From: Chloranthus sessilifolius
Lineage: Eukaryota; Streptophyta; Magnoliopsida; Chloranthales; Chloranthaceae
Assembly (NCBI GenBank): GCA_021018995.1
Contig: CM037587.1
Span: forward strand, 68,653,604-68,717,603
Reading direction: 5' to 3'
DNA length: 64,000 nt
Positions 1 to 64,000 of the stretch are shown in pieces; position 1 is the first letter of the stretch; each line of letters starts with the position of its first letter. The translations under genes were made by a program, and so were the position numbers. The notes below the pieces were generated by a model. That model saw only the letters and a program-made list of their open reading frames with translations, searched no databases and was not told the DNA's origin.

Positions 1-735
1 ATTGAAGGAATTCTTGATCATAATTGACAACTAAGATCTGGGAGACTAGAAATAGTTTAGAGTTAATTTCAGTATTTTTAAATTCTTTCTTTTGTAATTG
101 TTTTTGATTCAATAGAATAATGAGTAGCTAAATTATTTTTGAGTTTAGGAACTTGATATCAAAGATTAGTATGAATAGTTACGAGTTTCTAAGTTTTTTG
201 AATTCGGAATTGTGATTGGTTAATGAATATGAGTTTTAAAACTGGTCTACGACTTTTGAAAGGTTTTCACAATTTCTATGATTTCTTTCTCTTTATTGCT
301 ATTGTTTCCCTAGGATTGAGATTATTAGACTTCCATCACCCAACTATGTTTCTGTTGCTGCCTTAGTTTTATTAACGATATTCATGCTAGAAAAGTTTAT
401 ATGGTTGTTTTGTCTTAATTCAATCTTTTATTCTTCTTATATTATTATTGTCTCCTTAAGATAATTACATGAAATTTAGATAAATAAGTTATAACTAATT
501 AGAACTACGAAACTTGCGATAGAGAACTTAAGCTTATTCATTAAAATAGTTTTATTTCAATCACTGCACTTTAGTTTTAAAGAAAATCAATTTTTTATTC
601 TTTAAAGGCATATAGAGAATTTTTAGGAATACACGTTCCCTGTGGATCGATACCTATACAAGTGCTACAATTCCATTGTGCACTTGCAAGATGATAAGAC
701 AAAGTATAGTAAAAGAGCTATCAATAAGTCAAGTA
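1..735 (+). repeat. Probable degenerate LTR 3' portion
   Basis: No coding potential. Near its end the stretch has the wording GTTCCCTGTGGATCGATACC (635-654) and GTGCACTTGCAAG (678-690). Similar wording, a short 'wordy' block ending in GTGCACTTGCAAGG, closes the LTRs of element B (36649-36660 and 57478-57491). I infer an old LTR tail of an Athila-like family. No start, partner LTR or target duplication is visible, so it could also be a fragment. Confidence 0.35.
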
Positions 736-1099
736 TCAAATACTTTGATGATCAGAAAATTTGACAGTGTGTGATTTAGAAGCAAATTTTGATGAATATA
801 GTCACTGTTTTAAGTATACAAAAACTGTGATTTTGACGGATTTAATGGTAATGGTTTGACCACTGTCTAGGCTTAGAAAAATTCTATAAAAATTTAAAGA
901 CATGCACACATAAGTTTAGATCATCCCAGTAAAATTTGAGTCATTGATTCACTATGTTTTGATCGACATAAATTCTGAGGAACTGTGCAGATCTGTCTTG
1001 TATAGTGTACCAGAAATTTGGCTGAGATTGAGGCTGTGAATCTCTTAATATGAATTTGCCTAAAAAAATTTAGAAAAAAAATAAAAATGGATCTTTAAT

Positions 1100-2620
1100 A
1101 GTGTATTATCATTGTATAAAATTTCAGATCTTGATTCAATTTCTTTTGACCGATAGAAAATCCGGAATCCAAGAACGCATAATTTCGTTCTGTGGCACAT
1201 CTAGTGACTGTTATTGGACAGTTGATCAGACGAATCTATTTCCATCATGATCCCAATATTTTTAGTGCTATAGATATATATAAATATTTTATCAAACTTA
1301 AAGTTCTTTCCAACAAGCTCTCATTCGTTCGATTCCGATATCGGCAATAAATGTTATTACCCGATTATCAGAGGCCTCAAAATCTAGTCTGATGACCGGT
1401 TGAATTAAAAATATGTTCTATCAATTGATGGCCCTAATCAAATATGATCTGAATTTTGAATGTTGTCACTTGTTAAATATGAAGCCATCAGTCATCTTCC
1501 ACTGGGTTTTGGAATCACTTGGTAATTCAATTGAGATTGAAAATGATAGCCCGATTACCGACAAGGGTCCGATATCCTTAACTTAAATTTATAAAGTGAA
1601 CGGGTTAAGTCAAAGTTTTGATTTTCTCATTAAATTGCTTGATATTGTGATTATAAGTTATCACAAACAAGGTCTTAGTGATTATAGATGGCATATAATC
1701 AAGATGCCTAATGGTTGACCTTAGTTGACCGAGTCAAAGATTGACCCTTAGAAGGCCCAAAGGCCGATATGGCTAGAAAATTACCCAATTTAGAGCTTTC
1801 ATTTCATGGGCCAAAGTGACCCCACAAATCCTATAAAATTTTGTTAAAATAAAGTTATAAATATATTAATTTCATCTAAAAGATTAGCCTCCGACTTGAT
1901 CGATTTTGATGGATAGGAAACTCGAAAAATGAGGGTACGAAACTATGTCAAGTGGCACACACTATGACCACTGTTGGACATCCGATCAGATGGCCTTGAT
2001 TTCATCATGATCCTAAAATTTATAGTATTAGAAATATATAATGATATCATAGATGACTTACAAAGCTTTCCAATAAGCTCTTATTCACCTCATTTCGATA
2101 TTGGAAATGAAAGTTACAATCCGATTACCTGAGACCTGGAAATCTGGCATGATATACGAATTGGTCAAAAATCATGGCCACGATCACGTCTAATCATATT
2201 TTTGAGTGCCATTACTTATGAAAGATGAGGCTCCTAGTCCTCTTTCACTAAGTTTTTGAATCACCGAAAAAATCGATTGGAGTTGAAAATAGTGACCCGT
2301 TTACCGACCAAGGGTTTGAAACCCTTAGTGAAATAACTAGTATTGAAGGAATATAGTCAAAATCTTGACTTTCTCTCAAATTATGTGGCACAGAGATCAC
2401 TGATAATCACTGTTATGGTCTTAGTAACTACTGATGAACCTTGGTTAAAATATCAGATGGTGGACCACAAGTTTGACAAATCGAGATGGGACCCTTCAAG
2501 GCCCATATAGCCGATTTCTTGAAATTAGACCAATTAGGGTTTGGAAGCTTGATATGACCCGACCCACTGGACTAAACAAATGGTTCAAGATAACTGATAG
2601 GACCTAATGTCCTTTTTTAG
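1100..2620. repeat. Two diverged tandem copies, period about 750-765 bp
   Basis: Blocks in 1100-1880 recur in the same order in 1880-2620. Examples are 'GTGACTGTTATTGGACAG' at about 1205 against 'ATGACCACTGTTGGACATC' at about 1964, the 'TTTCCAA(C/T)AAGCTCT(C/T)ATTC' phrase at about 1309 and 2070, and 'GAAGGCCCAAAGGCCGATAT' against 'TCAAGGCCCATATAGCCGAT' at about 1754 and 2497. Divergence is high and both copies are non-coding. Positions 736-1099, just before, show nothing recognisable. Confidence 0.55.
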
Positions 2621-3230
2621 ATATTGAGTGGGCCACTGCTATTGGCACCCCTCAAAATTTGGAAGCACTTGCACTTAAAATATAAATTTCCCTAGGAAAC
2701 CGAACCCCGTTGGATGTAGGACCGAAGTGACCCAATATAAAAGGTCTAAGGTCATTAATGAAATTGTTGGGACCTGATGTCCCTATTTGAAATCCTTGTG
2801 GACCATTACTAATGGCACCCACTGAAGACTATAAGCACCCACATTGAAAATGTGGAGACATCTTAAAGACCTCAACTGATTGTAAATAAGATCCTATTTG
2901 ACCCAACTTATGAGGCCCAAATGGACGATGATGAATCAAATATGGAAACGATATCCTCGTTAATCATGTGGTTCCTTTATTATGGATACCTGTGAAAATA
3001 TAGGAGAGTTTTACACTATACTCTCTCAAAATCTTAGTATTTAAATTGGACTTAAGATCTAAAATTGACCCAACCAATGGACCCAACAAGAGGCCCGACA
3101 TAAGTAGTGAACTATTGAGACTTAGTGCCCCTGATTATTAAACTGGTGTGCCCCAATTAACGACACCCACCGGAATTAGTACCTTAATTTGAGAAATTAA
3201 GGGAAATTACTAGATATGAGATAAGAGAAT
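2595..3230. repeat. Degenerate repeat with 'GGACCT(A/G)ATGTCC ... GGCACCC' wording
   Basis: The phrase AGGACCTAATGTCC at about 2599 returns as GGGACCTGATGTCC at about 2769. Each is followed by 'GGACCA/GGGCCA ... GGCACCC' and a long purine/T tail. A weaker third version lies near 3118-3180 ('CTTAGTGCCCC ... ACACCCACCGG'). No ORF in the area looks real. Confidence 0.35.
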
Positions 3231-3654
3231 GAATTTTGTAATATCAAGGTCCCGGTCGAAGCTTGACTAACTCTAAAATAGATGAACCTAAATAGACCAC
3301 CAATTAATCCATTTTGGTGGAAAACATGCTTACACACTATATGTGTGCAATCAGTGACTAACATTGACTCTAGCTTAATGATTGTGTTTGAAAAAATTGG
3401 AGAGCTAGACGTATTCTATAACTCTACTGAATTATTTATGAAAGATACGTCCCCGATGGACTCTGAATTATGGCAACACTAAGTATAGTGTAAACTGATT
3501 AAGGAAATCAATATGCATAGTGATCCTATTATGTATATATATGGGATCAAAATATTTACAGTGATTAATGTGAAAGATCCTAAGATTCGGACTGATTGAA
3601 TTGGACCTGGAACTTGACTGAATTATTAAATTATTGTCAATTAGAATCCAAACC

Positions 3655-4065
3655 TAATATTGATTGAAACTCGTATTTGATTTGAAACCGATATTTGATG
3701 GAACTCGTATCTGAATCCGAACCCGATAGTGATTGAAACTCGTATTCGATTTGAAATCGATATTTGATGGAACCTGTATTTGAATCTGAACCCGATATTG
3801 ATTGAAACTCGTATTTGATTTGAAACTGATATTTGATGGAACTCGTATTTGAACCCAAATCCAATATTGATTGAAACTTGTATTTGATTTGAAACGGATA
3901 TTTGATGGAACCCGTATTTGAATCCGAACCTGATATTGATTGACACTCGTATTTCATTTGAAACCGATATTTGATGGAACTTGTCATTGAATCCAAACCC
4001 CGATATTGATTGGAACTCGTATTTGAGTTGAACCCCATATTTGATGGAACTCGTATTTGAACCCG
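3655..4065. repeat. 69-bp tandem repeat array, about six copies
   Basis: The phrase TGATTGAAACTCGTATTTGA starts at 3661, 3730, 3799, 3868, 3937 and 4007, a period of 69, 69, 69, 69 and 70 bases. Each unit also has 'GATATTTGATGGAAC' and 'GTATTTGAATCCGAACC'. Because 69 is a multiple of three, the minus strand stays open for about 130 codons as a 23-residue repeat. This is most simply a by-product of the period, and I do not call it a gene. Confidence 0.9.
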
Positions 4066-4184
4066 AACACCAATTAAATTATTGATTTTTGATAAAGATT
4101 AAGATTGTATCTGAAGATTGAATGAATTACTGATTATTAATATAGATTGAGATTGAATCCGAAGATTGATTGAATTGTAAAATA

Positions 4185-4510
4185 TTTGATGTATTTTGAA
4201 TATTGAATATTGAATATAGGTTGTTAAATCAAATATTGAGTATCAAATATTGAACATTGAATACCGATTGTTGAATCGAATATTGAATATTGAATACCGA
4301 TTGTTGAATCAAATATTGAACATTGAATACCAATTGTTGAATCGAGTATTGAGTATTGAATATTGAACATTGAATACCAAATATCGGTTTGATTATCAAA
4401 CATTGAACGTGAAATTATTAAATATTAAACCTTGAATCTTGAACATTGAATGAACTATTGAACCCTGAATATTGATTTATTGATAACGAATATTGAAAAC
4501 TTGAAAGTGG
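4185..4510. repeat. TTGAATA-rich low-complexity array
   Basis: Short imperfect repeats of ATTGAATATTGAATA, with GATTGTTGAATC and ATCAAATATTGAAC variants, run without a fixed period. They directly follow the 69-bp array and may derive from its ATTGA core. Positions 4511-5176 that follow contain nothing I can identify. Confidence 0.65.
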
Positions 4511-5176
4511 AAAGATGATACTGCATTGGTTATTGAACCTCGCAAAGATGACCAACGTTCTTGCAAAACTATGAGCGACTAATATTCATACGAGTTTGAA
4601 ATGTTAGCTGAGGATTGGGTCTCGTTAGACTAACAAGGTCATTGATCCTTGTCTTAATCGACTAAATGGCGAAGAGTGTCAGCCTTTGTTTGGAGGATGT
4701 TAGCAATTAATATTGATATCGAACCATAGTTGGTGTTTAGTATCGCACTGAAATAATTAAAAGATATCAATAAATCATCAAACCAATTGTATTAAATTAA
4801 TTACCTAATATTGGTAATTTTTTGGTGATATATCAAAATAATTATTTAAATGAATAAACCATGATTAAATTGCAATGAGTTAACCTGATACTTCTTCTTG
4901 ATATTGTTTGAATGGTAAATTGGTAATTGAATTTGATATGTTACTGTTGATATTTATAGAATTTATACTGATAGAATAGATGATTGAAAACCGAACTTGA
5001 CATTGCTTTATTGATGTTGATAGTTAGAATTTATGATTGATCATGTCTTCAACATGGGAAATTGAGTGATCACTTTGTATTGAATGGATCCTCGAACATT
5101 ATCGCCCTTGCTCATTAGTGCCTAATGAGTCATTGTTGGATAGATTGATAGATTTGGAACTGGGATATATGGATAT

Positions 5177-6801
5177 TGTAACACCCTAGAAATTTTGAAC
5201 CCGAATGCACCGGGTAAGTACACGTGTACAATACCGGCAGCAATCTGCACCTCACTCTAAAACCAGTCATTCTATTTAACAGGTTAAAATGTGTGCCTTC
5301 ACAATAAGGTATGTATATTAGATTATGTAATTAGTACGTAGGCTCCTTGAGAGCATCGCTGGTAAAGAGCTTGGTTTGTAACCAAGAGGTCATGCTCTCA
5401 AAACATGTAGTGAGCACTAGACTTGACTTTTTGTATTTTATTTTAAAAAATTTTCAAAAATTAATCAAAAATCTAATTGAAAAATCTGGTTTTAATGGAA
5501 AAAAAATGTTGGAAATGATTGAAAAACGTAATTGTGCCCGTAAATTTAGGCTTGATCGGATGGGTCTTCAAGCCCAATCCGAAACCCTTAGATAAATTGA
5601 TACCCGACAAATAAGGTAGTACATGCAAGTAATTAGTGCAGCTTAAATAGATAAAACATAACTGATTAAGAGGATCCGATGAATCTGATATTAACTTAGG
5701 AACATCTCGGACCGAGACCCAAAAATTGTGGCATAAGATGTACCACTAGGTGGACCCCATCGAAGGCCCAAGTCTATAGGCTTTGCACCCCACAGCAGTT
5801 TGTTCTCAGAACAGTGAGCAAATTAAATGGAAATAAAATTCAAAAAATTTCTAAAAAATTCTGATAAATTATTTAATAGGTTCCCAATACCCAGTTAAAA
5901 TTTTAGACTCGAACTACATGCAGTTTAAAAGTTACATCACCCGGAGCAGAAGGAAACAAAGTTGCCTTGTTGCACCTGAAATTAGAGCCTTGAAAAGATG
6001 TGATTTCCGTGCCCAAACCTTTTTGAAAAAATCTGGAATAATGGGTAAAATTTCGCTTGATTATTCAATCAGAATTGTCTACGAGAAAATTGGTAAAATT
6101 GGAAGGCAGAATTGCGGACACATGGCAGCCAGTTAGAAAACAGACCTGACCCTTAATTGGATGAAGCTGATTACATCATGATTCCCTGACCTTTGACTTT
6201 TAAAATGTAAAGGTAAAATTTAGGTAACTTGCGGAGCTTTCCAAAAAGCTCGCCATTGGTGTGAGCAATGATGCGCCCGGTTTGACATGATCTTAGAAAG
6301 CCTTTGCCATTATATCAAATTACATCATATTATCTTGTTACTTGAACTTGTCTCTAGACATTCGTATGATGCCCCCCGGTACCTCGATTGCATCAATTTC
6401 CCTTTTTTTGACTGCTCCTTGCAGTAGGTCGTGATATGTGGCGAGATGTCACTTGGACCCATAGATGAGGATATAGCTCTCTACAACTACCACTGGGCCC
6501 CCGAATGCTCCTCGTTAGCTTGTGCTGATAGATAAGAAAGCCGAACACTTCATATCAGCTCCCCGATTCACACTTGTGATCTCTCAAAGAAACGAGAAGG
6601 CACCTCGGAAGAGGGGTGTGTACTTCTTCGACGCATCCATACTCTGCAAGGATGTGCCGAAGAGCGGCATCTGTAGGCACTAATTTTGCCGTCTTGGAGT
6701 ATACAATCCTGTTTGATCAACTTTTGACCTTGCTAACGACCTCTGGAAAAGGACTAACCTTCTCCAAAGACCTTAAAATTCTAAATACGGGGGCCATTAC
6801 A
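5177..6801 (+). mobile_element. Candidate solo LTR (Ty3/gypsy type)
   Basis: The stretch begins TGTAACACCCTAGAAATTTT and ends GGGGGCCATTACA, matching TGTAAC...TTACA termini. Such starts are common in plant Ty3/gypsy LTRs. It is flanked by GATAT (5172-5176) and GAAAT (6802-6806), a target duplication with one mismatch. No gag-pol lies on either side, so a solo LTR left by LTR-LTR recombination is the simplest reading. It carries a tRNA-like arm near its 5' end. The ORFs inside are short and show no known domain. Confidence 0.45.
5370..5386 (+). other. tRNA-Thr(UGU)-like anticodon arm inside LTR-like sequence
   Basis: CTTGG-TTTGTAA-CCAAG is a perfect 5-bp stem with a 7-base loop and TGT at the anticodon position. 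It is preceded by GCTGGTAAAGAGC, which resembles a D-arm, and followed by AGGTCATG, which resembles a variable region. A proper T-arm and acceptor stem are missing, so this is not a tRNA gene. Confidence 0.4.
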
Positions 6802-6845
6802 GAAATAATAGTATATGGTCGAGACCCAGGCTAAAATAATAGCTT

Positions 6846-7142
6846 TGTGACTCAAACCCGACCTAACCCGGGAAAATCCGGAATTCCACACAAATACACT
6901 TGAATGGAATTGATTCCATGTGTGGCCAAATGAGTGGAATTGGTCCCACTTGGACTAGGCTCACTCTTCTCGCGGACCAATTATGACCCGAATCCTACAC
7001 AGATACACTTGCGCGTAATCCGATTCCATGAAGAAACAGTTGCACAAAATTAGTACCACTTGGACTAGGGCTGCCTTTCATATCCTGCCCAAAGACCTCT
7101 ATTCTGCGTAGATACACTTGCGCGAAATTGATTCCATGTATC
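6846..7142 (+). repeat. LTR-like sequence E, left piece (split by element D)
   Basis: Degenerate repeats built on 'ACACTTGCGCG(A/G)AATTGATTCCATG' and 'CACTTGGACTAGG' fill this stretch. The same wording continues beyond element D at 30684-31135 ('GATTGGACTAGGGCTCTG', 'CACTTGCGCGGAATTGG'). D therefore landed inside this sequence. A possible LTR start TGTGACTC is at 6846, but no firm end or target duplication was found. Confidence 0.5.
7138..7142. repeat. Target-site duplication of element D, left copy
   Basis: GTATC directly before the TGTAGACACC start of D's 5' LTR. The identical GTATC at 30679-30683 directly follows the end of the 3' LTR. Confidence 0.85.
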
Positions 7143-7562
7143 TGTAGACACCAAAATTTAGCCTAAGGCTCGATCGAGACACATTGCGAGAGAGGTACAC
7201 TTCCGAGCTTTTGATGGCATGTATGGAACCCTTGGGAACCTTCCAGAAACCTTAGGAGCCATCCCAAACCCTTAAGAATCACCTCAGATCCCTTAGAAGC
7301 CTTCTCGAAACCTTAGAAACCCATTCCAACCCTTAGAAATAATTCTGAACCTAAACCTAGCTTTCCCGAGCCATAGATGAAAAGTGGTACACTAGGACTA
7401 GCTGGGATATTCTACTGCAATCGAATCTCATGACATTGAAAAGTACAAGTCCTCAGCTTTCCAACAGGCCAAGGATCACCCCAATCAGAGCTATACATCA
7501 AAAGTTACGACCTTCTGAAGTGTAGGAGAAAAATGGTAATTTAGTGGAGTTCCCCCTAGGCT

Positions 7563-7733
7563 TTGGCGCAAGTATTACTTGCGCCAACCCATTTTCCCCA
7601 AGAAATGGCTTGGCGCAACTAATAGTTGCGCCAGCTTTAAGATGGGCCCCACCTCAGGCAGCCAACTTCCAAGCCACTGTGGAACACTGTTTTACTGTAC
7701 ATATGCCTGGCACACCTATTAGTTGTGCCAGGC
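7563..7733. promoter_or_regulatory. Three hairpin palindromes of the TGGCGCAA family in the D LTR
   Basis: 7563-7587 has arms TTGGCGCAAGT and the exact complement around a 3-base loop. 7611-7633 has arms TGGCGCAACT around AAT. 7705-7733 has arms GCCTGGCACA around a 9-base loop. They end directly at a TATA-like box. Related hairpins recur at 9524-9641, 24198-24221, 27831-27901 and in the 3' LTR. A role as protein-binding or promoter elements is inference. Confidence 0.8.
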
Positions 7734-7745
7734 TTATAAATAGTA
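7733..7745 (+). promoter_or_regulatory. TATA-like box abutting the third hairpin
   Basis: CTTATAAATAG directly follows the hairpin at 7705-7733. In the 3' LTR the matching site has decayed to CTTATGAACAG. Confidence 0.5.
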
Positions 7746-8013
7746 ACCCTACATTTTTGCCTCGAATTTTGAGATTGGGGTTTGACATGTTGACCATCTT
7801 GATCTTTGGGATGTGTTTTGCTAGTTCTGTTGCACCCATTCACTACCTATTTATAGCCCCTTAAGTAATTTAAAGCCTCACACTATCATCCACCATTGGA
7901 GCTAACCTTCACACATTTCAAGGCTCCAAAAACCCTAGGAAACCTTAGATGGCTACATTACCTAATTGCTAATCCAAGTTAGCCTCTAAACACCCTCCTA
8001 ACCTATCTTTTTC

Positions 8014-8022
8014 CTATAAATA
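8014..8022 (+). promoter_or_regulatory. TATA box of the D LTR promoter
   Basis: CTATAAATAGAGAGGCACCC is followed within about 80 bases by a CT-rich leader (8085-8103), the usual arrangement of a plant LTR promoter and transcription start. The copy in the 3' LTR reads CTCTAAATAG. Confidence 0.65.
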
Positions 8023-8854
8023 GAGAGGCACCCCTCCCTTTACAAAGGCTTGAAAAAATTCTCAAAATTAGAGATTAAGAAACCTTTCTCTCTCTCTCTC
8101 CTCTAGTGCACTTTCTCATACAGATTTTAGAACCTTCAAACCCTCTTTAGACCTTAGCTTTACATCTAAAAGCCTTAGTTTAGGTGTGTGCTACCCCCTA
8201 GACTTCTCTCTCTACCTCTTAGCCATCAAGCCCTAGCAGCTAGAACCCTAATTCTCACCATATAAGCCTTCAAAGCTCATTGAAGCAAGCCTACGCAAGG
8301 TTCCACAGTGGTGCAACAAGGACCCGAGAGCTCTAGCTCTCCCTTGTATTCCTCTACCTTCTTGGCTCTCCCTCCATCCTCTCATTTGTTTCGTTACGCC
8401 GTCGAATTTTCGATAGGAACGGAGGGGCATAAATAGGATTTTAAGGCCCTTATATCATTTTTATTTTGGCCTTAAGTAGAGACAGTATTAAGCGGGTTGA
8501 TTGAGTGCTTAACACCTTCCAAATTGATAACTGAAGCCCCTACCCAAGAGCCTTTGGAGTAGTTAGAATTCAGAGTCAATTTTTGGCACTTCGGTGCTCT
8601 TTAAATTTGATTTGAATTTTCTGGGACACCAAAAGCTCCAGGTGGCGACTCTAAAATTTTTCTGGCGATCGTAAGTGGGATCGTCTCGATTCCACGCTAG
8701 TAGATGATGCGACTCTCAGGAGTAGCTAGTAGAGCTTCCCCTTGAATTTGGCCCCTTTATTTTTTTGATTTACTAATCATTTTGGCTGTTTTTAATATTT
8801 TTTTAATCACCCCTCCGATTACGTCCTTTTACTTACCCCTACTTTTACATTATT

Positions 8855-9045
8855 TGCGAGCCTTAGCCAATTGGCTGGCCTACTTGCTCACCATCTTAAA
8901 TTTCTTTATATTTTCGTCATTTCAACCACCTTAGCTGATTGGCGGGTCAACTTGTGCATTGTCATTTAATTTTTTTTACTTTTACGTCATTTTAAGTGCC
9001 TTAGCCGTTTGGCTGGCCTACGTGCGCCTTTTATTTCCGCAATCA
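8855..9045. repeat. 67-bp tandem repeat, three copies, in the D leader
   Basis: CCTTAGCCAATTGGCTGGCC, CCTTAGCTGATTGGCGGGTC and CCTTAGCCGTTTGGCTGGCC occur near 8865, 8931 and 8999, each followed by a T-rich spacer with ACGTCATTT-like wording. The copies lie just downstream of the 5' LTR, in untranslated leader. The rest of 8703-9520 is leader with no recognisable gene. Confidence 0.7.
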
Positions 9046-9523
9046 TATTTCGCTAGTGAACGCCGGCCCATAGAGGTGGCACAGGATCATCACCCCAACC
9101 AGTCTTTGAACTTAAAAAAAAGTACAATTGAACTAACAAAAGGAACTTAAATTGATTTTTTTGGGGTAGATTTTTACGGGTTGGGTTATTTAGGCACACA
9201 TATAATCTCTCGGGTCTTAGTACGGCGGTAGCCCCTAGTGGTGATGATTAGGAAAAGTCCCAAACCACCTAGTACCTGAGAAAGTTCTTGCACTTGAGGT
9301 ATATCGGGTGGGTAACCTTCTCGTTACCAAGCTTAAAACTCGGGGGAAAAGTGAGCGTTAGTAGACTCGCACTGGCCTTGTAACCCTTCGGTTTGGTGAG
9401 GAAGATAGCCGATTCATTAAAACAATCAGTCCCCGAAAGCCCAGCTTCTAGAAAAAACCAGTTAGAAGACTCATTTCGGGCGAGAACCTCTGCTGTGAAA
9501 CTGTCTAGAGGCCCTTTTTTGCC

Positions 9524-9641
9524 TGGCGCCACTATTACTTGTGCCAAGTCAAAAAACCCCAGGATTACATTGGCGCATGTATTAGTTGCGCTAGTATAAG
9601 AGTGGGCACTTTTTAGTCTAGCGCACCTAACAGTTGTGCCA
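9524..9641. promoter_or_regulatory. Second cluster of three TGGCGC hairpins in the D leader
   Basis: Imperfect hairpins at 9524-9546, 9571-9592 and 9619-9641 keep the TGGCGC ... TTAGTTG(C/T)GCC pattern of the LTR hairpins. The cluster originally lay upstream of gag, before the solo LTR at 9663 separated them. Which gene it served is unknown. Confidence 0.65.
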
Positions 9642-10034
9642 ACTTTGGGTTAGATAGCAATATGTTAAGCAGTAAAAAATACCATTTTTCACCTCCTAAC
9701 CTGACCTTTAATGGACCCTTGAGCTGACTAATATGGTGTTTTAAGTGTGTTTTGTAGATAAGTAATAAATTACAGCCTTAGTGCAGACATCCACCTAAAA
9801 TGGCCAAAGAAGCAGTCTACTGCTCAACATGTGCTTAAACAACCCAGAGGTTAGCCAATCAAAGAAACCACAGAGCCTTAAAAGTTCATGAGAATGTCAT
9901 GGACCCAACTGAGTATGCTTGGGACCAAGTGCAGTTGCAAGGAATGATGATTGAACCCACCAAGAGGCTACTAAGTGCTGACAGATGAAAGACAACACAC
10001 CAAAGATGTGTGCCAGTTGTGGGAACTCAAGGTA

Positions 10035-10690
10035 GAACATCTCGAGAGGACACTCCAAGCTGTCGAGATGTTGGGTTACTCAAATACCAAGTTTTCGAGA
10101 GGTTCCTAGTACCTATCAAGAGGTTCTAGAGACAAAAGTTAAGCTGTCGAGAGGTTCCATGAACCTATCGAGAGGATTAGAGAGTGTACTCCAACCTGTC
10201 GAGGAGTTAGAAGGAAAAGACGCCAAGCTCTCTAGAGGTTCTGAGGTAAAAGAGTGAAGAGTCCGAGAGGATGAAAGATCCTGTCGAGAGGTTGGAAGTG
10301 TAGTGAAGGATCTTTTCGACACCTGACCTGGAGGTGCAGGGGAAGTCGAGAGGTTCAACTGAACCTGTCGAGCAGTGCAATGCAACCTGTCGACAACTGA
10401 CCTGAAGCCATGCTCATTCTCACGAGGATTGAAGCAACCTGTCGAGCACAATCTCCATCTTGTCGAAAGCTCAACTGCAGCCTAACAAGAAGTCGACAAG
10501 ATATTGTATAACTTATCGAGTTGATTGGAAGAGAACTGGATAGAAGATGAGAAATGTTGTCAATCTTGTCAACAAGTTTAAGAGAACCTGTCGAGAAGTC
10601 TCCAATCCTATCGAAAGCCACATGAACCTGTTGAAATGAAGATCAAGCAGACTCAGAACCTATCAAGAGGTTCCCTGAACCTCTCGACAC
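10035..10690. promoter_or_regulatory. Array of GTCGAGAGGTTC-type motifs in the solo LTR
   Basis: Around 20 imperfect copies of (C/T)CTGTCGAGAGGTTC occur on both strands, for example near 10141, 10200, 10275, 10350, 10375 and 10578. The position within the LTR matches the CGAAAAG array of element A's LTR, although the core differs. A TATA box follows about 280 bases downstream. Confidence 0.75.
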
Positions 10691-10966
10691 TCGAATTGGG
10701 AACTTCTTGGTTCCTTTCAAAGCAGCTGCCAACTTCAAAATTTTGTGCACGAGTTCCGAGGCGTGTTAATGACCCTTGGGGGTATTTTTGGAACACAAAT
10801 GCACATGAATGGGAACCCTCTAACTGCATCACATGTGTTTACCAGTGTTGGACCAATGGGGAAAGAGCTTCTAGAAGAAAAATCGGTCACATCAGCAGCT
10901 CAGAATAACAGAATTATCCCCTTGGGCTCTGATTGGCTAAAACAGATCTGAGAAGAGAGGAGAAGA

Positions 10967-10975
10967 GTATAAAAG
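10967..10975 (+). promoter_or_regulatory. TATA box of the solo LTR
   Basis: GTATAAAAGCTTGAAG lies downstream of the motif array and upstream of a pyrimidine-rich leader, as expected for the LTR promoter. Confidence 0.6.
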
Positions 10976-12326
10976 CTTGAAGAATTTACAAAGCTAGCAT
11001 CCAAAATTCGAGATAACTAGAGTCAAATATGATTTCCATTTCCCTCCAAAAGTTCCCTCTCTCTTCCTTCTTCCCCAATTCTCTCCTCAACCAATCATGG
11101 TTGGCTAAACCTCTTCAGTAGCAAGGGTGAGGTTGAGAGCTGTAAATTGAAAGTTTCAGAGGCTATGTAGATGGATTGTATGTTACACAGATTACAGATC
11201 TGAGCACAATAGGATTGCAAGTTGTGTTATTGAAATGTAATTATGGTTTTTAAATGCGATTCTGATCTATATTTCACTTTTTCATATTTGATTTCTCTGG
11301 ATTGGATATTCCTGTGGATGCTTGAGCTTCTAGTCTGGCACCCACAACATTTGTAATAGCTTACCTATTCCAATCAAGATCCTTGAATTGGAACAATTTC
11401 TGGGATGATCTGTGACCATTTGAGTGGACAGATCATAGCCTTAGGACTGCTTCAATTCTCTGGTTGAGAGTGGATTCTTATACCTTGCATCTGAGCTTGT
11501 AGCCAGATGAAGGATTGCTGCAAATCTATCCTATGCACTACCTTGATTCAATTGATTTTCAGTAATGACCAAAATCCCTAGCTTCTGCTCTCCACTTTTG
11601 ATTTTAATCTTTTCTATTCCCTTGAATCTGAGTTTAATTAGTTTTGGATCATTTTACATTTGATTTTTGTAATTTTTAGGAAAGTGACATCTCTTAGAAG
11701 CCTCTCCTCTTTCCTGTTTTGATTTGTTTTAAACTAAGATAGGTTAGAGTGCAAGATCTGTTATAGATCTGGAGATTTACTATATTTTAGAACACATTTC
11801 CCTATGGACATACCCTTACTTATCTCGTAAAGCTTATTGCAATAGCCCTGGTTCTTACAGGACTGCTTGCTTACCTTGGGCCCATACCTCTATACTTTGT
11901 CCTCCTATTTTGACATTTTAACTCTTTAATAATTGTAAGGTAAGCAAGACAACACAGCAGCCTGAATCTGTGGCCTGCTTACATTCCATACTCCCCGATT
12001 AGTGTCTTTAGTGCTTCGGTTTGGGCCTCACAATCTCCGACACCAAATACGCCCTCGCCAGTCAAGAGAAGGTGACTTCTTTTTTACTCATTACGAGGGA
12101 TCGGGTTGTTTACGTTGGTTTTTGTGCCTTCAATAGATCAAGGGGTTACCCTTTGATTCTTCTGAAGCGCTTTAGAGCCTTTGCCACGGAACCTATTTAG
12201 GATACGAGAGCCACCCAAAAAGGGAATTCAAAAGGCCCCGGAATCCTTAAATCTTTTCACTTATAAAAATTCAAATAATCAAATAATCAAAAACCCAGAA
12301 ATAGAGTTTTGTTTGGTGCTAGCACA

Positions 12327-13004
12327 ATGACATCATCGTACCCTCCATCATCCCGCAGGGGAAGGAGGAATCTTTGTGGGCCCCATACGAGGCACTCGTA
12401 CCCGACCCGATACCGAGCCATGTCGTGGGTTGTGGACCAGGCATACGCCGATCCCGACTCATCCCCGCCACATTCTCCAACCTATTCCCATACCGAAGAA
12501 GCTTTCACTTCCATCCCCCTCACCCAATCAACCCTCACCATCACTGGCCCATTCGATGCCCCTATTTTCCCTCCCACCACTTCCCAAAATATCCAAAATA
12601 TGACCTCCCATTCCCCATTATTTTCCCAAGCCATGCCCTCCTCCATGACCATTCCCAACCCATCTCATTTTCCATCAACACACATTCAAAACCCGGCCCC
12701 ATCCTCCACTTTCACTAATATACCCTATTTTTCATCTGCCCGACGTGTACCCAATCCACCTGCTGTTATCCATACCGCATCCGATCCCCCACACATCCCT
12801 CCATTCACCCAGGTCATGCCAATTTTTACCGTAGCCATGACCAGCTTTCCTTTCTCATCCTCCACATCTATGCCCCATACATCTTCCCCATACATGCCTA
12901 ATCCATCCACCAATGCCCCACCTCATTTCTCCAACCCACCTCATATCCCACAACTTACCCGGGTCATGCCTGATATTACTGAGGCTATGCCCAATTTTCC
13001 CTAA
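12327..13004 (+). pseudogene. Element D gag, N-terminal Pro/His/Ser-rich region
   Basis: The frame opens with MTSSYPPSSRRGRRN and has a basic start followed by about 200 residues rich in Pro, Ser, Thr and His. There is no folded domain. In Tat elements the Gag N-terminus before the capsid-like domain is often disordered like this. The frame closes near 13004 and the Pro-rich coding continues in another frame to about 13464, so at least one frameshift is present. The ATG at 12327 follows a leader without upstream ORF. The overlapping ORFs on both strands here are shadows of the low-complexity sequence. Confidence 0.55.
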
Positions 13005-13295
13005 TTTTCCCTCTTCATCCACCCCTTCCATGCCCCTCCAACCCTTAAATACCCCATCTCCATCTGATCCCCCTTCCATGGCCATGATGGAGGAAATGGT
13101 CCAAGCCTACAATAGGTGGAAGGCCTCCCAACATATCCCCTCTCATCCCCACCACACATCCATGGATCTATCCCATACCCTATCAAGCCTTCATGCCTCA
13201 TTCCCCCATGACCCCCATCAACCCCCCATCATCCTCACCATCCAAACCCCCATCACCCACATACCCCAAGGCCCAATGGCCCAAAATCCCATCAT

Positions 13296-13470
13296 CCATA
13301 CCCATAAGGGGCCCATGGCCCAGACCCATTGGACTCATGGCCTAGATCCATCGGGCCCAAACCCACCAAGGGCCCATGGCTCATACCCACTAAGGGCCCA
13401 TGGCCCATACCCATCATGGGATCATGGCCCAGACCCATCAAGGGCCCATGACCCAGATCCATAATGGACC
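13296..13470 (+). repeat. 24-bp tandem repeat within gag
   Basis: Units like AGGGCCCATGGCCCATACCC plus four bases repeat with a 24-base period, which would encode an 8-residue repeat similar to RAHGPYPS. The expansion has probably occurred by slippage in the Pro-rich part of gag. Confidence 0.7.
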
Positions 13471-14179
13471 ATGTCCCAAACCCACTAAGGCCCACTGGGC
13501 CAGACCTATCATGACCAAGACTTTATTGTCCAACCTCCCCAAGGACCCATGGGCTGGATCTTTATAGCCCAACCCTCCTCCAAACCCAAGGCCCTGACCT
13601 GGGAGCCTCACACCCATACCCTTCACAATTCCTCTTAAATTTCACTCACCCACAACCCTCATACCCAGTTCAAACCTATACCTTACATCAACCCCAATTC
13701 ACCCACATCCCTACATCCCAAAGTCAGTTCCAAACTTTCCCCCATGCCCAATGGACTCATCAGGCCCCACCCCAAAATCTTACTTCCTCTCATCCCATCA
13801 CCCAACAAACCTTCCCTCACATTCAATGGACTCACCCAACCCCCATTCAGACCATTCCCATCCAGTCCATGCAACACCAACAAGAGAATCTCTCCCTCAC
13901 TACACCTTATGTAAACCATTAGTATGAAGAGGACAAGATTAGGAATAGTGGTGCTTATGCCGGGGCCTTGGCCATCATTAATCCCCCTCCTATATTTACC
14001 CACCCCTTGGTAGCACAGAGCGAGTCCTGACCGACTACTGAGAAAGTGTCCCCCATGTCCAAGGAATCAGAGCAGTTGAAAGAATAATTAGACAAAATTT
14101 AGAAGCAGCTGTTGAAGATGGGTGGTGCTGAAATTCACACCACAGACTTCTCAGATTTGTGTTTGTTCGCCGAGGTCCC

Positions 14180-14800
14180 CTTGCCTTCAAAATTTAAAAT
14201 GCCAGCTTTTGACAAATATAACGACACCGACAATCCCATAGCACACCTCAAGTCTTATTGTGGGGACAAGTGCTAGTATGAAGGGAATGAAAGACTATTG
14301 ATAAAGATCTTTTAGTAAAGTTTGCCTGGTCCGGCTTTGAGGTGGTTCACGTCCTTAGAACCATCTATGATAAAAACCTGGAATGACTTGATGCATCTAT
14401 TTCAAGAACAGTATGTCTATAATATAGACATTGAACCGTGCAAGTCAGACTTGGCATGTTTGAAGCAGAACCCGAATGAAACCTTTAGCGATTATTTAGG
14501 GCATTGGAGAGCATTGGCAGCTCAGGCTAGAAATAAGATACCTGATGACGAACAAATAGAATTGATTTCTAAGGACACTCTGCCAAAGATCTTAGACTTT
14601 CAAGTGTACCAGCAATAGTCCAGCTTTGCTGATCTAGTATGGAACACCAATGGCTGTGAAGATGCTATCAAGGAAGGTCGCTTGAGCAAAAATATACCCA
14701 GGGGAGCTAGCAGAGTTAGAAGATTTTTTGAGCAGCAGAATAAGAAAAGAATGGGGGCCAATAACAAGAACATTACCAACACCAGGCCCAATAATAATAT
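14180..14800 (+). pseudogene. gag: Element D Gag capsid-like domain (retrotrans_gag)
   Basis: Gag packages the element RNA into particles. The frame reads through FDKYNDTDNPIAHLKSY, then GPALRWFTSLEPSMIKTW, LFQEQYVYNIDIEP and NETFSDYLGHWRALAAQ. These are the typical blocks of the plant retrotransposon gag domain (AxxWFxxL, IxxWxxL, NExxxxYxxRW). In-frame stops are near 14275, 14312-14316 and 14616. Together they mark a dead gene. It lies between the Pro-rich start and the zinc knuckle at about 15049. Confidence 0.8.
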
Positions 14801-14945
14801 AATCCCCTTCCAATTTAAGGCGGCCTAGCCTACACCAGTTAGAACTGAGTCAATGCAAAGAATAGGGAATGGACAGGGGATGCAGATGACTCTAGAGCAG
14901 AGGAGAGCCCGCTACGATTGAGTTTTTACTCCCTTAGGGCAATCT

Positions 14946-15464
14946 TTGAATGTACTTTTACCTTTGCTAATAGAAAAAGGACTAGTTACTGCCCTCCAAC
15001 CACAACCTCCTCCTAATCCAATCTCGAAGAACTATGACCCCAACACTCAATGTAATTTTCATCAGGGTTCGGGTCACCCGACTAATCGCTGCTTCCCATT
15101 GAAGCACGTGATACAAGATTTAATTGATGTCGGGAAAATCATTCCACCTGCACCTTCCCAAGTGAACCAACATGCAAATATACATCAGGTGCCATTACCC
15201 CCACACCCTATCAGAGGAGCAGGTCCTAGACACACCATCGGGACAATAGAGGAATGTGAGGAAGAGTTTGAGTTTGACCCGTCAGACTATATTAGTGATC
15301 GGGGAAGTTATGTGGCACCATTACAAGGAAATTATGAAGAAAGGAGTATTGGGGTGATTGAACCCTTGAATTTGTCAGATTATTTTCCCAACCCAGCACC
15401 CCAAATTGAACCCCTAGATCTTAGGGCCTATTTCCCATCACCCACTCCCGTCAATTATGTGTAA
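14946..15464 (+). pseudogene. gag: Element D Gag nucleocapsid region with CHHC knuckle
   Basis: CNFHQGSGHPTNRC at about 15052-15093 gives C-x2-H-x4-H-x4-C, a variant of the CCHC RNA-binding knuckle that is common in Tat elements. It is followed by PLKHVIQDLIDVG, a usual companion block. An acidic linker (GTIEECEEEFEFDPSDY) and Pro-rich repeats follow. The open part is 172 codons; other frames continue the Pro-rich linker to about 15780. Confidence 0.7.
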
Positions 15465-16028
15465 ATAAATGCATATCAACCATATACTACCACCCCCATT
15501 AGTTACCCAATATCCCATCAAGTCCACCATCCCCCACCATCACCTATAAATTAGCAATGACCCACTCCTACCCCATTACCCTCGGTGCAACCACCTGTAA
15601 ACCTCATCACCCCAACCTGGCCCAATTTTGCCACCCAACCATCTATTACAAAGGTGAACAAAATATTACCCACCCCTCAGGAGCCATCAGTACAAGTGTG
15701 TCAGTTATCGACAGCCACGCCATTTTCGATCTCGGGACCAACTTACAATCCTCATCAGGTCCCGCTGAGTTATGAGTAGACAGATGCCAATGCCGACAAT
15801 AGTAGAGAAGGGGCAATAGACTTTGTCACAAGATCAGGAAAGATTTTGAAGCAACAGGAAGCACTAGCAGCAACACAAACCGAACCAGAGGGAAAGAAAG
15901 ATAGTGTCGTTAATCCCTTTTGAAAAAATGAGTCAAGAACATATACTGGAAACTAGTTGAGAAGGATGCAAGCTCACATCACTGTATGGGATCTATTAAT
16001 GACATCCCCACTCCATTTTTAAGCTTTA

Positions 16029-17171
16029 ATGGGGGCATTAAAGAACGCGCATCTTTCACTTCAGGTGAGCCCAGATGAAGTCGGGCAGATTATTGGTCAA
16101 GTGATGGCTCCAAATGCCATATCATTTTCAGATGATGATTTATCAGATGAGGGAAGTAGTCACTCAAAATCTCTCAACATTACTGTAGAATCAGGTATGG
16201 TGTTAATTGACAATGGGTCTACTCTAAATATATGCCCACTGAGAACCACCACAAAGATCGGGGTAGATCCGTACATGTTGAAACCTACGAGAACCAGTGC
16301 CTGAGGTTTTGATAATACAAGAAGAGAGATAACGGGAGAAGTTTACCTTGAGCTATTGATTGGGCCAATGAGCTTCTCCATATTATTTCAAGTAATGGAT
16401 ATCAAACCTTCATTCAATCTATTTTTAGAACGCCCATGGTTGCATGAGGTTGGAGAGATACCGTCAACACTGCATCAAAAGCTCAAGTTTGTGTCCAGGC
16501 ATAAGATTATCACTGTCATTAGTGAGGGGCACGGTGAGAAGGAAAAAGCCACCAACAGCGTTGAGAAGCTAAAAGTGTTGGATGTGTCGCACACAGCTGA
16601 GAATGTCGACCTCCACAGTTTTGAGTACGAAGTATCAATAGTACTCCCGGAGCCCATGGAGGGCATCATTCTAAAAATCGAAGGTGGAATGGTAGCGGCA
16701 GTAGCCATGCTCCAAAAGTGTGGCTATCAAAGAAGAAAGGGGCTGGGACCCCGGTTACAAGGAAGAAGGGAGCCTGTCACAGCCAAAGGTCAGAAAGTCT
16801 AATTCGGGTTAGGTTACAAGCCCACGGAAGAAGAGGTTCGGGAGGCTAAGGAGAAAGCCAGGGCTAAGGCAGCTGCAAGAGCCAGAGGGATACACTTAGA
16901 AGAGAAGCCTCATCCCAGGCCTCACATCAGGGATTCATTCTTGAGTGTTGGGCTCATGAACATCGATCAGAACGGGGCTATCCAATTAATTCCACACAAG
17001 CCCGCAACGCCTATTCACCCCACCAATCCCTGCATCACCCTTCCCAGCCTGGAAATAGACCTAGCTGTGTTGTCCCTTTTTGAGGTGCGATGCCCTATGT
17101 TCGAACAATCTTCTCCTGTGGTAAATTACCACAAAACTATGCTGACATTTGAGGATAGAATCTCAGACTAA
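16029..17171 (+). pseudogene. Element D aspartic protease followed by a G-patch domain
   Basis: VLIDNGSTLNICPL (about 16201-16242) is the active-site block D-x-G-S of a retropepsin, which cuts the polyprotein. LLIGPMSFSILFQVMDIKPSFNLFLERPWLH (positions only: 16354-16443) matches the second conserved part. Further on, VAAVAMLQKCGY and RKGLGPRLQG (about 16690-16760) form a G-patch, a Gly-rich RNA-binding module also known after retroviral proteases. Stops at about 16302 and 16800 and a weak tail to 17171 show decay. From 17172 to 17706 only a degenerate linker to pol remains. Confidence 0.75.
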
Positions 17172-17706
17172 TCCGAGATCAATATGATGGAAGCTGACTC
17201 CAATGAGCCATAGCAGTCAGCACCTTCACCCAAATAGTTAAAGGGGCAGCCCCTTAGGTACGCAATTGGGCGTCTATGCCCCAAACTCTGGAAGCAGGGA
17301 GTGGCCTAAACTTTGGCACCCATTTCCTAAAAAAAAATTACCTGTAAAAAGTGAGATAAGCCCTTGGCAGGCAATATCGTGTATATATAGGGACCCACTT
17401 TGCCAATGGTCCATTTACGAAGAAAACAAAAATCCCAAAAACATAGAGAAAATACAAAACCCAAAAACATTATCCTTTAAAATTTTGAATAAAATCCCAC
17501 AAAAGGATGCCTTAATTGAAATGCCCATGCCACGTGAAATCGACCCCTTTCCTATAGAAATACAAGAAGAGGTAAGAGTTACAAGTCTGGACGATTTGCC
17601 GACTTGACCGATTTGCCGACTTTGAACATGGCCCTACCCCCATTGTCGAAGAAACTAAAGATATCAATCTGGGACTGAAGAGATTCCCCGAATTACTAAG
17701 ATCGGA

Positions 17707-18660
17707 ATGTCGCTGTCCCCCGAAGAAAGCAAAAACATGATCAATTTCCTTCGGTCATACCAAGACATTTTTGCCTGGTTGTACGAGGACATGCCTGGTT
17801 TAGACACTGATTTGGTTGAGCATGAGTTGTCGTTCTACCCTGATATGAAGCCGATCAAGTAGAAGCTGAGATGTCTTTGACTCGAGTGGATGTTGAAAGT
17901 CAAGGACGAGGTTATTAAGCAGTATGACGCAGGATTTCTCATGGAATCCAAATACCCACATTGGCTAGCCAATATTGTGCCTATACCGAAGAAGGATGGA
18001 AAGGTTCATATGTGTATTGATTTTTGAAACTTAAATAGGGCGAGCCCGAAGGACGATTTCCCGTTGCCGAACATCGACATCTTATTCGATAACACTGCTA
18101 AGCACAGGATGCTTTCATTCATGGACGAATTCTCTTAATTCAATGAAATCAAGATGGCAGAGGCTGACCACGAGAAAATGGCATTTATCACTCCTTGGGG
18201 AACCTTTTGCTACAGAGTCATGCCATTTGAGCTAAAGAATGCTGGAGCAATATACTAGAGAGCTATGACTGTACTATTTCATGACATCATGCACTGAGAA
18301 ATTGAAGTATATGTCGATGACATGATTGCTAAGTCACTGGAGAGAAGTGATCATCTGATGAACCTCCAGAAGCTGTTTGAAAGGCTGAGAAAGAACAGGT
18401 TACGTCTGAACCCGTAGAAGTGCACATTTGGTGCCATGTCAGAAAAGTTGCTAGGATTTATCGTCAGCAGGATAGGTATCGAGGTTGATCCGACCAAGGT
18501 GAAAGCCATCATGAAAATGCCGTCGCTATCTACTGAGAAAGAAGTTAGAGGGTTCTTGGGTAGGATACAGTACATCGGTGTGCAGATAGCTAATGCCTAT
18601 CTGCACACCGATCTTCAAGCTACTGAAAAAGAATTTTCCCATTGAATGGAACGATGATTG
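17707..18660 (+). pseudogene. pol: Element D reverse transcriptase
   Basis: RT copies the element RNA into DNA. The frame from MSLSPEESKNMINFLRSYQD runs about 310 codons without a frameshift. It has DIFAW, NIVPIPKKDGKVHMCIDF, NRASPKDDFPLPNID, the first catalytic Asp in FMDEFS, ITPWGTFCYRVMPF, and the YVDD catalytic box at about 18310 (YVDDMIAKS, typical of Tat), then KCTFGAMSEKLLGF. Seven stops interrupt it. At least five stand where a CAG or CGA codon is expected, as from C-to-T change at methylated CHG/CG sites. RNase H follows directly. Confidence 0.85.
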
Positions 18661-18689
18661 TCAGGCAGCGTTCGATAAAATCAAAAGCT

Positions 18690-19240
18690 ACCTCCTCAAT
18701 CCACCTATTTGGAACCGCCTGAGCCGGGGAGACGACTCTTAATGTATCTCTCCAAGACGGAAGTCTCAATGGGATGTGTCTTAGGGCAGCATGACGAGAT
18801 GGGAAGAAGAGAGCAGGCCATCTACTATCTAAGAAAGAAGTTTATGGATTACGAGATGCGCTATTCTCATCTGGAGAAAGCATGTCTGGCTCTTGTATGG
18901 GCTACTCAGAGGCTCTGCCATTACTTGCTATCCCAAGCTGGTCTACTCCTAGCCCGAATGGATCTATTGAAATACCTGTTCGAGAAGCTGGCTCTCACTA
19001 GGCGGACTACACGTTGGCATCTTTTATTGTCTGAGTTTGACATCACATATGTTACTTCAAAGTTGATCAAGGGGCAGGCACTCGCCGATCATCTTATCGA
19101 CAATCCTTTGCCAGATTATGAACCCTTGAGAATCGAGTTCCCTGATGAAGACATCCTATTCATGACGGAAGATGATACAAAAGAAGGGGAAGAATCATGG
19201 GTAATGCACTTTGACAGGGCAACAAATGCCGAAGGTTAGG
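18690..19240 (+). pseudogene. pol: Element D RNase H (first, Ty3-type)
   Basis: RNase H removes the RNA template during reverse transcription. Recognised blocks are LLMYLSKTEVSMGCVLGQHD, AIYYLRKKFMDYEMRYSHLEK, and DITYVTSKLIKGQALADHL (about 19039-19095), all standard in Ty3/gypsy RNase H. The expected first Asp of the family (usually in a LYLAVSE/ALxxD context) is not conserved. The frame runs open into the linker FPDEDILFMTEDD before the second RNase H. Confidence 0.75.
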
Positions 19241-19565
19241 GAGTTGGCGTCATTCTGATTTTACTGAAAGGATCACATGTGCTGGTTCCTATCAAACTCA
19301 ACTTCCCTTGCACTAATAACATGGCTAAATATGAAGGTTGTGAGCAGGACTGTAGGCAACTCTGGACTTGAATGTAACTCACCTTCGAGTATTCGGTGAT
19401 TGATAGTTGATCATATGCCAGATGAACGATGACTAGAAGATGAAATATGAGAAACTAATCCCCTACCATGAGCACCTTGAGGATCTGATAGCCTAATTCA
19501 AGGATGTCACATTCTCTTATGTCCCAAGGATAAGGAATCGCTTTGCCAACGTGTTAGCAACTTTG
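19190..19565 (+). pseudogene. pol: Element D second, archaeal-type RNase H
   Basis: SWVMHFDRATNAEG, then (after a TAG) GVGVILILLKGSHVLVPIKL and FPCTNNMAKYEG match the WxLxFDGAxN ... GxGVVL ... CTNNxAEYEA pattern of the additional RNase H found in Tat/Ogre elements. The rest (to about 19565) is frameshifted but keeps VPRIRNRFANVLATLAS wording in a shifted frame. Its presence assigns D to the Tat lineage. It sits between the first RNase H and integrase. Confidence 0.75.
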
Positions 19566-19734
19566 GCATCAATGATAGAGATCCCCTACGGTGTTGAGAT
19601 GAAGCCCATCATAATCGAGCAGAGGAATGACCCGGTCTTCTGCCTGTAGATTGAGGAACCCCCAAAGCCTGATGATGAGCCACCTTAGTTCTTAGATATA
19701 AAGAATTTCCTCGAGACACTAACTTTCCTTGAGG

Positions 19735-20938
19735 GTATGTCCAAGACAGACCGACAGGCCATTCAACGTCTAGCGATAGGCTACATCATTTGCGGAGAAT
19801 GCCTTTACAAGAGGTCGTACAACAACATTTTTCTCAGATGCCTTACAGAAAGTGAGGCAATCAACATCATGAAGGAGATCCACGAGGGAGTATGCGGTGC
19901 CCACATCAGAGGTCACATGCTCACCAAGAAAATTCTGCGGCAGGGATACTTTTGGACCACTATGGAATCGGATTGCTGTAAACATGTTCAGAAATGCTAC
20001 AAGTATCAGGAACACTCCAGTCTGATCATGCTCCTGCCTTCGATCTACACTGCATGACCACTCCTGGGCCATTTGCTACCTGGGGCCTTGGCGTCATTGG
20101 TATGATTAATCTGAAGGCCTCAAATGGACATCGGCTCATCCTCATCGCCATCGAGTACTTTACTAAGTGGGTTGAGGCAGTGTCATATGTAAACATCACG
20201 GCCGATCACGCCGAGAAGTTTCTCAAACACAATATTGTGTGCCGATTTAGAGTACCCAAAGATATCATCACGGATAATGGCACAAACTTTGCGAATAAGC
20301 GCATTCGAGCCTTCTGTGAGTAATACAAGATCAAGCACCATTGCTCGTCATCGTATCGGCCACAAACTAATAGGGCCATGGAAGCTGCCAACAAAACTGT
20401 TGTTTGCATCCCTGAGAAAATGGTCGTCACCTATCAAGATTTGAGCGAGATGTTGCCATTTGCATTATGGGCCTATAAAACATCGATCTGTACCGCAATA
20501 GGGGCAACGCCATTCTGCCTTGTCTATGAAACTGAGGCCGTCCTACCTGTAGAAGTTGAAGTACCCTCGCTCTAAATCTTCCTTGAATCGAGTCTACCAG
20601 AAGCAGAAAAAGAGAGATCCCACTTTGATCAACTGAACTTATTGGACAAGAAAGGACTCCTCTCCTTGTGTCATACTCAGGTTTACCAAGGGCGAATCGC
20701 ACGCACTTACAATAAATGTGTCCGCGGTGGAGATTTGAAGGTGGGAGACACTATGCTGAAGATCTTCCCATCCCTCCACGTCAATCCAAGAGGAAAGTTT
20801 AGGCCTGATTGGGAGGGATCGAACGTCATCAAGGAAGTGCTGCCGGGATACGCCATCCGCCTCACAACCATGGACGGAGATCATTTTTCTGAGCCCATCA
20901 ATGCTGGATATGATCTCCGTCTGGACTCAGAAAAATAG
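19735..20938 (+). pseudogene. pol: Element D integrase
   Basis: Integrase inserts the DNA copy into the genome. The N-terminal zinc-binding part is seen as ECLYKRSYNN, HEGVCGAHIRGHMLTKKIL and CCKHVQKCYKYQEH (19797-20020). The core follows as GLGVIGMINLKASNGHRLIL, IEYFTKWVEAV and IITDNGTNFAN (about 20265). The first catalytic Asp, expected as D in WG(I/M)DVIG, is Gly here (WGLGVIG). A C-terminal part with GGDLKVGDTMLKIF and FRPDWEGSNVIKEVLPG lies at 20730-20850. Several frameshifts link the parts. Minus-strand ORFs here are shadows. Confidence 0.8.
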
Positions 20939-22500
20939 ATACATAACTGCTTAAGAGACACCCAAAAAGGCCATCATTCCAAGCACAATAGCCAAAAAGC
21001 ATCCCTAAAAATGATGATATCCTTTGCTACCCCATTTGAGCTTAGGCCTTTCTTTCAATAAACCCCTTCCCTGAAAAAGAAAAAGTATGTACATATACAA
21101 AAATTAGAAGAGGAGAAAATAAAATTACTATCAAAATAAAAAATACAAAAAAGATCAGAAAAGCAAAACGTTAAAAAGAGATTGCCTGAAATAAAACAAA
21201 GAAAAAAGAAAAAGAAAAATCATGGGGCATGTGCAGTGAAAATCCCCCAAGGAGGAAAGTATGTTGTGAAAAACTAAAACCATATCAAGGAAACCTTTTC
21301 TAACCTAGCATACCTTCAAATCCTAACCTGACCCATGGCAAAGCTACACCCTAAAGAATGCCCTCCTTTTAGGTTCACAAGCAGTCATAGTATCTGTCAA
21401 GTCAACACGAACCAAGTTGTGAGACGACACCAGAACCCCATCTAGCCGACTATGATGGAATCGACATCTATGTCGTGGCTTTTGAAAAAAAGAAATAAAA
21501 AGTAAAATAAAAGAAAATACAAGCTTAAAGAAAGATGAATGTGATGAAAACTCGAAAGGGTGCTACGGGTAAAAACAGTGAGCTTGAGCAGACCAGGTGA
21601 AAACGCAAAAGGGCACTTGGGGTATGAGAGTAAAACCCATGGATGTGGTGAAAACCCGAAAGGGCGCCATGGATAAAAAAAGGGCGATAACGGGAACGAC
21701 GAGCCCACCTTGGGCGTTGAGTAAAAAGAGGTTTAAAAGAAAAATAGAAAAAAAAGAGGTTCGAAATGATTAATAAGATTAATGTTTGAGGAACCCTTTT
21801 GGTTACTCTCCCTGTTTCCTTTTTTGGCTGACTGGGCCGCTCATGTTAGTTCAAATTGGGCCCTGACCAAAATTGTCTTTGTGAAATTGCTTAGTCGAAC
21901 GTATGACTCGAGGTATGGAAAAAGGTTTGAATCAATCCGAAGGGATTGACATTTCAGCCTTGGTAAAGCTGCTGAAACTCACCCAGATCCAACCGCTTAA
22001 AAGGGGTTCGACCATGCTCAAAAGGGGACCTGAGATCTCACCCTATGAGTGAGGAATCAAACCAAACAAAAAAGAGAATAAAGGAGAGGGCAGAAAGCCC
22101 CTTTTTTCAAAGATAATAATTTCCCTTTTCCACTTTCATGCCCACACATTGTGCACCTGGGCGGGAATGCCCCTTTTGTCAAAGATAATGATTTCCCGTT
22201 TCCATTTTCGTGCCCAGGTTATGCACATTTCATCTCAAAAAGGGACCCATCAACCAAAAAGAATAAAAAAAGAGAAGTTTTTATAAATATAATAGATTTT
22301 CCTTTTCCATTTACAACAGTACCGCTTACTCCACATCCCAAAAAGTAGTCGGTGTGATGTGTAGCTTTCTTTCTTTCTTTTTTACAAAAACAGAAAAAAA
22401 AAATAAAAACATAAAGAAAATATGTATACCAAAAATGTGTATCTGCAAAGGGGTTTCTTACACCCCTTTTCTGTGCATCTGATCTGTGCAAAAAGATATA
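20939..22500. repeat. Non-coding spacer after integrase with short duplications
   Basis: A purine-rich spacer. GTGATGAAAACTCGAAAGGG (21540) returns as GTGGTGAAAACCCGAAAGGG (21646), a 106-base repeat. CAAAGATAATAATTTCCC near 22108 returns as CAAAGATAATGATTTCCC near 22181, about 73 bases apart. No coding domain was seen on either strand. Confidence 0.6.
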
Positions 22501-22514
22501 TGTGCAGGAGGGAA

Positions 22515-24052
22515 TCAACGGCCCATCTCGCACTTCAAGGCACTAATCTTCGCACGAAAATCATCCTCCCGAACATTCCGCTTAGTCGGCCAATGGCCAT
22601 GGAGGCTCTTATACCTCTTCCAAGAAGCGTCGGTAGCTCCAAAAGCAACATTCAAGGATCCTTCAAGGCGAAGGACCTCGCTCTCAGCTGTGCTTGCTCT
22701 AGTCTCTGCTACCTCTGCTCTAACTTTCTCTTGTGCCAAAAGCACTTGCAGGACCCTCTTCTCATCGATCAGCATCTCAATGTGAGCTCGAAGCGCCGTC
22801 TCCATTGGTCAGGGGCCTCCCATATCAATACTCTCTACCTAATCCAAATGATCAGCAGCAGGCTGCTCTGCAGATAGACATGCCTTGTACTCTGGGGAAG
22901 ACTGAATTGAATCCCTTTGCTCCAAATCAAACATTAGCGTCAACTAATGCATCCCCTAAAGAGCAGCAATCCTATCCATGTCCCCAGAAGACTCCCTAGA
23001 AAAGACCAAATCACATAGAGGAGGTTTTGCCTCGCAAGGCACCTTCTGAGAGCAACCGAACTGACGCAGCACCCGGAATGGGAAGTAGAAGGTGCTGCCA
23101 GTGAATCCTAGGAGGGTGATGCCCTCATGGTCTTTGGAATGAACTACTAGGAAGGCTCGAGCCAACCAAGGAAGTATTCATATTAGCTCTGCATTGGTCA
23201 GCCAAAGCTTCAAAATTGACAAATCCCCTTGTGGAATCAAGTGACACCTGCCCAAAAAGCATCGAACCACCTCACCTCGAGCGATGTAAAAGTGAGGCAC
23301 GGGTTCCAAGATAGCGAGATGCTCACCCAACCAGACCTGGAGTAGCAAAGGATATCCCCTGAGGCTCTCCACTTTATCAAGAATGAATGCATCAAGACAT
23401 CGGTATAGTTCAACAATGACCAGGTGCATACTGATCGGCCATCTTCTAACTCGATCAAAACGTCATAGAGAACCAGAGAGAAGCTCTCTTCCCCAGTGAA
23501 GAAAAGGAATTCCGAGATGAGACTGAAAGCAAAGGCTTTCACATTGAAGATATTCCTAACTGGTAATTTTCGAAGACTTTCGTCACCGAAAAGTTCTTTG
23601 AGGAATTTGATCAAACACCTTGTGGGCCCCCCAATGAGACTTTTCTCACACTCGGATTTCTTCAAACCTAGGGTAAGGTGAACACCCTTAGCATAACCCA
23701 GCTTTGGCGTGACTCTTGCAAGGCCTTTGTGGAGTTTCAATCTAGACAAATTGGATAACTCTTCAAGAGTGGGAGTTAGCTCCCGCTTTCAAAAACGGAC
23801 CACATGGGTATTTGCATCCCAAAATGAGGTCGCCGCATGAAGTAGGTCCCACCGTAGAGGAACCTCAAGAAAGAAGGGAAGATGGGATAGTCCAAGCTGC
23901 TCTAGATCAATGAGCTCACTCTCATTCAAGCTCCCAAGCCAACTTTTTAGAAAATTGGGCCCCAAGCCCAAAGAAAGGAGTAAATTGGTTCCGGGTCCTC
24001 CATGTAAGGGAGGGTTGGAAAGCAGGTATATGAACGTACAAAGATCTTTCAA
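22515..24052 (-). pseudogene. Antisense gene AS2 in element D, DUF7745-like
   Basis: Read on the minus strand. After a weak N-terminus come LHAATSFWDANTHVVRF and RELTPTLEEL, matching the 'FWDPxxHxFRF ... ELCPTLEE' block of plant DUF7745-type retrotransposon proteins. SLRGYPLLLQVWLGEHL (about 23366-23316) and GSTFYFPFRVLRQFGCSQKVP (about 23103-23041) are further family blocks. The C-terminal part at 22805-22515 is a charged coiled coil (MLIDEKRVLQVLLAQEKVRA). Breaks: TGA after VVRF, a one-base shift near 23428, and stops at about 22957, 22948 and 22815. A hairpin and TATA-like box stand 110-170 bases upstream. The molecular function of the family is unknown; the family name is from memory of its motif pattern. 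Confidence 0.6.
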
Positions 24053-24161
24053 AAATATAAAATTTAATGTATGTCAATGGACCCACCATTTGGGAAAGGA
24101 AGGAGAAAAAAAATAGTAGAAAAGGCCAAGTCAAAGAGAAAAGAGAGAAAATGGCCTTTCT

Positions 24162-24176
24162 CGGGCATATAAAGGG
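24162..24176 (-). promoter_or_regulatory. TATA-like box upstream of AS2
   Basis: On the minus strand CCTTTATATGCCCG stands about 22 bases downstream of the hairpin at 24198-24221 and about 110 bases upstream of the AS2 frame. This repeats the hairpin-TATA order of the D LTR. Confidence 0.5.
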
Positions 24177-24197
24177 CCCACTGCCCCCAGGCTAAAC

Positions 24198-24221
24198 CTG
24201 GCGCATTAATACATGCGCCAG
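24198..24221. promoter_or_regulatory. TGGCGC-family hairpin upstream of AS2
   Basis: Perfect 9-bp arms CTGGCGCAT and the complement around a 6-base loop. Same family as the LTR hairpins. Confidence 0.8.
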
Positions 24222-24690
24222 ACCAATCTAGCCCCTTTTTCATGCAAAAATAAAGTTTTTAAGGGTGGGCATGGGTCTTTGCTGGGCCCCTTAGCCAGTT
24301 TGCCTGTTCACGTGTGTTCCATGCCTTGATGACATTCACAAAACATAAAATTCGATATTTACCTAACATTGAAATCATTTAATTTTTGTGCAGAAAGAAC
24401 CCACTCCAAGGCATACGACCTCAGGGGTCAGTATTACAAGCAATTGTCAAAACCATCCTGCAAACAATCAGATATAATGCAAGGGAAACATAGCATGAGA
24501 TCAAAGAAAGAGCATTAAACATTTCAAAGAAAAAGATCATCCAAAAAGTGCCACAATTATCCATCACAATTTGTTTAAATCCCAAATTATCATCTCAAAG
24601 TGTTTGAATGAAGAAACTAAGCCTAGTCCTTGCTAGAGCCCTTCGATTTCTTTTGCCGGCATGAGGAGCTTTGAAAGATCCACATATCTC

Positions 24691-27000
24691 CTACTCGGGA
24701 CCATGCTTGTGAAAGCCGGCTAAGTAAGGAATGTGACTCTTTGTCATAGCACGCTACAAGCCATAGCCAAGGTCACAAATAAGGATCAATGGAAAGACAA
24801 GGAGGTAAAGCAGTGAGGAAAACAGGTCAGCATAATACTCACCACCTCCACATCCCGGAGCTCCGCAATGTTACGATAGTACGCGACATGGTCCATGGCC
24901 GATTCAAAATTCTACATTCAGAGGGTGAAAGGTGTCAGTTATAGGGGTTATTAGCAAACACAGGCATTTATCAAAGGAACCAAAACAAAGGAATAATGAT
25001 CATGAAAAGTCTTACCCCAGGAACCACCTCAGGAGGAGGAACCCGAGCTATATCGGTTGAAAGGCGAGCCTGCCTATCTACATCGGTGTATAGATCTGAG
25101 AGAAAACCGTCGTCAAGGCACCTAAAGGTCCCATGAACCACATCAGGTGCACCACCCATGGCACCCATGCGATAAGAGCCTAAAGGATCGACATCTGAAG
25201 GACCAGGACCTGAGGAACTAGCACCTGAGGGACCTACACCGAAAGGACCAACATCTGAGGGACCTGCCCCTGAAGCATCAGCAGTACCCACCGCCGCTCC
25301 ACCTTCATCGCCTGAATCACCTCCTTGGACAAACTATGAAAAAAGATAGAGGTTCATTCAGTAGATACCAAAATTGAATTAAGGCCGAAGGGAGACCAAT
25401 CTAAAAGAGAAAAGAGAACTACCTGCGAGTGCGAGCCGTCGAAAGCCAAGAAATTTACTCCTGGGACAAAGCGCGGAAGAATAAATTGGTACGGCAAAGA
25501 TTTGTATCACAGCTGATAGTGTCCAGGCATAAGAAGGGCATTGACGGGGATCCCATTTTGAAGGAAGGCCGCAGAAAGCTCCCCGATACTACCTTCGGGA
25601 TCCATGACATCTGCGGGAGGATCCAAGGGTATGGCAGGATAGCCCTGGTACTGATGAACTACCCACTCCCCCAGGTAGTAGGCCCTGGCCCATGCCCCAT
25701 AGAAGAAGACGACGCGATAGTTGTTGAAGAGGCGAGATGGACCTACAACAGCCCGATCCCAAAAAAGGAGAGCAATTATATGCGTCATATATGATCTGCC
25801 CAAGTCAAGAGGTGGCCAATCAGTCAAGAATGCGGCATAATAACAAAGGAGAATTTCTGAACTGAAATAAACAGAGGGAAAAAAGCCTTACCTGCTTGGG
25901 GATCATTAGATCAAATTGAGACCTCAGGCCCATCTCTAGATGCTTCATGCCCACATCTTGGCGCCAATGTTTGTTCCAGTTGCTCAAAAGTTGATAGGTG
26001 TATATTTCCGAGTGAAGAAGCGGGCGTCCAAATTGAAAATGAAGATACCCCCATGCCTGAAGAGAGTAGTGCATAAAAGATAAGTCAGAAGTAGACAACG
26101 ACTATCCAAAGAGACTGATAAAAGCAAAAGAGTTTAGAGATTACCTCTAGAGCAGGCCAAAAGCTAATAATGGACTTCGCATTTCCCAAAGAGGCTCTGA
26201 CTAGGTTGGACATCAACATAGCATAACCAGCCCCACCCCAGTCGTATCTATGAATGTCGAGCCAATTGTCCATCAGGCTAAGCAGGACTAGGTTGACCCG
26301 TCTGCGACTAGCATTAGCGAAGAGGGTTTTGCCCAGCATTATGAGGAGCGTGATGCAGGCTAATATGATCGCACACTCAGGCTCAATATAAATTTGCACA
26401 TCTGGTTGCCCCAGATCTACTAACTCATGCATCCCAATAAGATCAGACAGCCAAGTCCTTTTGCCCACGACACCATGTCGATTGGAGGAGGGGGGATAAT
26501 CCCCTATCAATCTGATGATCTCATCTCTACTGGGCACTGCAAGGTTGGCTATGGGAATGGCCCCTACCCTGATGCCTGCAATCATAGCCCAATCCACGGG
26601 TGTCAGGGTCATCTCGGTGAAGGCCATGTGAAAAGACATGGTCTCTGGGCAAAATCTCTCTATCAGTGCTCTAAGGTATGTGGCATCCGTCCTCATGGCA
26701 GGGCATGACAAGAACTCTCTGAAGTCTGCCTGCTCGAGCAAGTACTTCACGACGGGTGGGATGTAGCGATAAAAGTCCTAAAAGTCTAGCCAGCCCCCTC
26801 GGAATACAATATGGGACAAGTCCTACATCAAAAGAGATAGATGCATCAAGTCGTGGAAATAGAGCAAAACCACACAGGGAAAAGAACTGAACTTATCCTT
26901 TACCTTGCCTGCAATATCGAAGTTGGAAATATGGATGTGTTGCTGGTAGAGAAGGCCGACTTGGGCGGCCTCACCCTACATTTCAAGCCATGGACCTGCC
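24691..27000 (-). pseudogene. Antisense gene AS1 in element D: multi-exon plant mobile domain (PMD) gene
   Basis: Minus-strand exons, with GT-AG introns that join in phase: exon 1 about 27000-26904; exon 2 26822-26145; exon 3 26056-25422; exon 4 25333-25016; exon 5 24911-24843; exon 6 24753-24691. Introns are 81, 88, 88, 104 and 89 nt. PMD blocks: FCPETMSFHMAFTEMTLTPV then DWAMIAGIRVG, WLDIHRYDWGGAGYAMLM, and LEAWGYLHFQFGRP read across an exon junction. Exon 3 continues with FLTDWPPLDLG and LPYQFILPRFVPGVNFLAFD. Exon 4 is Gly/Pro/Ser-rich; exons 5-6 form a short tail ending HKHGPE. Breaks: TAG in exon 1, TAG at 26780, a frame change near 25860, TGA near 25511. PMD proteins (MAIN/MAIL1 family) act in nuclear gene regulation and silencing in plants; this copy's role is unknown. 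Confidence 0.75.
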
Positions 27001-27800
27001 TCGCATTGCACTACAAAAAATTGTTCCCCCTGAGGACCATAAACCATGTCCAACCCCTCCTCATTCCTTCCTCCGGCAAATTAAAAACAAAAAAATCCTT
27101 TCTTTATGCTTCTATAATCGAAAAAAAAGAGAGAAATCCTTCCTTTATGTTTATAAAATCAAACAAAATCCCCAAGCAAAAAATCCCTTCTTTTATGTCC
27201 ATAAAATCAAAAAACCAAAAATAAAAATGCCTCAGTTAGTTTTCAAAAATAAAAACAAAAATTGAAAATAAAAATCCTTTTCCTTAATTATTAGAAATCA
27301 AAGATAAGATAAAATCCTTTCCCTTAGTTAGTTTTGAAAAAAAGAAAAAACAATCCTTTCTTTATGTTCAAAAATAAAAGCAAAAAAAAAACAAAAAATA
27401 AAGTCCTTTCTATGTGAACAAATAAAACAGCAAAAAAATATATAGATTATGTATTAATAAAACAAATTAAAACAACAAAATAGGCATCATTCATGAAATA
27501 TCATCAACTCATCATCAATAAGCATGCTTACAGTGAAAATAAATCATTTATCATTTGAAAATATAAGATCATGATCACATTTGTAAGAAAAATCAAATAA
27601 AATTGGTTTTAAATGGTTACCTTAGAAGAAAAATGGGGTCTTTGATCTAGCGTGGAGCGGGCGATCAATCGGCGCAAGGAAACGCCAGCAATAAAGCACA
27701 CTTAGAGGCAATGTAAAGGAATCCTAGGAGGAGATTTATTTTCGGTTTAGAGAGGGGGAAGAATTTTTTTTTGAAAACACACCCCTTTTGACCGAACTCA
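27001..27800. other. A-rich non-coding stretch upstream of AS1
   Basis: Long runs of AAAATAAAAA-type sequence with repeated 'ATCCTTTC(C/T)TTA' phrases (27096-27420). The plus-strand ORFs of Lys/Asn/Phe-rich peptide are composition artefacts. It would be the 5' untranslated region or a leader intron of AS1 if the promoter lies at 27803-27901. Confidence 0.5.
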
Positions 27801-27802
27801 GG

Positions 27803-27901
27803 CTCTTTAAAATTGATCCCCAGCCATGCTTGGCGCATGTATTACATTCTCCAGGAAATTTTGGGCCCCCAGTTGGCTTGGCACAACTAATAGTTGTGCC
27901 A
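27803..27901 (-). promoter_or_regulatory. Hairpin pair and TATA-like site upstream of AS1
   Basis: 27879-27901 is a perfect hairpin with arms TGGCACAACT around AAT. 27831-27853 is an imperfect one. On the minus strand they are followed, about 20 bases on, by the weak TATA-like ATTTTAAAGAGCC (27803-27813). This matches the order seen at AS2 and in the LTR. The distance to the first exon is about 800 bases, so a 5' leader is required. Confidence 0.55.
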
Positions 27902-28079
27902 GGTCACTTTTGGGCTGGGTTTTGACCTGGTATACTCACAACCCGGTACCCCTTCGCTTTGTTTTGTTATCCCCAGCAGGTGCACATGCTCCCACATGGT
28001 ATGTCGATCCTCATTCGGCTTGCTCGGGAAGCTATGCTAGAGTAAGTAGATCGAGATCGATGAGCATGCTCAAAGAATC

Positions 28080-28450
28080 CCGATCAGACACATAAAATGA
28101 TAGCCTTGAAAAACCAAAAAATCACATAACCTAATAGCTTTGTAAAACCTAAAAAAATCGCATAAAATGATAGCTTTGAAAACCAAAAAAATTGCAAAAA
28201 TTGATAGCTTTGTCAAACTGAAAAATCCACATAAAATGATAAAGAAAATCCCAAAAACAATTCACATAAAATAATAGAATAAAGTCACATAAAGTGAGAG
28301 AATAAAGTAGAATGAAGTAATAGAATAAAATCACATAAAATGATAACTTAAAAATCCAAAAAATCACCTAAAATGATAACTCAAAATCCAAAAAATCACA
28401 TAAAATGATAAACATAAAAAAGATAAAAATTTCCCACATAAAATAACAAA
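28080..28450. repeat. Degenerate ~35-bp tandem repeat 'CATAAAATGATAGCTTTG'
   Basis: Copies of (C/G)CATAAAATGATAGC(T)TTG with A-rich spacers occur near 28090, 28125, 28159, 28194 and 28228, then shorten to CACATAAAATGATA units to 28420. Minus-strand ORFs rich in Phe/Tyr are by-products. Confidence 0.6.
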
Positions 28451-29078
28451 AAATATGTGTTTTGAAAAGACAGCACATACTCCCAAAAAGCATTGCGACA
28501 TCAATTCGCTCCACTCGGGTAGTTGTGCTAAATAAACTTCGAGATCAATGGGTTCGCCCAAAGACCTCGAACTCTGCTTCATGTAGGGGCACCCGTGACT
28601 AGTCAGATAAGGCGGTCAATGCCTCATGATTGGACACAAATTGTGAAACCTTGCGTACTTGCTTTGTGCCTATCTTTGAATGTGAGTCGATTACCCCCCT
28701 TACTTACGAAGTTATTGAATTCAGAATAAATATTGAACATCAGACTCCTTCAAATCATCTCGAGAAGCGGACTTTTTTCTTACTAACGGGCTTTCGCAAC
28801 TTGAGAAGCAAACATTTATCCCCCAGCTATTGAGCTTTCGCAACTCATTCCACCTTGGTTATGCCCAGCAATGTCACTAAGTGCTTGGGGACCGATTACC
28901 TTGAGAAACAACCGTTTTTCCTGACATACAGGGCTTTCGTTCTCTCACCATGTTACCCATCTGATGTTTGAAGTTCATTCTGAATGCAGTGGACCCGTCA
29001 GTAACACCTTGGGCCTCTTCAGATGTCTTTTTTCTTTGACATTCAATCATCAGTGATCGGATACCACAGAGGGGCATC
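28451..29078 (+). other. Element D 3' untranslated region and polypurine tract
   Basis: Non-coding, with repeated CGCAACTTGAGAAGCAAAC / CTTTCGCAACT wording (28755-28850). It ends CACAGAGGGGCATC directly before the 3' LTR. That purine run (about 29066-29078) is the expected plus-strand primer for reverse transcription. Tat elements often have GGGGCATC at this point. Confidence 0.6.
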
Positions 29079-30678
29079 TGTAGATACTAAAATTTAGCCC
29101 AAGGCCCGATCGAGACACATTTCGAGAGAGGCGCACTTTCGAGCTTTTGATGGAATGTATGGAACTCTTAGGAGCCTTCCCAAAACCTTAGGATCCATCC
29201 TAAACCCTTAAGAATCACCTCAGATCCCTTAGAAACCTTCCCGAAACCTTAGAAACTCATCCCGACCCTTAGAAACCATTTCGAACCTAAACCTAGCTTT
29301 CCCGAGCTATAGATGAAGAGTGGTGTACCGGGACTAGCTGGGACCTTCTACTATAATCGAATCTTATGCCATTGAAAAGTAGAGGTCCTCAGCTTTCCAA
29401 CAGGCCAAGGATCACCCCAATTGGAGCTGTATATCAAAATTTACGACATTCCGAATTGTAGGGGCAAAATGGTAATTTAGTGGAGTTCCCCCTAGGGTTT
29501 TGGCGCAAGTGTTACTTGCACCAAACCATTTCTCCCTAGAAATGGCTTGGGGAAACTAATAGTTTTACCAGATTTAAGGTGGGCCCCACCTCTGGTAGCT
29601 AACTTCCAGCCGACTGTGGAACACTGTTTTACTGTACATATGCCGAACGCACCTATTAGTTGTGTCAGGCTTATGAACAGTAACCCTGCATTTTTGCCTT
29701 AAATTTTGAGATTTGGATTTGACTTGTTGACCATCTTGATCTTTGGGGTGTGTTTTGTTAGTTCTATTACACCCATTCACTACCTATTTGCAATCCCTTA
29801 AGTGATTTAAAGCCTCACCCTATCATCCACCGTTGGAGCTAACCTTCACACATTTCAAGACTCCAAAAACCATAGGAACCCTTAGATCGCTAGATTATCT
29901 AATTCCTAATCTAAGTTAGCCTCTAAACACCCTCCTAACCTCTCTTTTTCCTCTAAATAGAGAGGCACGCCTCCCTTTATAAAGGCTTGAAAAAATTCTC
30001 AAAATTAGAGATTAAGAAACCTTTCTCTCTCTCTCCTCTCGTTCACTTTCTCATACAAATTCCAGAAACTTCAAACCCTCTTTAGACCTTAGCTTTTCAT
30101 CTAAAAGCTTTAGTTTAGGTGTGCGCTATCCTTTAGACTTCTCTCTCTACCTCTTAGCCATCAAGCCCTAGGAGTTAGAACCCTAATTCTCACCATACAA
30201 GCCTTCAAAGATCACCGAAGCAAGCCTACGCATGGTTTCACAGTAGTACAATAAGGGCTTGAGAGCTCCAGCTCTCCCATCTATTCCTCTACCTTCTCGG
30301 TTCTCCCTCCATCCTCTCATTTGTGTCGTTATGCCACCGAATTTTTAGCAGGAACGGAGGGGCACAAATAGGATTTTAAGGCCCTTTGGGCAAGAGGAAG
30401 GCTTTTTTATTTCTTTTATATCATTTTTGTTTTGGCCATAAGTAGAGACCACATTAAGCAGGTTGATTGGGTGCCTAACACCTTTCCAATCGATAACTGA
30501 AGCCCTACCCAAGAGCCTTTGGCATAGTCTGGATTCAAAGTCAATTTTTGGCACTTCAGTGCTCTTTAAATTTGATTTGGGTTTCTTAAGACACCAAAAG
30601 CTTCGGGTGGCGACTCTAAAATTTTTCTTACGAGTGCGCGTCGTGCGGCAGGATCATCTCGATTCCCACGATCGCACA
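29079..30678 (+). mobile_element. Element D 3' LTR
   Basis: It starts TGTAGATACTAAAATTTAGC and ends GATCGCACA before the GTATC duplication. It is collinear with 7143-8702. Its three hairpins (29500-29524, 29548-29570, 29642-29670) have lost several paired bases compared with the 5' LTR, and both TATA boxes carry changes. The insertion is therefore not recent. Confidence 0.88.
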
Positions 30679-30683
30679 GTATC

Positions 30684-31870
30684 CCCATACACTCGGAATT
30701 GGTCCAGATTGGACTAGGGCTCTGACCCTCAAACCGCCCAAGGATCTGAATCCCGCGCATATGCCATGCTTAATTTAATCCCACGGGTCACTAGACATGT
30801 AGAATTGGTTCCCAATCCAACCCGACCTTTAATTCCCTAGACCGTCTGAACTCTCGATTCCACGCATACGCTACTGCGCGGAATTGGTTTCTCAGACATA
30901 CTAGAATAAGGAAGCCGATTCATATTGAATCAAGTGTAAACTCCACTACACGGAATTCAATTAAGCCAACCTCACTTGCGCGGAATTGGTTTCCTAAGCA
31001 CATTGGATCTAGGACTCCTGATTCACAGGCTGACTCGAAGTGAATCAAGCGCATACGCTTCTGAGCAGAATTCAATTAAGCACAACTTCACTTGCGCATA
31101 ATCGGCCAATTCCGTACATGCCCACATCCACGGAATTAGCCCGACAACTATAAAATGACCCCCTTACCTCCCCCCTAGCACACAAAATTGAATAGCAATC
31201 CTCTCTTTTTCGAGCTCAAGCCTTCCCTAAGCTCGTGTTTCTTCTCTCTGCGGTCCTAGAAGGAAGAAGAAGCACTTGATTTCACGTAATCTCTTTCTAA
31301 TTCTTAATTTTTATTCTTAGATCTTAATTCTTATTCCTTCTAAGTTTTAGATCTTAGTTCTTATTTTTAGGTTCTAGTTCTAGTTCCAAATATTCTAGTT
31401 CTAGTCCCAAATTTCTTACTTCTAGTTCATAGCCCTAAGTTCTAGTTTTTAATTCTTAACCTTTAAACTCATAATTTTGATCCTTAAAACCTCAATTTTT
31501 AAATTCAAATTCAATTTCTAATCCATAATATTTTTAAAGTAACCCTTAACAAACCAATTTGCCCAAGGGAGCATACGGAGGGTACCTGGAAACGGGACCG
31601 ATCCTCCTTAGCATAACGGGCCAGAACCCCTTCTTTTAATTAAAGTAGCATCAGGAAATTAAATTAATTAGAATTAAAGTAACCTCAAGAAACCAAATTA
31701 ATTAGAATTAGAGTAATACTAGGAGACAAAATTAATTAGAATTAGAGTAGCAGTAGGACACTTAGCCAATTAGAGTCAGAAAATTACTAGGAAACCCGTA
31801 ATCAGCCAAACCCAGAACATGATAAGGAAATAAAGCAAAATCAGAAAGTTAAGTAAGACAAACTAACAGC
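30684..31870 (+). repeat. LTR-like sequence E, right piece, with motif array and TATA box
   Basis: Repeats of CACTTGCGCGGAATTGGTTTC / CGGAATTCAATTAAGC fill 30684-31135. A TATA box CTATAAAATGACC follows at 31148-31156, then a CT-rich leader (31195-31260) and TTCTAGTTCTAG-type low complexity (31300-31500). From 31632 to 31790 there are about four ~40-bp tandem copies of AAATTAATTAGAATTAGAGT. The order array, TATA, leader is that of an LTR promoter. The element's internal part is not identified. Positions 31871-32240 hold nothing I recognise. Confidence 0.5.
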
Positions 31871-32244
31871 TGTTGGAGTCGGTCGTCCGACATTCAACAA
31901 AGGAGTTAACCCACACCCCGTAAAGTGTGATCAGTTACGTATTGCAGCGTCGATAAATATCTGCAACTGGCGATCGCATCAACTCAGGTACTCCTCTCTT
32001 AGAATTTGCCTCTTTATTTTCAACATTTTATATTTCGTAATTCATTACTCCATCGTCCCTACCTAGAGTCCACTCAGACCGAATTGGGCCACTTATTCTG
32101 GGGACCGAAAGGAACCCAGAAAAAGTGCATACCAATAAACCGGATATCAGGTTGTTTAGGATCTAATAATGGGTCAGAGGCTGGATTAGGGAGCTACAGG
32201 GGGTCTGAAATAAGAACCAACTAAAGCCCCAATCATGGGTCAAA

Positions 32245-32345
32245 ATATCGAAAAATCAATACATATCGTCCTGACCTCCAGGACGATACGTATCGGGTAT
32301 TGTCCGATACATTCAATGTATTGGCGATACATTGAATGTATCGGT
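32245..32345. repeat. Nested palindromes beside the hAT remnant
   Basis: TATCGTCCTG / CAGGACGATA are perfect 10-bp arms around ACCTC (about 32265-32289). Directly after, ATACATTCAATGTAT and its exact complement stand around TGGCG (about 32307-32341). CGATAC repeats several times. Such short repeats are usual in the subterminal regions of hAT transposons. I infer this is the 3' subterminal region of the transposon; its terminal inverted repeat was not located. Confidence 0.5.
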
Positions 32346-32503
32346 TAAATACATTGAAATTTGTTTTTCCAAAAAATCCCAAAAAATATTTAAAAAATCA
32401 AAAAAATTAAATTTAATGATTTTCTATTTATTTTAACATTTTTTAAATTTATTTTAGGCTTATTTGATGCATATTTCATAATTTTATCAAAGCAGAATCT
32501 AAA

Positions 32504-34445
32504 TTACATTGTACATGACTCATGATCAAAATTAAAAGATATATTATAATGAAAACTAACTTTGAAGCCACATTGAATTTCATGATGGTTCTTCCCCCTC
32601 GTGATAGTCATCATCAGTGTGTGAGCTTTTTCTGTAATGTTGGTCATATTGATACCCATGGTCATATGTGCTCCCTTGAAACTGACGCATTGCAATGAAT
32701 ATGGCTCAGTGTAATACGTAAAGGTTGGTCCTCCAAAATTTTGACTAACGAAGTCATATGGCTCGGGGTAAGCTAGTTGAGGCCGGTAGTATGGGTTACT
32801 GGTTGCTGAATTTTTAGTATTTCGTAAATTAAATCCCCCAAAGCTAGAAGTCATATAAGCCAAAACATCTTGTGGACCTTGTGGTGGTTGTGTTTGGTAC
32901 GATTTTGACGCTCCTCTTCCTTCAACCCCTCCACCTCTAAATATAGGAGTGCCATACATTGTTACCAGCTCATCATCCCATGGGGTAATACCTCCATAAG
33001 AATTAGAGGGATCAACATCATGCCCTCCACCACTAGTGCCAACGTGGGTTTCATCTCCTCCACCATCACCCACATCATCGTCATTATCACTATCAGGTTG
33101 CTTTTCATCATCAGATCCAACCAGTGGATGGTGAATCAATCTTCTTTTCTGTCTTTGTTGTTGGAAAGCCTGCTCCTTCGCTACTCTTTCAATATTGTCT
33201 AGCCATGTAATGCCCTCAGTATTCAGCACTGACTCTTTTCTCTCTTTGATCCACTGATTCAAAGGGTCATCTTCCGTGAATATATAATCCAACTGGATGG
33301 GATCAAAATATTCACTATCTGTAAGGTAGAATATGATAGATGAATTAGTATATTCCTCATCAATTACATCAAATAAAAATTGTATAAACTAAGCCTTCAT
33401 ATAATTGCTTACCACGGTTGGTCCTCTGCATATTTTTGACCTTAATACTAACTTTTCCAATAGTTCCATAGTTAGCCTATTCCTTGTCTTCATGTGAATG
33501 AGAGAGAAGGTGCTCCAATTCCGCTCACAGTTGGACCATGAACATGGTTGCGATAAGACCCTCATTGCAACCCACCTCAGTATCGGATCATCACCTCCAT
33601 AGTGCATCCACTAATCAGCGAGTTTATCATGCTTGATTTAGGATTGTGCCAACGGGATTCCAAATGACCCATGTCTCTTGCGAAACATGTCAATCTACAA
33701 AGATATAATACTTAACCCTCATATCAATAAACTGATCATATGGCATTTGACTTATTAGTTATAAGGTATGATTACTCACATCTCCGATCACTTGACCTTG
33801 GTTTGCCAACTCAAGAAGCATTCATTGGATCACATTGAGCAAATCACTGTACACTTCATCGACCTCACTCAACTCGAAGCATCAAGTATACTGGAAGGCC
33901 AGATTCAAGTAGTGTGCTGTACGTCAAACATGAGCAATCTCATTAGTATATGGAAACAGTGAATAATATGAAAAATAATAAAAAAACAAAAATCACTACA
34001 TAAGTAATTTAACATGTTATACTTGCAGCATGCAAGTACTGGTGGAATTGTGGGTTGTAGATCAGGTCACCAACTTCATTCAAAACAAGTCTCTTTGATC
34101 GTGAGAGTTCTAACTCATATTTTCTCCATTCATCAGAGTTGACCATATTTTCAGCTCACGACTATATCTAGCCAAGCTCTGTAGGGCGAAAAATTGTGTT
34201 GTAAATCGTGTAATCACAGGCCAGAGCAGCTCATTCTTAGTAAAGTATCTCATTAGATTCACCAACATGTCACTATTGTATAGGTAGGAAGTAATCGCTC
34301 TTCCCTTCTAAAAAGTTGCCTTTGCCTTGCTTCTCTTTCTCAAATCCTCAAGAATGAGATCCACACAATGAGCAGCATGCATAGTCTAGTACAAGTGCCA
34401 CCTCTTCAACATTAACTGTCTTCCTGCGGCTTCGTAATTGGCGGT
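32504..34445 (-). pseudogene. hAT-superfamily transposase, truncated pseudogene
   Basis: Read on the minus strand from the break. First come ANYEAAGRQLML and MHAAHCVDLILEDLRKRSKA (34440-34330), equal to the 'ANYxxAGKxLM ... WTPCAAHCIDLxLEDI' block of plant hAT transposases. Then IDMFRKRHGSFGIPLAQS (33695-33640), and the dimerisation region WVAMRVLSQPCSWSNCERNW and STFSLIHMKTRNRL (about 33580-33470). The tail at 33292-32504 has PLNQWIKER and an acidic SDNDDDVGDGGGD stretch. Stops and frameshifts break it. The BED zinc finger and upstream parts are missing, because element C's LTR begins at the break (34446). Confidence 0.8.
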
Positions 34446-35129
34446 TGTGACAACCCAAAGTTTGGCAACCAAAAATCTGTGACTTCTGACCACCGCTTAA
34501 GGCTATCCACGAATTACCGAACACTTGGTACATTAGCAGAATTCAAAGAAGATATCTCTAACTAAGCAGATAAATTCATCATATATAATAAAAGTAAGTT
34601 CCAATTCTATACATTTAAAACATATCAAAATGACGGTTCTAATTCCATTTAGAGACACATGGATAAAAGAACCGAAACGAACCACCGGTGATGGCTGACC
34701 ATCACCTAAACAATGGTTTACAAAAACAATATTCAAAATAATTACATTATCTAATTCCTAATCCAAGATGGCTGGATGTACCAAGCCCTAAGCACAAAAC
34801 CACTATTCAATTCTGACACAAATCCCAATCTATGGGAAAAACTCCTCTGGAAGGGGCTCAATCTCCTCCTCCGAAATGTACTCCAGATCAAACTCCTTCT
34901 CTAACTCAGCACCTGTGACATATAATCGAAGGGTGAGCTAACAGTCTAAGCACAATAGGGGCAACATTAGTAGAATTTTATCTCATATTTCAAAGCATAA
35001 ATTTCATAACTGATTTCATATGCACATTTCACATTTCACAAGAATTTCTAGATGTTGAACTTAAATCACACACACACACGCTCGCTTCTAATGTTTGTTT
35101 GAAATCTTGCACGTAACTTAAAACAGTAA
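34446..35129 (-). mobile_element. Element C 3' LTR, distal piece
   Basis: It begins on + with TGTGACAACCC, so on - the LTR ends GGGTTGTCACA at the hAT break. The LTR is interrupted by element B at 35129 and resumes at 57516, the AGTAA duplication marking the joint. Together with 57516-59010 it gives an LTR of about 2.2 kb with TGT...ACA ends. Non-coding. Confidence 0.65.
35125..35129. repeat. Target-site duplication of element B, left copy
   Basis: AGTAA directly before TGATCAGACCC. The same AGTAA at 57511-57515 follows the 3' LTR of B. Confidence 0.88.
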
Positions 35130-36679
35130 TGATCAGACCCAATTATTGTACAAATTATCCCCAAATCCTAGCTTTGTTAGACCTCACTTAACCACTAATA
35201 TATGCTTTTAGTTCGTGTTGTGATGCAACAAGTACAAAAGTTGATTAAATATCAAATAGGCTAAAAGTGCAAAGTTATAAATAAACCCAAGTAAAAGGCA
35301 AGGATCGAAGGAAGAACTGATGAAGGAATTCATCTAAAGCTTAAATGGACTGGTCGAAACTGCAAATTCGACCGGTTGAAATAGTGCAGTAGAAGGGGTT
35401 CCGTGCCGAAGAAGAACTGAGCTTAAATGGACCAATCTAAGCACAAAATCGACCGATCGAAACTCCAGAAGGCTTCAGAAACTCAAAAAGGTGACCGGTC
35501 AGGACTCAATCGACCGATCGAATTCGAGCTAAATAGAGGATAGAAATCTCAGAGGAATTAATCGACCAGTCAAAACTAAAGTTGACCTATCCATTAAATA
35601 AAGAAGCTAAAGTCTCCACGGGTTGTCTTTTACCTAGAGAAGGAAAGTAAAGCCGATCGATCGGTCCTCCAACACCGATCGGTCGAAATAGAGTTTCTGC
35701 ATGAGAAATCAGTTCAACACAGCTGTGGATGATGCCTAAACTCTGAGATCCTCTCTAAAAACCTCTTTTAAACAATCGGGATAACTCAAAATCATGGATT
35801 TCCTTCTAAACTCATCTTCCTTTGAGGATTTTTAGGATCTAAAGAATCCTTGCCGTGTGTATTTGTTATAGGGCCTTGTAATATATAAATAAGGACCCTA
35901 GGGTTTAGTTTTAGGGGACTCGCATGTCAAAACCTTTCTAAAGGGTTCTAAAATAAGTTTTTATAGTTTTAGATTAGGAATAGTTCTGGAATAAGAGGGA
36001 TACTGGATGTAATCATCGATGAGAGTCTGCATCAGCAATGACGAAGCTCTTTGAATCGATGCGCGCTTAAAGATTTGGGTTGGATCTCTTATATTATTGA
36101 TAAGTATTTTTAATGAAGTTTTATTTATTTTTCTACTTGTGATTTCCATTAATTGTACGATTGCATGTTAGAGGTTCTGACTAGATCGAGAACAAGTTAG
36201 TAACACTGCAGTCATATTTAGCTTAATTTAGTGGTCTTGTAGGGATTGGGTTAACCTAGATAGGATATTCACTAACGGACTAGGCCTTGTAGGATAGTTT
36301 GTTGGTTTGTGCAATGGTTCTTTGACGATTAGGTCTGTTTAACTCGCAATTAGATTTACCTAAGCCATATATGAAGTGACTGAGCTTGTAGCCAGGAGCG
36401 CGGGTACTAGGGATTCATGGTAGAAAAGAAGTAGGATTTATTATTATATGAATCTGGAATCCAAGAGGGATTCCAGTCGGCTTTCCCCTTTCTTATTACT
36501 AAAACTATGCAGATTTCTTTATTTAATTTAGGAATCTAATGTTACAATGTGTTATAAAGTATTTTGTAAAATAGAATTAAATGAGAGATAAATGACAAAT
36601 CCCTATGGTTCGACACCCTTATACTCGCCCAAGTACATCTGAACTTGTGCACTTGCAAGGTAATATTTTAAGACGATCA
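35130..36679 (+). mobile_element. Element B 5' LTR
   Basis: TGATCAGACCC to GACGATCA, collinear with 55967-57510 over the whole length. It holds the ACCGGTCGA-type array (35350-35700) and a TATA box TATATAAATAA (35882-35892) before the 'GGACCCTAGG' leader. The short minus ORF at 35961-36149 is present in both LTRs but is not gene-like. Confidence 0.9.
35350..35700. promoter_or_regulatory. ACCGGTCGAAA / CGACCGATCG motif array in the B LTR
   Basis: About ten near-palindromic copies: CTGGTCGAAAC, CGACCGGTTGAAA, CGACCGATCGAAA, GACCGGTC (35493), CGACCGATCGAA, CGACCAGTC, GATCGATCGGTC and CGATCGGTCGAAA. The other LTR has the same array at 56185-56530, and an internal copy lies at 52915-53185. Confidence 0.8.
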
Positions 36680-36685
36680 AGTTTT

Positions 36686-36703
36686 TGGCGTCATTGTTGG
36701 GGA
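36686..36703 (+). promoter_or_regulatory. Primer-binding site of element B (tRNA-Asp-like)
   Basis: TGGCGTCATTGTTGGGGA lies six bases (AGTTTT) after the LTR end. It is close to TGGCGCCGTTGCCGGGGA, the tRNA-Asp complement used by Athila elements. Confidence 0.75.
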
Positions 36704-36923
36704 TTTCAGATTTATTTCTTACTTGAATTCAGTTTTACTTTATTTCGTTTGTATCATTATACTAACTACAGTTTGTTTATTTTTAGGTTTGGAAAATCGA
36801 AGTCGCTAACACACCAAAGGTTTCTTACGGGATGCTGTGAGAGGCTCAGGTATGTTCTTCTGATTTTCAGAAATTTGGTTAATTATTTTTATTTTTAGTT
36901 TTTATTTTGGTCAAGGTGTGGCT

Positions 36924-38806
36924 TGTTGAGAACTAGAAAATACCATTTTCCACCCTTTAACTTGGGCCTTGATAGACCCTTGAGAGAACTAAATAAGTGT
37001 TTTAAGTGCTTGTGTTACAGCTAACAATAAAGACAGGTTTAACCATGAAAGCAACCTAAAAGTGCCAAAAAGATGATAATTCATGTCGATCCAAAGGAAG
37101 AAAGAGAAGGGACAACCTCACTAGCTGTCAAAATGCCTGAACTGAAGAGGCAAAGACCTGGTCTCAACCCAGAAAAGAAATGTGGAGCAATTCAAACAGA
37201 AAAATGCACTACAGAGTGCTTTTCGAAAAGAATCTGAACTTTTCGAAAAGAACCTGAACTCTGCGAAAAGAACTAAAAGCTCCAGGCTTAGTTTTCGAAG
37301 AGCACCTGAACTCTTCGAAAGGATGATTAACCTATTCAAAAAGAAGAGAAGTCCTTGCTAATGTAACTCAACATTGCGAAAAGAGCTTCAAAGAATACAA
37401 GATTACCTTGCGAAAAGTTCCCTAAACTATGCGAAATGGTATTCTGGAGATTCCTAACTTCTGCAAGCGTAATTCAGTAATCTTTTGCATGTGTCCCAAT
37501 GCATTTAAAAACCTAGGGACATTTCAGAAGATTCTAAGCACGAAGCGAAGGCATATTCCACCCCATGTGAGCACCCAAAGATGAAATCACTTGGCGGGAA
37601 CTTCTAGAAGCTCTAATAGATTTTCAAATTGCATAACAGAATTGATGCTTATGTCGCCTGATTAGCTGAACCAGATCGAGCAATTCTGATTGACCAGAAT
37701 AGATCTGGATCCTTCTGCTCGACTACCATTAGTTGATACAGATCTGAGCACTTCTAATTGGTCGATACGCATCTAAGCTAGACCTGGGGAAAACTATAAA
37801 TAGATGAGCCATTTGCCCAATTTGGGTGTCCAGATTTTGAGTTTCATTCCTGTTCCCCCATTTCCAGATCAGCTAGCCTGTCTGAAACCTTGTAATAGCA
37901 TAACTTTTACTTACAATTTAGAGCTGTGAGATATCTCTGTAATTCAAAAGAGGATTGTATTCAAGATCAAAAGAGGATTGTATTCAAGACTACAAATCTG
38001 AGAGCTGTTTAAGCTGTGCTTTGTAATTGTAAATGTGAATTTGAAAAGGTTGCTGTAAACCGTACGTTCTCAATTGGATTCATGTTAAGGGTTCCCTCTG
38101 ATCTCCTTATTGCACTAGACTCCTTTAGATTTACTGTTTTTCATGCAATTTCCCTTGATTCATTAACCCTGTGGGAATTAGTGTTTGTAACCTAATCTCT
38201 CACAACATTTGTAGTGATATTTCTTGTTCTGAATTAAGGGTTTAGATTAAAGACTATTGGATGGTCTGTGGCCATTAAAGTGGACAGACCATAACCATAA
38301 GCCTAAATTTAATCCTTGAGTTAGATTTATTTCTCTTGCATCTGTGCTTGTAGCCAGATGAAGATTGGATCATCTCTCATTTGACCTGCAGTCACTCTCA
38401 TTGTGTTTCAAGGACCAAATCAAAGTTAGATATTATTTCTCCATTTTATAAATTTACATCAAAACTCCCCCAACTCATATCTGGATCATTTAGTTTAACT
38501 TTTACTTTTATCATTTAGTTAATGTGACAAATTCAACCTCCCATCTTATGTGCTCTGTAGATAGGATAAGAGGCCAGATCTAGTAGCTCAGATCTGGAGG
38601 TTTATCTTGGATTTTAAACAAATTCTCTGTGGACGATCTTTTACTCACTTACATTTAAAACTTGCTACAATTGGCCATGATCTTGCAGGCTAATTCACTT
38701 CTCTCTTTGCTAATATTTCTTTATTTTTTTCCCTGATTCAGTATAACTTAGCATTCGCAAACCTGTTTTCAAAACACATAAATCATGCACACTAAGATCA
38801 CCAACA
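36924..38806 (+). mobile_element. Element A 5' LTR
   Basis: Collinear with 49460-51299. Visible differences include an extra 24-base copy of AAAAGAGGATTGTATTCAAG (about 37947-37995) and a replaced stretch near 37355-37395. It contains the CGAAAAG array (37218-37440), a TATA box CTATAAATAG (37794-37803) and a leader to the TCACCAACA end. Minus-strand ORFs over the array are shadows. Confidence 0.93.
37218..37440. promoter_or_regulatory. TTTTCGAAAAG motif array in the A LTR
   Basis: About ten copies of a palindromic core: TTTTCGAAAA at 37220 and 37240, CTGCGAAAAG (37261), GTTTTCGAAGAG (37291), CTCTTCGAAAGG (37311), and GCGAAAAG forms at 37376, 37409 and 37430. They are often separated by AACCTGAACT. 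The 3' LTR has the same array at 49756-49955 and an internal copy lies at 44581-44905. Confidence 0.85.
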
Positions 38807-38812
38807 AGTTTT

Positions 38813-38830
38813 TGGCGTCGTTGCTGGGGA
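38813..38830 (+). promoter_or_regulatory. Primer-binding site of element A (tRNA-Asp-like)
   Basis: TGGCGTCGTTGCTGGGGA, six bases (AGTTTT) after the LTR end. It differs from the Athila tRNA-Asp site TGGCGCCGTTGCCGGGGA at two positions. B has the same six-base spacer. Confidence 0.85.
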
Positions 38831-39004
38831 ATTTGTTTTAAAATAGGTAAACCTAAGTTTTCATTTTTATTTTTACATCAGTGCTAAACTATTCTATTCT
38901 TTATATTTGTGCAGTTATTCATATCCATTTTGAAGAGGGGAATCTACTTTAAAAGGAATTCTGAAGGTTTGCTGTGCATAATCTGATTCTCTGTTCTGTG
39001 TTGT

Positions 39005-40260
39005 ATGTTTGGTAGGAGGACTCTCAGCCCTGAGATTGTCCCTCTAAATTTAGAAGTTGAAAGGCTATTACGAACCAGACAAACAGCACAAAATTTTGCT
39101 GAAACAGTTACTATGGGTGAAGAACCTCGGCTTTTGAGGGATTAATTTGCACCTGGTGCTTATAATTCTCCCTTTTGCATTCAATTTCCTACTGTTGAAG
39201 GAAATTATGAGATCAAATCATCGACTATCCAAATGCTTCCTTCCTTCCATGGGTTGAGTAAGGAAGATCCATACAAACATGTGGATGAATTCTTGTCTCT
39301 TTGCACCACATTCAACATAGTTGGACTTGGTCCAGAGACAACCAAGCTTAGGCTCTTTCCTTTTTCATTAAAGGACAAAGCTAGAGCATGGTTGTCTATG
39401 TTAGCACCAAATAGTATCACTTCTTGGAATGATTTGCAGTGTCAATTTTTAGCCAAATACTTCCCTATGTCTAAAACAAGCCAATTGAGACAAAGTATTA
39501 TTTCCTTCTCACAAAACTCAACTGAAACTTTCCATGAAGCATGGGAAAGGTTTAAGGAACTTTTAAGGCAATGTCCTCATCATCAAATTCCCCGATGGCA
39601 GCTTGTTCAAAGCTTCTATCAAGGAATTGATCAAAAAGGCAAGAATATGGTAGATGCTTCCTGTGGAGGCACTTACTTGCAAAAAACAGTTGAGGAGGTT
39701 TGGGACTTATTTGAAGTAATTGGTGAAAACTCAACTCAACAGGAATCTTTGTCAAGAGATATTGAGAATCCTACTAGGTTGAACAATCAGCAAACCACCA
39801 AAGGAAAGATTTATGAGGTGAATGAGTTGGAAAGAAAGATGGATAATTTAACCACAAAGTTTGATAGATTGATGGACTCACTTAAAAATCCAATGGTTGC
39901 AAGAGTAGAGGAGGCATGTCTGATATGCTAGTCCCCTACTCATTCACTTGACCAATGTCCCGCTGCACCACAGCTCCCAGATCTAGTGGTGGAACAAGCT
40001 CATGCTGCCCAATCATTTGGGCAAATGCAGTCAAATGAATATCCATGGAGAGGCACCCCAATTTGAGGTGGAGCAGGAATTATCAATCACAACAGCAAGA
40101 ACCAAAGAACCAAATGCCTTTCAAAGCGCTTTCACCTTATCGATAATTTTTATGCCAAGCCAAATTTTCAGCAGCCCATTCCACAACAACCTGTACAGCA
40201 ATCTGCTCCAGTTCAAGTCCCTTCCAGGTCCCCTTCTTTTGAAGATCATGTCCTAAATTC
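39005..40260 (+). pseudogene. gag: Element A gag
   Basis: The frame opens at ATG 39005 (MFGRRTLSPEIVPLNLEVER) after a leader without other ATG-led frames. It includes FHGLSKEDPYKHVDEFL, LRLFPFSLKDKARAWL, SITSWNDLQCQFLAKYFP and SFYQGIDQKGKNMVD. These are standard Athila Gag capsid blocks. A C-x2-C-x4-H-x4-C knuckle follows (CLIC, then SPTHSLDQC), but TAG at 39929 falls inside it. Other stops are TAA 39143 and TGA 40064. The tail (40120-40260) is Pro/Gln-rich and frameshifted. Gag would form the particle and bind RNA. Confidence 0.85.
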
Positions 40261-40327
40261 ACTCCCGTATTTAGGATCTTTAACTCGGCGTGAACTTTCA
40301 CGGAGCATAAAGAAGATTGAAGAAACA

Positions 40328-41454
40328 TTGGGTCAACTTTCAAATACTTTGGCCAAAAGAGAGGAAGGAAAGTTACCCAGCCAACCTTTGAACAATCCCA
40401 AAGGACAGTTCATGGTTGGAGAGGCTTCTATTTCACATGAAGAAGTAAAAACTGTCACAACTTTGAGAAGTGGAAGAATTATAAATAACAAAGTGGGTAC
40501 TGAAGAAGAAAAAAGTGAGGAAAATGATAAAGATATGCAGCAGGAGCAGCATAATGTTAGCAGTGGGGGTGCTGATGTACCTCAGAAAAAAAAAAAAAAT
40601 CAAAAACAAAAAAATCAAAAAGATTCTGATAATGCTTCTAAAGCTGTAGATGAAGGACTAGTTCCTCATTTACCATTTCCTCATGCCATGAAATCTTTAT
40701 CCCCTTTTGATAAAGGGAACACAAAAATAGATGAAATGATGGAGACTTTCAAGCAAGTCAAGATAAATCTATCTTTGCTTGATGCAATCAAACAAATTCC
40801 AGCATATGCAAAATTTTTGAAAGATATTTGCACTCACAAAAGACAGTCTAGGATACAGTTATCTAAGAAGGTCTTTGCTGTGGAAAGAGTTAATCAGGTG
40901 TTGTCTATTACCACACCTCCTAAACTTCAAGATCCTGGAATCCCCACAATCCCTTGCATTATTGGGGAACATACCATTGAAAAGGCTTTATTAGATTTGG
41001 GTGCTAGTGTCAACCTGCTTCCATATTCTGTATATGTGAAACTAGGTTTGGGAGAATTAAAACCCACTCATGTGGTGTTACAACTAGCAGACAGATCTGA
41101 AAGAAAGCCAGTTGGGATGATTGAGGATGTATTGGTAGGAGTAGATAAATTTTCTATCCTGCTGATTTTCTAGTCTTGGACATGGAACCTATAAAAAGCA
41201 AAACTTCCATCCCTGTCATTTTGGGAAGACCATTCCTGGCTACAGCAAATGCTTGCATTCAATGCAGGTCTGGTATTATGGAAGTCTCTTTTGGAAATAT
41301 GAAGGTGAAATTAAATGTTTATAATGCAGTCACACAACCTCAATTCAGTTCTGAGGAATGTTTTCATGTTGATCTATTGGATGAACTGGTGGAAGGGACT
41401 TTACAACAGTTTTTGCAGTGTGAAGATTTAACCACAGATTCTAAAGATGCTTAG
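40328..41454 (+). pseudogene. pol: Element A protease region
   Basis: An acidic/basic linker (TTLRSGRIINNK, poly-Lys near 40588) leads to IPCIIGEHTIEKALLDLGAS and VNLLPYSVYVKLGLGELKPT (about 40950-41065). D-L-G-A-S is the Athila form of the retropepsin active site. VVLQLADRSERKPVGMIEDV follows. Near 41165 the frame shifts, and SIPVILGRPFLATANACI (41209-41262), the second conserved block, is in the next frame. In a living element this would be one frame with gag. Stop at 41452. Confidence 0.85.
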
Positions 41455-41678
41455 GGAAATTTCGAGGAAGAAACATTTTGTACCTCAAAGTCTGAGGAAG
41501 TAAATGTTGTGCAAGGAACTCATAATCAATCAGCAAGTTTCTCTTCTTGGAAACCTGCTATTCTTCCCCTTCCACAAATAGCTAAGGTACCTTTGCTACC
41601 TTCTTTTCTCTTTCACCACGAGGTAGAATCAAAGCAGTTCAAAAATTTGAAATATGTGTTTTAGGAGACCATAAATCA

Positions 41679-43995
41679 TTGCTCATGATTATTTCTTCCT
41701 CCCTCACAAAGGAGCAGGAGGAAGAGCTGTTGATTGTTTTGAAACAACATAAAAGGGCAATTGGCTGGACTATTGCTGATTTGGGAGGAATCAGTCCAGC
41801 TGTTTGCATGCATAAAATCCATTTGGAAGAAGATGCAAAGCCTTCTAGGGAAATGCAAAGGAGGTTGAGCCCTCATATGCAAGAAGTGGTCATGAAAGAG
41901 GTTGTTAAGTTGTTGGATGCAGAGGCCATTTACCCCATTTCAGATTCAGCTTGGGTGGCACCTACACAGGTGGTACCTACGAAATCTGGGATCACTGTTG
42001 TAACCTCAGATTCTGGTGAGCTTATGTCAACTGCAAACAACAATCGGGTTGGAGGGTGCGTATTGATTCTGAGAAAATTAAATTCAATGACCGAAAAGAC
42101 CATTTCCTCTCATTCATTGATCAAATTTTAGATAAGTTAGCGGGAAAAGCTTATTACTTGTTTTCTTGATGGTTACTCGGTTACAACTTGATTCTGTGTA
42201 CCCACAAGATCAGGAAAAGACCACATTCACTTGCCCTTTTGGCACTTTTGCCTATAGGAGAATGCCTTTTGGTCTTTGTAATGCTCCTGCTACCTTTCAA
42301 AGATGCATGTACTCCATTTTCTCTGATATGATTGACCAATTTATGGAGATTTTTATAGATGATTTTTCAATCTATGGAGACAGTTTTGCCCAGTGTTTAC
42401 ATCATCTCAAATTGGTGTTACAGAGATGTGAAGAAACCAATATAGTTTTGAGCTGGGAGAAGAGCCATTTCATGGTCACCCAGGGCATTGTCCTTGGCCA
42501 TGTTGTCTCCCACAAGGGCATTGAGGTAGACAGAGCAAAAATTGATTTAATTGCACATTTACCACCTCACATAACTGTTAAACAGATCAGAAGTTTTCTG
42601 GAACATGCTGGATTTTACAGAAGGTTCATTAATGACTTCAGTAAAATAGCCAAGCCTCTTTGTCATTTATTGTGCCAAGATGTCCCTTTTGTTTTCAACA
42701 ATGAATGCATGAAAGCATTTGAATTCTTAAAAAACTGTTTGATTTCAGCTCCAATATTACAGTCTCCAGATTATTCACTGCCTTTTGAACTGATGTGTGA
42801 TGCATCAGATTATGCTTTGGGAGCTGTCCTTGGACAGAGAAAGGATAAGTTGCCTCATGTCATAGCTTATGCCAGTAGATCAATGATTGATGCACAACTC
42901 AATTACACAACAACTGAGAAGGAGCTACTGGCAATTGTTTTTGCTTTAGAGAAATTCAGGTCATATGTCTTGGGTTCACAAATAGTGGTGTTCATTGACC
43001 ACTCTGCCTTGAAATACCTTCTGTCTAAGAAGGACACCAAACCAAGATTAATCAGGTGGATCCTCCTATTACAGGAATTTGACTTACAGATCAAAGATAA
43101 AAAGGGTGTAGAGAATGTGGTGGCTGATCACCTGTCTAGAATTTTAACTGCTGAGATTGATAGGCTGCCTATCAATGAATCTTTCCCTGATGAGCTACTT
43201 TTTGCTATTAGTATACACACCCCTTGGTTTGCAAACATAGTCAACTTTTTGGCTACTGGAAGAATTCCTCAACATTGGAATAAAATGGATAAAGATCTTT
43301 TCTTCTCAAAGGTTAAACATTTTATTTGGGAAGATCCTTATCTATTTAAGATTTGTGCAGACCAAATAATAAGAAGATGTGTCCCTGAAGATGAATTTCA
43401 TAGCATACTTTCTATGTGTCATGAACAGGCCTGTGGTGGTCATTTTAGTGGAAACAAAACTACTGCAAAGGTTTTACCGTGTGGATTTTATTGGCCTACA
43501 CTTTTCAAAGATGCTCTGCAGCACTGTAAGTCTTGCCAGAACTGCCAGAAATTGGGCAGCATTTCCAAGAGAAACTCAATGCCTTTACAGCCCATTTTGG
43601 TAGTTGAATTGTTTGATATTTGGGGGATAGACTTCATGGGTCCCTTTCCTCCTTCCAATGGGTGTAATTTCATTTTAGTAGCTGTGGATTATGTATCCAA
43701 ATGGGTTGAAGCCACAGCCACTAAAACCAATGATCACAGAGTAGTTTTGAAAATTTTAAAGGATAACATTTTTTCCAGGTTTGGTTTTCCCAGAGCTATT
43801 ATCAGTGATGGGGGAAGCCATTTTTGTAATAAACATTTTGAAGCTTTATTGAAAAAATACTTTGTGACTCATAGAGTAGCTACTCCATATCATCCACAAA
43901 CCAGTGGACAAGTGGAGATATCCAATAGAGAAATCAAACATATCTTTGGAAAAAGGCGTGAAGAAGGACAAAAGGATTGGTCTTTTAAAATTTGA
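41679..43995 (+). pseudogene. pol: Element A reverse transcriptase, RNase H and integrase
   Basis: RT starts with KPSREMQRRLSPHMQEVV and SDSAWVAPTQVVPTKSGITV, then a frameshifted part (42030-42170) with WRVRIDSEK and FLDGYS, the first catalytic Asp. From 42166 a 609-codon frame is open: [20 protein letters not shown], the catalytic FIDDFSIYG (about 42352), RNase H ([40 protein letters not shown]), integrase zinc region ([23 protein letters not shown]), and the core with D in [10 protein letters not shown] in ISDGGSHF and E in [10 protein letters not shown]. All catalytic residues are present. Minus ORFs are shadows. Confidence 0.92.
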
Positions 43996-44500
43996 ATGAT
44001 GCATTGTGGGCATATAGGACCTATAAAACCCCAATTGGCATGTCCCCATTCAGTTGGTCGTGGCAAAGCATGCCATTTACCGATTGGAGTTAGAATATAA
44101 AGCCTTTTGGGCTATTAAAACATTGAACATGGATCGACTCTACTTTGGTAATCACGGAAGCGCAACTTCTTGAGTTGGAGGAGTTGAGAATGGATGCATA
44201 CACCAATTCAAGATCTTACAAAGAGAAAGTCAAAGCCTTCCATGATAAAATTTGTTGAGAAAAGAGTTCATAGCTGGCTCTAAGGTATGGCTATTTAACT
44301 CAAAACTTAAATTTTTCTGGAAAATGAGATCCAAATGGGAAGGGCCATATCAGTCATTCATGCTCCTTACGAAATTTTTGAAATTTTGGACCCAAGTGAT
44401 GGAAGAATCTTGAAAGTAAATGGTCAGAGGCTCAAACCATGCATTGAAAATACCCAGGAGCCTGTGCTGACCATCTATCATCAAGAACCTCCCCAAATCT
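43996..44500 (+). pseudogene. pol: Element A integrase C-terminus, decayed
   Basis: Scattered in different frames are KACHLP (about 44065), MDAYTNSRSY-like wording (44190-44225), KVKAFHDK (44230), and VNGQRLKPCIENTQEP (about 44417-44465). These are the end blocks of Athila integrase (GKACHLP, LRMDAYTNS, VNGQRLKPF). Several frameshifts and stops. After it comes the motif array. Confidence 0.7.
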
Positions 44501-44580
44501 GATGGTATACAAGCATATATGTTTTGTTCTGTAGTTTTTGCATAGTTTTCTATTTCTCTGTTTTTAGTCATGTTTGTTCT

Positions 44581-44905
44581 CTTTTCGAGAAGTTTAAATA
44601 TGTGAAAAATTAATTCGCAAAGTAAAAATTGTCTTTTCGCAAAGTTCAATTTGCTTTTCGAAAAGGATTTGGATTTGTAACGAACTGCTCGAAAGCAATG
44701 ATTTGCTTTTCGAATAGTTGTTTCTGAAGCCATTTGCTTTTCGAAAAGTTGTTTCTGAAGCTATTAGCTTTCGAATGGTACTGATGCCATTCTCTGTTGT
44801 AAAAAGGACTGTTTTGGAACTTTTTGAAAACTTAAAAATTACTTTGCGAAAATAACTTTGAGCATATTTAAACCCTTTCGAAGTAAGGGTTTCATATTCG
44901 AAAGC
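44581..44905. promoter_or_regulatory. Internal TTTTCGAAAAG array upstream of the element A extra ORF
   Basis: About twelve copies: CTTTTCGAGAAG (44581), TTCGCAAAG (44614, 44636), GCTTTTCGAAAAGG (44653), GCTCGAAAGC (44687), GCTTTTCGAATAG (44705), GCTTTTCGAAAAG (44737), GCTTTCGAATGG (44767), TTGCGAAAA (44844) and TTCGAAAGC (44897). The core is that of the LTR array, but the spacers differ (TTTCTGAAGC, not CCTGAACT), so it is not an LTR fragment. A TATA-like CATATTTAAA lies at 44863-44872, about 310 bases before the extra ORF's ATG. Confidence 0.85.
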
Positions 44906-45178
44906 TTTCTGAGAACGTCCTGTTTCCCAGAAACCCCATTTCTTTCTTTCCTTGCATGATTTTAGAATTCAGCCACACTTTTCTTCCCATTTGTTTGATC
45001 ATGTAAGCTTGAAGAGAGGGATTTTAACTTTTGGTTCTGGTGGATTTCAGCGAGCAAGCAACACGTTCATCCAAAACCCTAGATTTCGGTATTTTTCTGT
45101 GCATTTCCTCTGTTTATCATTTGCAAAGTTTGATTTGGTATTAGCATTTGTTGTAGGAGTGTTTTTACAAACTTTAGA

Positions 45179-47711
45179 ATGGGGAAAGCTGAAAAATCAC
45201 TGGCTGCCATGTTCCCAAAATCTTCTGCTAAGAAAATTAGCAAACAAACCCCAAAAGGAAAAACCAAAGCTTCAGCCAAAAGAAAACTATCAATGGATAG
45301 AGCTGATAGGATTGAGAAAGGGAAGAAGGTTAGACATGAGGAACCCATCCCAATAGCTGCTAGTCCTGAGCCTGAGCTTCCTCCTCTGCCTATGCATTTG
45401 GTACTGCCAAATCCATTCATTGAAGCTCAGAAGCTGATTCCTGAGCTTATCGTGGATGAAACTTTTTTCGTCAACAAACCGGAGTGCCAGCTATCTTTAA
45501 AATACATTAGGGATGCCTCACTGAGCAATATCCTTACCCCTCTGCCAGAGAAAATTTATCCGCGAATGGTGAAATTATGGTACCAAAACCTGGTAAAAGT
45601 GACAGAGAAAGATGCTGATATCCCTACTCTTGTTATCTTTATTGATGATTGTGATCTAACTGTCACATATGAAGACATTGGGAATGCTTTGGGTATACCT
45701 TTTAAATATGATCCTGCTGGTCCATTGGTTGCACCAGAAGCAGCCTCTTTTAGAGAAATGGTTGCACATTTAACCCAAGGGATCGTTGGCACTGGACAGT
45801 CCATAATGAGGAGAGACCTAGCACCTCAATTTTTACTGATGGATTCAATTTTGAGGGGAAGTTTTTATGTCACTGGGCACATCCAAGAAAGGAGGACACC
45901 AATTTTAGAGGCTCTCTTTCATTTTTCTAAGGGGTAATTTTTCAATGCCCCTATGTTAATTTTTGAAGCCATGGCTGATATTAGTGCCAAGTTGAAAAAG
46001 GAGCAGAAATTAGCTGGGACTCCATTTGGTAGGCTGATCACAGCCCTACTAAGATCTAAGTTTGGCATTGATGACCAGGAGCCATTTGAAGTTATAACTC
46101 CTCATACTTTTGGGAAAAAGGCTTGGACTACAAGCCAAGCAATGCTGAACAGAATGAGAGAGGAAGGTGAGCCTGCACCTGCAATTGCTACTAAGCCTGC
46201 ATCTGCAGCTGCTAGTGGACCTGCCATACATGAACCTGCCCCTGCAGCTACCTTAGACCCTGTTTTGGCAGATCCTATGGTGACCAGCTCTTCAGCTACA
46301 CCCATTCTTGAAGAAGTTGTTCTTCCTGTGGTGACCAGCTCTTCAGCTGCACCCATTTTTGAAGAAGTTGTCCTTCCTATGGTGACCAGCTCTTTAGCTG
46401 CACCCATTCTTGAAGAAGTTGTCATTTTACCCTCACCTAGCCCAACTCCTGCCACTTCACCCATTCCAGCAGTCCCATCTCCCATAACCACCATTATCCC
46501 AATTGCAGACTCCCCCTCTACACCAACCACTCCAGCCATACTCACACCACCAATTTCTCCCACCAATGCACAAGACCTGGCCACAGATTTTATTGAACAA
46601 TCTCCTATCACTCCTCTTCTCCAAAGCCTCTCAAGTTCACCTGCTCCTTCAGCCCACACACAGAGTAACTCATACCCCCAGACACAGAGATTTTTCTCAC
46701 GAGGCTTATTCATCATTGATGGGGTCTATTTTTGCAAACGTTGGGCTTGAATCATCCCTATACACCCTCCTCATTTCACTCACTTGGCTACTTCTCCTTC
46801 TGACCATTTCACCCATTGCACCTCCACCATCCACTTCAGTTTTACCAGCCCCTGCTATGCATACCACACCCACACCTGAATCAATTAGCCAAATATTTAC
46901 CTTTCTCCAATCCATCCAAGCCCAACTACAGATCAACATAGATAATCAGTCTATGACCAATGACCTTCTCCAAACCTTAGCCTCCACATCCCACACAACT
47001 ACCTTAGCCACTGTACCTGCTGTTGATGACCATGCTACCCAAACAGAACCTGAGATAGTATTGGTTGATCCACCCACCCTCACCACTACTGCCCATGCTA
47101 CCCAAACTGAACCTGAGGTAGCTCTTGTTGAGCCCCCTTCACCTCTCCTCACTTTCTCGGATCAAGCCAATCAGACCGACCCTGAAGTCATCCTTCTGGA
47201 CCCCTCTTCTCCCACTCCCACAACTAGGATACCTTTGGTTCCCTACCATTCCATTCCCATTCCCAGATTTACCGCTCTCAAAAGGGCTATGGAAGAGAAT
47301 CCATATATCTGTCGAGATGTCCTCAAGGGGTTAGCTGATTTGCAAGCTTACATTAGAACCCCTTATGAAAACCAGATTCGAAAATTGGAGTTATTCACGA
47401 AATTTGAGAGAGAGAAAATGAAGAACCTGCTGGGTCAAACTTTTCAGATGGTTAGGAGTGAGCAGCACAAGGTGACCATGTTGCAAGCGCAGCTTGAACA
47501 GGAAAAACTGAGGACTACTAGACTTGGAAAGTACATTGGCCTCACCAAAAAGATCAAATCAGAGGAATACACTGAGCTACAAAACACAATCCAGGAGAAG
47601 GCTAAATCAAGTTCAGACTCCAATACTGATTCTAGTTCTGACTCTGACAGTGACTCCAGTTCTGATCCCATTAAACCAACTTATGATACAGATTTTGACC
47701 CCAGTTATTAG
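45179..47711 (+). pseudogene. Element A extra 3' ORF (Athila ORF3; 'putative plant transposon protein' type)
   Basis: Starts MGKAEKSLAAMFPKSSAKKI with a Lys-rich, nuclear-signal-like N-terminus (KKISK, AKRKL, KGKKVRHEE). The folded part spans residues about 95-260: DETFFVNKPECQLSLKYIRD, KIYPRMVKLWYQNL, DLTVTYEDIGNALGIPF, MVAHLTQGIVGTGQSIMRRD, GHIQERRTPILEALFHF. TAA at 45935 is read through in the same frame to 46750. Three 17-residue repeats (VTSSSATPILEEVVLP type, 46278-46430) and a Pro/Thr/Ser region follow. A frameshift near 46700-46740 leads to a C-terminus with a coiled coil (MLQAQLEQEKLRTTRL) and a Ser-Asp run. A hydrophobic run LYTLLISLTWLLLLLTISP stands just after the frameshift. Homologous to the ORF of element C. 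Function unknown; called env-like in Athila literature, but no signal peptide is seen. Confidence 0.8.
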
Positions 47712-49459
47712 ATCACATTGTACTTATCTGTCTTATGAGTTTGTAATATAAAATTCTGGTTTTTCTTGTGTAATTACTATGCATTTCTGTTCTTTCTTCT
47801 TGTCATTATGATTTCTGTTTGATTGTTTCTTCTCTTTACTTTGGACCAGTACGGACCCTGCTCACCATAGGTTTGGGGGTGTGGCAGAAATGTCAATAAT
47901 TGAGTTAACATCAATGCAGCTTATGATTAGCAAAATTTTATTTTTTGAAAATGAAGTAATTTCACACCTGTTGTTTTGAAAATGAGGAAGTTAAAATTTT
48001 GCTTTTAAAATTGATTTCTAGTGTAATTCTAATACTTTCATGAAGTGAATGTCAGAAAATTTCCAAAAAAAAAAAATTAAAAAATTAAAAATTGATGTTG
48101 TAGTGAACCTAAAAAGAGAGAAAACAGTGATGATATACTTCAAGAATTTGATAGAAAACCACACTCAGTGAGATTTGGGCCTGCAGAAATGTATTCTTTG
48201 GAGGTATGAATTGGCAATTTTTCTACTCTTGGGACTGTTTGAACCTGCTTCTTTTCACTAGAAGTTACACATATTCAAATTGAAATAACTTGACAGCAAT
48301 CATGATATTAAAGACATGATGTAAGGCCTCCTTCTGGACAGTTTGAACCTTACAAAGCCCCACCTTTTGAAACTGCCCTTGATACACACCATTTGAGCTT
48401 TATAAATCTAAGATTTCTTTGAAACCTCATCAACCTCATTTAGCCTAATCCTCACTCTGAGAAGTCAGAAGATAAAGGGAAGGAAGCTGAAGAAAGGAGA
48501 ATTGAGTAACAGTTTGATCAAAGAAGAAGAATCATAATTGAAGGCAATAATGTATCAGCAGAAGAAATGTGGCATTTCAGTCAATGTTACCTTGATAAAA
48601 AAAAAAAAAAGAAGGAGAAGGCATTTCATTGGAAGTTTGAAAAAGAAAGAGAAAAAGATGGTCACTTTGGCTCTGAAAATTCAAAGAAGATGAAATTGTG
48701 CTGAATTGCAGAAGGTGTGTCTATCACCTCCTTACCTTGACTGACTTCTCAATTTTGAGCTCCATTCCACCCTTTTATTCTTGATAAATTTCACCCATTA
48801 CAACCCAAGAAAAGTCCTTGCTGATCAATGATGGATTGAGCTGTCACATGGAGATAAGGATCTGTGTAATCTATGGTAAAAAGAGCAGTGAATTCAGAAC
48901 TAAAGAGCAATGCCTATGCTCATGCTTACAGTCCTATTTAAGGGTTGTAACTGCTCTTGAGCCGTGTGAATGGTACAACCCTCTTATTTGCATGTTGAGT
49001 GAAAATCCTGGAGAGAGTTGGGTTTGAAATCAATTCATTGGGGTAACATCAAAACTGAATTCTCAAATAGAAGGCAAGCTTTTCACTAATTTTTCTTTTA
49101 GAAACTTTTTGACACAAATCAAGTGAATGGTAAAAGAGTTACAGCAGAATTTCAGTTTTGAACTGATGTTTTCGTGAAAATCATATTATAACTTGACTGA
49201 TGCAGGTGTGAATAATCTGATTGGATGAAAGTCTACTTTAATAGAACTGCATTAATATTAACGGATTTATTGGAGAAGTTTGTGGGTACCTTCACTGAAA
49301 ACCCTCAGGAGACTTCACTCCTCCACTAGGGATCACCTATGGGTTTAAAAGGCTTGTTGTATATGCTAAATGCAACTGTGTTCCCTACAAAAGTGGCTTT
49401 TTATTCTCTTTTTAATTTTGACTTTGCTCAGGGACTAGCAAAGCTTAGGTTTGGGGGTG
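47712..49459 (+). other. Element A 3' non-coding region with two polypurine tracts
   Basis: No real ORF. The 15-mer AGGTTTGGGGGTGTG occurs at 47869-47883, soon after the extra ORF, and again at 49447-49461, where it forms the polypurine tract and LTR start. A-runs at 48064-48078 and 48599-48611 are present. The block 49285-49395 (AAAACCCTCAGGAGAC, CTCCTCCACTAGGGATCACC, CATATGCTAAATGCAA-like) is shared with element B at 55765-55870. Confidence 0.8.
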
Positions 49460-51299
49460 TGTTGAGAACTAGAAAATACCATTTTCCACCCTTTAACCTG
49501 GGCCTTGATAGACCCTTGAGAGAACTAAATAAGTGTTTTAAGTGCTTATGTTACAGCTAACAATAAAGACAGGCTTAACCATGAAAGCAGCCTAAAAGTG
49601 CCAAAAAGATGATAATCCATGTCGATCCAAAGGAAAAAAGAGAAGGGACAACCTCGCTAGCTGTCAAAATGCCTGAACTGAAGAGGCAAAGACCTGGTCT
49701 CAACCTAGAAAAGAAATGTGGAGCAATTCGAACAAAAAAATGCACTTCAGAGTACTTTTCGAAAAGAACCTGAACTCTGCGAAAAGAACTAAAAGCTCCA
49801 GGCTTAGTTTTCGAAGAGCACCTGAACTCTTCGAAAGGATGATTGACCTATTCGAAAAGAAGAGAACTCCTTGCGAACAGAACCTGAACTTTGCGAAAAG
49901 AGCTTCAGGAGTCACAGTACCTTGCGAAAAGTTCCCTAAACTATGCGAAATGGTATTCTGGAGATTCCTAGCTTCTGCAAGGGTAATTCAGTAATCTTTT
50001 GCACGTGTCTCAATGCATTTAAAAACCTAGGGACATTCCAAAAGATTCTAAGCACTAAGTGAAGGCATATTCCACCCCATGTGAGCACCCAAAGATGAAA
50101 TCACTTGGCGGGAACTTCTAGAAGCTCTAACAGATTTTCAAATTGCATAACAGAATTGATGCTTATGTCGCCTGATTAGCTGAACCAGATCGAGCAATTC
50201 TGATTGGCCAAAACAGACTTGGATCCTTGTGCTCGACTACCATTGGTTGATACAATTATGAGCACTTCTAATTGGTCGATACGCATCTGAGCTAGATCTG
50301 GGGAAAACTATAAATATATGAGCCATTTGCCCAATTTGGGTGTCCAGATTTTGAGTTTCATTCCTGTTCCCCCATTTCCAGATCAGCTAGCCTGTCTGAA
50401 ACCTTGTAATAGTATAACTTTTACTTGCAATTGAGAGCTGTGAGATATCTCTGTAATTCAAAAGAGGATTGTATTCAAGACTACAAATCTGAGAGCTATT
50501 TAAGCTGTGCTTTGTAATTGTAAATGTGAATTTGAAAAGGTTGCTGTAAACCGTACGTTCTCAATTGGATTTGTGTTAAGGATTCCCTCTCATCTCCTTA
50601 TTGCACTAGACTCCTTTAGATTTACTGTTTTTCATGCAATTTCCCTTGATTCATTAACCCTGTGGGAATTAGTGTTTGTAACCTAATCTCTCACAGCATT
50701 TGTAGTGATATTTCTTGTTCTGAATTAAGGGTTTAGATTAAAGACTATTGGATGGTCTGTGGCCATTAAAGTGGACAGACCATAACCATAAGCCTAAATT
50801 TAATCCTTGAGTTAGATTTATTTCTCTTGCATCTGTGCTTGTAGCCAGATGAAGATTGGATCATCTCTCATTTGCCCTGTAGTCACTCTCATTGTGTTTC
50901 AAAGACCAAATCAAAGTTAGATATTATTTCTCCATTTTATAAATTTACATCAAAATTCGCCCAACTCAGATCTGGATCATTTAGTTTAACTTTTACTTTT
51001 ATCATTTAGTTAATGTGACAAATTCAACCTCCCATCTTATGTGCTCTGTAGATAGGATAAGAGGCCAGATCTGGTAGCTCAGATATGGAGGTTTAACTTG
51101 CATTTTAAACAAATTCTCTGTGGATGATCTTTTACTCACTTACATTTAAAACTTGCTACAATTGGCCCTAATCTTGCAGGCTAATTCACTTCTCTCTGTG
51201 CTGATATTTCTTAATTTTTTTCCCAGATTCAGTATAACTTAGCATTCGCAAACCTATTTTCAAAACACAAATAAATCATGCACACTAAGATCACCAACA
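49460..51299 (+). mobile_element. Element A 3' LTR
   Basis: TGTTGAGAACTAGAAAATACC to TCACCAACA, followed by the TGGCT duplication. Array at 49756-49955 and TATA CTATAAATAT at 50308-50317. It lacks the 24-base duplication seen in the 5' LTR. Confidence 0.93.
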
Positions 51300-51462
51300 T
51301 GGCTGCGGTTCTCTTCTTTCTTTTCAAAGCCAAACCTTACTTCGAGAGAACGAGCCAACATACTCACGGTAGCTCTTGTTCTTCTCCCAACGTCGGAGTG
51401 TTGAACATTCTAGTCACGCACTCTGTTTGTCAATCAGATCTGGTATGGTGGGAGGAGACCAT

Positions 51463-52290
51463 ATGACTAGGACATTGAGGGAGTATTATACACCTGCCAG
51501 TTTGGCACCTCCCTCGTTTATTCGAGTACCTGCAGCCACCGGGGTTGGGTTATTTGAGATCAAGCCCAACGTGATTCAACTACTTATTTTCCACGCGCAT
51601 GGTAACAAAGATCCCCATATACACTTAATGAGCTTTCTAGAAATCTGTGCCTTATTCAAGATTAAAAACTTCTCAGAAGAGGCCATTCAATTGAGGCTTT
51701 TTTTGTTTTCACTAAGGGACAGGGCGAAGCAGTGGCTACACTCTTTGTCCATAGACTCGATTACTAGTTGGGAGGAGTTACGATATGTATTTTTCCATGA
51801 GTATTTCCCAAGCTGTAAGACAAATAAATTCTAAAAGATAATCACTACGTATTATCAAATTCCGGAAGAGTCGTTTGTTGAATGCTGGAATCGCTTCAAC
51901 GAGCTTCTATTGAGTTGCCCTAATCATGGGGTTCTATGCTAGGAATTGGTGCTCAGTTTCTATGAAGGTTTTAACAATCAAACCCGACAATGGATTGATG
52001 ATATCTATGGGGGTATGTTCCTCTCATTTATGGCAACAGATGCATGGGAATTCTTATGGACCCTCAGTGTGGAATCGATGTTGCACCTAGCACCGACTAA
52101 GTCTGGAGCGGATATTTTAGGAAGCACACCTACTAAGCGAGGAGGGTTGTACAACCTGAAATCCAAGATGACTTTTCTTCGAAAGTTCAAACATTGGAAG
52201 ATAAAACTGCAGTCCATGTTGGGAATAAAATCGCACCCAACATCACAAGGAGGTGAGGTTCATGGTGTTAACCAGAATAATGACCAATAG
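51463..52290 (+). pseudogene. gag: Element B gag
   Basis: Reads MTRTLREYYTPASLAPPSFI, then NVIQLLIFHAHGNKDPHIHL, IQLRLFLFSLRDRAKQWL, SITSWEELRYVFFHEYFPSC (stop TAA about 51832), ECWNRFNELLLSCPNHGVLC (stop about 51943), LSFYEGFNNQTRQWIDD and GGMF. These follow the Athila Gag capsid pattern block for block and match A's gag (SITSWNDLQCQFLAKYFP, SFYQGIDQKGK). All parts are in one frame, with two stops. A coiled-coil-like tail (LRKFKHWKIKLQSML) ends it. No zinc knuckle is clear in 52291-52800, which is degenerate, and no pol follows. Confidence 0.8.
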
Positions 52291-52914
52291 GTTCCTATAT
52301 ATCATGCTACCCCTACGCCTCCCACAGTGTCCCTAGATCATCAGGCTACAACATGTTCCTTCCAGCGTTTGGATAAAAATTATGGTTGTGTAAATATTTA
52401 CAATCCAATCTGGAGGAACCACCCAAGTCTGTCTTGGCAACATAAAGGGATGCGGAGAAATAATCAGCCTTTCAGGCCAATACATGCTCTACCATTTATG
52501 AGACAACAACATCATTCACCTCACGGGAATGATTCTTGGGGGCAGGCTTTGCTACTGACAGTCCAAACCTAGAAGCAACAGAGCCAACACCATGAGCATT
52601 CACTCCGCGCTCTCACGGATTCTTGAGTTGTTCTGACGACTCGCATTGAGGAGGTAACTACAATTTTAAAAAGAGAGGAGGCTCGGTTGCCTACATGACC
52701 GGTTGATGTTCGAAAAGGCAAAGCAATGGCTGGGGAGACGTCGTCTTCCTCTGATTCACCAAATCTCTTATATGTGCTTTTCACCTTGTCGAGCTACCGA
52801 CGCATCCGTAGCGCTTCTTGGGAGGCAACCCAAGCAATTGTAAAATTATTAATTCTAAGCTTTTAGGTTGTGTCAATGTCCTTTGGACTGAGAACAGAGT
52901 TCTCTAACAGGATT

Positions 52915-53185
52915 TAATCGGTCGGAACAGATTTTGATCGGTCAGGATGCTCCCATAGGAAGATACACAGCAGCACCAAGTTTCTGCAGTGCACAGGCTG
53001 GTCGAAAGTGGATTTCAGCCAGTCAAATAGATACCCTGTACCTCAAAACCGGGGAAAGTGTAAGAGAAATTCATTTTTCTCTAATTTATGGACCGATTGA
53101 ATCGGTTTCAACCGATCGAATTTATTGGCGTTGGGCTATTTAAAGCCCTTCAGACTAATCGAAATCTATTTTTGACCAGTCATGA
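52915..53185. promoter_or_regulatory. Internal ACCGGTCGA-type array with TATA-like box in element B
   Basis: Copies: AATCGGTCGGAAC (52917), GATCGGTCAGGA (52936), GCTGGTCGAAAG (52998), CAGCCAGTCAAA (53015), GACCGATTGAATCGG (53092), AACCGATCGAA (53110), ACTAATCGAAA (53154) and GACCAGTCATG (53174). GGCTATTTAAAGCC at 53134-53147 is TATA-like and palindromic. The small ORF's ATG follows at 53380. Same core as the B LTR array. Confidence 0.75.
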
Positions 53186-53379
53186 CCTAGTTTTCCCCAA
53201 GCAGTTTTCTTCTTCCTTGAGCCTTGTGTCGTTTGAACTTTTAGCGCGCGCCTTTCCAACTTCCTCATTAAACACGACCATCCATCTTCTCCACCAATCT
53301 CCACTATAAAATTATCACCCATTTCACCCAATCCATCCATCTCTTTTTTCAAAACCCTTTCTTGAAATCCTTTGTCACC

Positions 53380-53616
53380 ATGGCCAATGAACCAGACTGG
53401 TCGGCTATTTGGAGGGCCATCACTGGTCGTTTGCAAAGAGGGGTGACCACAATGCTAGAAGAAGAGAAGGACATATGGGAGGCTATTCTCTTGTTTGTGT
53501 TAGACGTCGAATTCCCAAGTCCAGCGCCCCCTTCTTCGCCGACTTCTCCTCTTCCTCCTCCCAAACACCAGTGCCATCGGCTACCATCTCCGCCTCCACC
53601 ACCGCCTCTGGCATGA
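53380..53616 (+). CDS. Small ORF of element B, 78 residues, unknown
   Basis: ATG in a good context (CACCATGG). MANEPDWSAIWRAITGRLQR leads to an acidic helix-like part (MLEEEKDIWEAILLFVLD), then Pro-rich sequence. It occupies the place that the extra 3' ORF has in elements A and C, after an array and TATA-like box, but no similarity to those proteins is visible. It may be a remnant of a longer protein, with the Pro-rich part continuing in other frames to about 53750. It may also be meaningless. Confidence 0.35.
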   Translation: MANEPDWSAIWRAITGRLQRGVTTMLEEEKDIWEAILLFVLDVEFPSPAPPSSPTSPLPPPKHQCHRLPSPPPPPPLA

Positions 53617-53759
53617 CTCCACTAGTGGGTCGGATTATCTGTCCCCTTCTGGATACAACTTGAGGGTAACTCAGACTCCATGGTTCCCTTTTGGAGACTA
53701 CAGTTCCATCGCGCCTATACCTCAGGGGTCGCTACCGCTGTTCAAATCTGTATAGCTTT

Positions 53760-55966
53760 TTCCTAGGTTTTTAATTTTTGTCCAAATGATGTCTGTAAAT
53801 TACACCGTTTAAATATATATACAGTGTCTTTTTTTTTTTTTTGTTAATCTTGTAGTTGCTAACAATTCTGTGAAAGTGTGAATGGTCCTATCGAACAGGT
53901 TTGGGGGAGGTACATAGTTCCTTTTTGTTCCCATATGTTTAATTTTGGGGTTTCTGACCCAACCTATCGGATGATTTTAATGTTGTATTTTGGCTTAGTT
54001 TTCCCAAGCTATAGTGCTTATTGCTTGACCACTTCACACCTCTTTATAATTGCCTTGTTACTTTATAGTATTTTATTTTGTGCAATGTGGACATAGCACC
54101 ACTTAGGTTTGGGGTGTTGTGCCAAACTTCGTGGTTCATAATAATGAGTATCCTCAATCACATATTGGACAACTGTTTTTACCCTCAAAACCTTGTTTTA
54201 AAACCATCAAAAGTTTATTTTGCCGAAGTTTTTAAAATATAGTCAAAGATGCATGCAAATTTTAATTTTTCAATATTCATGCCATGATGAAACTGATTGT
54301 TGTTTAGGATAATTAGCTCCAATGTGAACATGTAAGGATTGGTCTGGATTTCATGTCTAGAAATTTTATGTACACTATTTGCTATGTTTGGGCCTAGAAA
54401 TCAAAAGATTGGCTCAAATATGGAATTTTAGGATTCTAAAATTGACTACACCCAGAAAGCTTTAGAAATTTTACCTCGTTCTTGATGAGTGCTAAAATAA
54501 ATTTGGAGTATCTTTGAAATTCATGCTTAAATGTTTTACTCTCATATGCTTTATCTTGGTTTGTTGATTATGCATTGTTATACTATTGTACTAGAACCCA
54601 TTGTATGTGAATTCAAAACAAGTAAGCATCATTATCACCGTGAAAGGAAATGATCAAAGGTCATCTATTGGCTCGTTTGTGCTCGAAAATGCCCCACCTT
54701 ATACTGATTTACCTTTTTGTACCCCCTTTGAGCCTTATTAAAATATTTTGCCTACAAATAAATTTCTTGTTAAGCTACAATAGCCACACCCCATACCAGT
54801 ACTGAAGAATGTAAACCCTACCCTTCAATTTTTGAGAAATTGAGAGAGAGGGGCGAGAACCAAAAGAGGAAGTATAGGGGAGTGGGGATATATGCTTGCA
54901 AGAAGCATGTGGCAAAACTGAAAAAAAGAAAAAGGGAGAGAAAAAGAAAAGGAAAAGAAAAATATATTTATGAAAAAGGTAGAAAAATTTTTATGAGGTG
55001 GAAATTCAAAAAGAAAAGAAGGAGAAAGAAGAAAAGAAAGTTGAAAAAAAAAATTATTCTTAGAGATTAGAAAAAGAAAAAGCGGAAAAATTAAGAAATC
55101 AAAAGTAGTTTCTTTTCTGATTTCTCAAAGAAATTTGATCCCCAACTTCCCTTTCTTTCTGAACTTTTACCCGAGCCCCATTAGAACCTTCAGAAAAACC
55201 TTTTTGATCCAATATTGGTTGGTAACTGCCTTGTGGAGAGTGATGATGCAATGTCTATGGTCCCTTGATATAACATGCTTAGGGTGCAAACGTTATTATT
55301 TATGAGATTACTTTTTAAATTCTTTGATGCACCATCTTTTTTATATCATGTGATATCTTTTTTATTCGTGTTGTAATTCCATCTCACATGTGACTGACAA
55401 CGTAGACTATTCATCAGAGTGATTTTGCTGTCAGTGTATACCTAAAGTGAGGATTGAGTCGAGACTTGGGATCCGAGGACTCCCGATTTGGATTAATCCA
55501 GAGATAGAACGATTTAAGTATTGACACATGCACACAACACTCTGGGCATGGATGAAAGATTAGGCTAAGGATCAGAGTACTGGGTGGTTATTTGGAATAA
55601 ATAACAGTGAAACTGTCATGGTATCGGTATTTTGAAAAAGAATTTCCATGCTGACATGATTACAGGCTTGGATTTGTAACTGTATATATATTATATGAAA
55701 ACCAGTTTTGAAAATTCTTTTACCAATGGTTTTGAAATAGTTTTGGAAGTTTATAGGTGTCTTCACTGAAAACCCTCAAGAGACACAACTCCTCCACTAG
55801 GGATCACCAAGGGGTTTAACGGCTTGTTGCATATGCTAAATGCAATCGTGCTCCCTACGAAAGTGGCTCGTTTAATTTCTTAGATTAGTTATACACTAAT
55901 TTGATTTTGGGTTATGGTTTAACGTTGCCTTTGCTCGAGGACTAGCAAAGTTGAGGTTTGGGGTTG
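53760..55966 (+). other. Element B 3' non-coding region with two polypurine tracts
   Basis: TTAGGTTTGGGGTG at 54103-54116 is close to the real polypurine tract TTGAGGTTTGGGGTTG (55951-55966) before the 3' LTR. A run of almost pure A/G with AAGAAAAGG units (54915-55085) gives a Lys-rich ORF that is a composition artefact. The block 55755-55870 and the phrase GGACTAGCAAAG (55939-55950) match element A at 49285-49395 and 49432-49443. Confidence 0.75.
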
Positions 55967-57510
55967 TGATCGGACCCAAATATTGTACAAATTATTCCCA
56001 GATCGTAGCTTTGTTAGACCTCACTTAACCACTAATATACGCTTTTAGTTCGTGTTGTGTTGCAACAGGTACAAAAGTTGATTAAATGTCAAACTGGTTA
56101 AAAGTGCAAAGTTATAAATAAACCCAAGCAAAAGGTAAGGATCCAAGGAAGAACTAATGAAGGAATGCGTCCAAAGCTTAAATGGACCGGTCGAAACTGC
56201 AAATTTGACCAATCGAAATAGTGCAGTAGAAGGGGTTCCCAGCTGAAGAAGAACAGAGCTTAAATGGACCAGTCGAAGCACATAATCGACCGATTAGAAC
56301 TCCAGAAGGCTTCAAAAATGCAAAAAGGCGACCGGTCAGGATTCAACCGACCTGTCAAATTCGAGCTAAACAGAGGATAGAAATCACAGAGGAATTAACT
56401 GACCGATTAGAAATAAAGTCAACCGGTCCATTAAATAAAGAAGCTGAAGCCTCCGCAAGTTGTCTTCTACCTGGAGAAGGAAAGTAAAGCTGACCGGTCG
56501 GTTCTCCAACACTGACCGGTCGGAACAAAGTTTTTGTGCGAGAAATCAGGTCGGTACAGCTGTGGATGACGCCTAAACTCCGAGATCCTCTTCGGAAATC
56601 TCTTCTAAACAATCAGGATAACTCCAAATCGCACAGATTTCCATCTAAACTCATCTTCCTTGCAGGATTTTTAGGATTTAAAGAATCCTTGCCGTGTATA
56701 TTTGTTCTAGGGCCTTGTAATCTATAAATAAGGACCCTAGGTTTTAGTTTCTAGGGGACTCGCACGCCGAAATCTTTCTAGAGAGCTCCGACGTGAGTTT
56801 TCGTAGTTTTAGGTTAGGAATAGTTCTGGAATAAGAGTGAGACTGGATGTAATCATCAATGAGAGTCTGCATCAGCAATGATGGAACTCTCTGAATCGAT
56901 GCACTCTTAAAGATTCGGGTTGGATCTCTTGTATTCTGGATAAGTATATTTAATGAAGTTCTGTTTCTTTTTCTACTTGTGAATTCCATTAATGGTACGA
57001 TTGCATGTTAGAGGTTCCGACTAGATTGAGAACGAGATAGTAACGTTGTAGTCTTATTTAGCATAATTCAGTGGTCTTGTAGGGATTGGGTTAACCTAGA
57101 TAGGATATTCACTAACGGACTAGGCGTTATAGGGTAGTTTTGTTGGTTTGTGCAATGGTTCTTTGACGATTAGGTCTGTCTAACCCATGATTAGATTTAC
57201 CAAAGCCATATACGAAGTAACTGAGCTTGTAGTCAGGAGAGGGAGTACTAGGGATTCATGGTAGAAAAGAAGTAGGATTTATTATTATACGAATCTAGAA
57301 TCCAATAGGGATTCCAATCTACTTTCCCCTTTCTTATTATTAAAACTATGTAGATTTGTTTATTTAATTTAGGAATCTAATGCTACAAAGTATTTCATAA
57401 AATAGAATTAAGTGAGAGATAAATGACAAATCCCTGTGATTCGACACCCTTGGACTCTCCCAAGTACATATGAACTTATGCACTTGCAAGGTCATATTTT
57501 AAGACGATCA
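55967..57510 (+). mobile_element. Element B 3' LTR
   Basis: TGATCGGACCC to GACGATCA, followed by AGTAA (57511-57515). The array at 56185-56530 and TATA TCTATAAATAA (56721-56731) match those of the 5' LTR. Confidence 0.9.
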
Positions 57511-57515
57511 AGTAA

Positions 57516-59010
57516 CTTAAATACTATTCCAAGCACATATAGCATCAGAAGCCACATATATATAAATGGGAATCCCTAACCATCATCGTTCAATGAATCA
57601 TTTTTCATAAATGTCCAGGCCCCTGCGTTGTGAGGGATGCTTATGTCGAATGAAGCTTTACCGTTGACTGGTAGGAATGTACGGATATCCCGCCATATCG
57701 GAGCACAAGGGATTCATTTCACATGAACCTTAAATCATTGTATAAATTCTAACTTATAGTTTTCACACCATGTAAAGTGATTACATTATAATTATTTTTG
57801 AAGACTAGTATTCATACACGAATCCTAAGTTCACACAACACACTTATCACATCACATTTCAATTTCATTTACAAAGCTTGCTATGAAAGATTCAAAAAAA
57901 TCAAATGTTTAGATGCATATAGGCTTATCATGCTTTATCTTATCACATCATTCAATCTATACAAAGACTCCATATGGATATTCACCAGTTTAACCTACAT
58001 CCCAAATCATCCAAAGACTCTTTAGAAATGTCTAAGGAAGCCTAACGGTTGAAGTTTTTAAAAACTTCACAAGAAAAATAGTGAAAATGCCTTAACTCTG
58101 TATCTCGCGCACGCAAAATGCAGGGTCAGGCGCACGAGTCACATGGCCCACACAGCTCGTGCGAGTAAGGCACAGAGGCTCACTGGTGTCTCTCTTTCCC
58201 TTTGTTTTTCATGTGCATGGGGCTTATCTAAAGGAATCTCATGCGCATGTGGAGCAATGCTTGTGTGAGCGAGATTCAGAAACTCTTCAAATCTCATAAT
58301 TTCTGAACTTATTTCTCTCGTGATTTCTTGTCATTCATACCCACACTTCACACAAATTTATACACATCTAAGTCTACAATTTTAACATCTTTGAGTAGCG
58401 GTTTATCATCTTCCAAGCTAGCGAAATCACGCGATACGAAAAAAGTATCGGAGCGGTTTCCTCTCTTTACACACAATGGGTCTCAAAACTCATTCGGCCA
58501 CAATCCACGCCCTGCCAACTCTCACAACATCTCAAATCAACGGTAACTACTCCTTCAACAAAATTGCAGAATTTTATGAAGGCTTAACGCCCCAGAGTAC
58601 ACGAATTTGGTGAACCCCTTCTTCTCCTTCGCAACCCTTTCTCACTCTCTCTCTCTAAGTAAGCAAAGTAAGCAAAAATAGATGAAAGAGAGTTGTGCAT
58701 GTGAGGTCACTCCCCACATATCTATAAGTGTTTGCTTCAATGTGAAGCATTCACACACAACATGTGTGTGATCACTATCCATTTGAACTTCTTAGTGTGA
58801 AGCACATACACACATAGGTGTGTGTATGTGAAGCTGCTTTGGTTCCAATGCAAACCCCACACACCTAACCTGGTACCGCTCATTCTCACGTGCTCACTGA
58901 TCGTTACACACGCACATATTGATCCCGTCAAATCCCAAATGGTATAGAGCCCCGTACCAATACATGTACTTATTTGGCTTACTCGATTTCCTAAATCTGG
59001 GGACATTACA
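57516..59010 (-). mobile_element. Element C 3' LTR, proximal piece
   Basis: On - the LTR starts TGTAATGTCCCCAGATTTAG at 59010, directly after a polypurine tract. It has a possible TATA site CTTATAGATATGTGG (about 58715-58730), CT/AG-repeat leader (58640-58660), and the CTCGCGC-type array (58103-58275). It is cut by element B at 57516; the rest is 34446-35129. Confidence 0.75.
58103..58275. promoter_or_regulatory. CTCGCGC / GCGCACGAG motif array in the C LTR
   Basis: TCTCGCGCACGCAAAATGC, GGCGCACGAGTCAC, GCTCGTGCGAG (palindromic, about 58155), CATGTGCATGGGG, TCATGCGCATGTGG and GTGTGAGCGAGATTC. The inferred half-site is CTCG(C/T)GCG. The internal counterpart is at 61627-61857. Unlike A, B and D, this LTR array lies downstream of the only TATA-like site I found. 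Confidence 0.6.
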
Positions 59011-59023
59011 TCCTCCCCCACTT
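59011..59023 (-). promoter_or_regulatory. Polypurine tract of element C
   Basis: On - AAGTGGGGGAGGA stands directly before TGTAATGTCCCC. This is the typical plus-strand primer and LTR junction of Tekay/Del-type elements. Confidence 0.85.
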
Positions 59024-60336
59024 ATAAAAATATTCATCCTCGAAAATTGACCTAAGTTACATGGCCACTAACATGCTAATCAAAGAATACATTGAAACCT
59101 AACCTCACATCTCAAAATGAAAAATATCCCCAAGCTGAATTTAAGACCACACAAAGCCAATATCCACAACCTACATGAAAACACATATACATATCCATGA
59201 TTAATATTCAAGTCCACGAGTTGTGGTATTACCACAACTAATGTGAACATCGCACCTGCATGAAAAAGCCATCCACAATCCACACATTTACACATACACA
59301 AACAATCTAATGGTTACCAGGCATTCACTACACACATCCAGAAAAGTAACTGGAACATAATTGGACCACACATCCAATGCAACACTTGGTCAAATGTAAC
59401 CCTACAATTGTACCTGCATGGAAAAACTCAAAATCGACACATATACTTATGAAAATTCGAAATTGAAATAGACATACAATCTCAAATTTAAGCACAAAAA
59501 TCTCAATTTCCACCTGTATAAGCAAGCTAATCCAAAACCTTTCACATTCACTTTCAAAATTTAATAATCTACACATGCAAGTGCCAATTCCAAAAACAAA
59601 ACCATTTACATCTATTAACATTTATGTAACGCAACTCACAACATGTCAATACTCTGTATGAAAAACATAGCCATAATAATAACCATGACATTCCAAATTA
59701 GCTAAAGGCATTCGAATCATCCTACCTGCACAAAAATCCACAATCTAATATCTACATTCCACATATCCACAACATTCACATTGGCAACCTCCTAACCATG
59801 TGAGCATTTCACATTTTCAGATAACTAAAGCTACCAATCAATAACCACAATGGTTATAACACAACTCATAAACTAAAAGTGCCCATTCATATTCAAAATA
59901 AAACTTCTATTTTGCCAAGTTAAACCTATTATCCATCCAGATGTGGCAATCATGCCACCATAGTTTTGGGACTCACACAAAAAAATTAAACTATCCTCAT
60001 GTGGCAACCATGACACCACAGTTTTAGGACTTAAACACCAGCAATTTACAAAATGAATATCATTTTACATTCCCCAAAATAAATTCCCCCAAAATAACCT
60101 CTATAAGTCAAACTCTCTTATCAGTCCTTAGCATCACCAGGCTGCTCGTCAAAGTCCTTGGGTCCTCCCGCTCCAGAACTAGAAGCCTAAGGTACACAGG
60201 CTCGTGCAGCCGCCATGCGCTGTAAATAATCTGAAGGATAAATATAGTGCATTGAGTCGATCAGCAAGGCCTCATGGTAATGGAGATGGCGTGTGATTTG
60301 CAGCTTTTGATGCTCGACCATCTGAAGTGCCAAGTC
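59024..60336 (-). other. Element C 3' non-coding region
   Basis: AC-rich on +, with many CCACAA / CACATCCAC phrases and two copies of 'TGTGGCAA(T/C)CATG(A/C)CACCA' (59942, 60001). The minus ORFs 58737-59021, 59080-59301 and 59328-59621 are rich in Cys/Val/Phe and match no domain I know. I treat them as composition effects. Confidence 0.6.
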
Positions 60337-61405
60337 CTATGAATCCATCCTTTTAAAAAGTTCTGTCGTGAAGTCCTCACAACCATATGGAGGAATTTGT
60401 GGATGTACTGGAGTGTACTGTGGTGGTATCGGGGGCAGAGCTGCCTGCTCTGGTCCTAGGTGAGGGGGTTGTTGTTCTTGTTGTTGTTGTGCATGTTGCG
60501 TTATGTCTCTTTCAATTTTTCGTATAACACTTGCTTGGAGGCTGGTGTAATTGAGGTTCAGATCCTTAGCCCGATAACTTTTAACATTATCCGTGGAGAG
60601 GGGTTCATCCGGGTGAACCTCATAATTGTTGGCTTCTGATGAGGGCTCGTACTGCTCAATCATCCTTGAGATTAATCGAGCATAGGATAAAAGGTATAAT
60701 ACAGTTGGAACTGCTCCTGGCTTTGTACGCTCATGGGCGTATTTTATTCCTTCTCTCACCAAGGCAGGTGCATTAAACCACCTATTTTGGTAATCCACAA
60801 ATAGGGCTTGAAGGAAAGAATCCCGCCGTTCTTGTTCATGGCCCAATGGATAAAGATTTTTCTTGATAATTATATCCAAAGGCCATAGGTGCTCTAGCAA
60901 TTGGGCCCTCATAACGGATTTCCCAGTTCCAGTATCTCCAGTGGTCATCTGAGCCACAATGTGATGAAAATTGTCTAATTCACGGATTGGGGACCCCACA
61001 CCCCCATCATCCAAAAATTCCCAAGAGCAATTCATAGCCTTGGCAATGTCTTTTTGGGCAAAGACAAGGGTCTTCTTGTCAATTATGGCGATCAATTTAG
61101 TGTTAGTGGCGGTCCATCCGTAAAGTTTGATAAAACAACCAAACTAAGTGCGGGTAGTAGCAATCATAGAATGGACGCAAAATTGATGTCATCACGATCG
61201 TTGTGAGGTAATTTAGGGTCCACTCCATGGTCGGTAAGTTCTTGAAGAGATCTTTGTGAAACGACCATTCAAGTTCAAACGTTTTTTATTCCCACCATTC
61301 GGCGGGTTGGACACGAGGGTTAGGTGGAGGAGCCACCTTAGCTTGCTTAGAACTCGACGGTTTTATGGCCAATTTCTTCATATGAGTTGAGGTTTTTGGT
61401 GCCAT
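60337..61405 (-). pseudogene. Element C extra 3' ORF, homologous to the extra ORF of element A
   Basis: ATG at 61405 (MAPKTSTHMKKLAIKPSSSK), a basic Lys/Ser/Pro start as in A. TAG or TAA breaks occur near 61286 and 61100-61140. The open part 61095-60337 has DIAKAMNCSWEFLDDGGVGS, HHIVAQMTTGDTGTGKSVMR, YPLGHEQERRDSFLQALFVD and WFNAPALVREGIKYAHERTK. Aligned with A: MVAHLTQGIVGTGQSIMRRD, GHIQERRTPILEALFHF, then FNAPMLIFEAM. GTGxSxMR and GHxQERRxxxLxALF are shared. A Gln-rich tail (QQQEQQPPHLGP) follows. Function unknown. Such an ORF is usual in Athila but less expected in a chromovirus. Confidence 0.75.
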
Positions 61406-61610
61406 GATAGGGTTTTCTAAGAAAAGAATGAAATTGAGTTCCAAAAAGGTAAAACTTACCTCCTTCATGAATAATATCCAAGGGATTTTATTGGAGATGT
61501 ACAACTTAATCGATTTGGAAGAAAATCTGACTTCTCACCCAAAGAAGATGGAAGGAACCCTATAAACTCCCTTTCATTTCACGCGAAGTGACCAAGAAAA
61601 GGGTTAAAAC

Positions 61611-61857
61611 CCTTATATAGCTTGATACTCGCATGCACGACAACTAAGGCTCGGGCGCGCGAGTCTCAGTCCGTCACAGGGAATTGAATTCTATTTTTTT
61701 TTTTTTTTCTTTCTGAGTGACTCACACGAGCAAGATTGGGACCTCAGGCATGTGAGTTTCAGCATACCATAGGGAATCGAATTCCCTTTCTTATGTTCCC
61801 CTTTCAGAGTGCCTCGCGCGAGCGAGATGTTAATCTCATGGCGCGCGAGTTCACAAG
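61611..61857 (-). promoter_or_regulatory. Internal CTCGCGCGAG array and TATA box upstream of the element C extra ORF
   Basis: On + : CTCGCATGCACGAC (61629), GGCGCGCGAGTCTCAG (61653), CTCACACGAGCAAG (61721), GGCATGTGAGTTTCAG (61747), CTCGCGCGAGCGAGA (61813; CTCGCGCGAG is a perfect palindrome), TGGCGCGCGAGTTC (61840). On - a TATA box CTATATAAGG (61621-61612) follows, then the ORF's ATG about 205 bases on. The motif family is that of the C LTR. Confidence 0.7.
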
Positions 61858-62109
61858 CATCTCTTTTTGTGTTGCTTTCTATTTTATTTTTCATTTCTTC
61901 TGCTTTCAACATCATCTCTACAATGTTTGAGGCACCTTTTGGCATCAATCCTTTTACTTAAACTCCATCTACATCAATCAAACCTTGTCGGTCTCTTATG
62001 GGGCCAATTCATGATGATGTTATTCAAGATAATCAAGTACTAATTTAACACTAATCTAACAATAAATTGAAACTTGAAATGCTAATTCTCATTATAAAAC
62101 AAAATTTTT

Positions 62110-63280
62110 ACACATGGTTCACTCAAACAATTGCGGGAACTCGTCGCTCATGTCCAACTCGTGTTCCCATGTGGCTTCTTCCGGCTAATGGTTCTGCCAT
62201 CTGACAAGCACTAATGTGATCCTTTGATATGTAGTACCTATTCTTTCCGATCAAGAATTTGCACCGGCTCTTCTCCAACCATCAAGTCTTCTTGAATTTC
62301 GATCGGTTGGTAATCTAGGACGTGAGTTGGATCCTTCATGTATCATCTCAGCACTGACACATGAAACACGTTATGCATGCTTGAGAGTTGCGGTGGTAGG
62401 GCAACTCGATAAGCAACTTCTCCAATGCGTCCCAAAACCTCAAAAGGTCCCATGTAACGTAGACTCAACTTTCCATGCTTCCTGAAATGCATTATGCCTT
62501 TAGTAGGCGAAATCTTGATGAAGACATTGTCTCCCATTTGAAAGAAATGTGCGGCATTAATATTACAACTATACGTACATATTTATCGAAGTTTGCATTG
62601 TAACTAAGGTATTAAGTTTACCTGAAACTCAACGCTTATTCTTTTAAGGTCAGCATAGCTCTTTTGTCGGCTATGTGCGACATTTAACTTTTCTCAAATC
62701 AAGCGTACTGCTCTGATGGTACTTTCAGTAATTTTTGGACCCAAAATGAATTTTTCTCCTATTTCTTCCCAATTTATTGGAGATTTATATCGTCTCCCAT
62801 ATAAAGCTTCATACGGTGCCATACCGATACTCGTTTGATAGCTATTATTATATGCGAATTTGATTAGGGGTAAATGTTGATCCCATGATCCTTGAAATTC
62901 AAGCATACAAGCTCATGGGATGTCTTTTATGATTTGATTTACTCTTTCTGTTTGTCCATCTGTCTATAGATGAAATGTTGAACTGAAGTTCCAGCCTCAT
63001 ACCCATCCCTTCTTGAAACTTCTTCCAAAACTGTGACGTATACAATGGATCTCGATCTGAGGCAATGCTTACAGGAATACTGTGCAATCGTACGATCTCT
63101 CTCATGTATATTTCTGTAAGTCTACTTGCTATATACGTCATATTGTATGGCAAGAAATGGGCTGACTTGATCAGTCTATCGACGACCACCCAAATGACAT
63201 TGTGCTTCCTCACTGTCCGTAGCAAGCCTAAAATAAAACTCATGGAAATGGATTCCCAATTCCACTCTAGTATCGGTAAT
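62110..63280 (-). pseudogene. pol: Element C integrase core, GPY/F module and chromodomain, decayed
   Basis: WNWESISMSFILGLLRTVRK then HNVIWVVVDRLIKSAHFLPY (63275-63155) is the chromovirus core. The first catalytic Asp (normally D in ISMDF) is Ser. SIASDRDPLYTSQFW keeps the second. YNNSYQTSIGMAPYEALYGR (62848-62789) follows in another frame. GDNVFIKISPTKGIM, LRYMGPFEVLGRIGEVAYRV (62534-62400) is the GPY/F module. PEEATWEHELDMSDEFPQ, frameshifted at about 62185-62130, is the chromodomain end, which in living elements targets integration to marked chromatin. Confidence 0.8.
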
Positions 63281-64000
63281 GGTGCGGAGGTTAGTTTTTT
63301 CTTAAGTTCTTGGAAACTTTTCTCACATGCTTCAATCCACTCAAACATAACATCCTTCCTTGGGAGTCTTATGAGTGGTCCCGAAATCTTAGAGAATCAT
63401 TCTACAAATCTTCTTTAATACCCAACCAGACCGAGGAAACTGTAAAACTCAATCATAGTCCTTGGTTGTTCCCATTCTACCACAACCTCCTCGATCTTTG
63501 TCGGATCCACTATGACACCTGCTTCTGAGACTATATGACCCAAAAAGCTTTCTTGTTCTAGCCAAAACTCACACTTGCTGAGTTTGGCATATAACTGGTG
63601 TTCACACAACGTCTGCAAAGCGATCCTCAGATGCAGCTCATGTTCTTCCTTAGACTTTGAGTAGATGAGAATATCATCCATCAACACCACCACACTTGTA
63701 TCAAGATGTGGTTTGAACACCCTGTTCATGAGATTCATGAATGAACCTAGTGCATTAGTTAAGCTGAAAGGCATTACTAGGAACTCGAAATGCCCATATC
63801 TAGTTTGGAAAGCCCTCTTCTGAACATCCTCGACTTTCACTTTTAGCTGATGGTAACCAGATCTCAAGTCAATTTTGGAAAAGAATTGCTCCTTGTAATT
63901 GATCAAAGAGATCATCGATCATAGGTAAAGGTACCAGTTCTTGATCGTCAACTTGTTCAACTGACGATAGTCGATGCACAACCTTATCGACCCGTCCTTT
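63281..64000 (-). pseudogene. pol: Element C reverse transcriptase, partial
   Basis: From the window edge: KDGSIRLCIDYRQLNKLTIK, a frameshift, then [16 protein letters not shown] (first catalytic Asp in KIDLRSGY), [15 protein letters not shown], catalytic [19 protein letters not shown] (about 63725-63670), [19 protein letters not shown], and [11 protein letters not shown] with a stop at 63415. FEWIEACEKSFQELKKKLTS ends the thumb near 63290. The frame then runs directly into integrase WNWESIS, so RNase H and the zinc domain are deleted. MDD in place of YVDD/FVDD is normal or slightly changed. Confidence 0.85.

Follow-up and report, generated by a model that had tools for sequence, protein, structure and literature searches.

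Palindromic motif arrays common to the LTRs and the upstream regions of extra genes in LTR retrotransposons of Chloranthus sessilifolius

In a 64,000-nucleotide stretch of Chloranthus sessilifolius DNA (the window), several LTR retrotransposons carry clusters of a palindromic motif at two places, the LTR and the region ahead of an extra gene. This pattern, which an earlier note had described for four elements (A, B, C, and D, one copy per family), holds in its core but not in all details: matrices and a scan confirmed arrays at the described places in A, B, C, and D. The motif cores are TCGA (A and a further LTR, E), CCGG (B), CGCG (C), and GCGC (D), and all five motifs are CpG-cored palindromes. 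The repeated palindromic motif of the LTR was recovered by an unbiased scan as well as by matrices in A, B, D, and E. Judging from the sequence, it is probable that each family has a single code of its own, with palindromes in the LTR and ahead of the extra gene through which one complex may act on both promoters. The proposed arrangement, in which a single family-specific switch governs at least two promoters in each element, agrees with the data and is partly supported, because the same motif occurs at both places, the spacers between sites are unrelated, the spacing rules are common to both, and the sites in A, B, and E are phased; the promoters themselves are putative.

Element A has a 5' LTR at 36924..38806 (plus strand) and a 3' LTR at 49460-51299 that is 93.5% identical to it (TSD TGGCT, 36919-36923 and 51300-51304). 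Its pol domains follow the Ty3/gypsy order (RT, RNaseH, integrase), and from its layout and PBS type we provisionally call it Athila-like. The Athila ORF-1 domain PF03078 had no match in the pieces of its extra gene at E 0.1; only 16% of Athila elements are reported to carry this domain (PMC6317226), so that A is a putative member of this lineage. The LTR array (37219..37438) comprises nine sites of the CTTTTCGAAAAG type with spacings of 20, 20, 32, 20, 21, 40, 34, and 21 bp, and the 3' LTR array (49755..49952) comprises nine sites with spacings of 20, 32, 20, 21, 21, 20, 31, and 21 bp. Twelve sites at a score of ≥3 form the internal array (44581..44905; spacings of 30, 22, 21, 31, 21, 31, 30, 53, 22, 32, and 20 bp), upstream of the extra gene, ORF3 (45179..47711, plus strand). 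ORF3 is broken, first by a stop codon in frame at 45935 and further along by a change of frame, and its N-terminus is basic as judged by eye.

Element B extends from a 5' LTR at 35130..36679 (plus strand) to a 3' LTR at 55967-57510, 87.5% identical to the first (TSD AGTAA, 35125-35129 and 57511-57515). Its LTR array (35346..35686) has 10 sites of the GACCGGTC type arranged as five pairs 19 to 22 bp apart, with 60, 42, 52, and 71 bp between pairs, a layout that recurs in the 3' LTR (56183..56523). The internal array (52914..53183) has eight sites at a score of ≥3, in four pairs 19 to 21 bp apart with 60, 74, and 43 bp between pairs. The description of B as an element with an extra gene is borne out in part: a gag was found, a search of the element for pol found none, and the "gene" is a 78-aa ORF (53380..53613, plus strand) with no Pfam or NCBIfam match.

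Element C is represented by a partial 3' LTR (57516..59010, minus strand) that begins TGTAATGTCCC at 59010 on the minus strand and was apparently cut by element B. Its LTR array (58104..58275) is present, as the earlier note had claimed, and is weak: besides degenerate sites, it has three good CTCGCGCGAG-like ones, separated by 25.5 and 27 bp, and it is absent from the results of the unbiased scan. In the internal array (61627..61857), one pair of sites is spaced by 26 bp and a second by 26.5 bp, and further sites are present. The extra gene (60337..61405, minus strand) lies in the sense of pol between integrase and the 3' LTR, and its frame is broken. RT precedes integrase (Ty3/gypsy order) and a Tf2-1-like SH3 integrase end was found; a check for a Tekay chromovirus chromodomain gave no match in 62126-62281.

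The Ogre/Tat-like element D, in which RNaseH precedes integrase (Ty3/gypsy order) and a G-patch domain is present, has a 5' LTR at 7143..8693 (plus strand) and a 3' LTR at about 29079-30666 (86% identical). Its LTR array (7563..7730) is made up of three odd palindromes of 21 bp each (10, 10, and 9 of 10 positions paired), with centers 47 and 97 bp apart. Two antisense ORFs lie on the minus strand: AS1 (26088..26777), which encodes a plant mobile domain (PMD; PF10536, E 9.3e-16, 58.4 bits versus a cut-off of 34.9), and AS2 (23240..23788), which has no Pfam or NCBIfam match. The array proposed ahead of AS1 was found (27830..27902; two units with a spacing of 48 bp, one of which is a perfect palindrome of 21 bp), but 1.05 kb ahead of the PMD ORF, whose start is provisional; the one proposed ahead of AS2 proved to be a single palindromic unit (24198..24221). 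Two arrays came to light beyond those listed earlier. One is a leader array in the interval between the 5' LTR and gag of D (9516..9643), with three units (7, 7, and 6 of 10 positions paired) centered 47 and 48 bp apart. The other (10039..10690) lies in E, a solo or truncated LTR inside D (9663..11909, plus strand, right border approximate) related to the LTR of A at both ends (71% and 62%). It comprises 25 sites of the CCTCTCGAGAGG type, and all 24 center spacings are 20 to 23, 30 to 32, or 53 bp.

Matrices were trained on the LTRs of A (CTTTTCGAAAAG), B (tcGACCGGTCga), D (TGGCgcAacTA), and the solo LTR E (tTcTCGAgAGGT). The palindromy of the A and B matrices is not independent evidence, because their seeds were palindromic cores chosen after the 8-mer scan. 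In A, B, and C, matches to a motif trained on the LTR only are densest, among internal 500-bp segments, immediately ahead of the extra ORF. In D, the densest place is the leader array, and the arrays of AS1 and AS2 are weaker; the expected enrichment before the extra ORF relative to other internal segments was thus found in A, B, and C and only partly in D. For upstream segments with the coordinates given by the earlier note, 9/9 internal matches of the LTR-trained matrix fell in the segment in A (6.4% of the internal length; uncorrected p 1.7e-11), compared with 5/8 in B (11.8%; 9.4e-4), 5/9 in C (12.9%; 2.9e-3), and, for the segment upstream of AS1, 4/16 in D (5.0%; 6.8e-3; all p values uncorrected). 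As a control, the share of 10-mers falling in the upstream segment was higher for the LTR array than for the remaining LTR (22.3 versus 7.5% in A, 22.7 versus 11.5% in B, 23.0 versus 12.8% in C, and 8.1 versus 5.8% in D). A cross-scan of the matrices over the arrays, for which the C matrix was trained on the C internal array, was close to diagonal, so that the claim of family-specific motifs is largely borne out.

When the sites were masked, local alignments of LTR and internal arrays scored at the level of shuffled sequences in A, B, and C; therefore, the motif has been kept while the remaining sequence differs, and inserted LTR fragments were rejected as the origin of the internal arrays in these three elements. 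The similarity between the D LTR array and the array upstream of AS1 outside the motifs is borderline, with 4% of shuffles reaching the score. The A, B, and E arrays are richer in CpG than their surroundings (CpG o/e of 0.91 and 1.39 in the A arrays versus 0.14 in A gag-pol; 0.62 in the E array versus 0.16 in the rest), and by the same measure there was no sparing in the D arrays and hardly any in the C LTR array. In A, B, and D, the LTR array is followed downstream by a TATA-like box. TATA-like boxes had also been said to follow the internal arrays of all four elements, which is correct for C (TATATAA at 61619 on the minus strand, 8 bp past the array) and B (TATAAAA at 53305, 122 bp after the array, with TATTTAA at 53137 inside it). 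The sole box in A (TATTTAA at 44865) lies inside the array, and in D there is one 386 bp from the array upstream of AS1 and, with the strict pattern, none for AS2. Such words occur at 0.92 per kb per strand, so their placement, which is inconsistent between elements, is weak evidence.

Sites in A, B, and E lie near whole helical turns apart. For 59 spacings the mean cosine at a period of 10.4 was 0.83, a value reached in 0/4,000 draws from a null of uniform spacings, a model that does not include tandem duplication; A and E are related, and mean spacer similarity is slightly above shuffled in 6/6 arrays tested. The mean cosine stayed between 0.79 and 0.83 across score cut-offs of 2 to 7 and was -0.12 for 146 spacings outside the arrays. 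This regularity is consistent with proteins placed on one face of the DNA. Against it, the 5' LTR array of A includes the spacings of 34 and 40 bp, the internal array of B, taken by itself, fits a period of 19.7 bp best (0.74, versus 0.70 at 10.4), and the p value for just the long B spacings was 0.04. Helical phasing was not found in C and D, whose spacings are fixed (47 to 48 bp between D units in the LTR, the leader, and upstream of AS1) but are not whole turns; in this test the C LTR and D arrays were small, the C centers were placed manually, and the site at 61627, the first in the internal C array, was excluded.

Given the observed positions, specificity, spacing, and unrelated spacers of the arrays, we infer a cis-regulatory code for each family, in which the cluster of CpG-cored palindromes on the U3 side of the LTR is repeated ahead of the extra gene. 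Each palindrome would be recognized by a sequence-specific protein, probably in dimeric form; where adjacent sites lie on the same side of the helix, as they do in A, B, and E, bound dimers could touch. The same complex would then form at both putative promoters, the LTR for genomic RNA and an internal promoter for the accessory transcript, and might either drive both transcripts or shield them from silencing. Whether such a protein comes from the element or from the host is about equally likely.

One possibility, which we hold tentatively, is feedback: the extra protein would itself bind the array and so activate or de-silence both promoters, as Tas of foamy viruses or VANC might suggest. An extra ORF stands behind the internal array in 4/4 elements, and A ORF3 and the C extra protein are homologous (33% identical over 112 aa) but go with different motifs, a pattern that joint divergence of protein and target would predict. 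The pairing of the B array with a mere 78-aa ORF argues against feedback, as does the finding that no DNA-binding domain reached the curated cut-off in Pfam and NCBIfam scans of fragments of the extra proteins from A, B, and C; weaker Pfam matches (AF-4 at the end of A ORF3, Exo5 in C, TAFII55_N near AS2, and DUF3996) were disregarded. In its favor, VANC proteins bind family-specific motif arrays (PMC5735166), and AS1 of D is a PMD protein. According to PMC7156037, mutants of MAIN/MAIL1, which are PMD proteins, and of their partner have 26 lowered genes in common, 25 of which have a short promoter "DOWN" motif, although this motif (MORC1 version, CATGCAGTTT) is unlike the D palindrome and direct binding by PMD proteins is putative. 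Among palindrome-bearing Sireviruses, as far as PMC2829016 describes them, copies in the linker occur only where ENV is present; however, four ENV-less Sireviruses (its Table 3) retain LTR palindromes, and six further ENV-bearing Sireviruses do not have the boxes. The fuller proposition, that the accessory genes of plant LTR retrotransposons (ENV-like, PMD, and antisense ORFs) widely encode regulators that recognize the CpG-cored palindromes of their own family, stacked along one helix face in the LTR and in the promoter of the accessory gene itself, with motif and protein diverging together so that each family activates or de-silences only itself, seems somewhat doubtful.

Structures predicted for extra proteins were too poor for use (mean pLDDT of 38.6 for AS1 and 41.7 for the C ORF). 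Homologs were found neither for the C ORF piece among 389 candidates (E 0.001) nor with an A and C protein alignment among 6,983 candidates (E 0.01). Viral contigs yielded three stretches for A pol and one for AS1, and bacterial and archaeal contigs yielded 73 for A ORF3; none was confirmed, which means little given the organisms covered. AS1 had no PDB relatives up to E 1, and two weak PDB matches to the C ORF (E 0.56 and 0.76) were disregarded.

Just as conceivable is that each family captured sites for host transcription factors and that the same factor fires both promoters together. The motifs do differ between families, and D TTGGCGC and the C CGCG core presumably resemble E2F and CAMTA sites, respectively. 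Unrelated host factors would not predict five CpG-cored palindromes with whole-turn spacing in three, and they leave the pairing of array and extra gene unexplained. For the Sirevirus motifs, the matches reported by Bousios et al. were mostly to sites of stress-related factors (PMC2829016).

A role of the palindromes as transcript hairpins that feed or evade small-RNA silencing is unlikely. The D arrays fold well (z of -7.4 in the LTR, -3.8 in the leader, and -2.1 upstream of AS1) and Sirevirus palindromes are reported to attract small RNAs (PMC10760457), but the A, B, C, and E segments fold at z of 0.0 to -3.2, leaving a clear signal only in D, and neither helical phasing nor the position of the A, B, and D LTR arrays upstream of a TATA-like box is expected. 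Rotational positioning of nucleosomes by CG-cored sites at multiples of 10.4 bp would account for whole-turn spacing but not for precise family-specific palindromes of 10 to 12 bp or for the unphased C and D, and is very unlikely. Functionless minisatellites or inward-copied LTR pieces are more improbable still: near-copy spacers within the A and E arrays (some only; 10 of 253 pairs in E) and the borderline similarity in D point that way, but LTR and internal spacers are unrelated in A, B, and C, the internal arrays sit upstream of ORFs, and CpG is raised in A, B, and E.

An architecture of this kind was already known; it is extended here to Ty3/gypsy elements, including antisense genes. The closest precedent, unnamed in the earlier note, is the repeated motif (RM boxes) of Sireviruses, and the report describing it was the only one with this architecture among the matches listed in the literature surveyed for Ty3/gypsy elements (Bousios et al. 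2010; PMC2829016). There, palindromic, element-specific, CpG-rich repeats cluster in the LTR upstream of the TATA box and recur upstream of ENV, in 9/9 palindrome-bearing Sireviruses with ENV, and the linker copies are taken to support an internal promoter. Sireviruses are Ty1/copia elements with ENV genes and, except in Tnd-1, a CGG-CCG core, whereas A, C, and D have the Ty3/gypsy domain order and none of the five motifs has that core; the antisense genes and leader array of D also differ, and helical spacing is not mentioned in the available parts of that paper.

The comparison with VANC proteins made in the earlier note is apt for family-specific short arrays in noncoding parts combined with an accessory protein (Hosaka et al. 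2017; PMC5735166). VANDAL elements are DNA transposons for which VANC binding has been demonstrated, whereas protein binding at the present arrays is putative, and in that account the copies of the VANC21 motif, YAGTATTAY, all have the same orientation and are not palindromic. PMD ORFs are reported in 57% of Ogre elements, which like D are large Ty3/gypsy elements, and Grande gene23 and aORFs, like those of D, are antisense accessory genes between pol and the 3' LTR, gene23 with its own internal promoter (review, PMC7264820); the portions available of Neumann et al. 2019 (PMC6317226), PMC7264820, and PMC11963269 describe no array of this kind shared with the LTR. In foamy viruses, which are animal retroviruses, one protein, Tas, binds and transactivates both an LTR and an internal accessory promoter (PMC4929722); the corresponding promoters here are putative. 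What the extra genes do in plant LTR retrotransposons is a question that the arrays make directly testable, and five arrays with different motifs in one window form a built-in specificity panel. We know of no palindromic phased array in foamy viruses. Self-regulation, if true, would span both superfamilies, explain the purpose of "env-like" and antisense genes, and join Sirevirus palindromes, VANC anti-silencing, and foamy virus-style feedback under one logic. PMC12844716, citing VANC, already asks whether extra proteins of LTR retrotransposons shape methylation. As a separate observation, a stretch before the 3' LTR, which gave no indication of RNA structure (fold z of -0.7 in both elements), is conserved between A (49275-49410) and B (55746-55881) at 85% identity.

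Self-comparison and the printed sequence identified the window as plant-type DNA in which LTR retrotransposons are nested in one another. The LTRs of element D (7143-8693 and about 29079-30666) were 86% identical in self-comparison, and inside D lies E, a solo or truncated LTR (9663 to about 11909), both ends of which resembled the LTR ends of element A in the same comparison (71% and 62%). Element B (LTRs 35130-36679 and 55967-57510, 87.5% identical; TSD AGTAA) hosts element A (LTRs 36924-38806 and 49460-51299, 93.5% identical; TSD TGGCT), nested 244 bases past the B 5′ LTR. The 3′ part of element C is present on the minus strand, and its LTR was apparently interrupted by the insertion of B. 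Pfam domains were gag, RT, RNaseH, and integrase in A; gag only in B; RT and a chromovirus-like integrase end in C; and gag, G-patch, RNaseH, and integrase in D. The labels Athila-like, Tekay-like, and Ogre/Tat-like for A to D derive from layout, these domains, and the LTR-end and PBS signatures usual for these lineages.

With one copy per family, the core observation of an earlier note, that each element carries its own palindromic motif array both in the LTR and before an extra gene, was confirmed and extended, with corrections of detail. In an unbiased scan (8-mers, one mismatch, both strands; top 40 per LTR scored against 30 shuffles), a word of the proposed motif ranked first in the LTRs of A, B, D, and E, in A nearly tied with AGATCTGG, but the motif word did not rank first in the C LTR. 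The LTR arrays lie at 37219-37438 (A), 35346-35686 (B), 58104-58275 (C), 7563-7730 (D), and 10039-10690 (E).

Motif matrices were built from the LTRs, except that the C matrix used in the window-wide scan came from the C internal array. The A matrix had 10 matches per LTR (9 in the array) and 9 in the 678 bp before the extra gene ORF3 (45179-47711, plus strand; internal array, 44581-44905), with none in the 5.7-kb gag-pol region, ORF3, or the 3′ region. For B there were 9 and 10 matches in the LTRs, 5 before the short ORF (53380-53613, plus strand; internal array, 52914-53183), 1 in gag, and 2 after. The C matrix matched 8 times before the extra ORF (60337-61405, minus strand; internal array, 61627-61857), 4 times in the LTR (3 in the array), once in the 3′ region, and never in C pol. 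In D, 10 and 11 matches were in the LTRs (6 of the 10 within the array), 7 in the leader (array, 9516-9643), 4 upstream of the antisense gene AS1 (26088-26777, minus strand; array, 27830-27902), 1 upstream of AS2 (23240-23788, minus strand; unit, 24198-24221), 3 elsewhere in the antisense region, and none in the 9-kb gag-pol region. Matches outside a matrix's own element included 3 of A and 5 of B in E, the core of which likewise contains TCGA, as well as 3 of B in C pol and 4 of D in the left flank.

Uncorrected binomial P values for the upstream segment, computed with LTR-trained matrices, were 1.7e-11 (A), 9.4e-4 (B), 2.9e-3 (C), and 6.8e-3 (D, upstream of AS1). The objection that other internal segments might hold the motifs as often did not apply to A, B, and C, but in D the leader array, whose distance to the first long ORF (ATG 12327) is ∼0.4 kb when E is not counted, was denser than the other internal arrays. 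In a control comparison, 22.3, 22.7, 23.0, and 8.1% of LTR-array 10-mers from A, B, C, and D landed upstream of the extra ORF, versus 7.5, 11.5, 12.8, and 5.8% of 10-mers drawn from elsewhere in the LTR, which was about the rate expected from length (6.4, 11.8, 12.9, and 5.0%). That the internal arrays are fragments of the LTR was ruled out in A, B, and C, because LTR and internal arrays aligned with motif sites masked scored no better than shuffled spacers (score reached by 44, 33, and 16% of shuffles). In D, the corresponding values were 43% for the leader, 43% for AS2, and a borderline 4% for AS1.

Distances between sites in A, B, and E were 19-23, 30-32, 42-43, 52-53, 60, and 71-74 bp, close to whole helical turns, with additional distances of 34 and 40 bp in the A 5′ LTR. 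All 24 centre spacings among the 25 sites of E were 20-23, 30-32, or 53 bp, and in B the sites were grouped two by two at 19-22 bp, with five such pairs in the LTR and four internal, successive pairs being separated by 42 to 74 bp. The 59 spacings pooled from the A 3′ LTR, A internal, B 5′ LTR, B internal, and E arrays (the A 5′ LTR and B 3′ LTR being excluded as duplicates) had a best period of 10.4 bp with a mean cosine of 0.83, as high as in none of 4,000 random sets, a null that leaves tandem duplication out. The mean cosine was 0.79 to 0.83 across score cut-offs 2 to 7, and −0.12 for low-score matches of the same matrices outside the arrays (146 spacings). Per array, uniform spacings did as well in 0 of 5,000 sets for the A 3′ LTR, A internal, and E arrays, 4 of 5,000 for the B LTR, and 75 of 5,000 for B internal. 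By itself, the B internal array had a best period of 19.7 bp (0.74, versus 0.70 at 10.4), a P value of 0.04 was obtained for the long B spacings taken alone, and phasing was lower in the A 5′ LTR (0.75 at 10.4). Few spacer pairs exceeded the shuffled 99th percentile (A 5′ LTR, 3/21; A 3′ LTR, 3/28; A internal, 2/45; B LTR, 0/10; B internal, 1/6; E, 10/253), and in each of the six arrays mean spacer similarity was a little higher than for shuffled spacers. With so few near-identical pairs, it is unlikely that tandem duplication alone caused the phasing. C (25.5, 27, 26, and 26.5 bp; centres placed by hand) and D (47, 47, 48, 48, and 97 bp) also have fixed distances in both LTR and internal arrays, a descriptive finding given the small number of sites, and these distances did not fit whole helical turns.

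The cores differed between families, as the earlier note had stated, and every core contains CpG: TCGA (A and E), CCGG (B), CGCG (C), and GCGC (D). CpG observed/expected ratios were 0.91 and 1.39 in the A arrays versus 0.14 in gag-pol and 0.29 in the remainder of the LTR, 1.19 and 0.79 in the B arrays versus 0.44 to 0.64 elsewhere, 0.62 versus 0.16 for the E array, and 1.08 in the C internal array versus 0.69 in pol. They were not raised in the C LTR array (0.70 versus 0.72) or the D arrays (0.18 to 0.51 versus 0.40 to 0.47). Each D unit is an odd palindrome of 21 bp, perfect in three cases, and D arrays folded strongly as RNA (LTR z, −7.4; leader z, −3.8); the segments of A, B, C, and E that were folded had z of 0.0 to −3.2. 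At 7563-7730 and 27830-27902 the inner bases of D units vary, yet several have matching arms (AAG/CTT, AAC/GTT, ATG/CAT), which perhaps reflects selection on symmetry itself; the leader units lack such a match.

The same architecture, palindromes in the LTR and upstream of an extra gene, is known from Sireviruses. In the report by Bousios et al. (2010; PMC2829016), element-specific palindromic repeats are described in 13 Sireviruses, mostly in the upper LTR half. Linker copies are present in every one of the nine that have ENV, with 77 of 79 copies located upstream of that gene, and are missing from the four that lack it. The clusters are CpG islands in most of these elements, the TATA box lies on average 37 bp past the island, and the layout was read as favoring an internal promoter for ENV. 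Six further ENV-bearing Sireviruses have CpG islands at that place without boxes. The authors termed the motif Sirevirus specific because the classic Ty1/copia elements in their comparison lacked it. In the present case this layout occurs in Ty3/gypsy elements, with other cores, antisense genes in D, and the helical spacing rule.

The arrays, their places, specificity, and spacing are demonstrated directly; most likely, one DNA-binding protein controls both promoters jointly, where promoter activity, protein, and effect are what we infer. Such a protein would occupy the palindromes as dimers, which would stack on one helix face where spacing equals whole turns, and would act jointly on the LTR promoter and the extra-gene promoter. 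The two-promoter switch of the earlier note is partly supported, from one copy per family. Foamy viruses are reported to have an LTR promoter and an internal promoter, with Tas binding both (PMC4929722), and Grande gene23 to be transcribed from an internal promoter of its own and to encode a nuclear product (review, PMC7264820).

One candidate for the binder is the extra protein itself, acting in feedback or against silencing. Array and extra gene are associated, and pieces of A ORF3 are homologous to the C extra ORF (33% identical across 112 aa; E, 8e-17), both starting with a basic stretch as judged by eye. Seemingly distant as Ty3/gypsy types, A and C thus have one accessory gene family in common yet differ in motif, which favors a self-encoded binder. 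In D, AS1 encodes a plant mobile domain (PMD) protein; 57% of Ogre elements are reported to have PMD (PMC6317226), PMD relatives in Arabidopsis are connected with a promoter motif (PMC7156037, PMC9899485), and VANC provides a precedent (PMC5735166). For the antisense proteins of Retand, a role as DNA-binding regulators has been suggested (PMC11963269), and nuclear signals are predicted for the 3′ extra ORF of a sunflower Athila element and the 5′ extra ORF of a Tekay element (PMC11728184); the C extra ORF is 3′. However, in the Sirevirus report ENV-less elements keep LTR palindromes and six ENV-bearing ones lack boxes (PMC2829016), and the 78-aa B ORF, which had no family match, is very short. 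No DNA-binding domain was detected in the extra proteins at the cut-off, and their structure models were uninformative. The binder of both promoters could equally well be a host factor.

A TATTTAA box precedes the last two sites in the internal arrays of A (44865) and B (53137), so these sites would sit near the transcription start; self-repression through them is possible. E and A have similar LTR ends and a common spacing rule with different motifs between (arrays, 10039-10690 and 37219-37438), as if a recognition module had been swapped in place. Shortly before their 3′ LTRs, A (49275-49410) and B (55746-55881) share an 85% identical stretch, their sole strong match in self-comparison, with a weak RNA fold (z, −0.7 in both). 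A GTATCG/CGATAC palindrome cluster at 32276-32344 lies near an ORF (32507-33388, minus strand); as a guess, the region may be a degraded DNA transposon, the cluster perhaps being subterminal transposase sites. The repeat search also found 69-bp tandem repeats in seven copies at 3571-4123, and an interleaved repeat is at 4199-4407.
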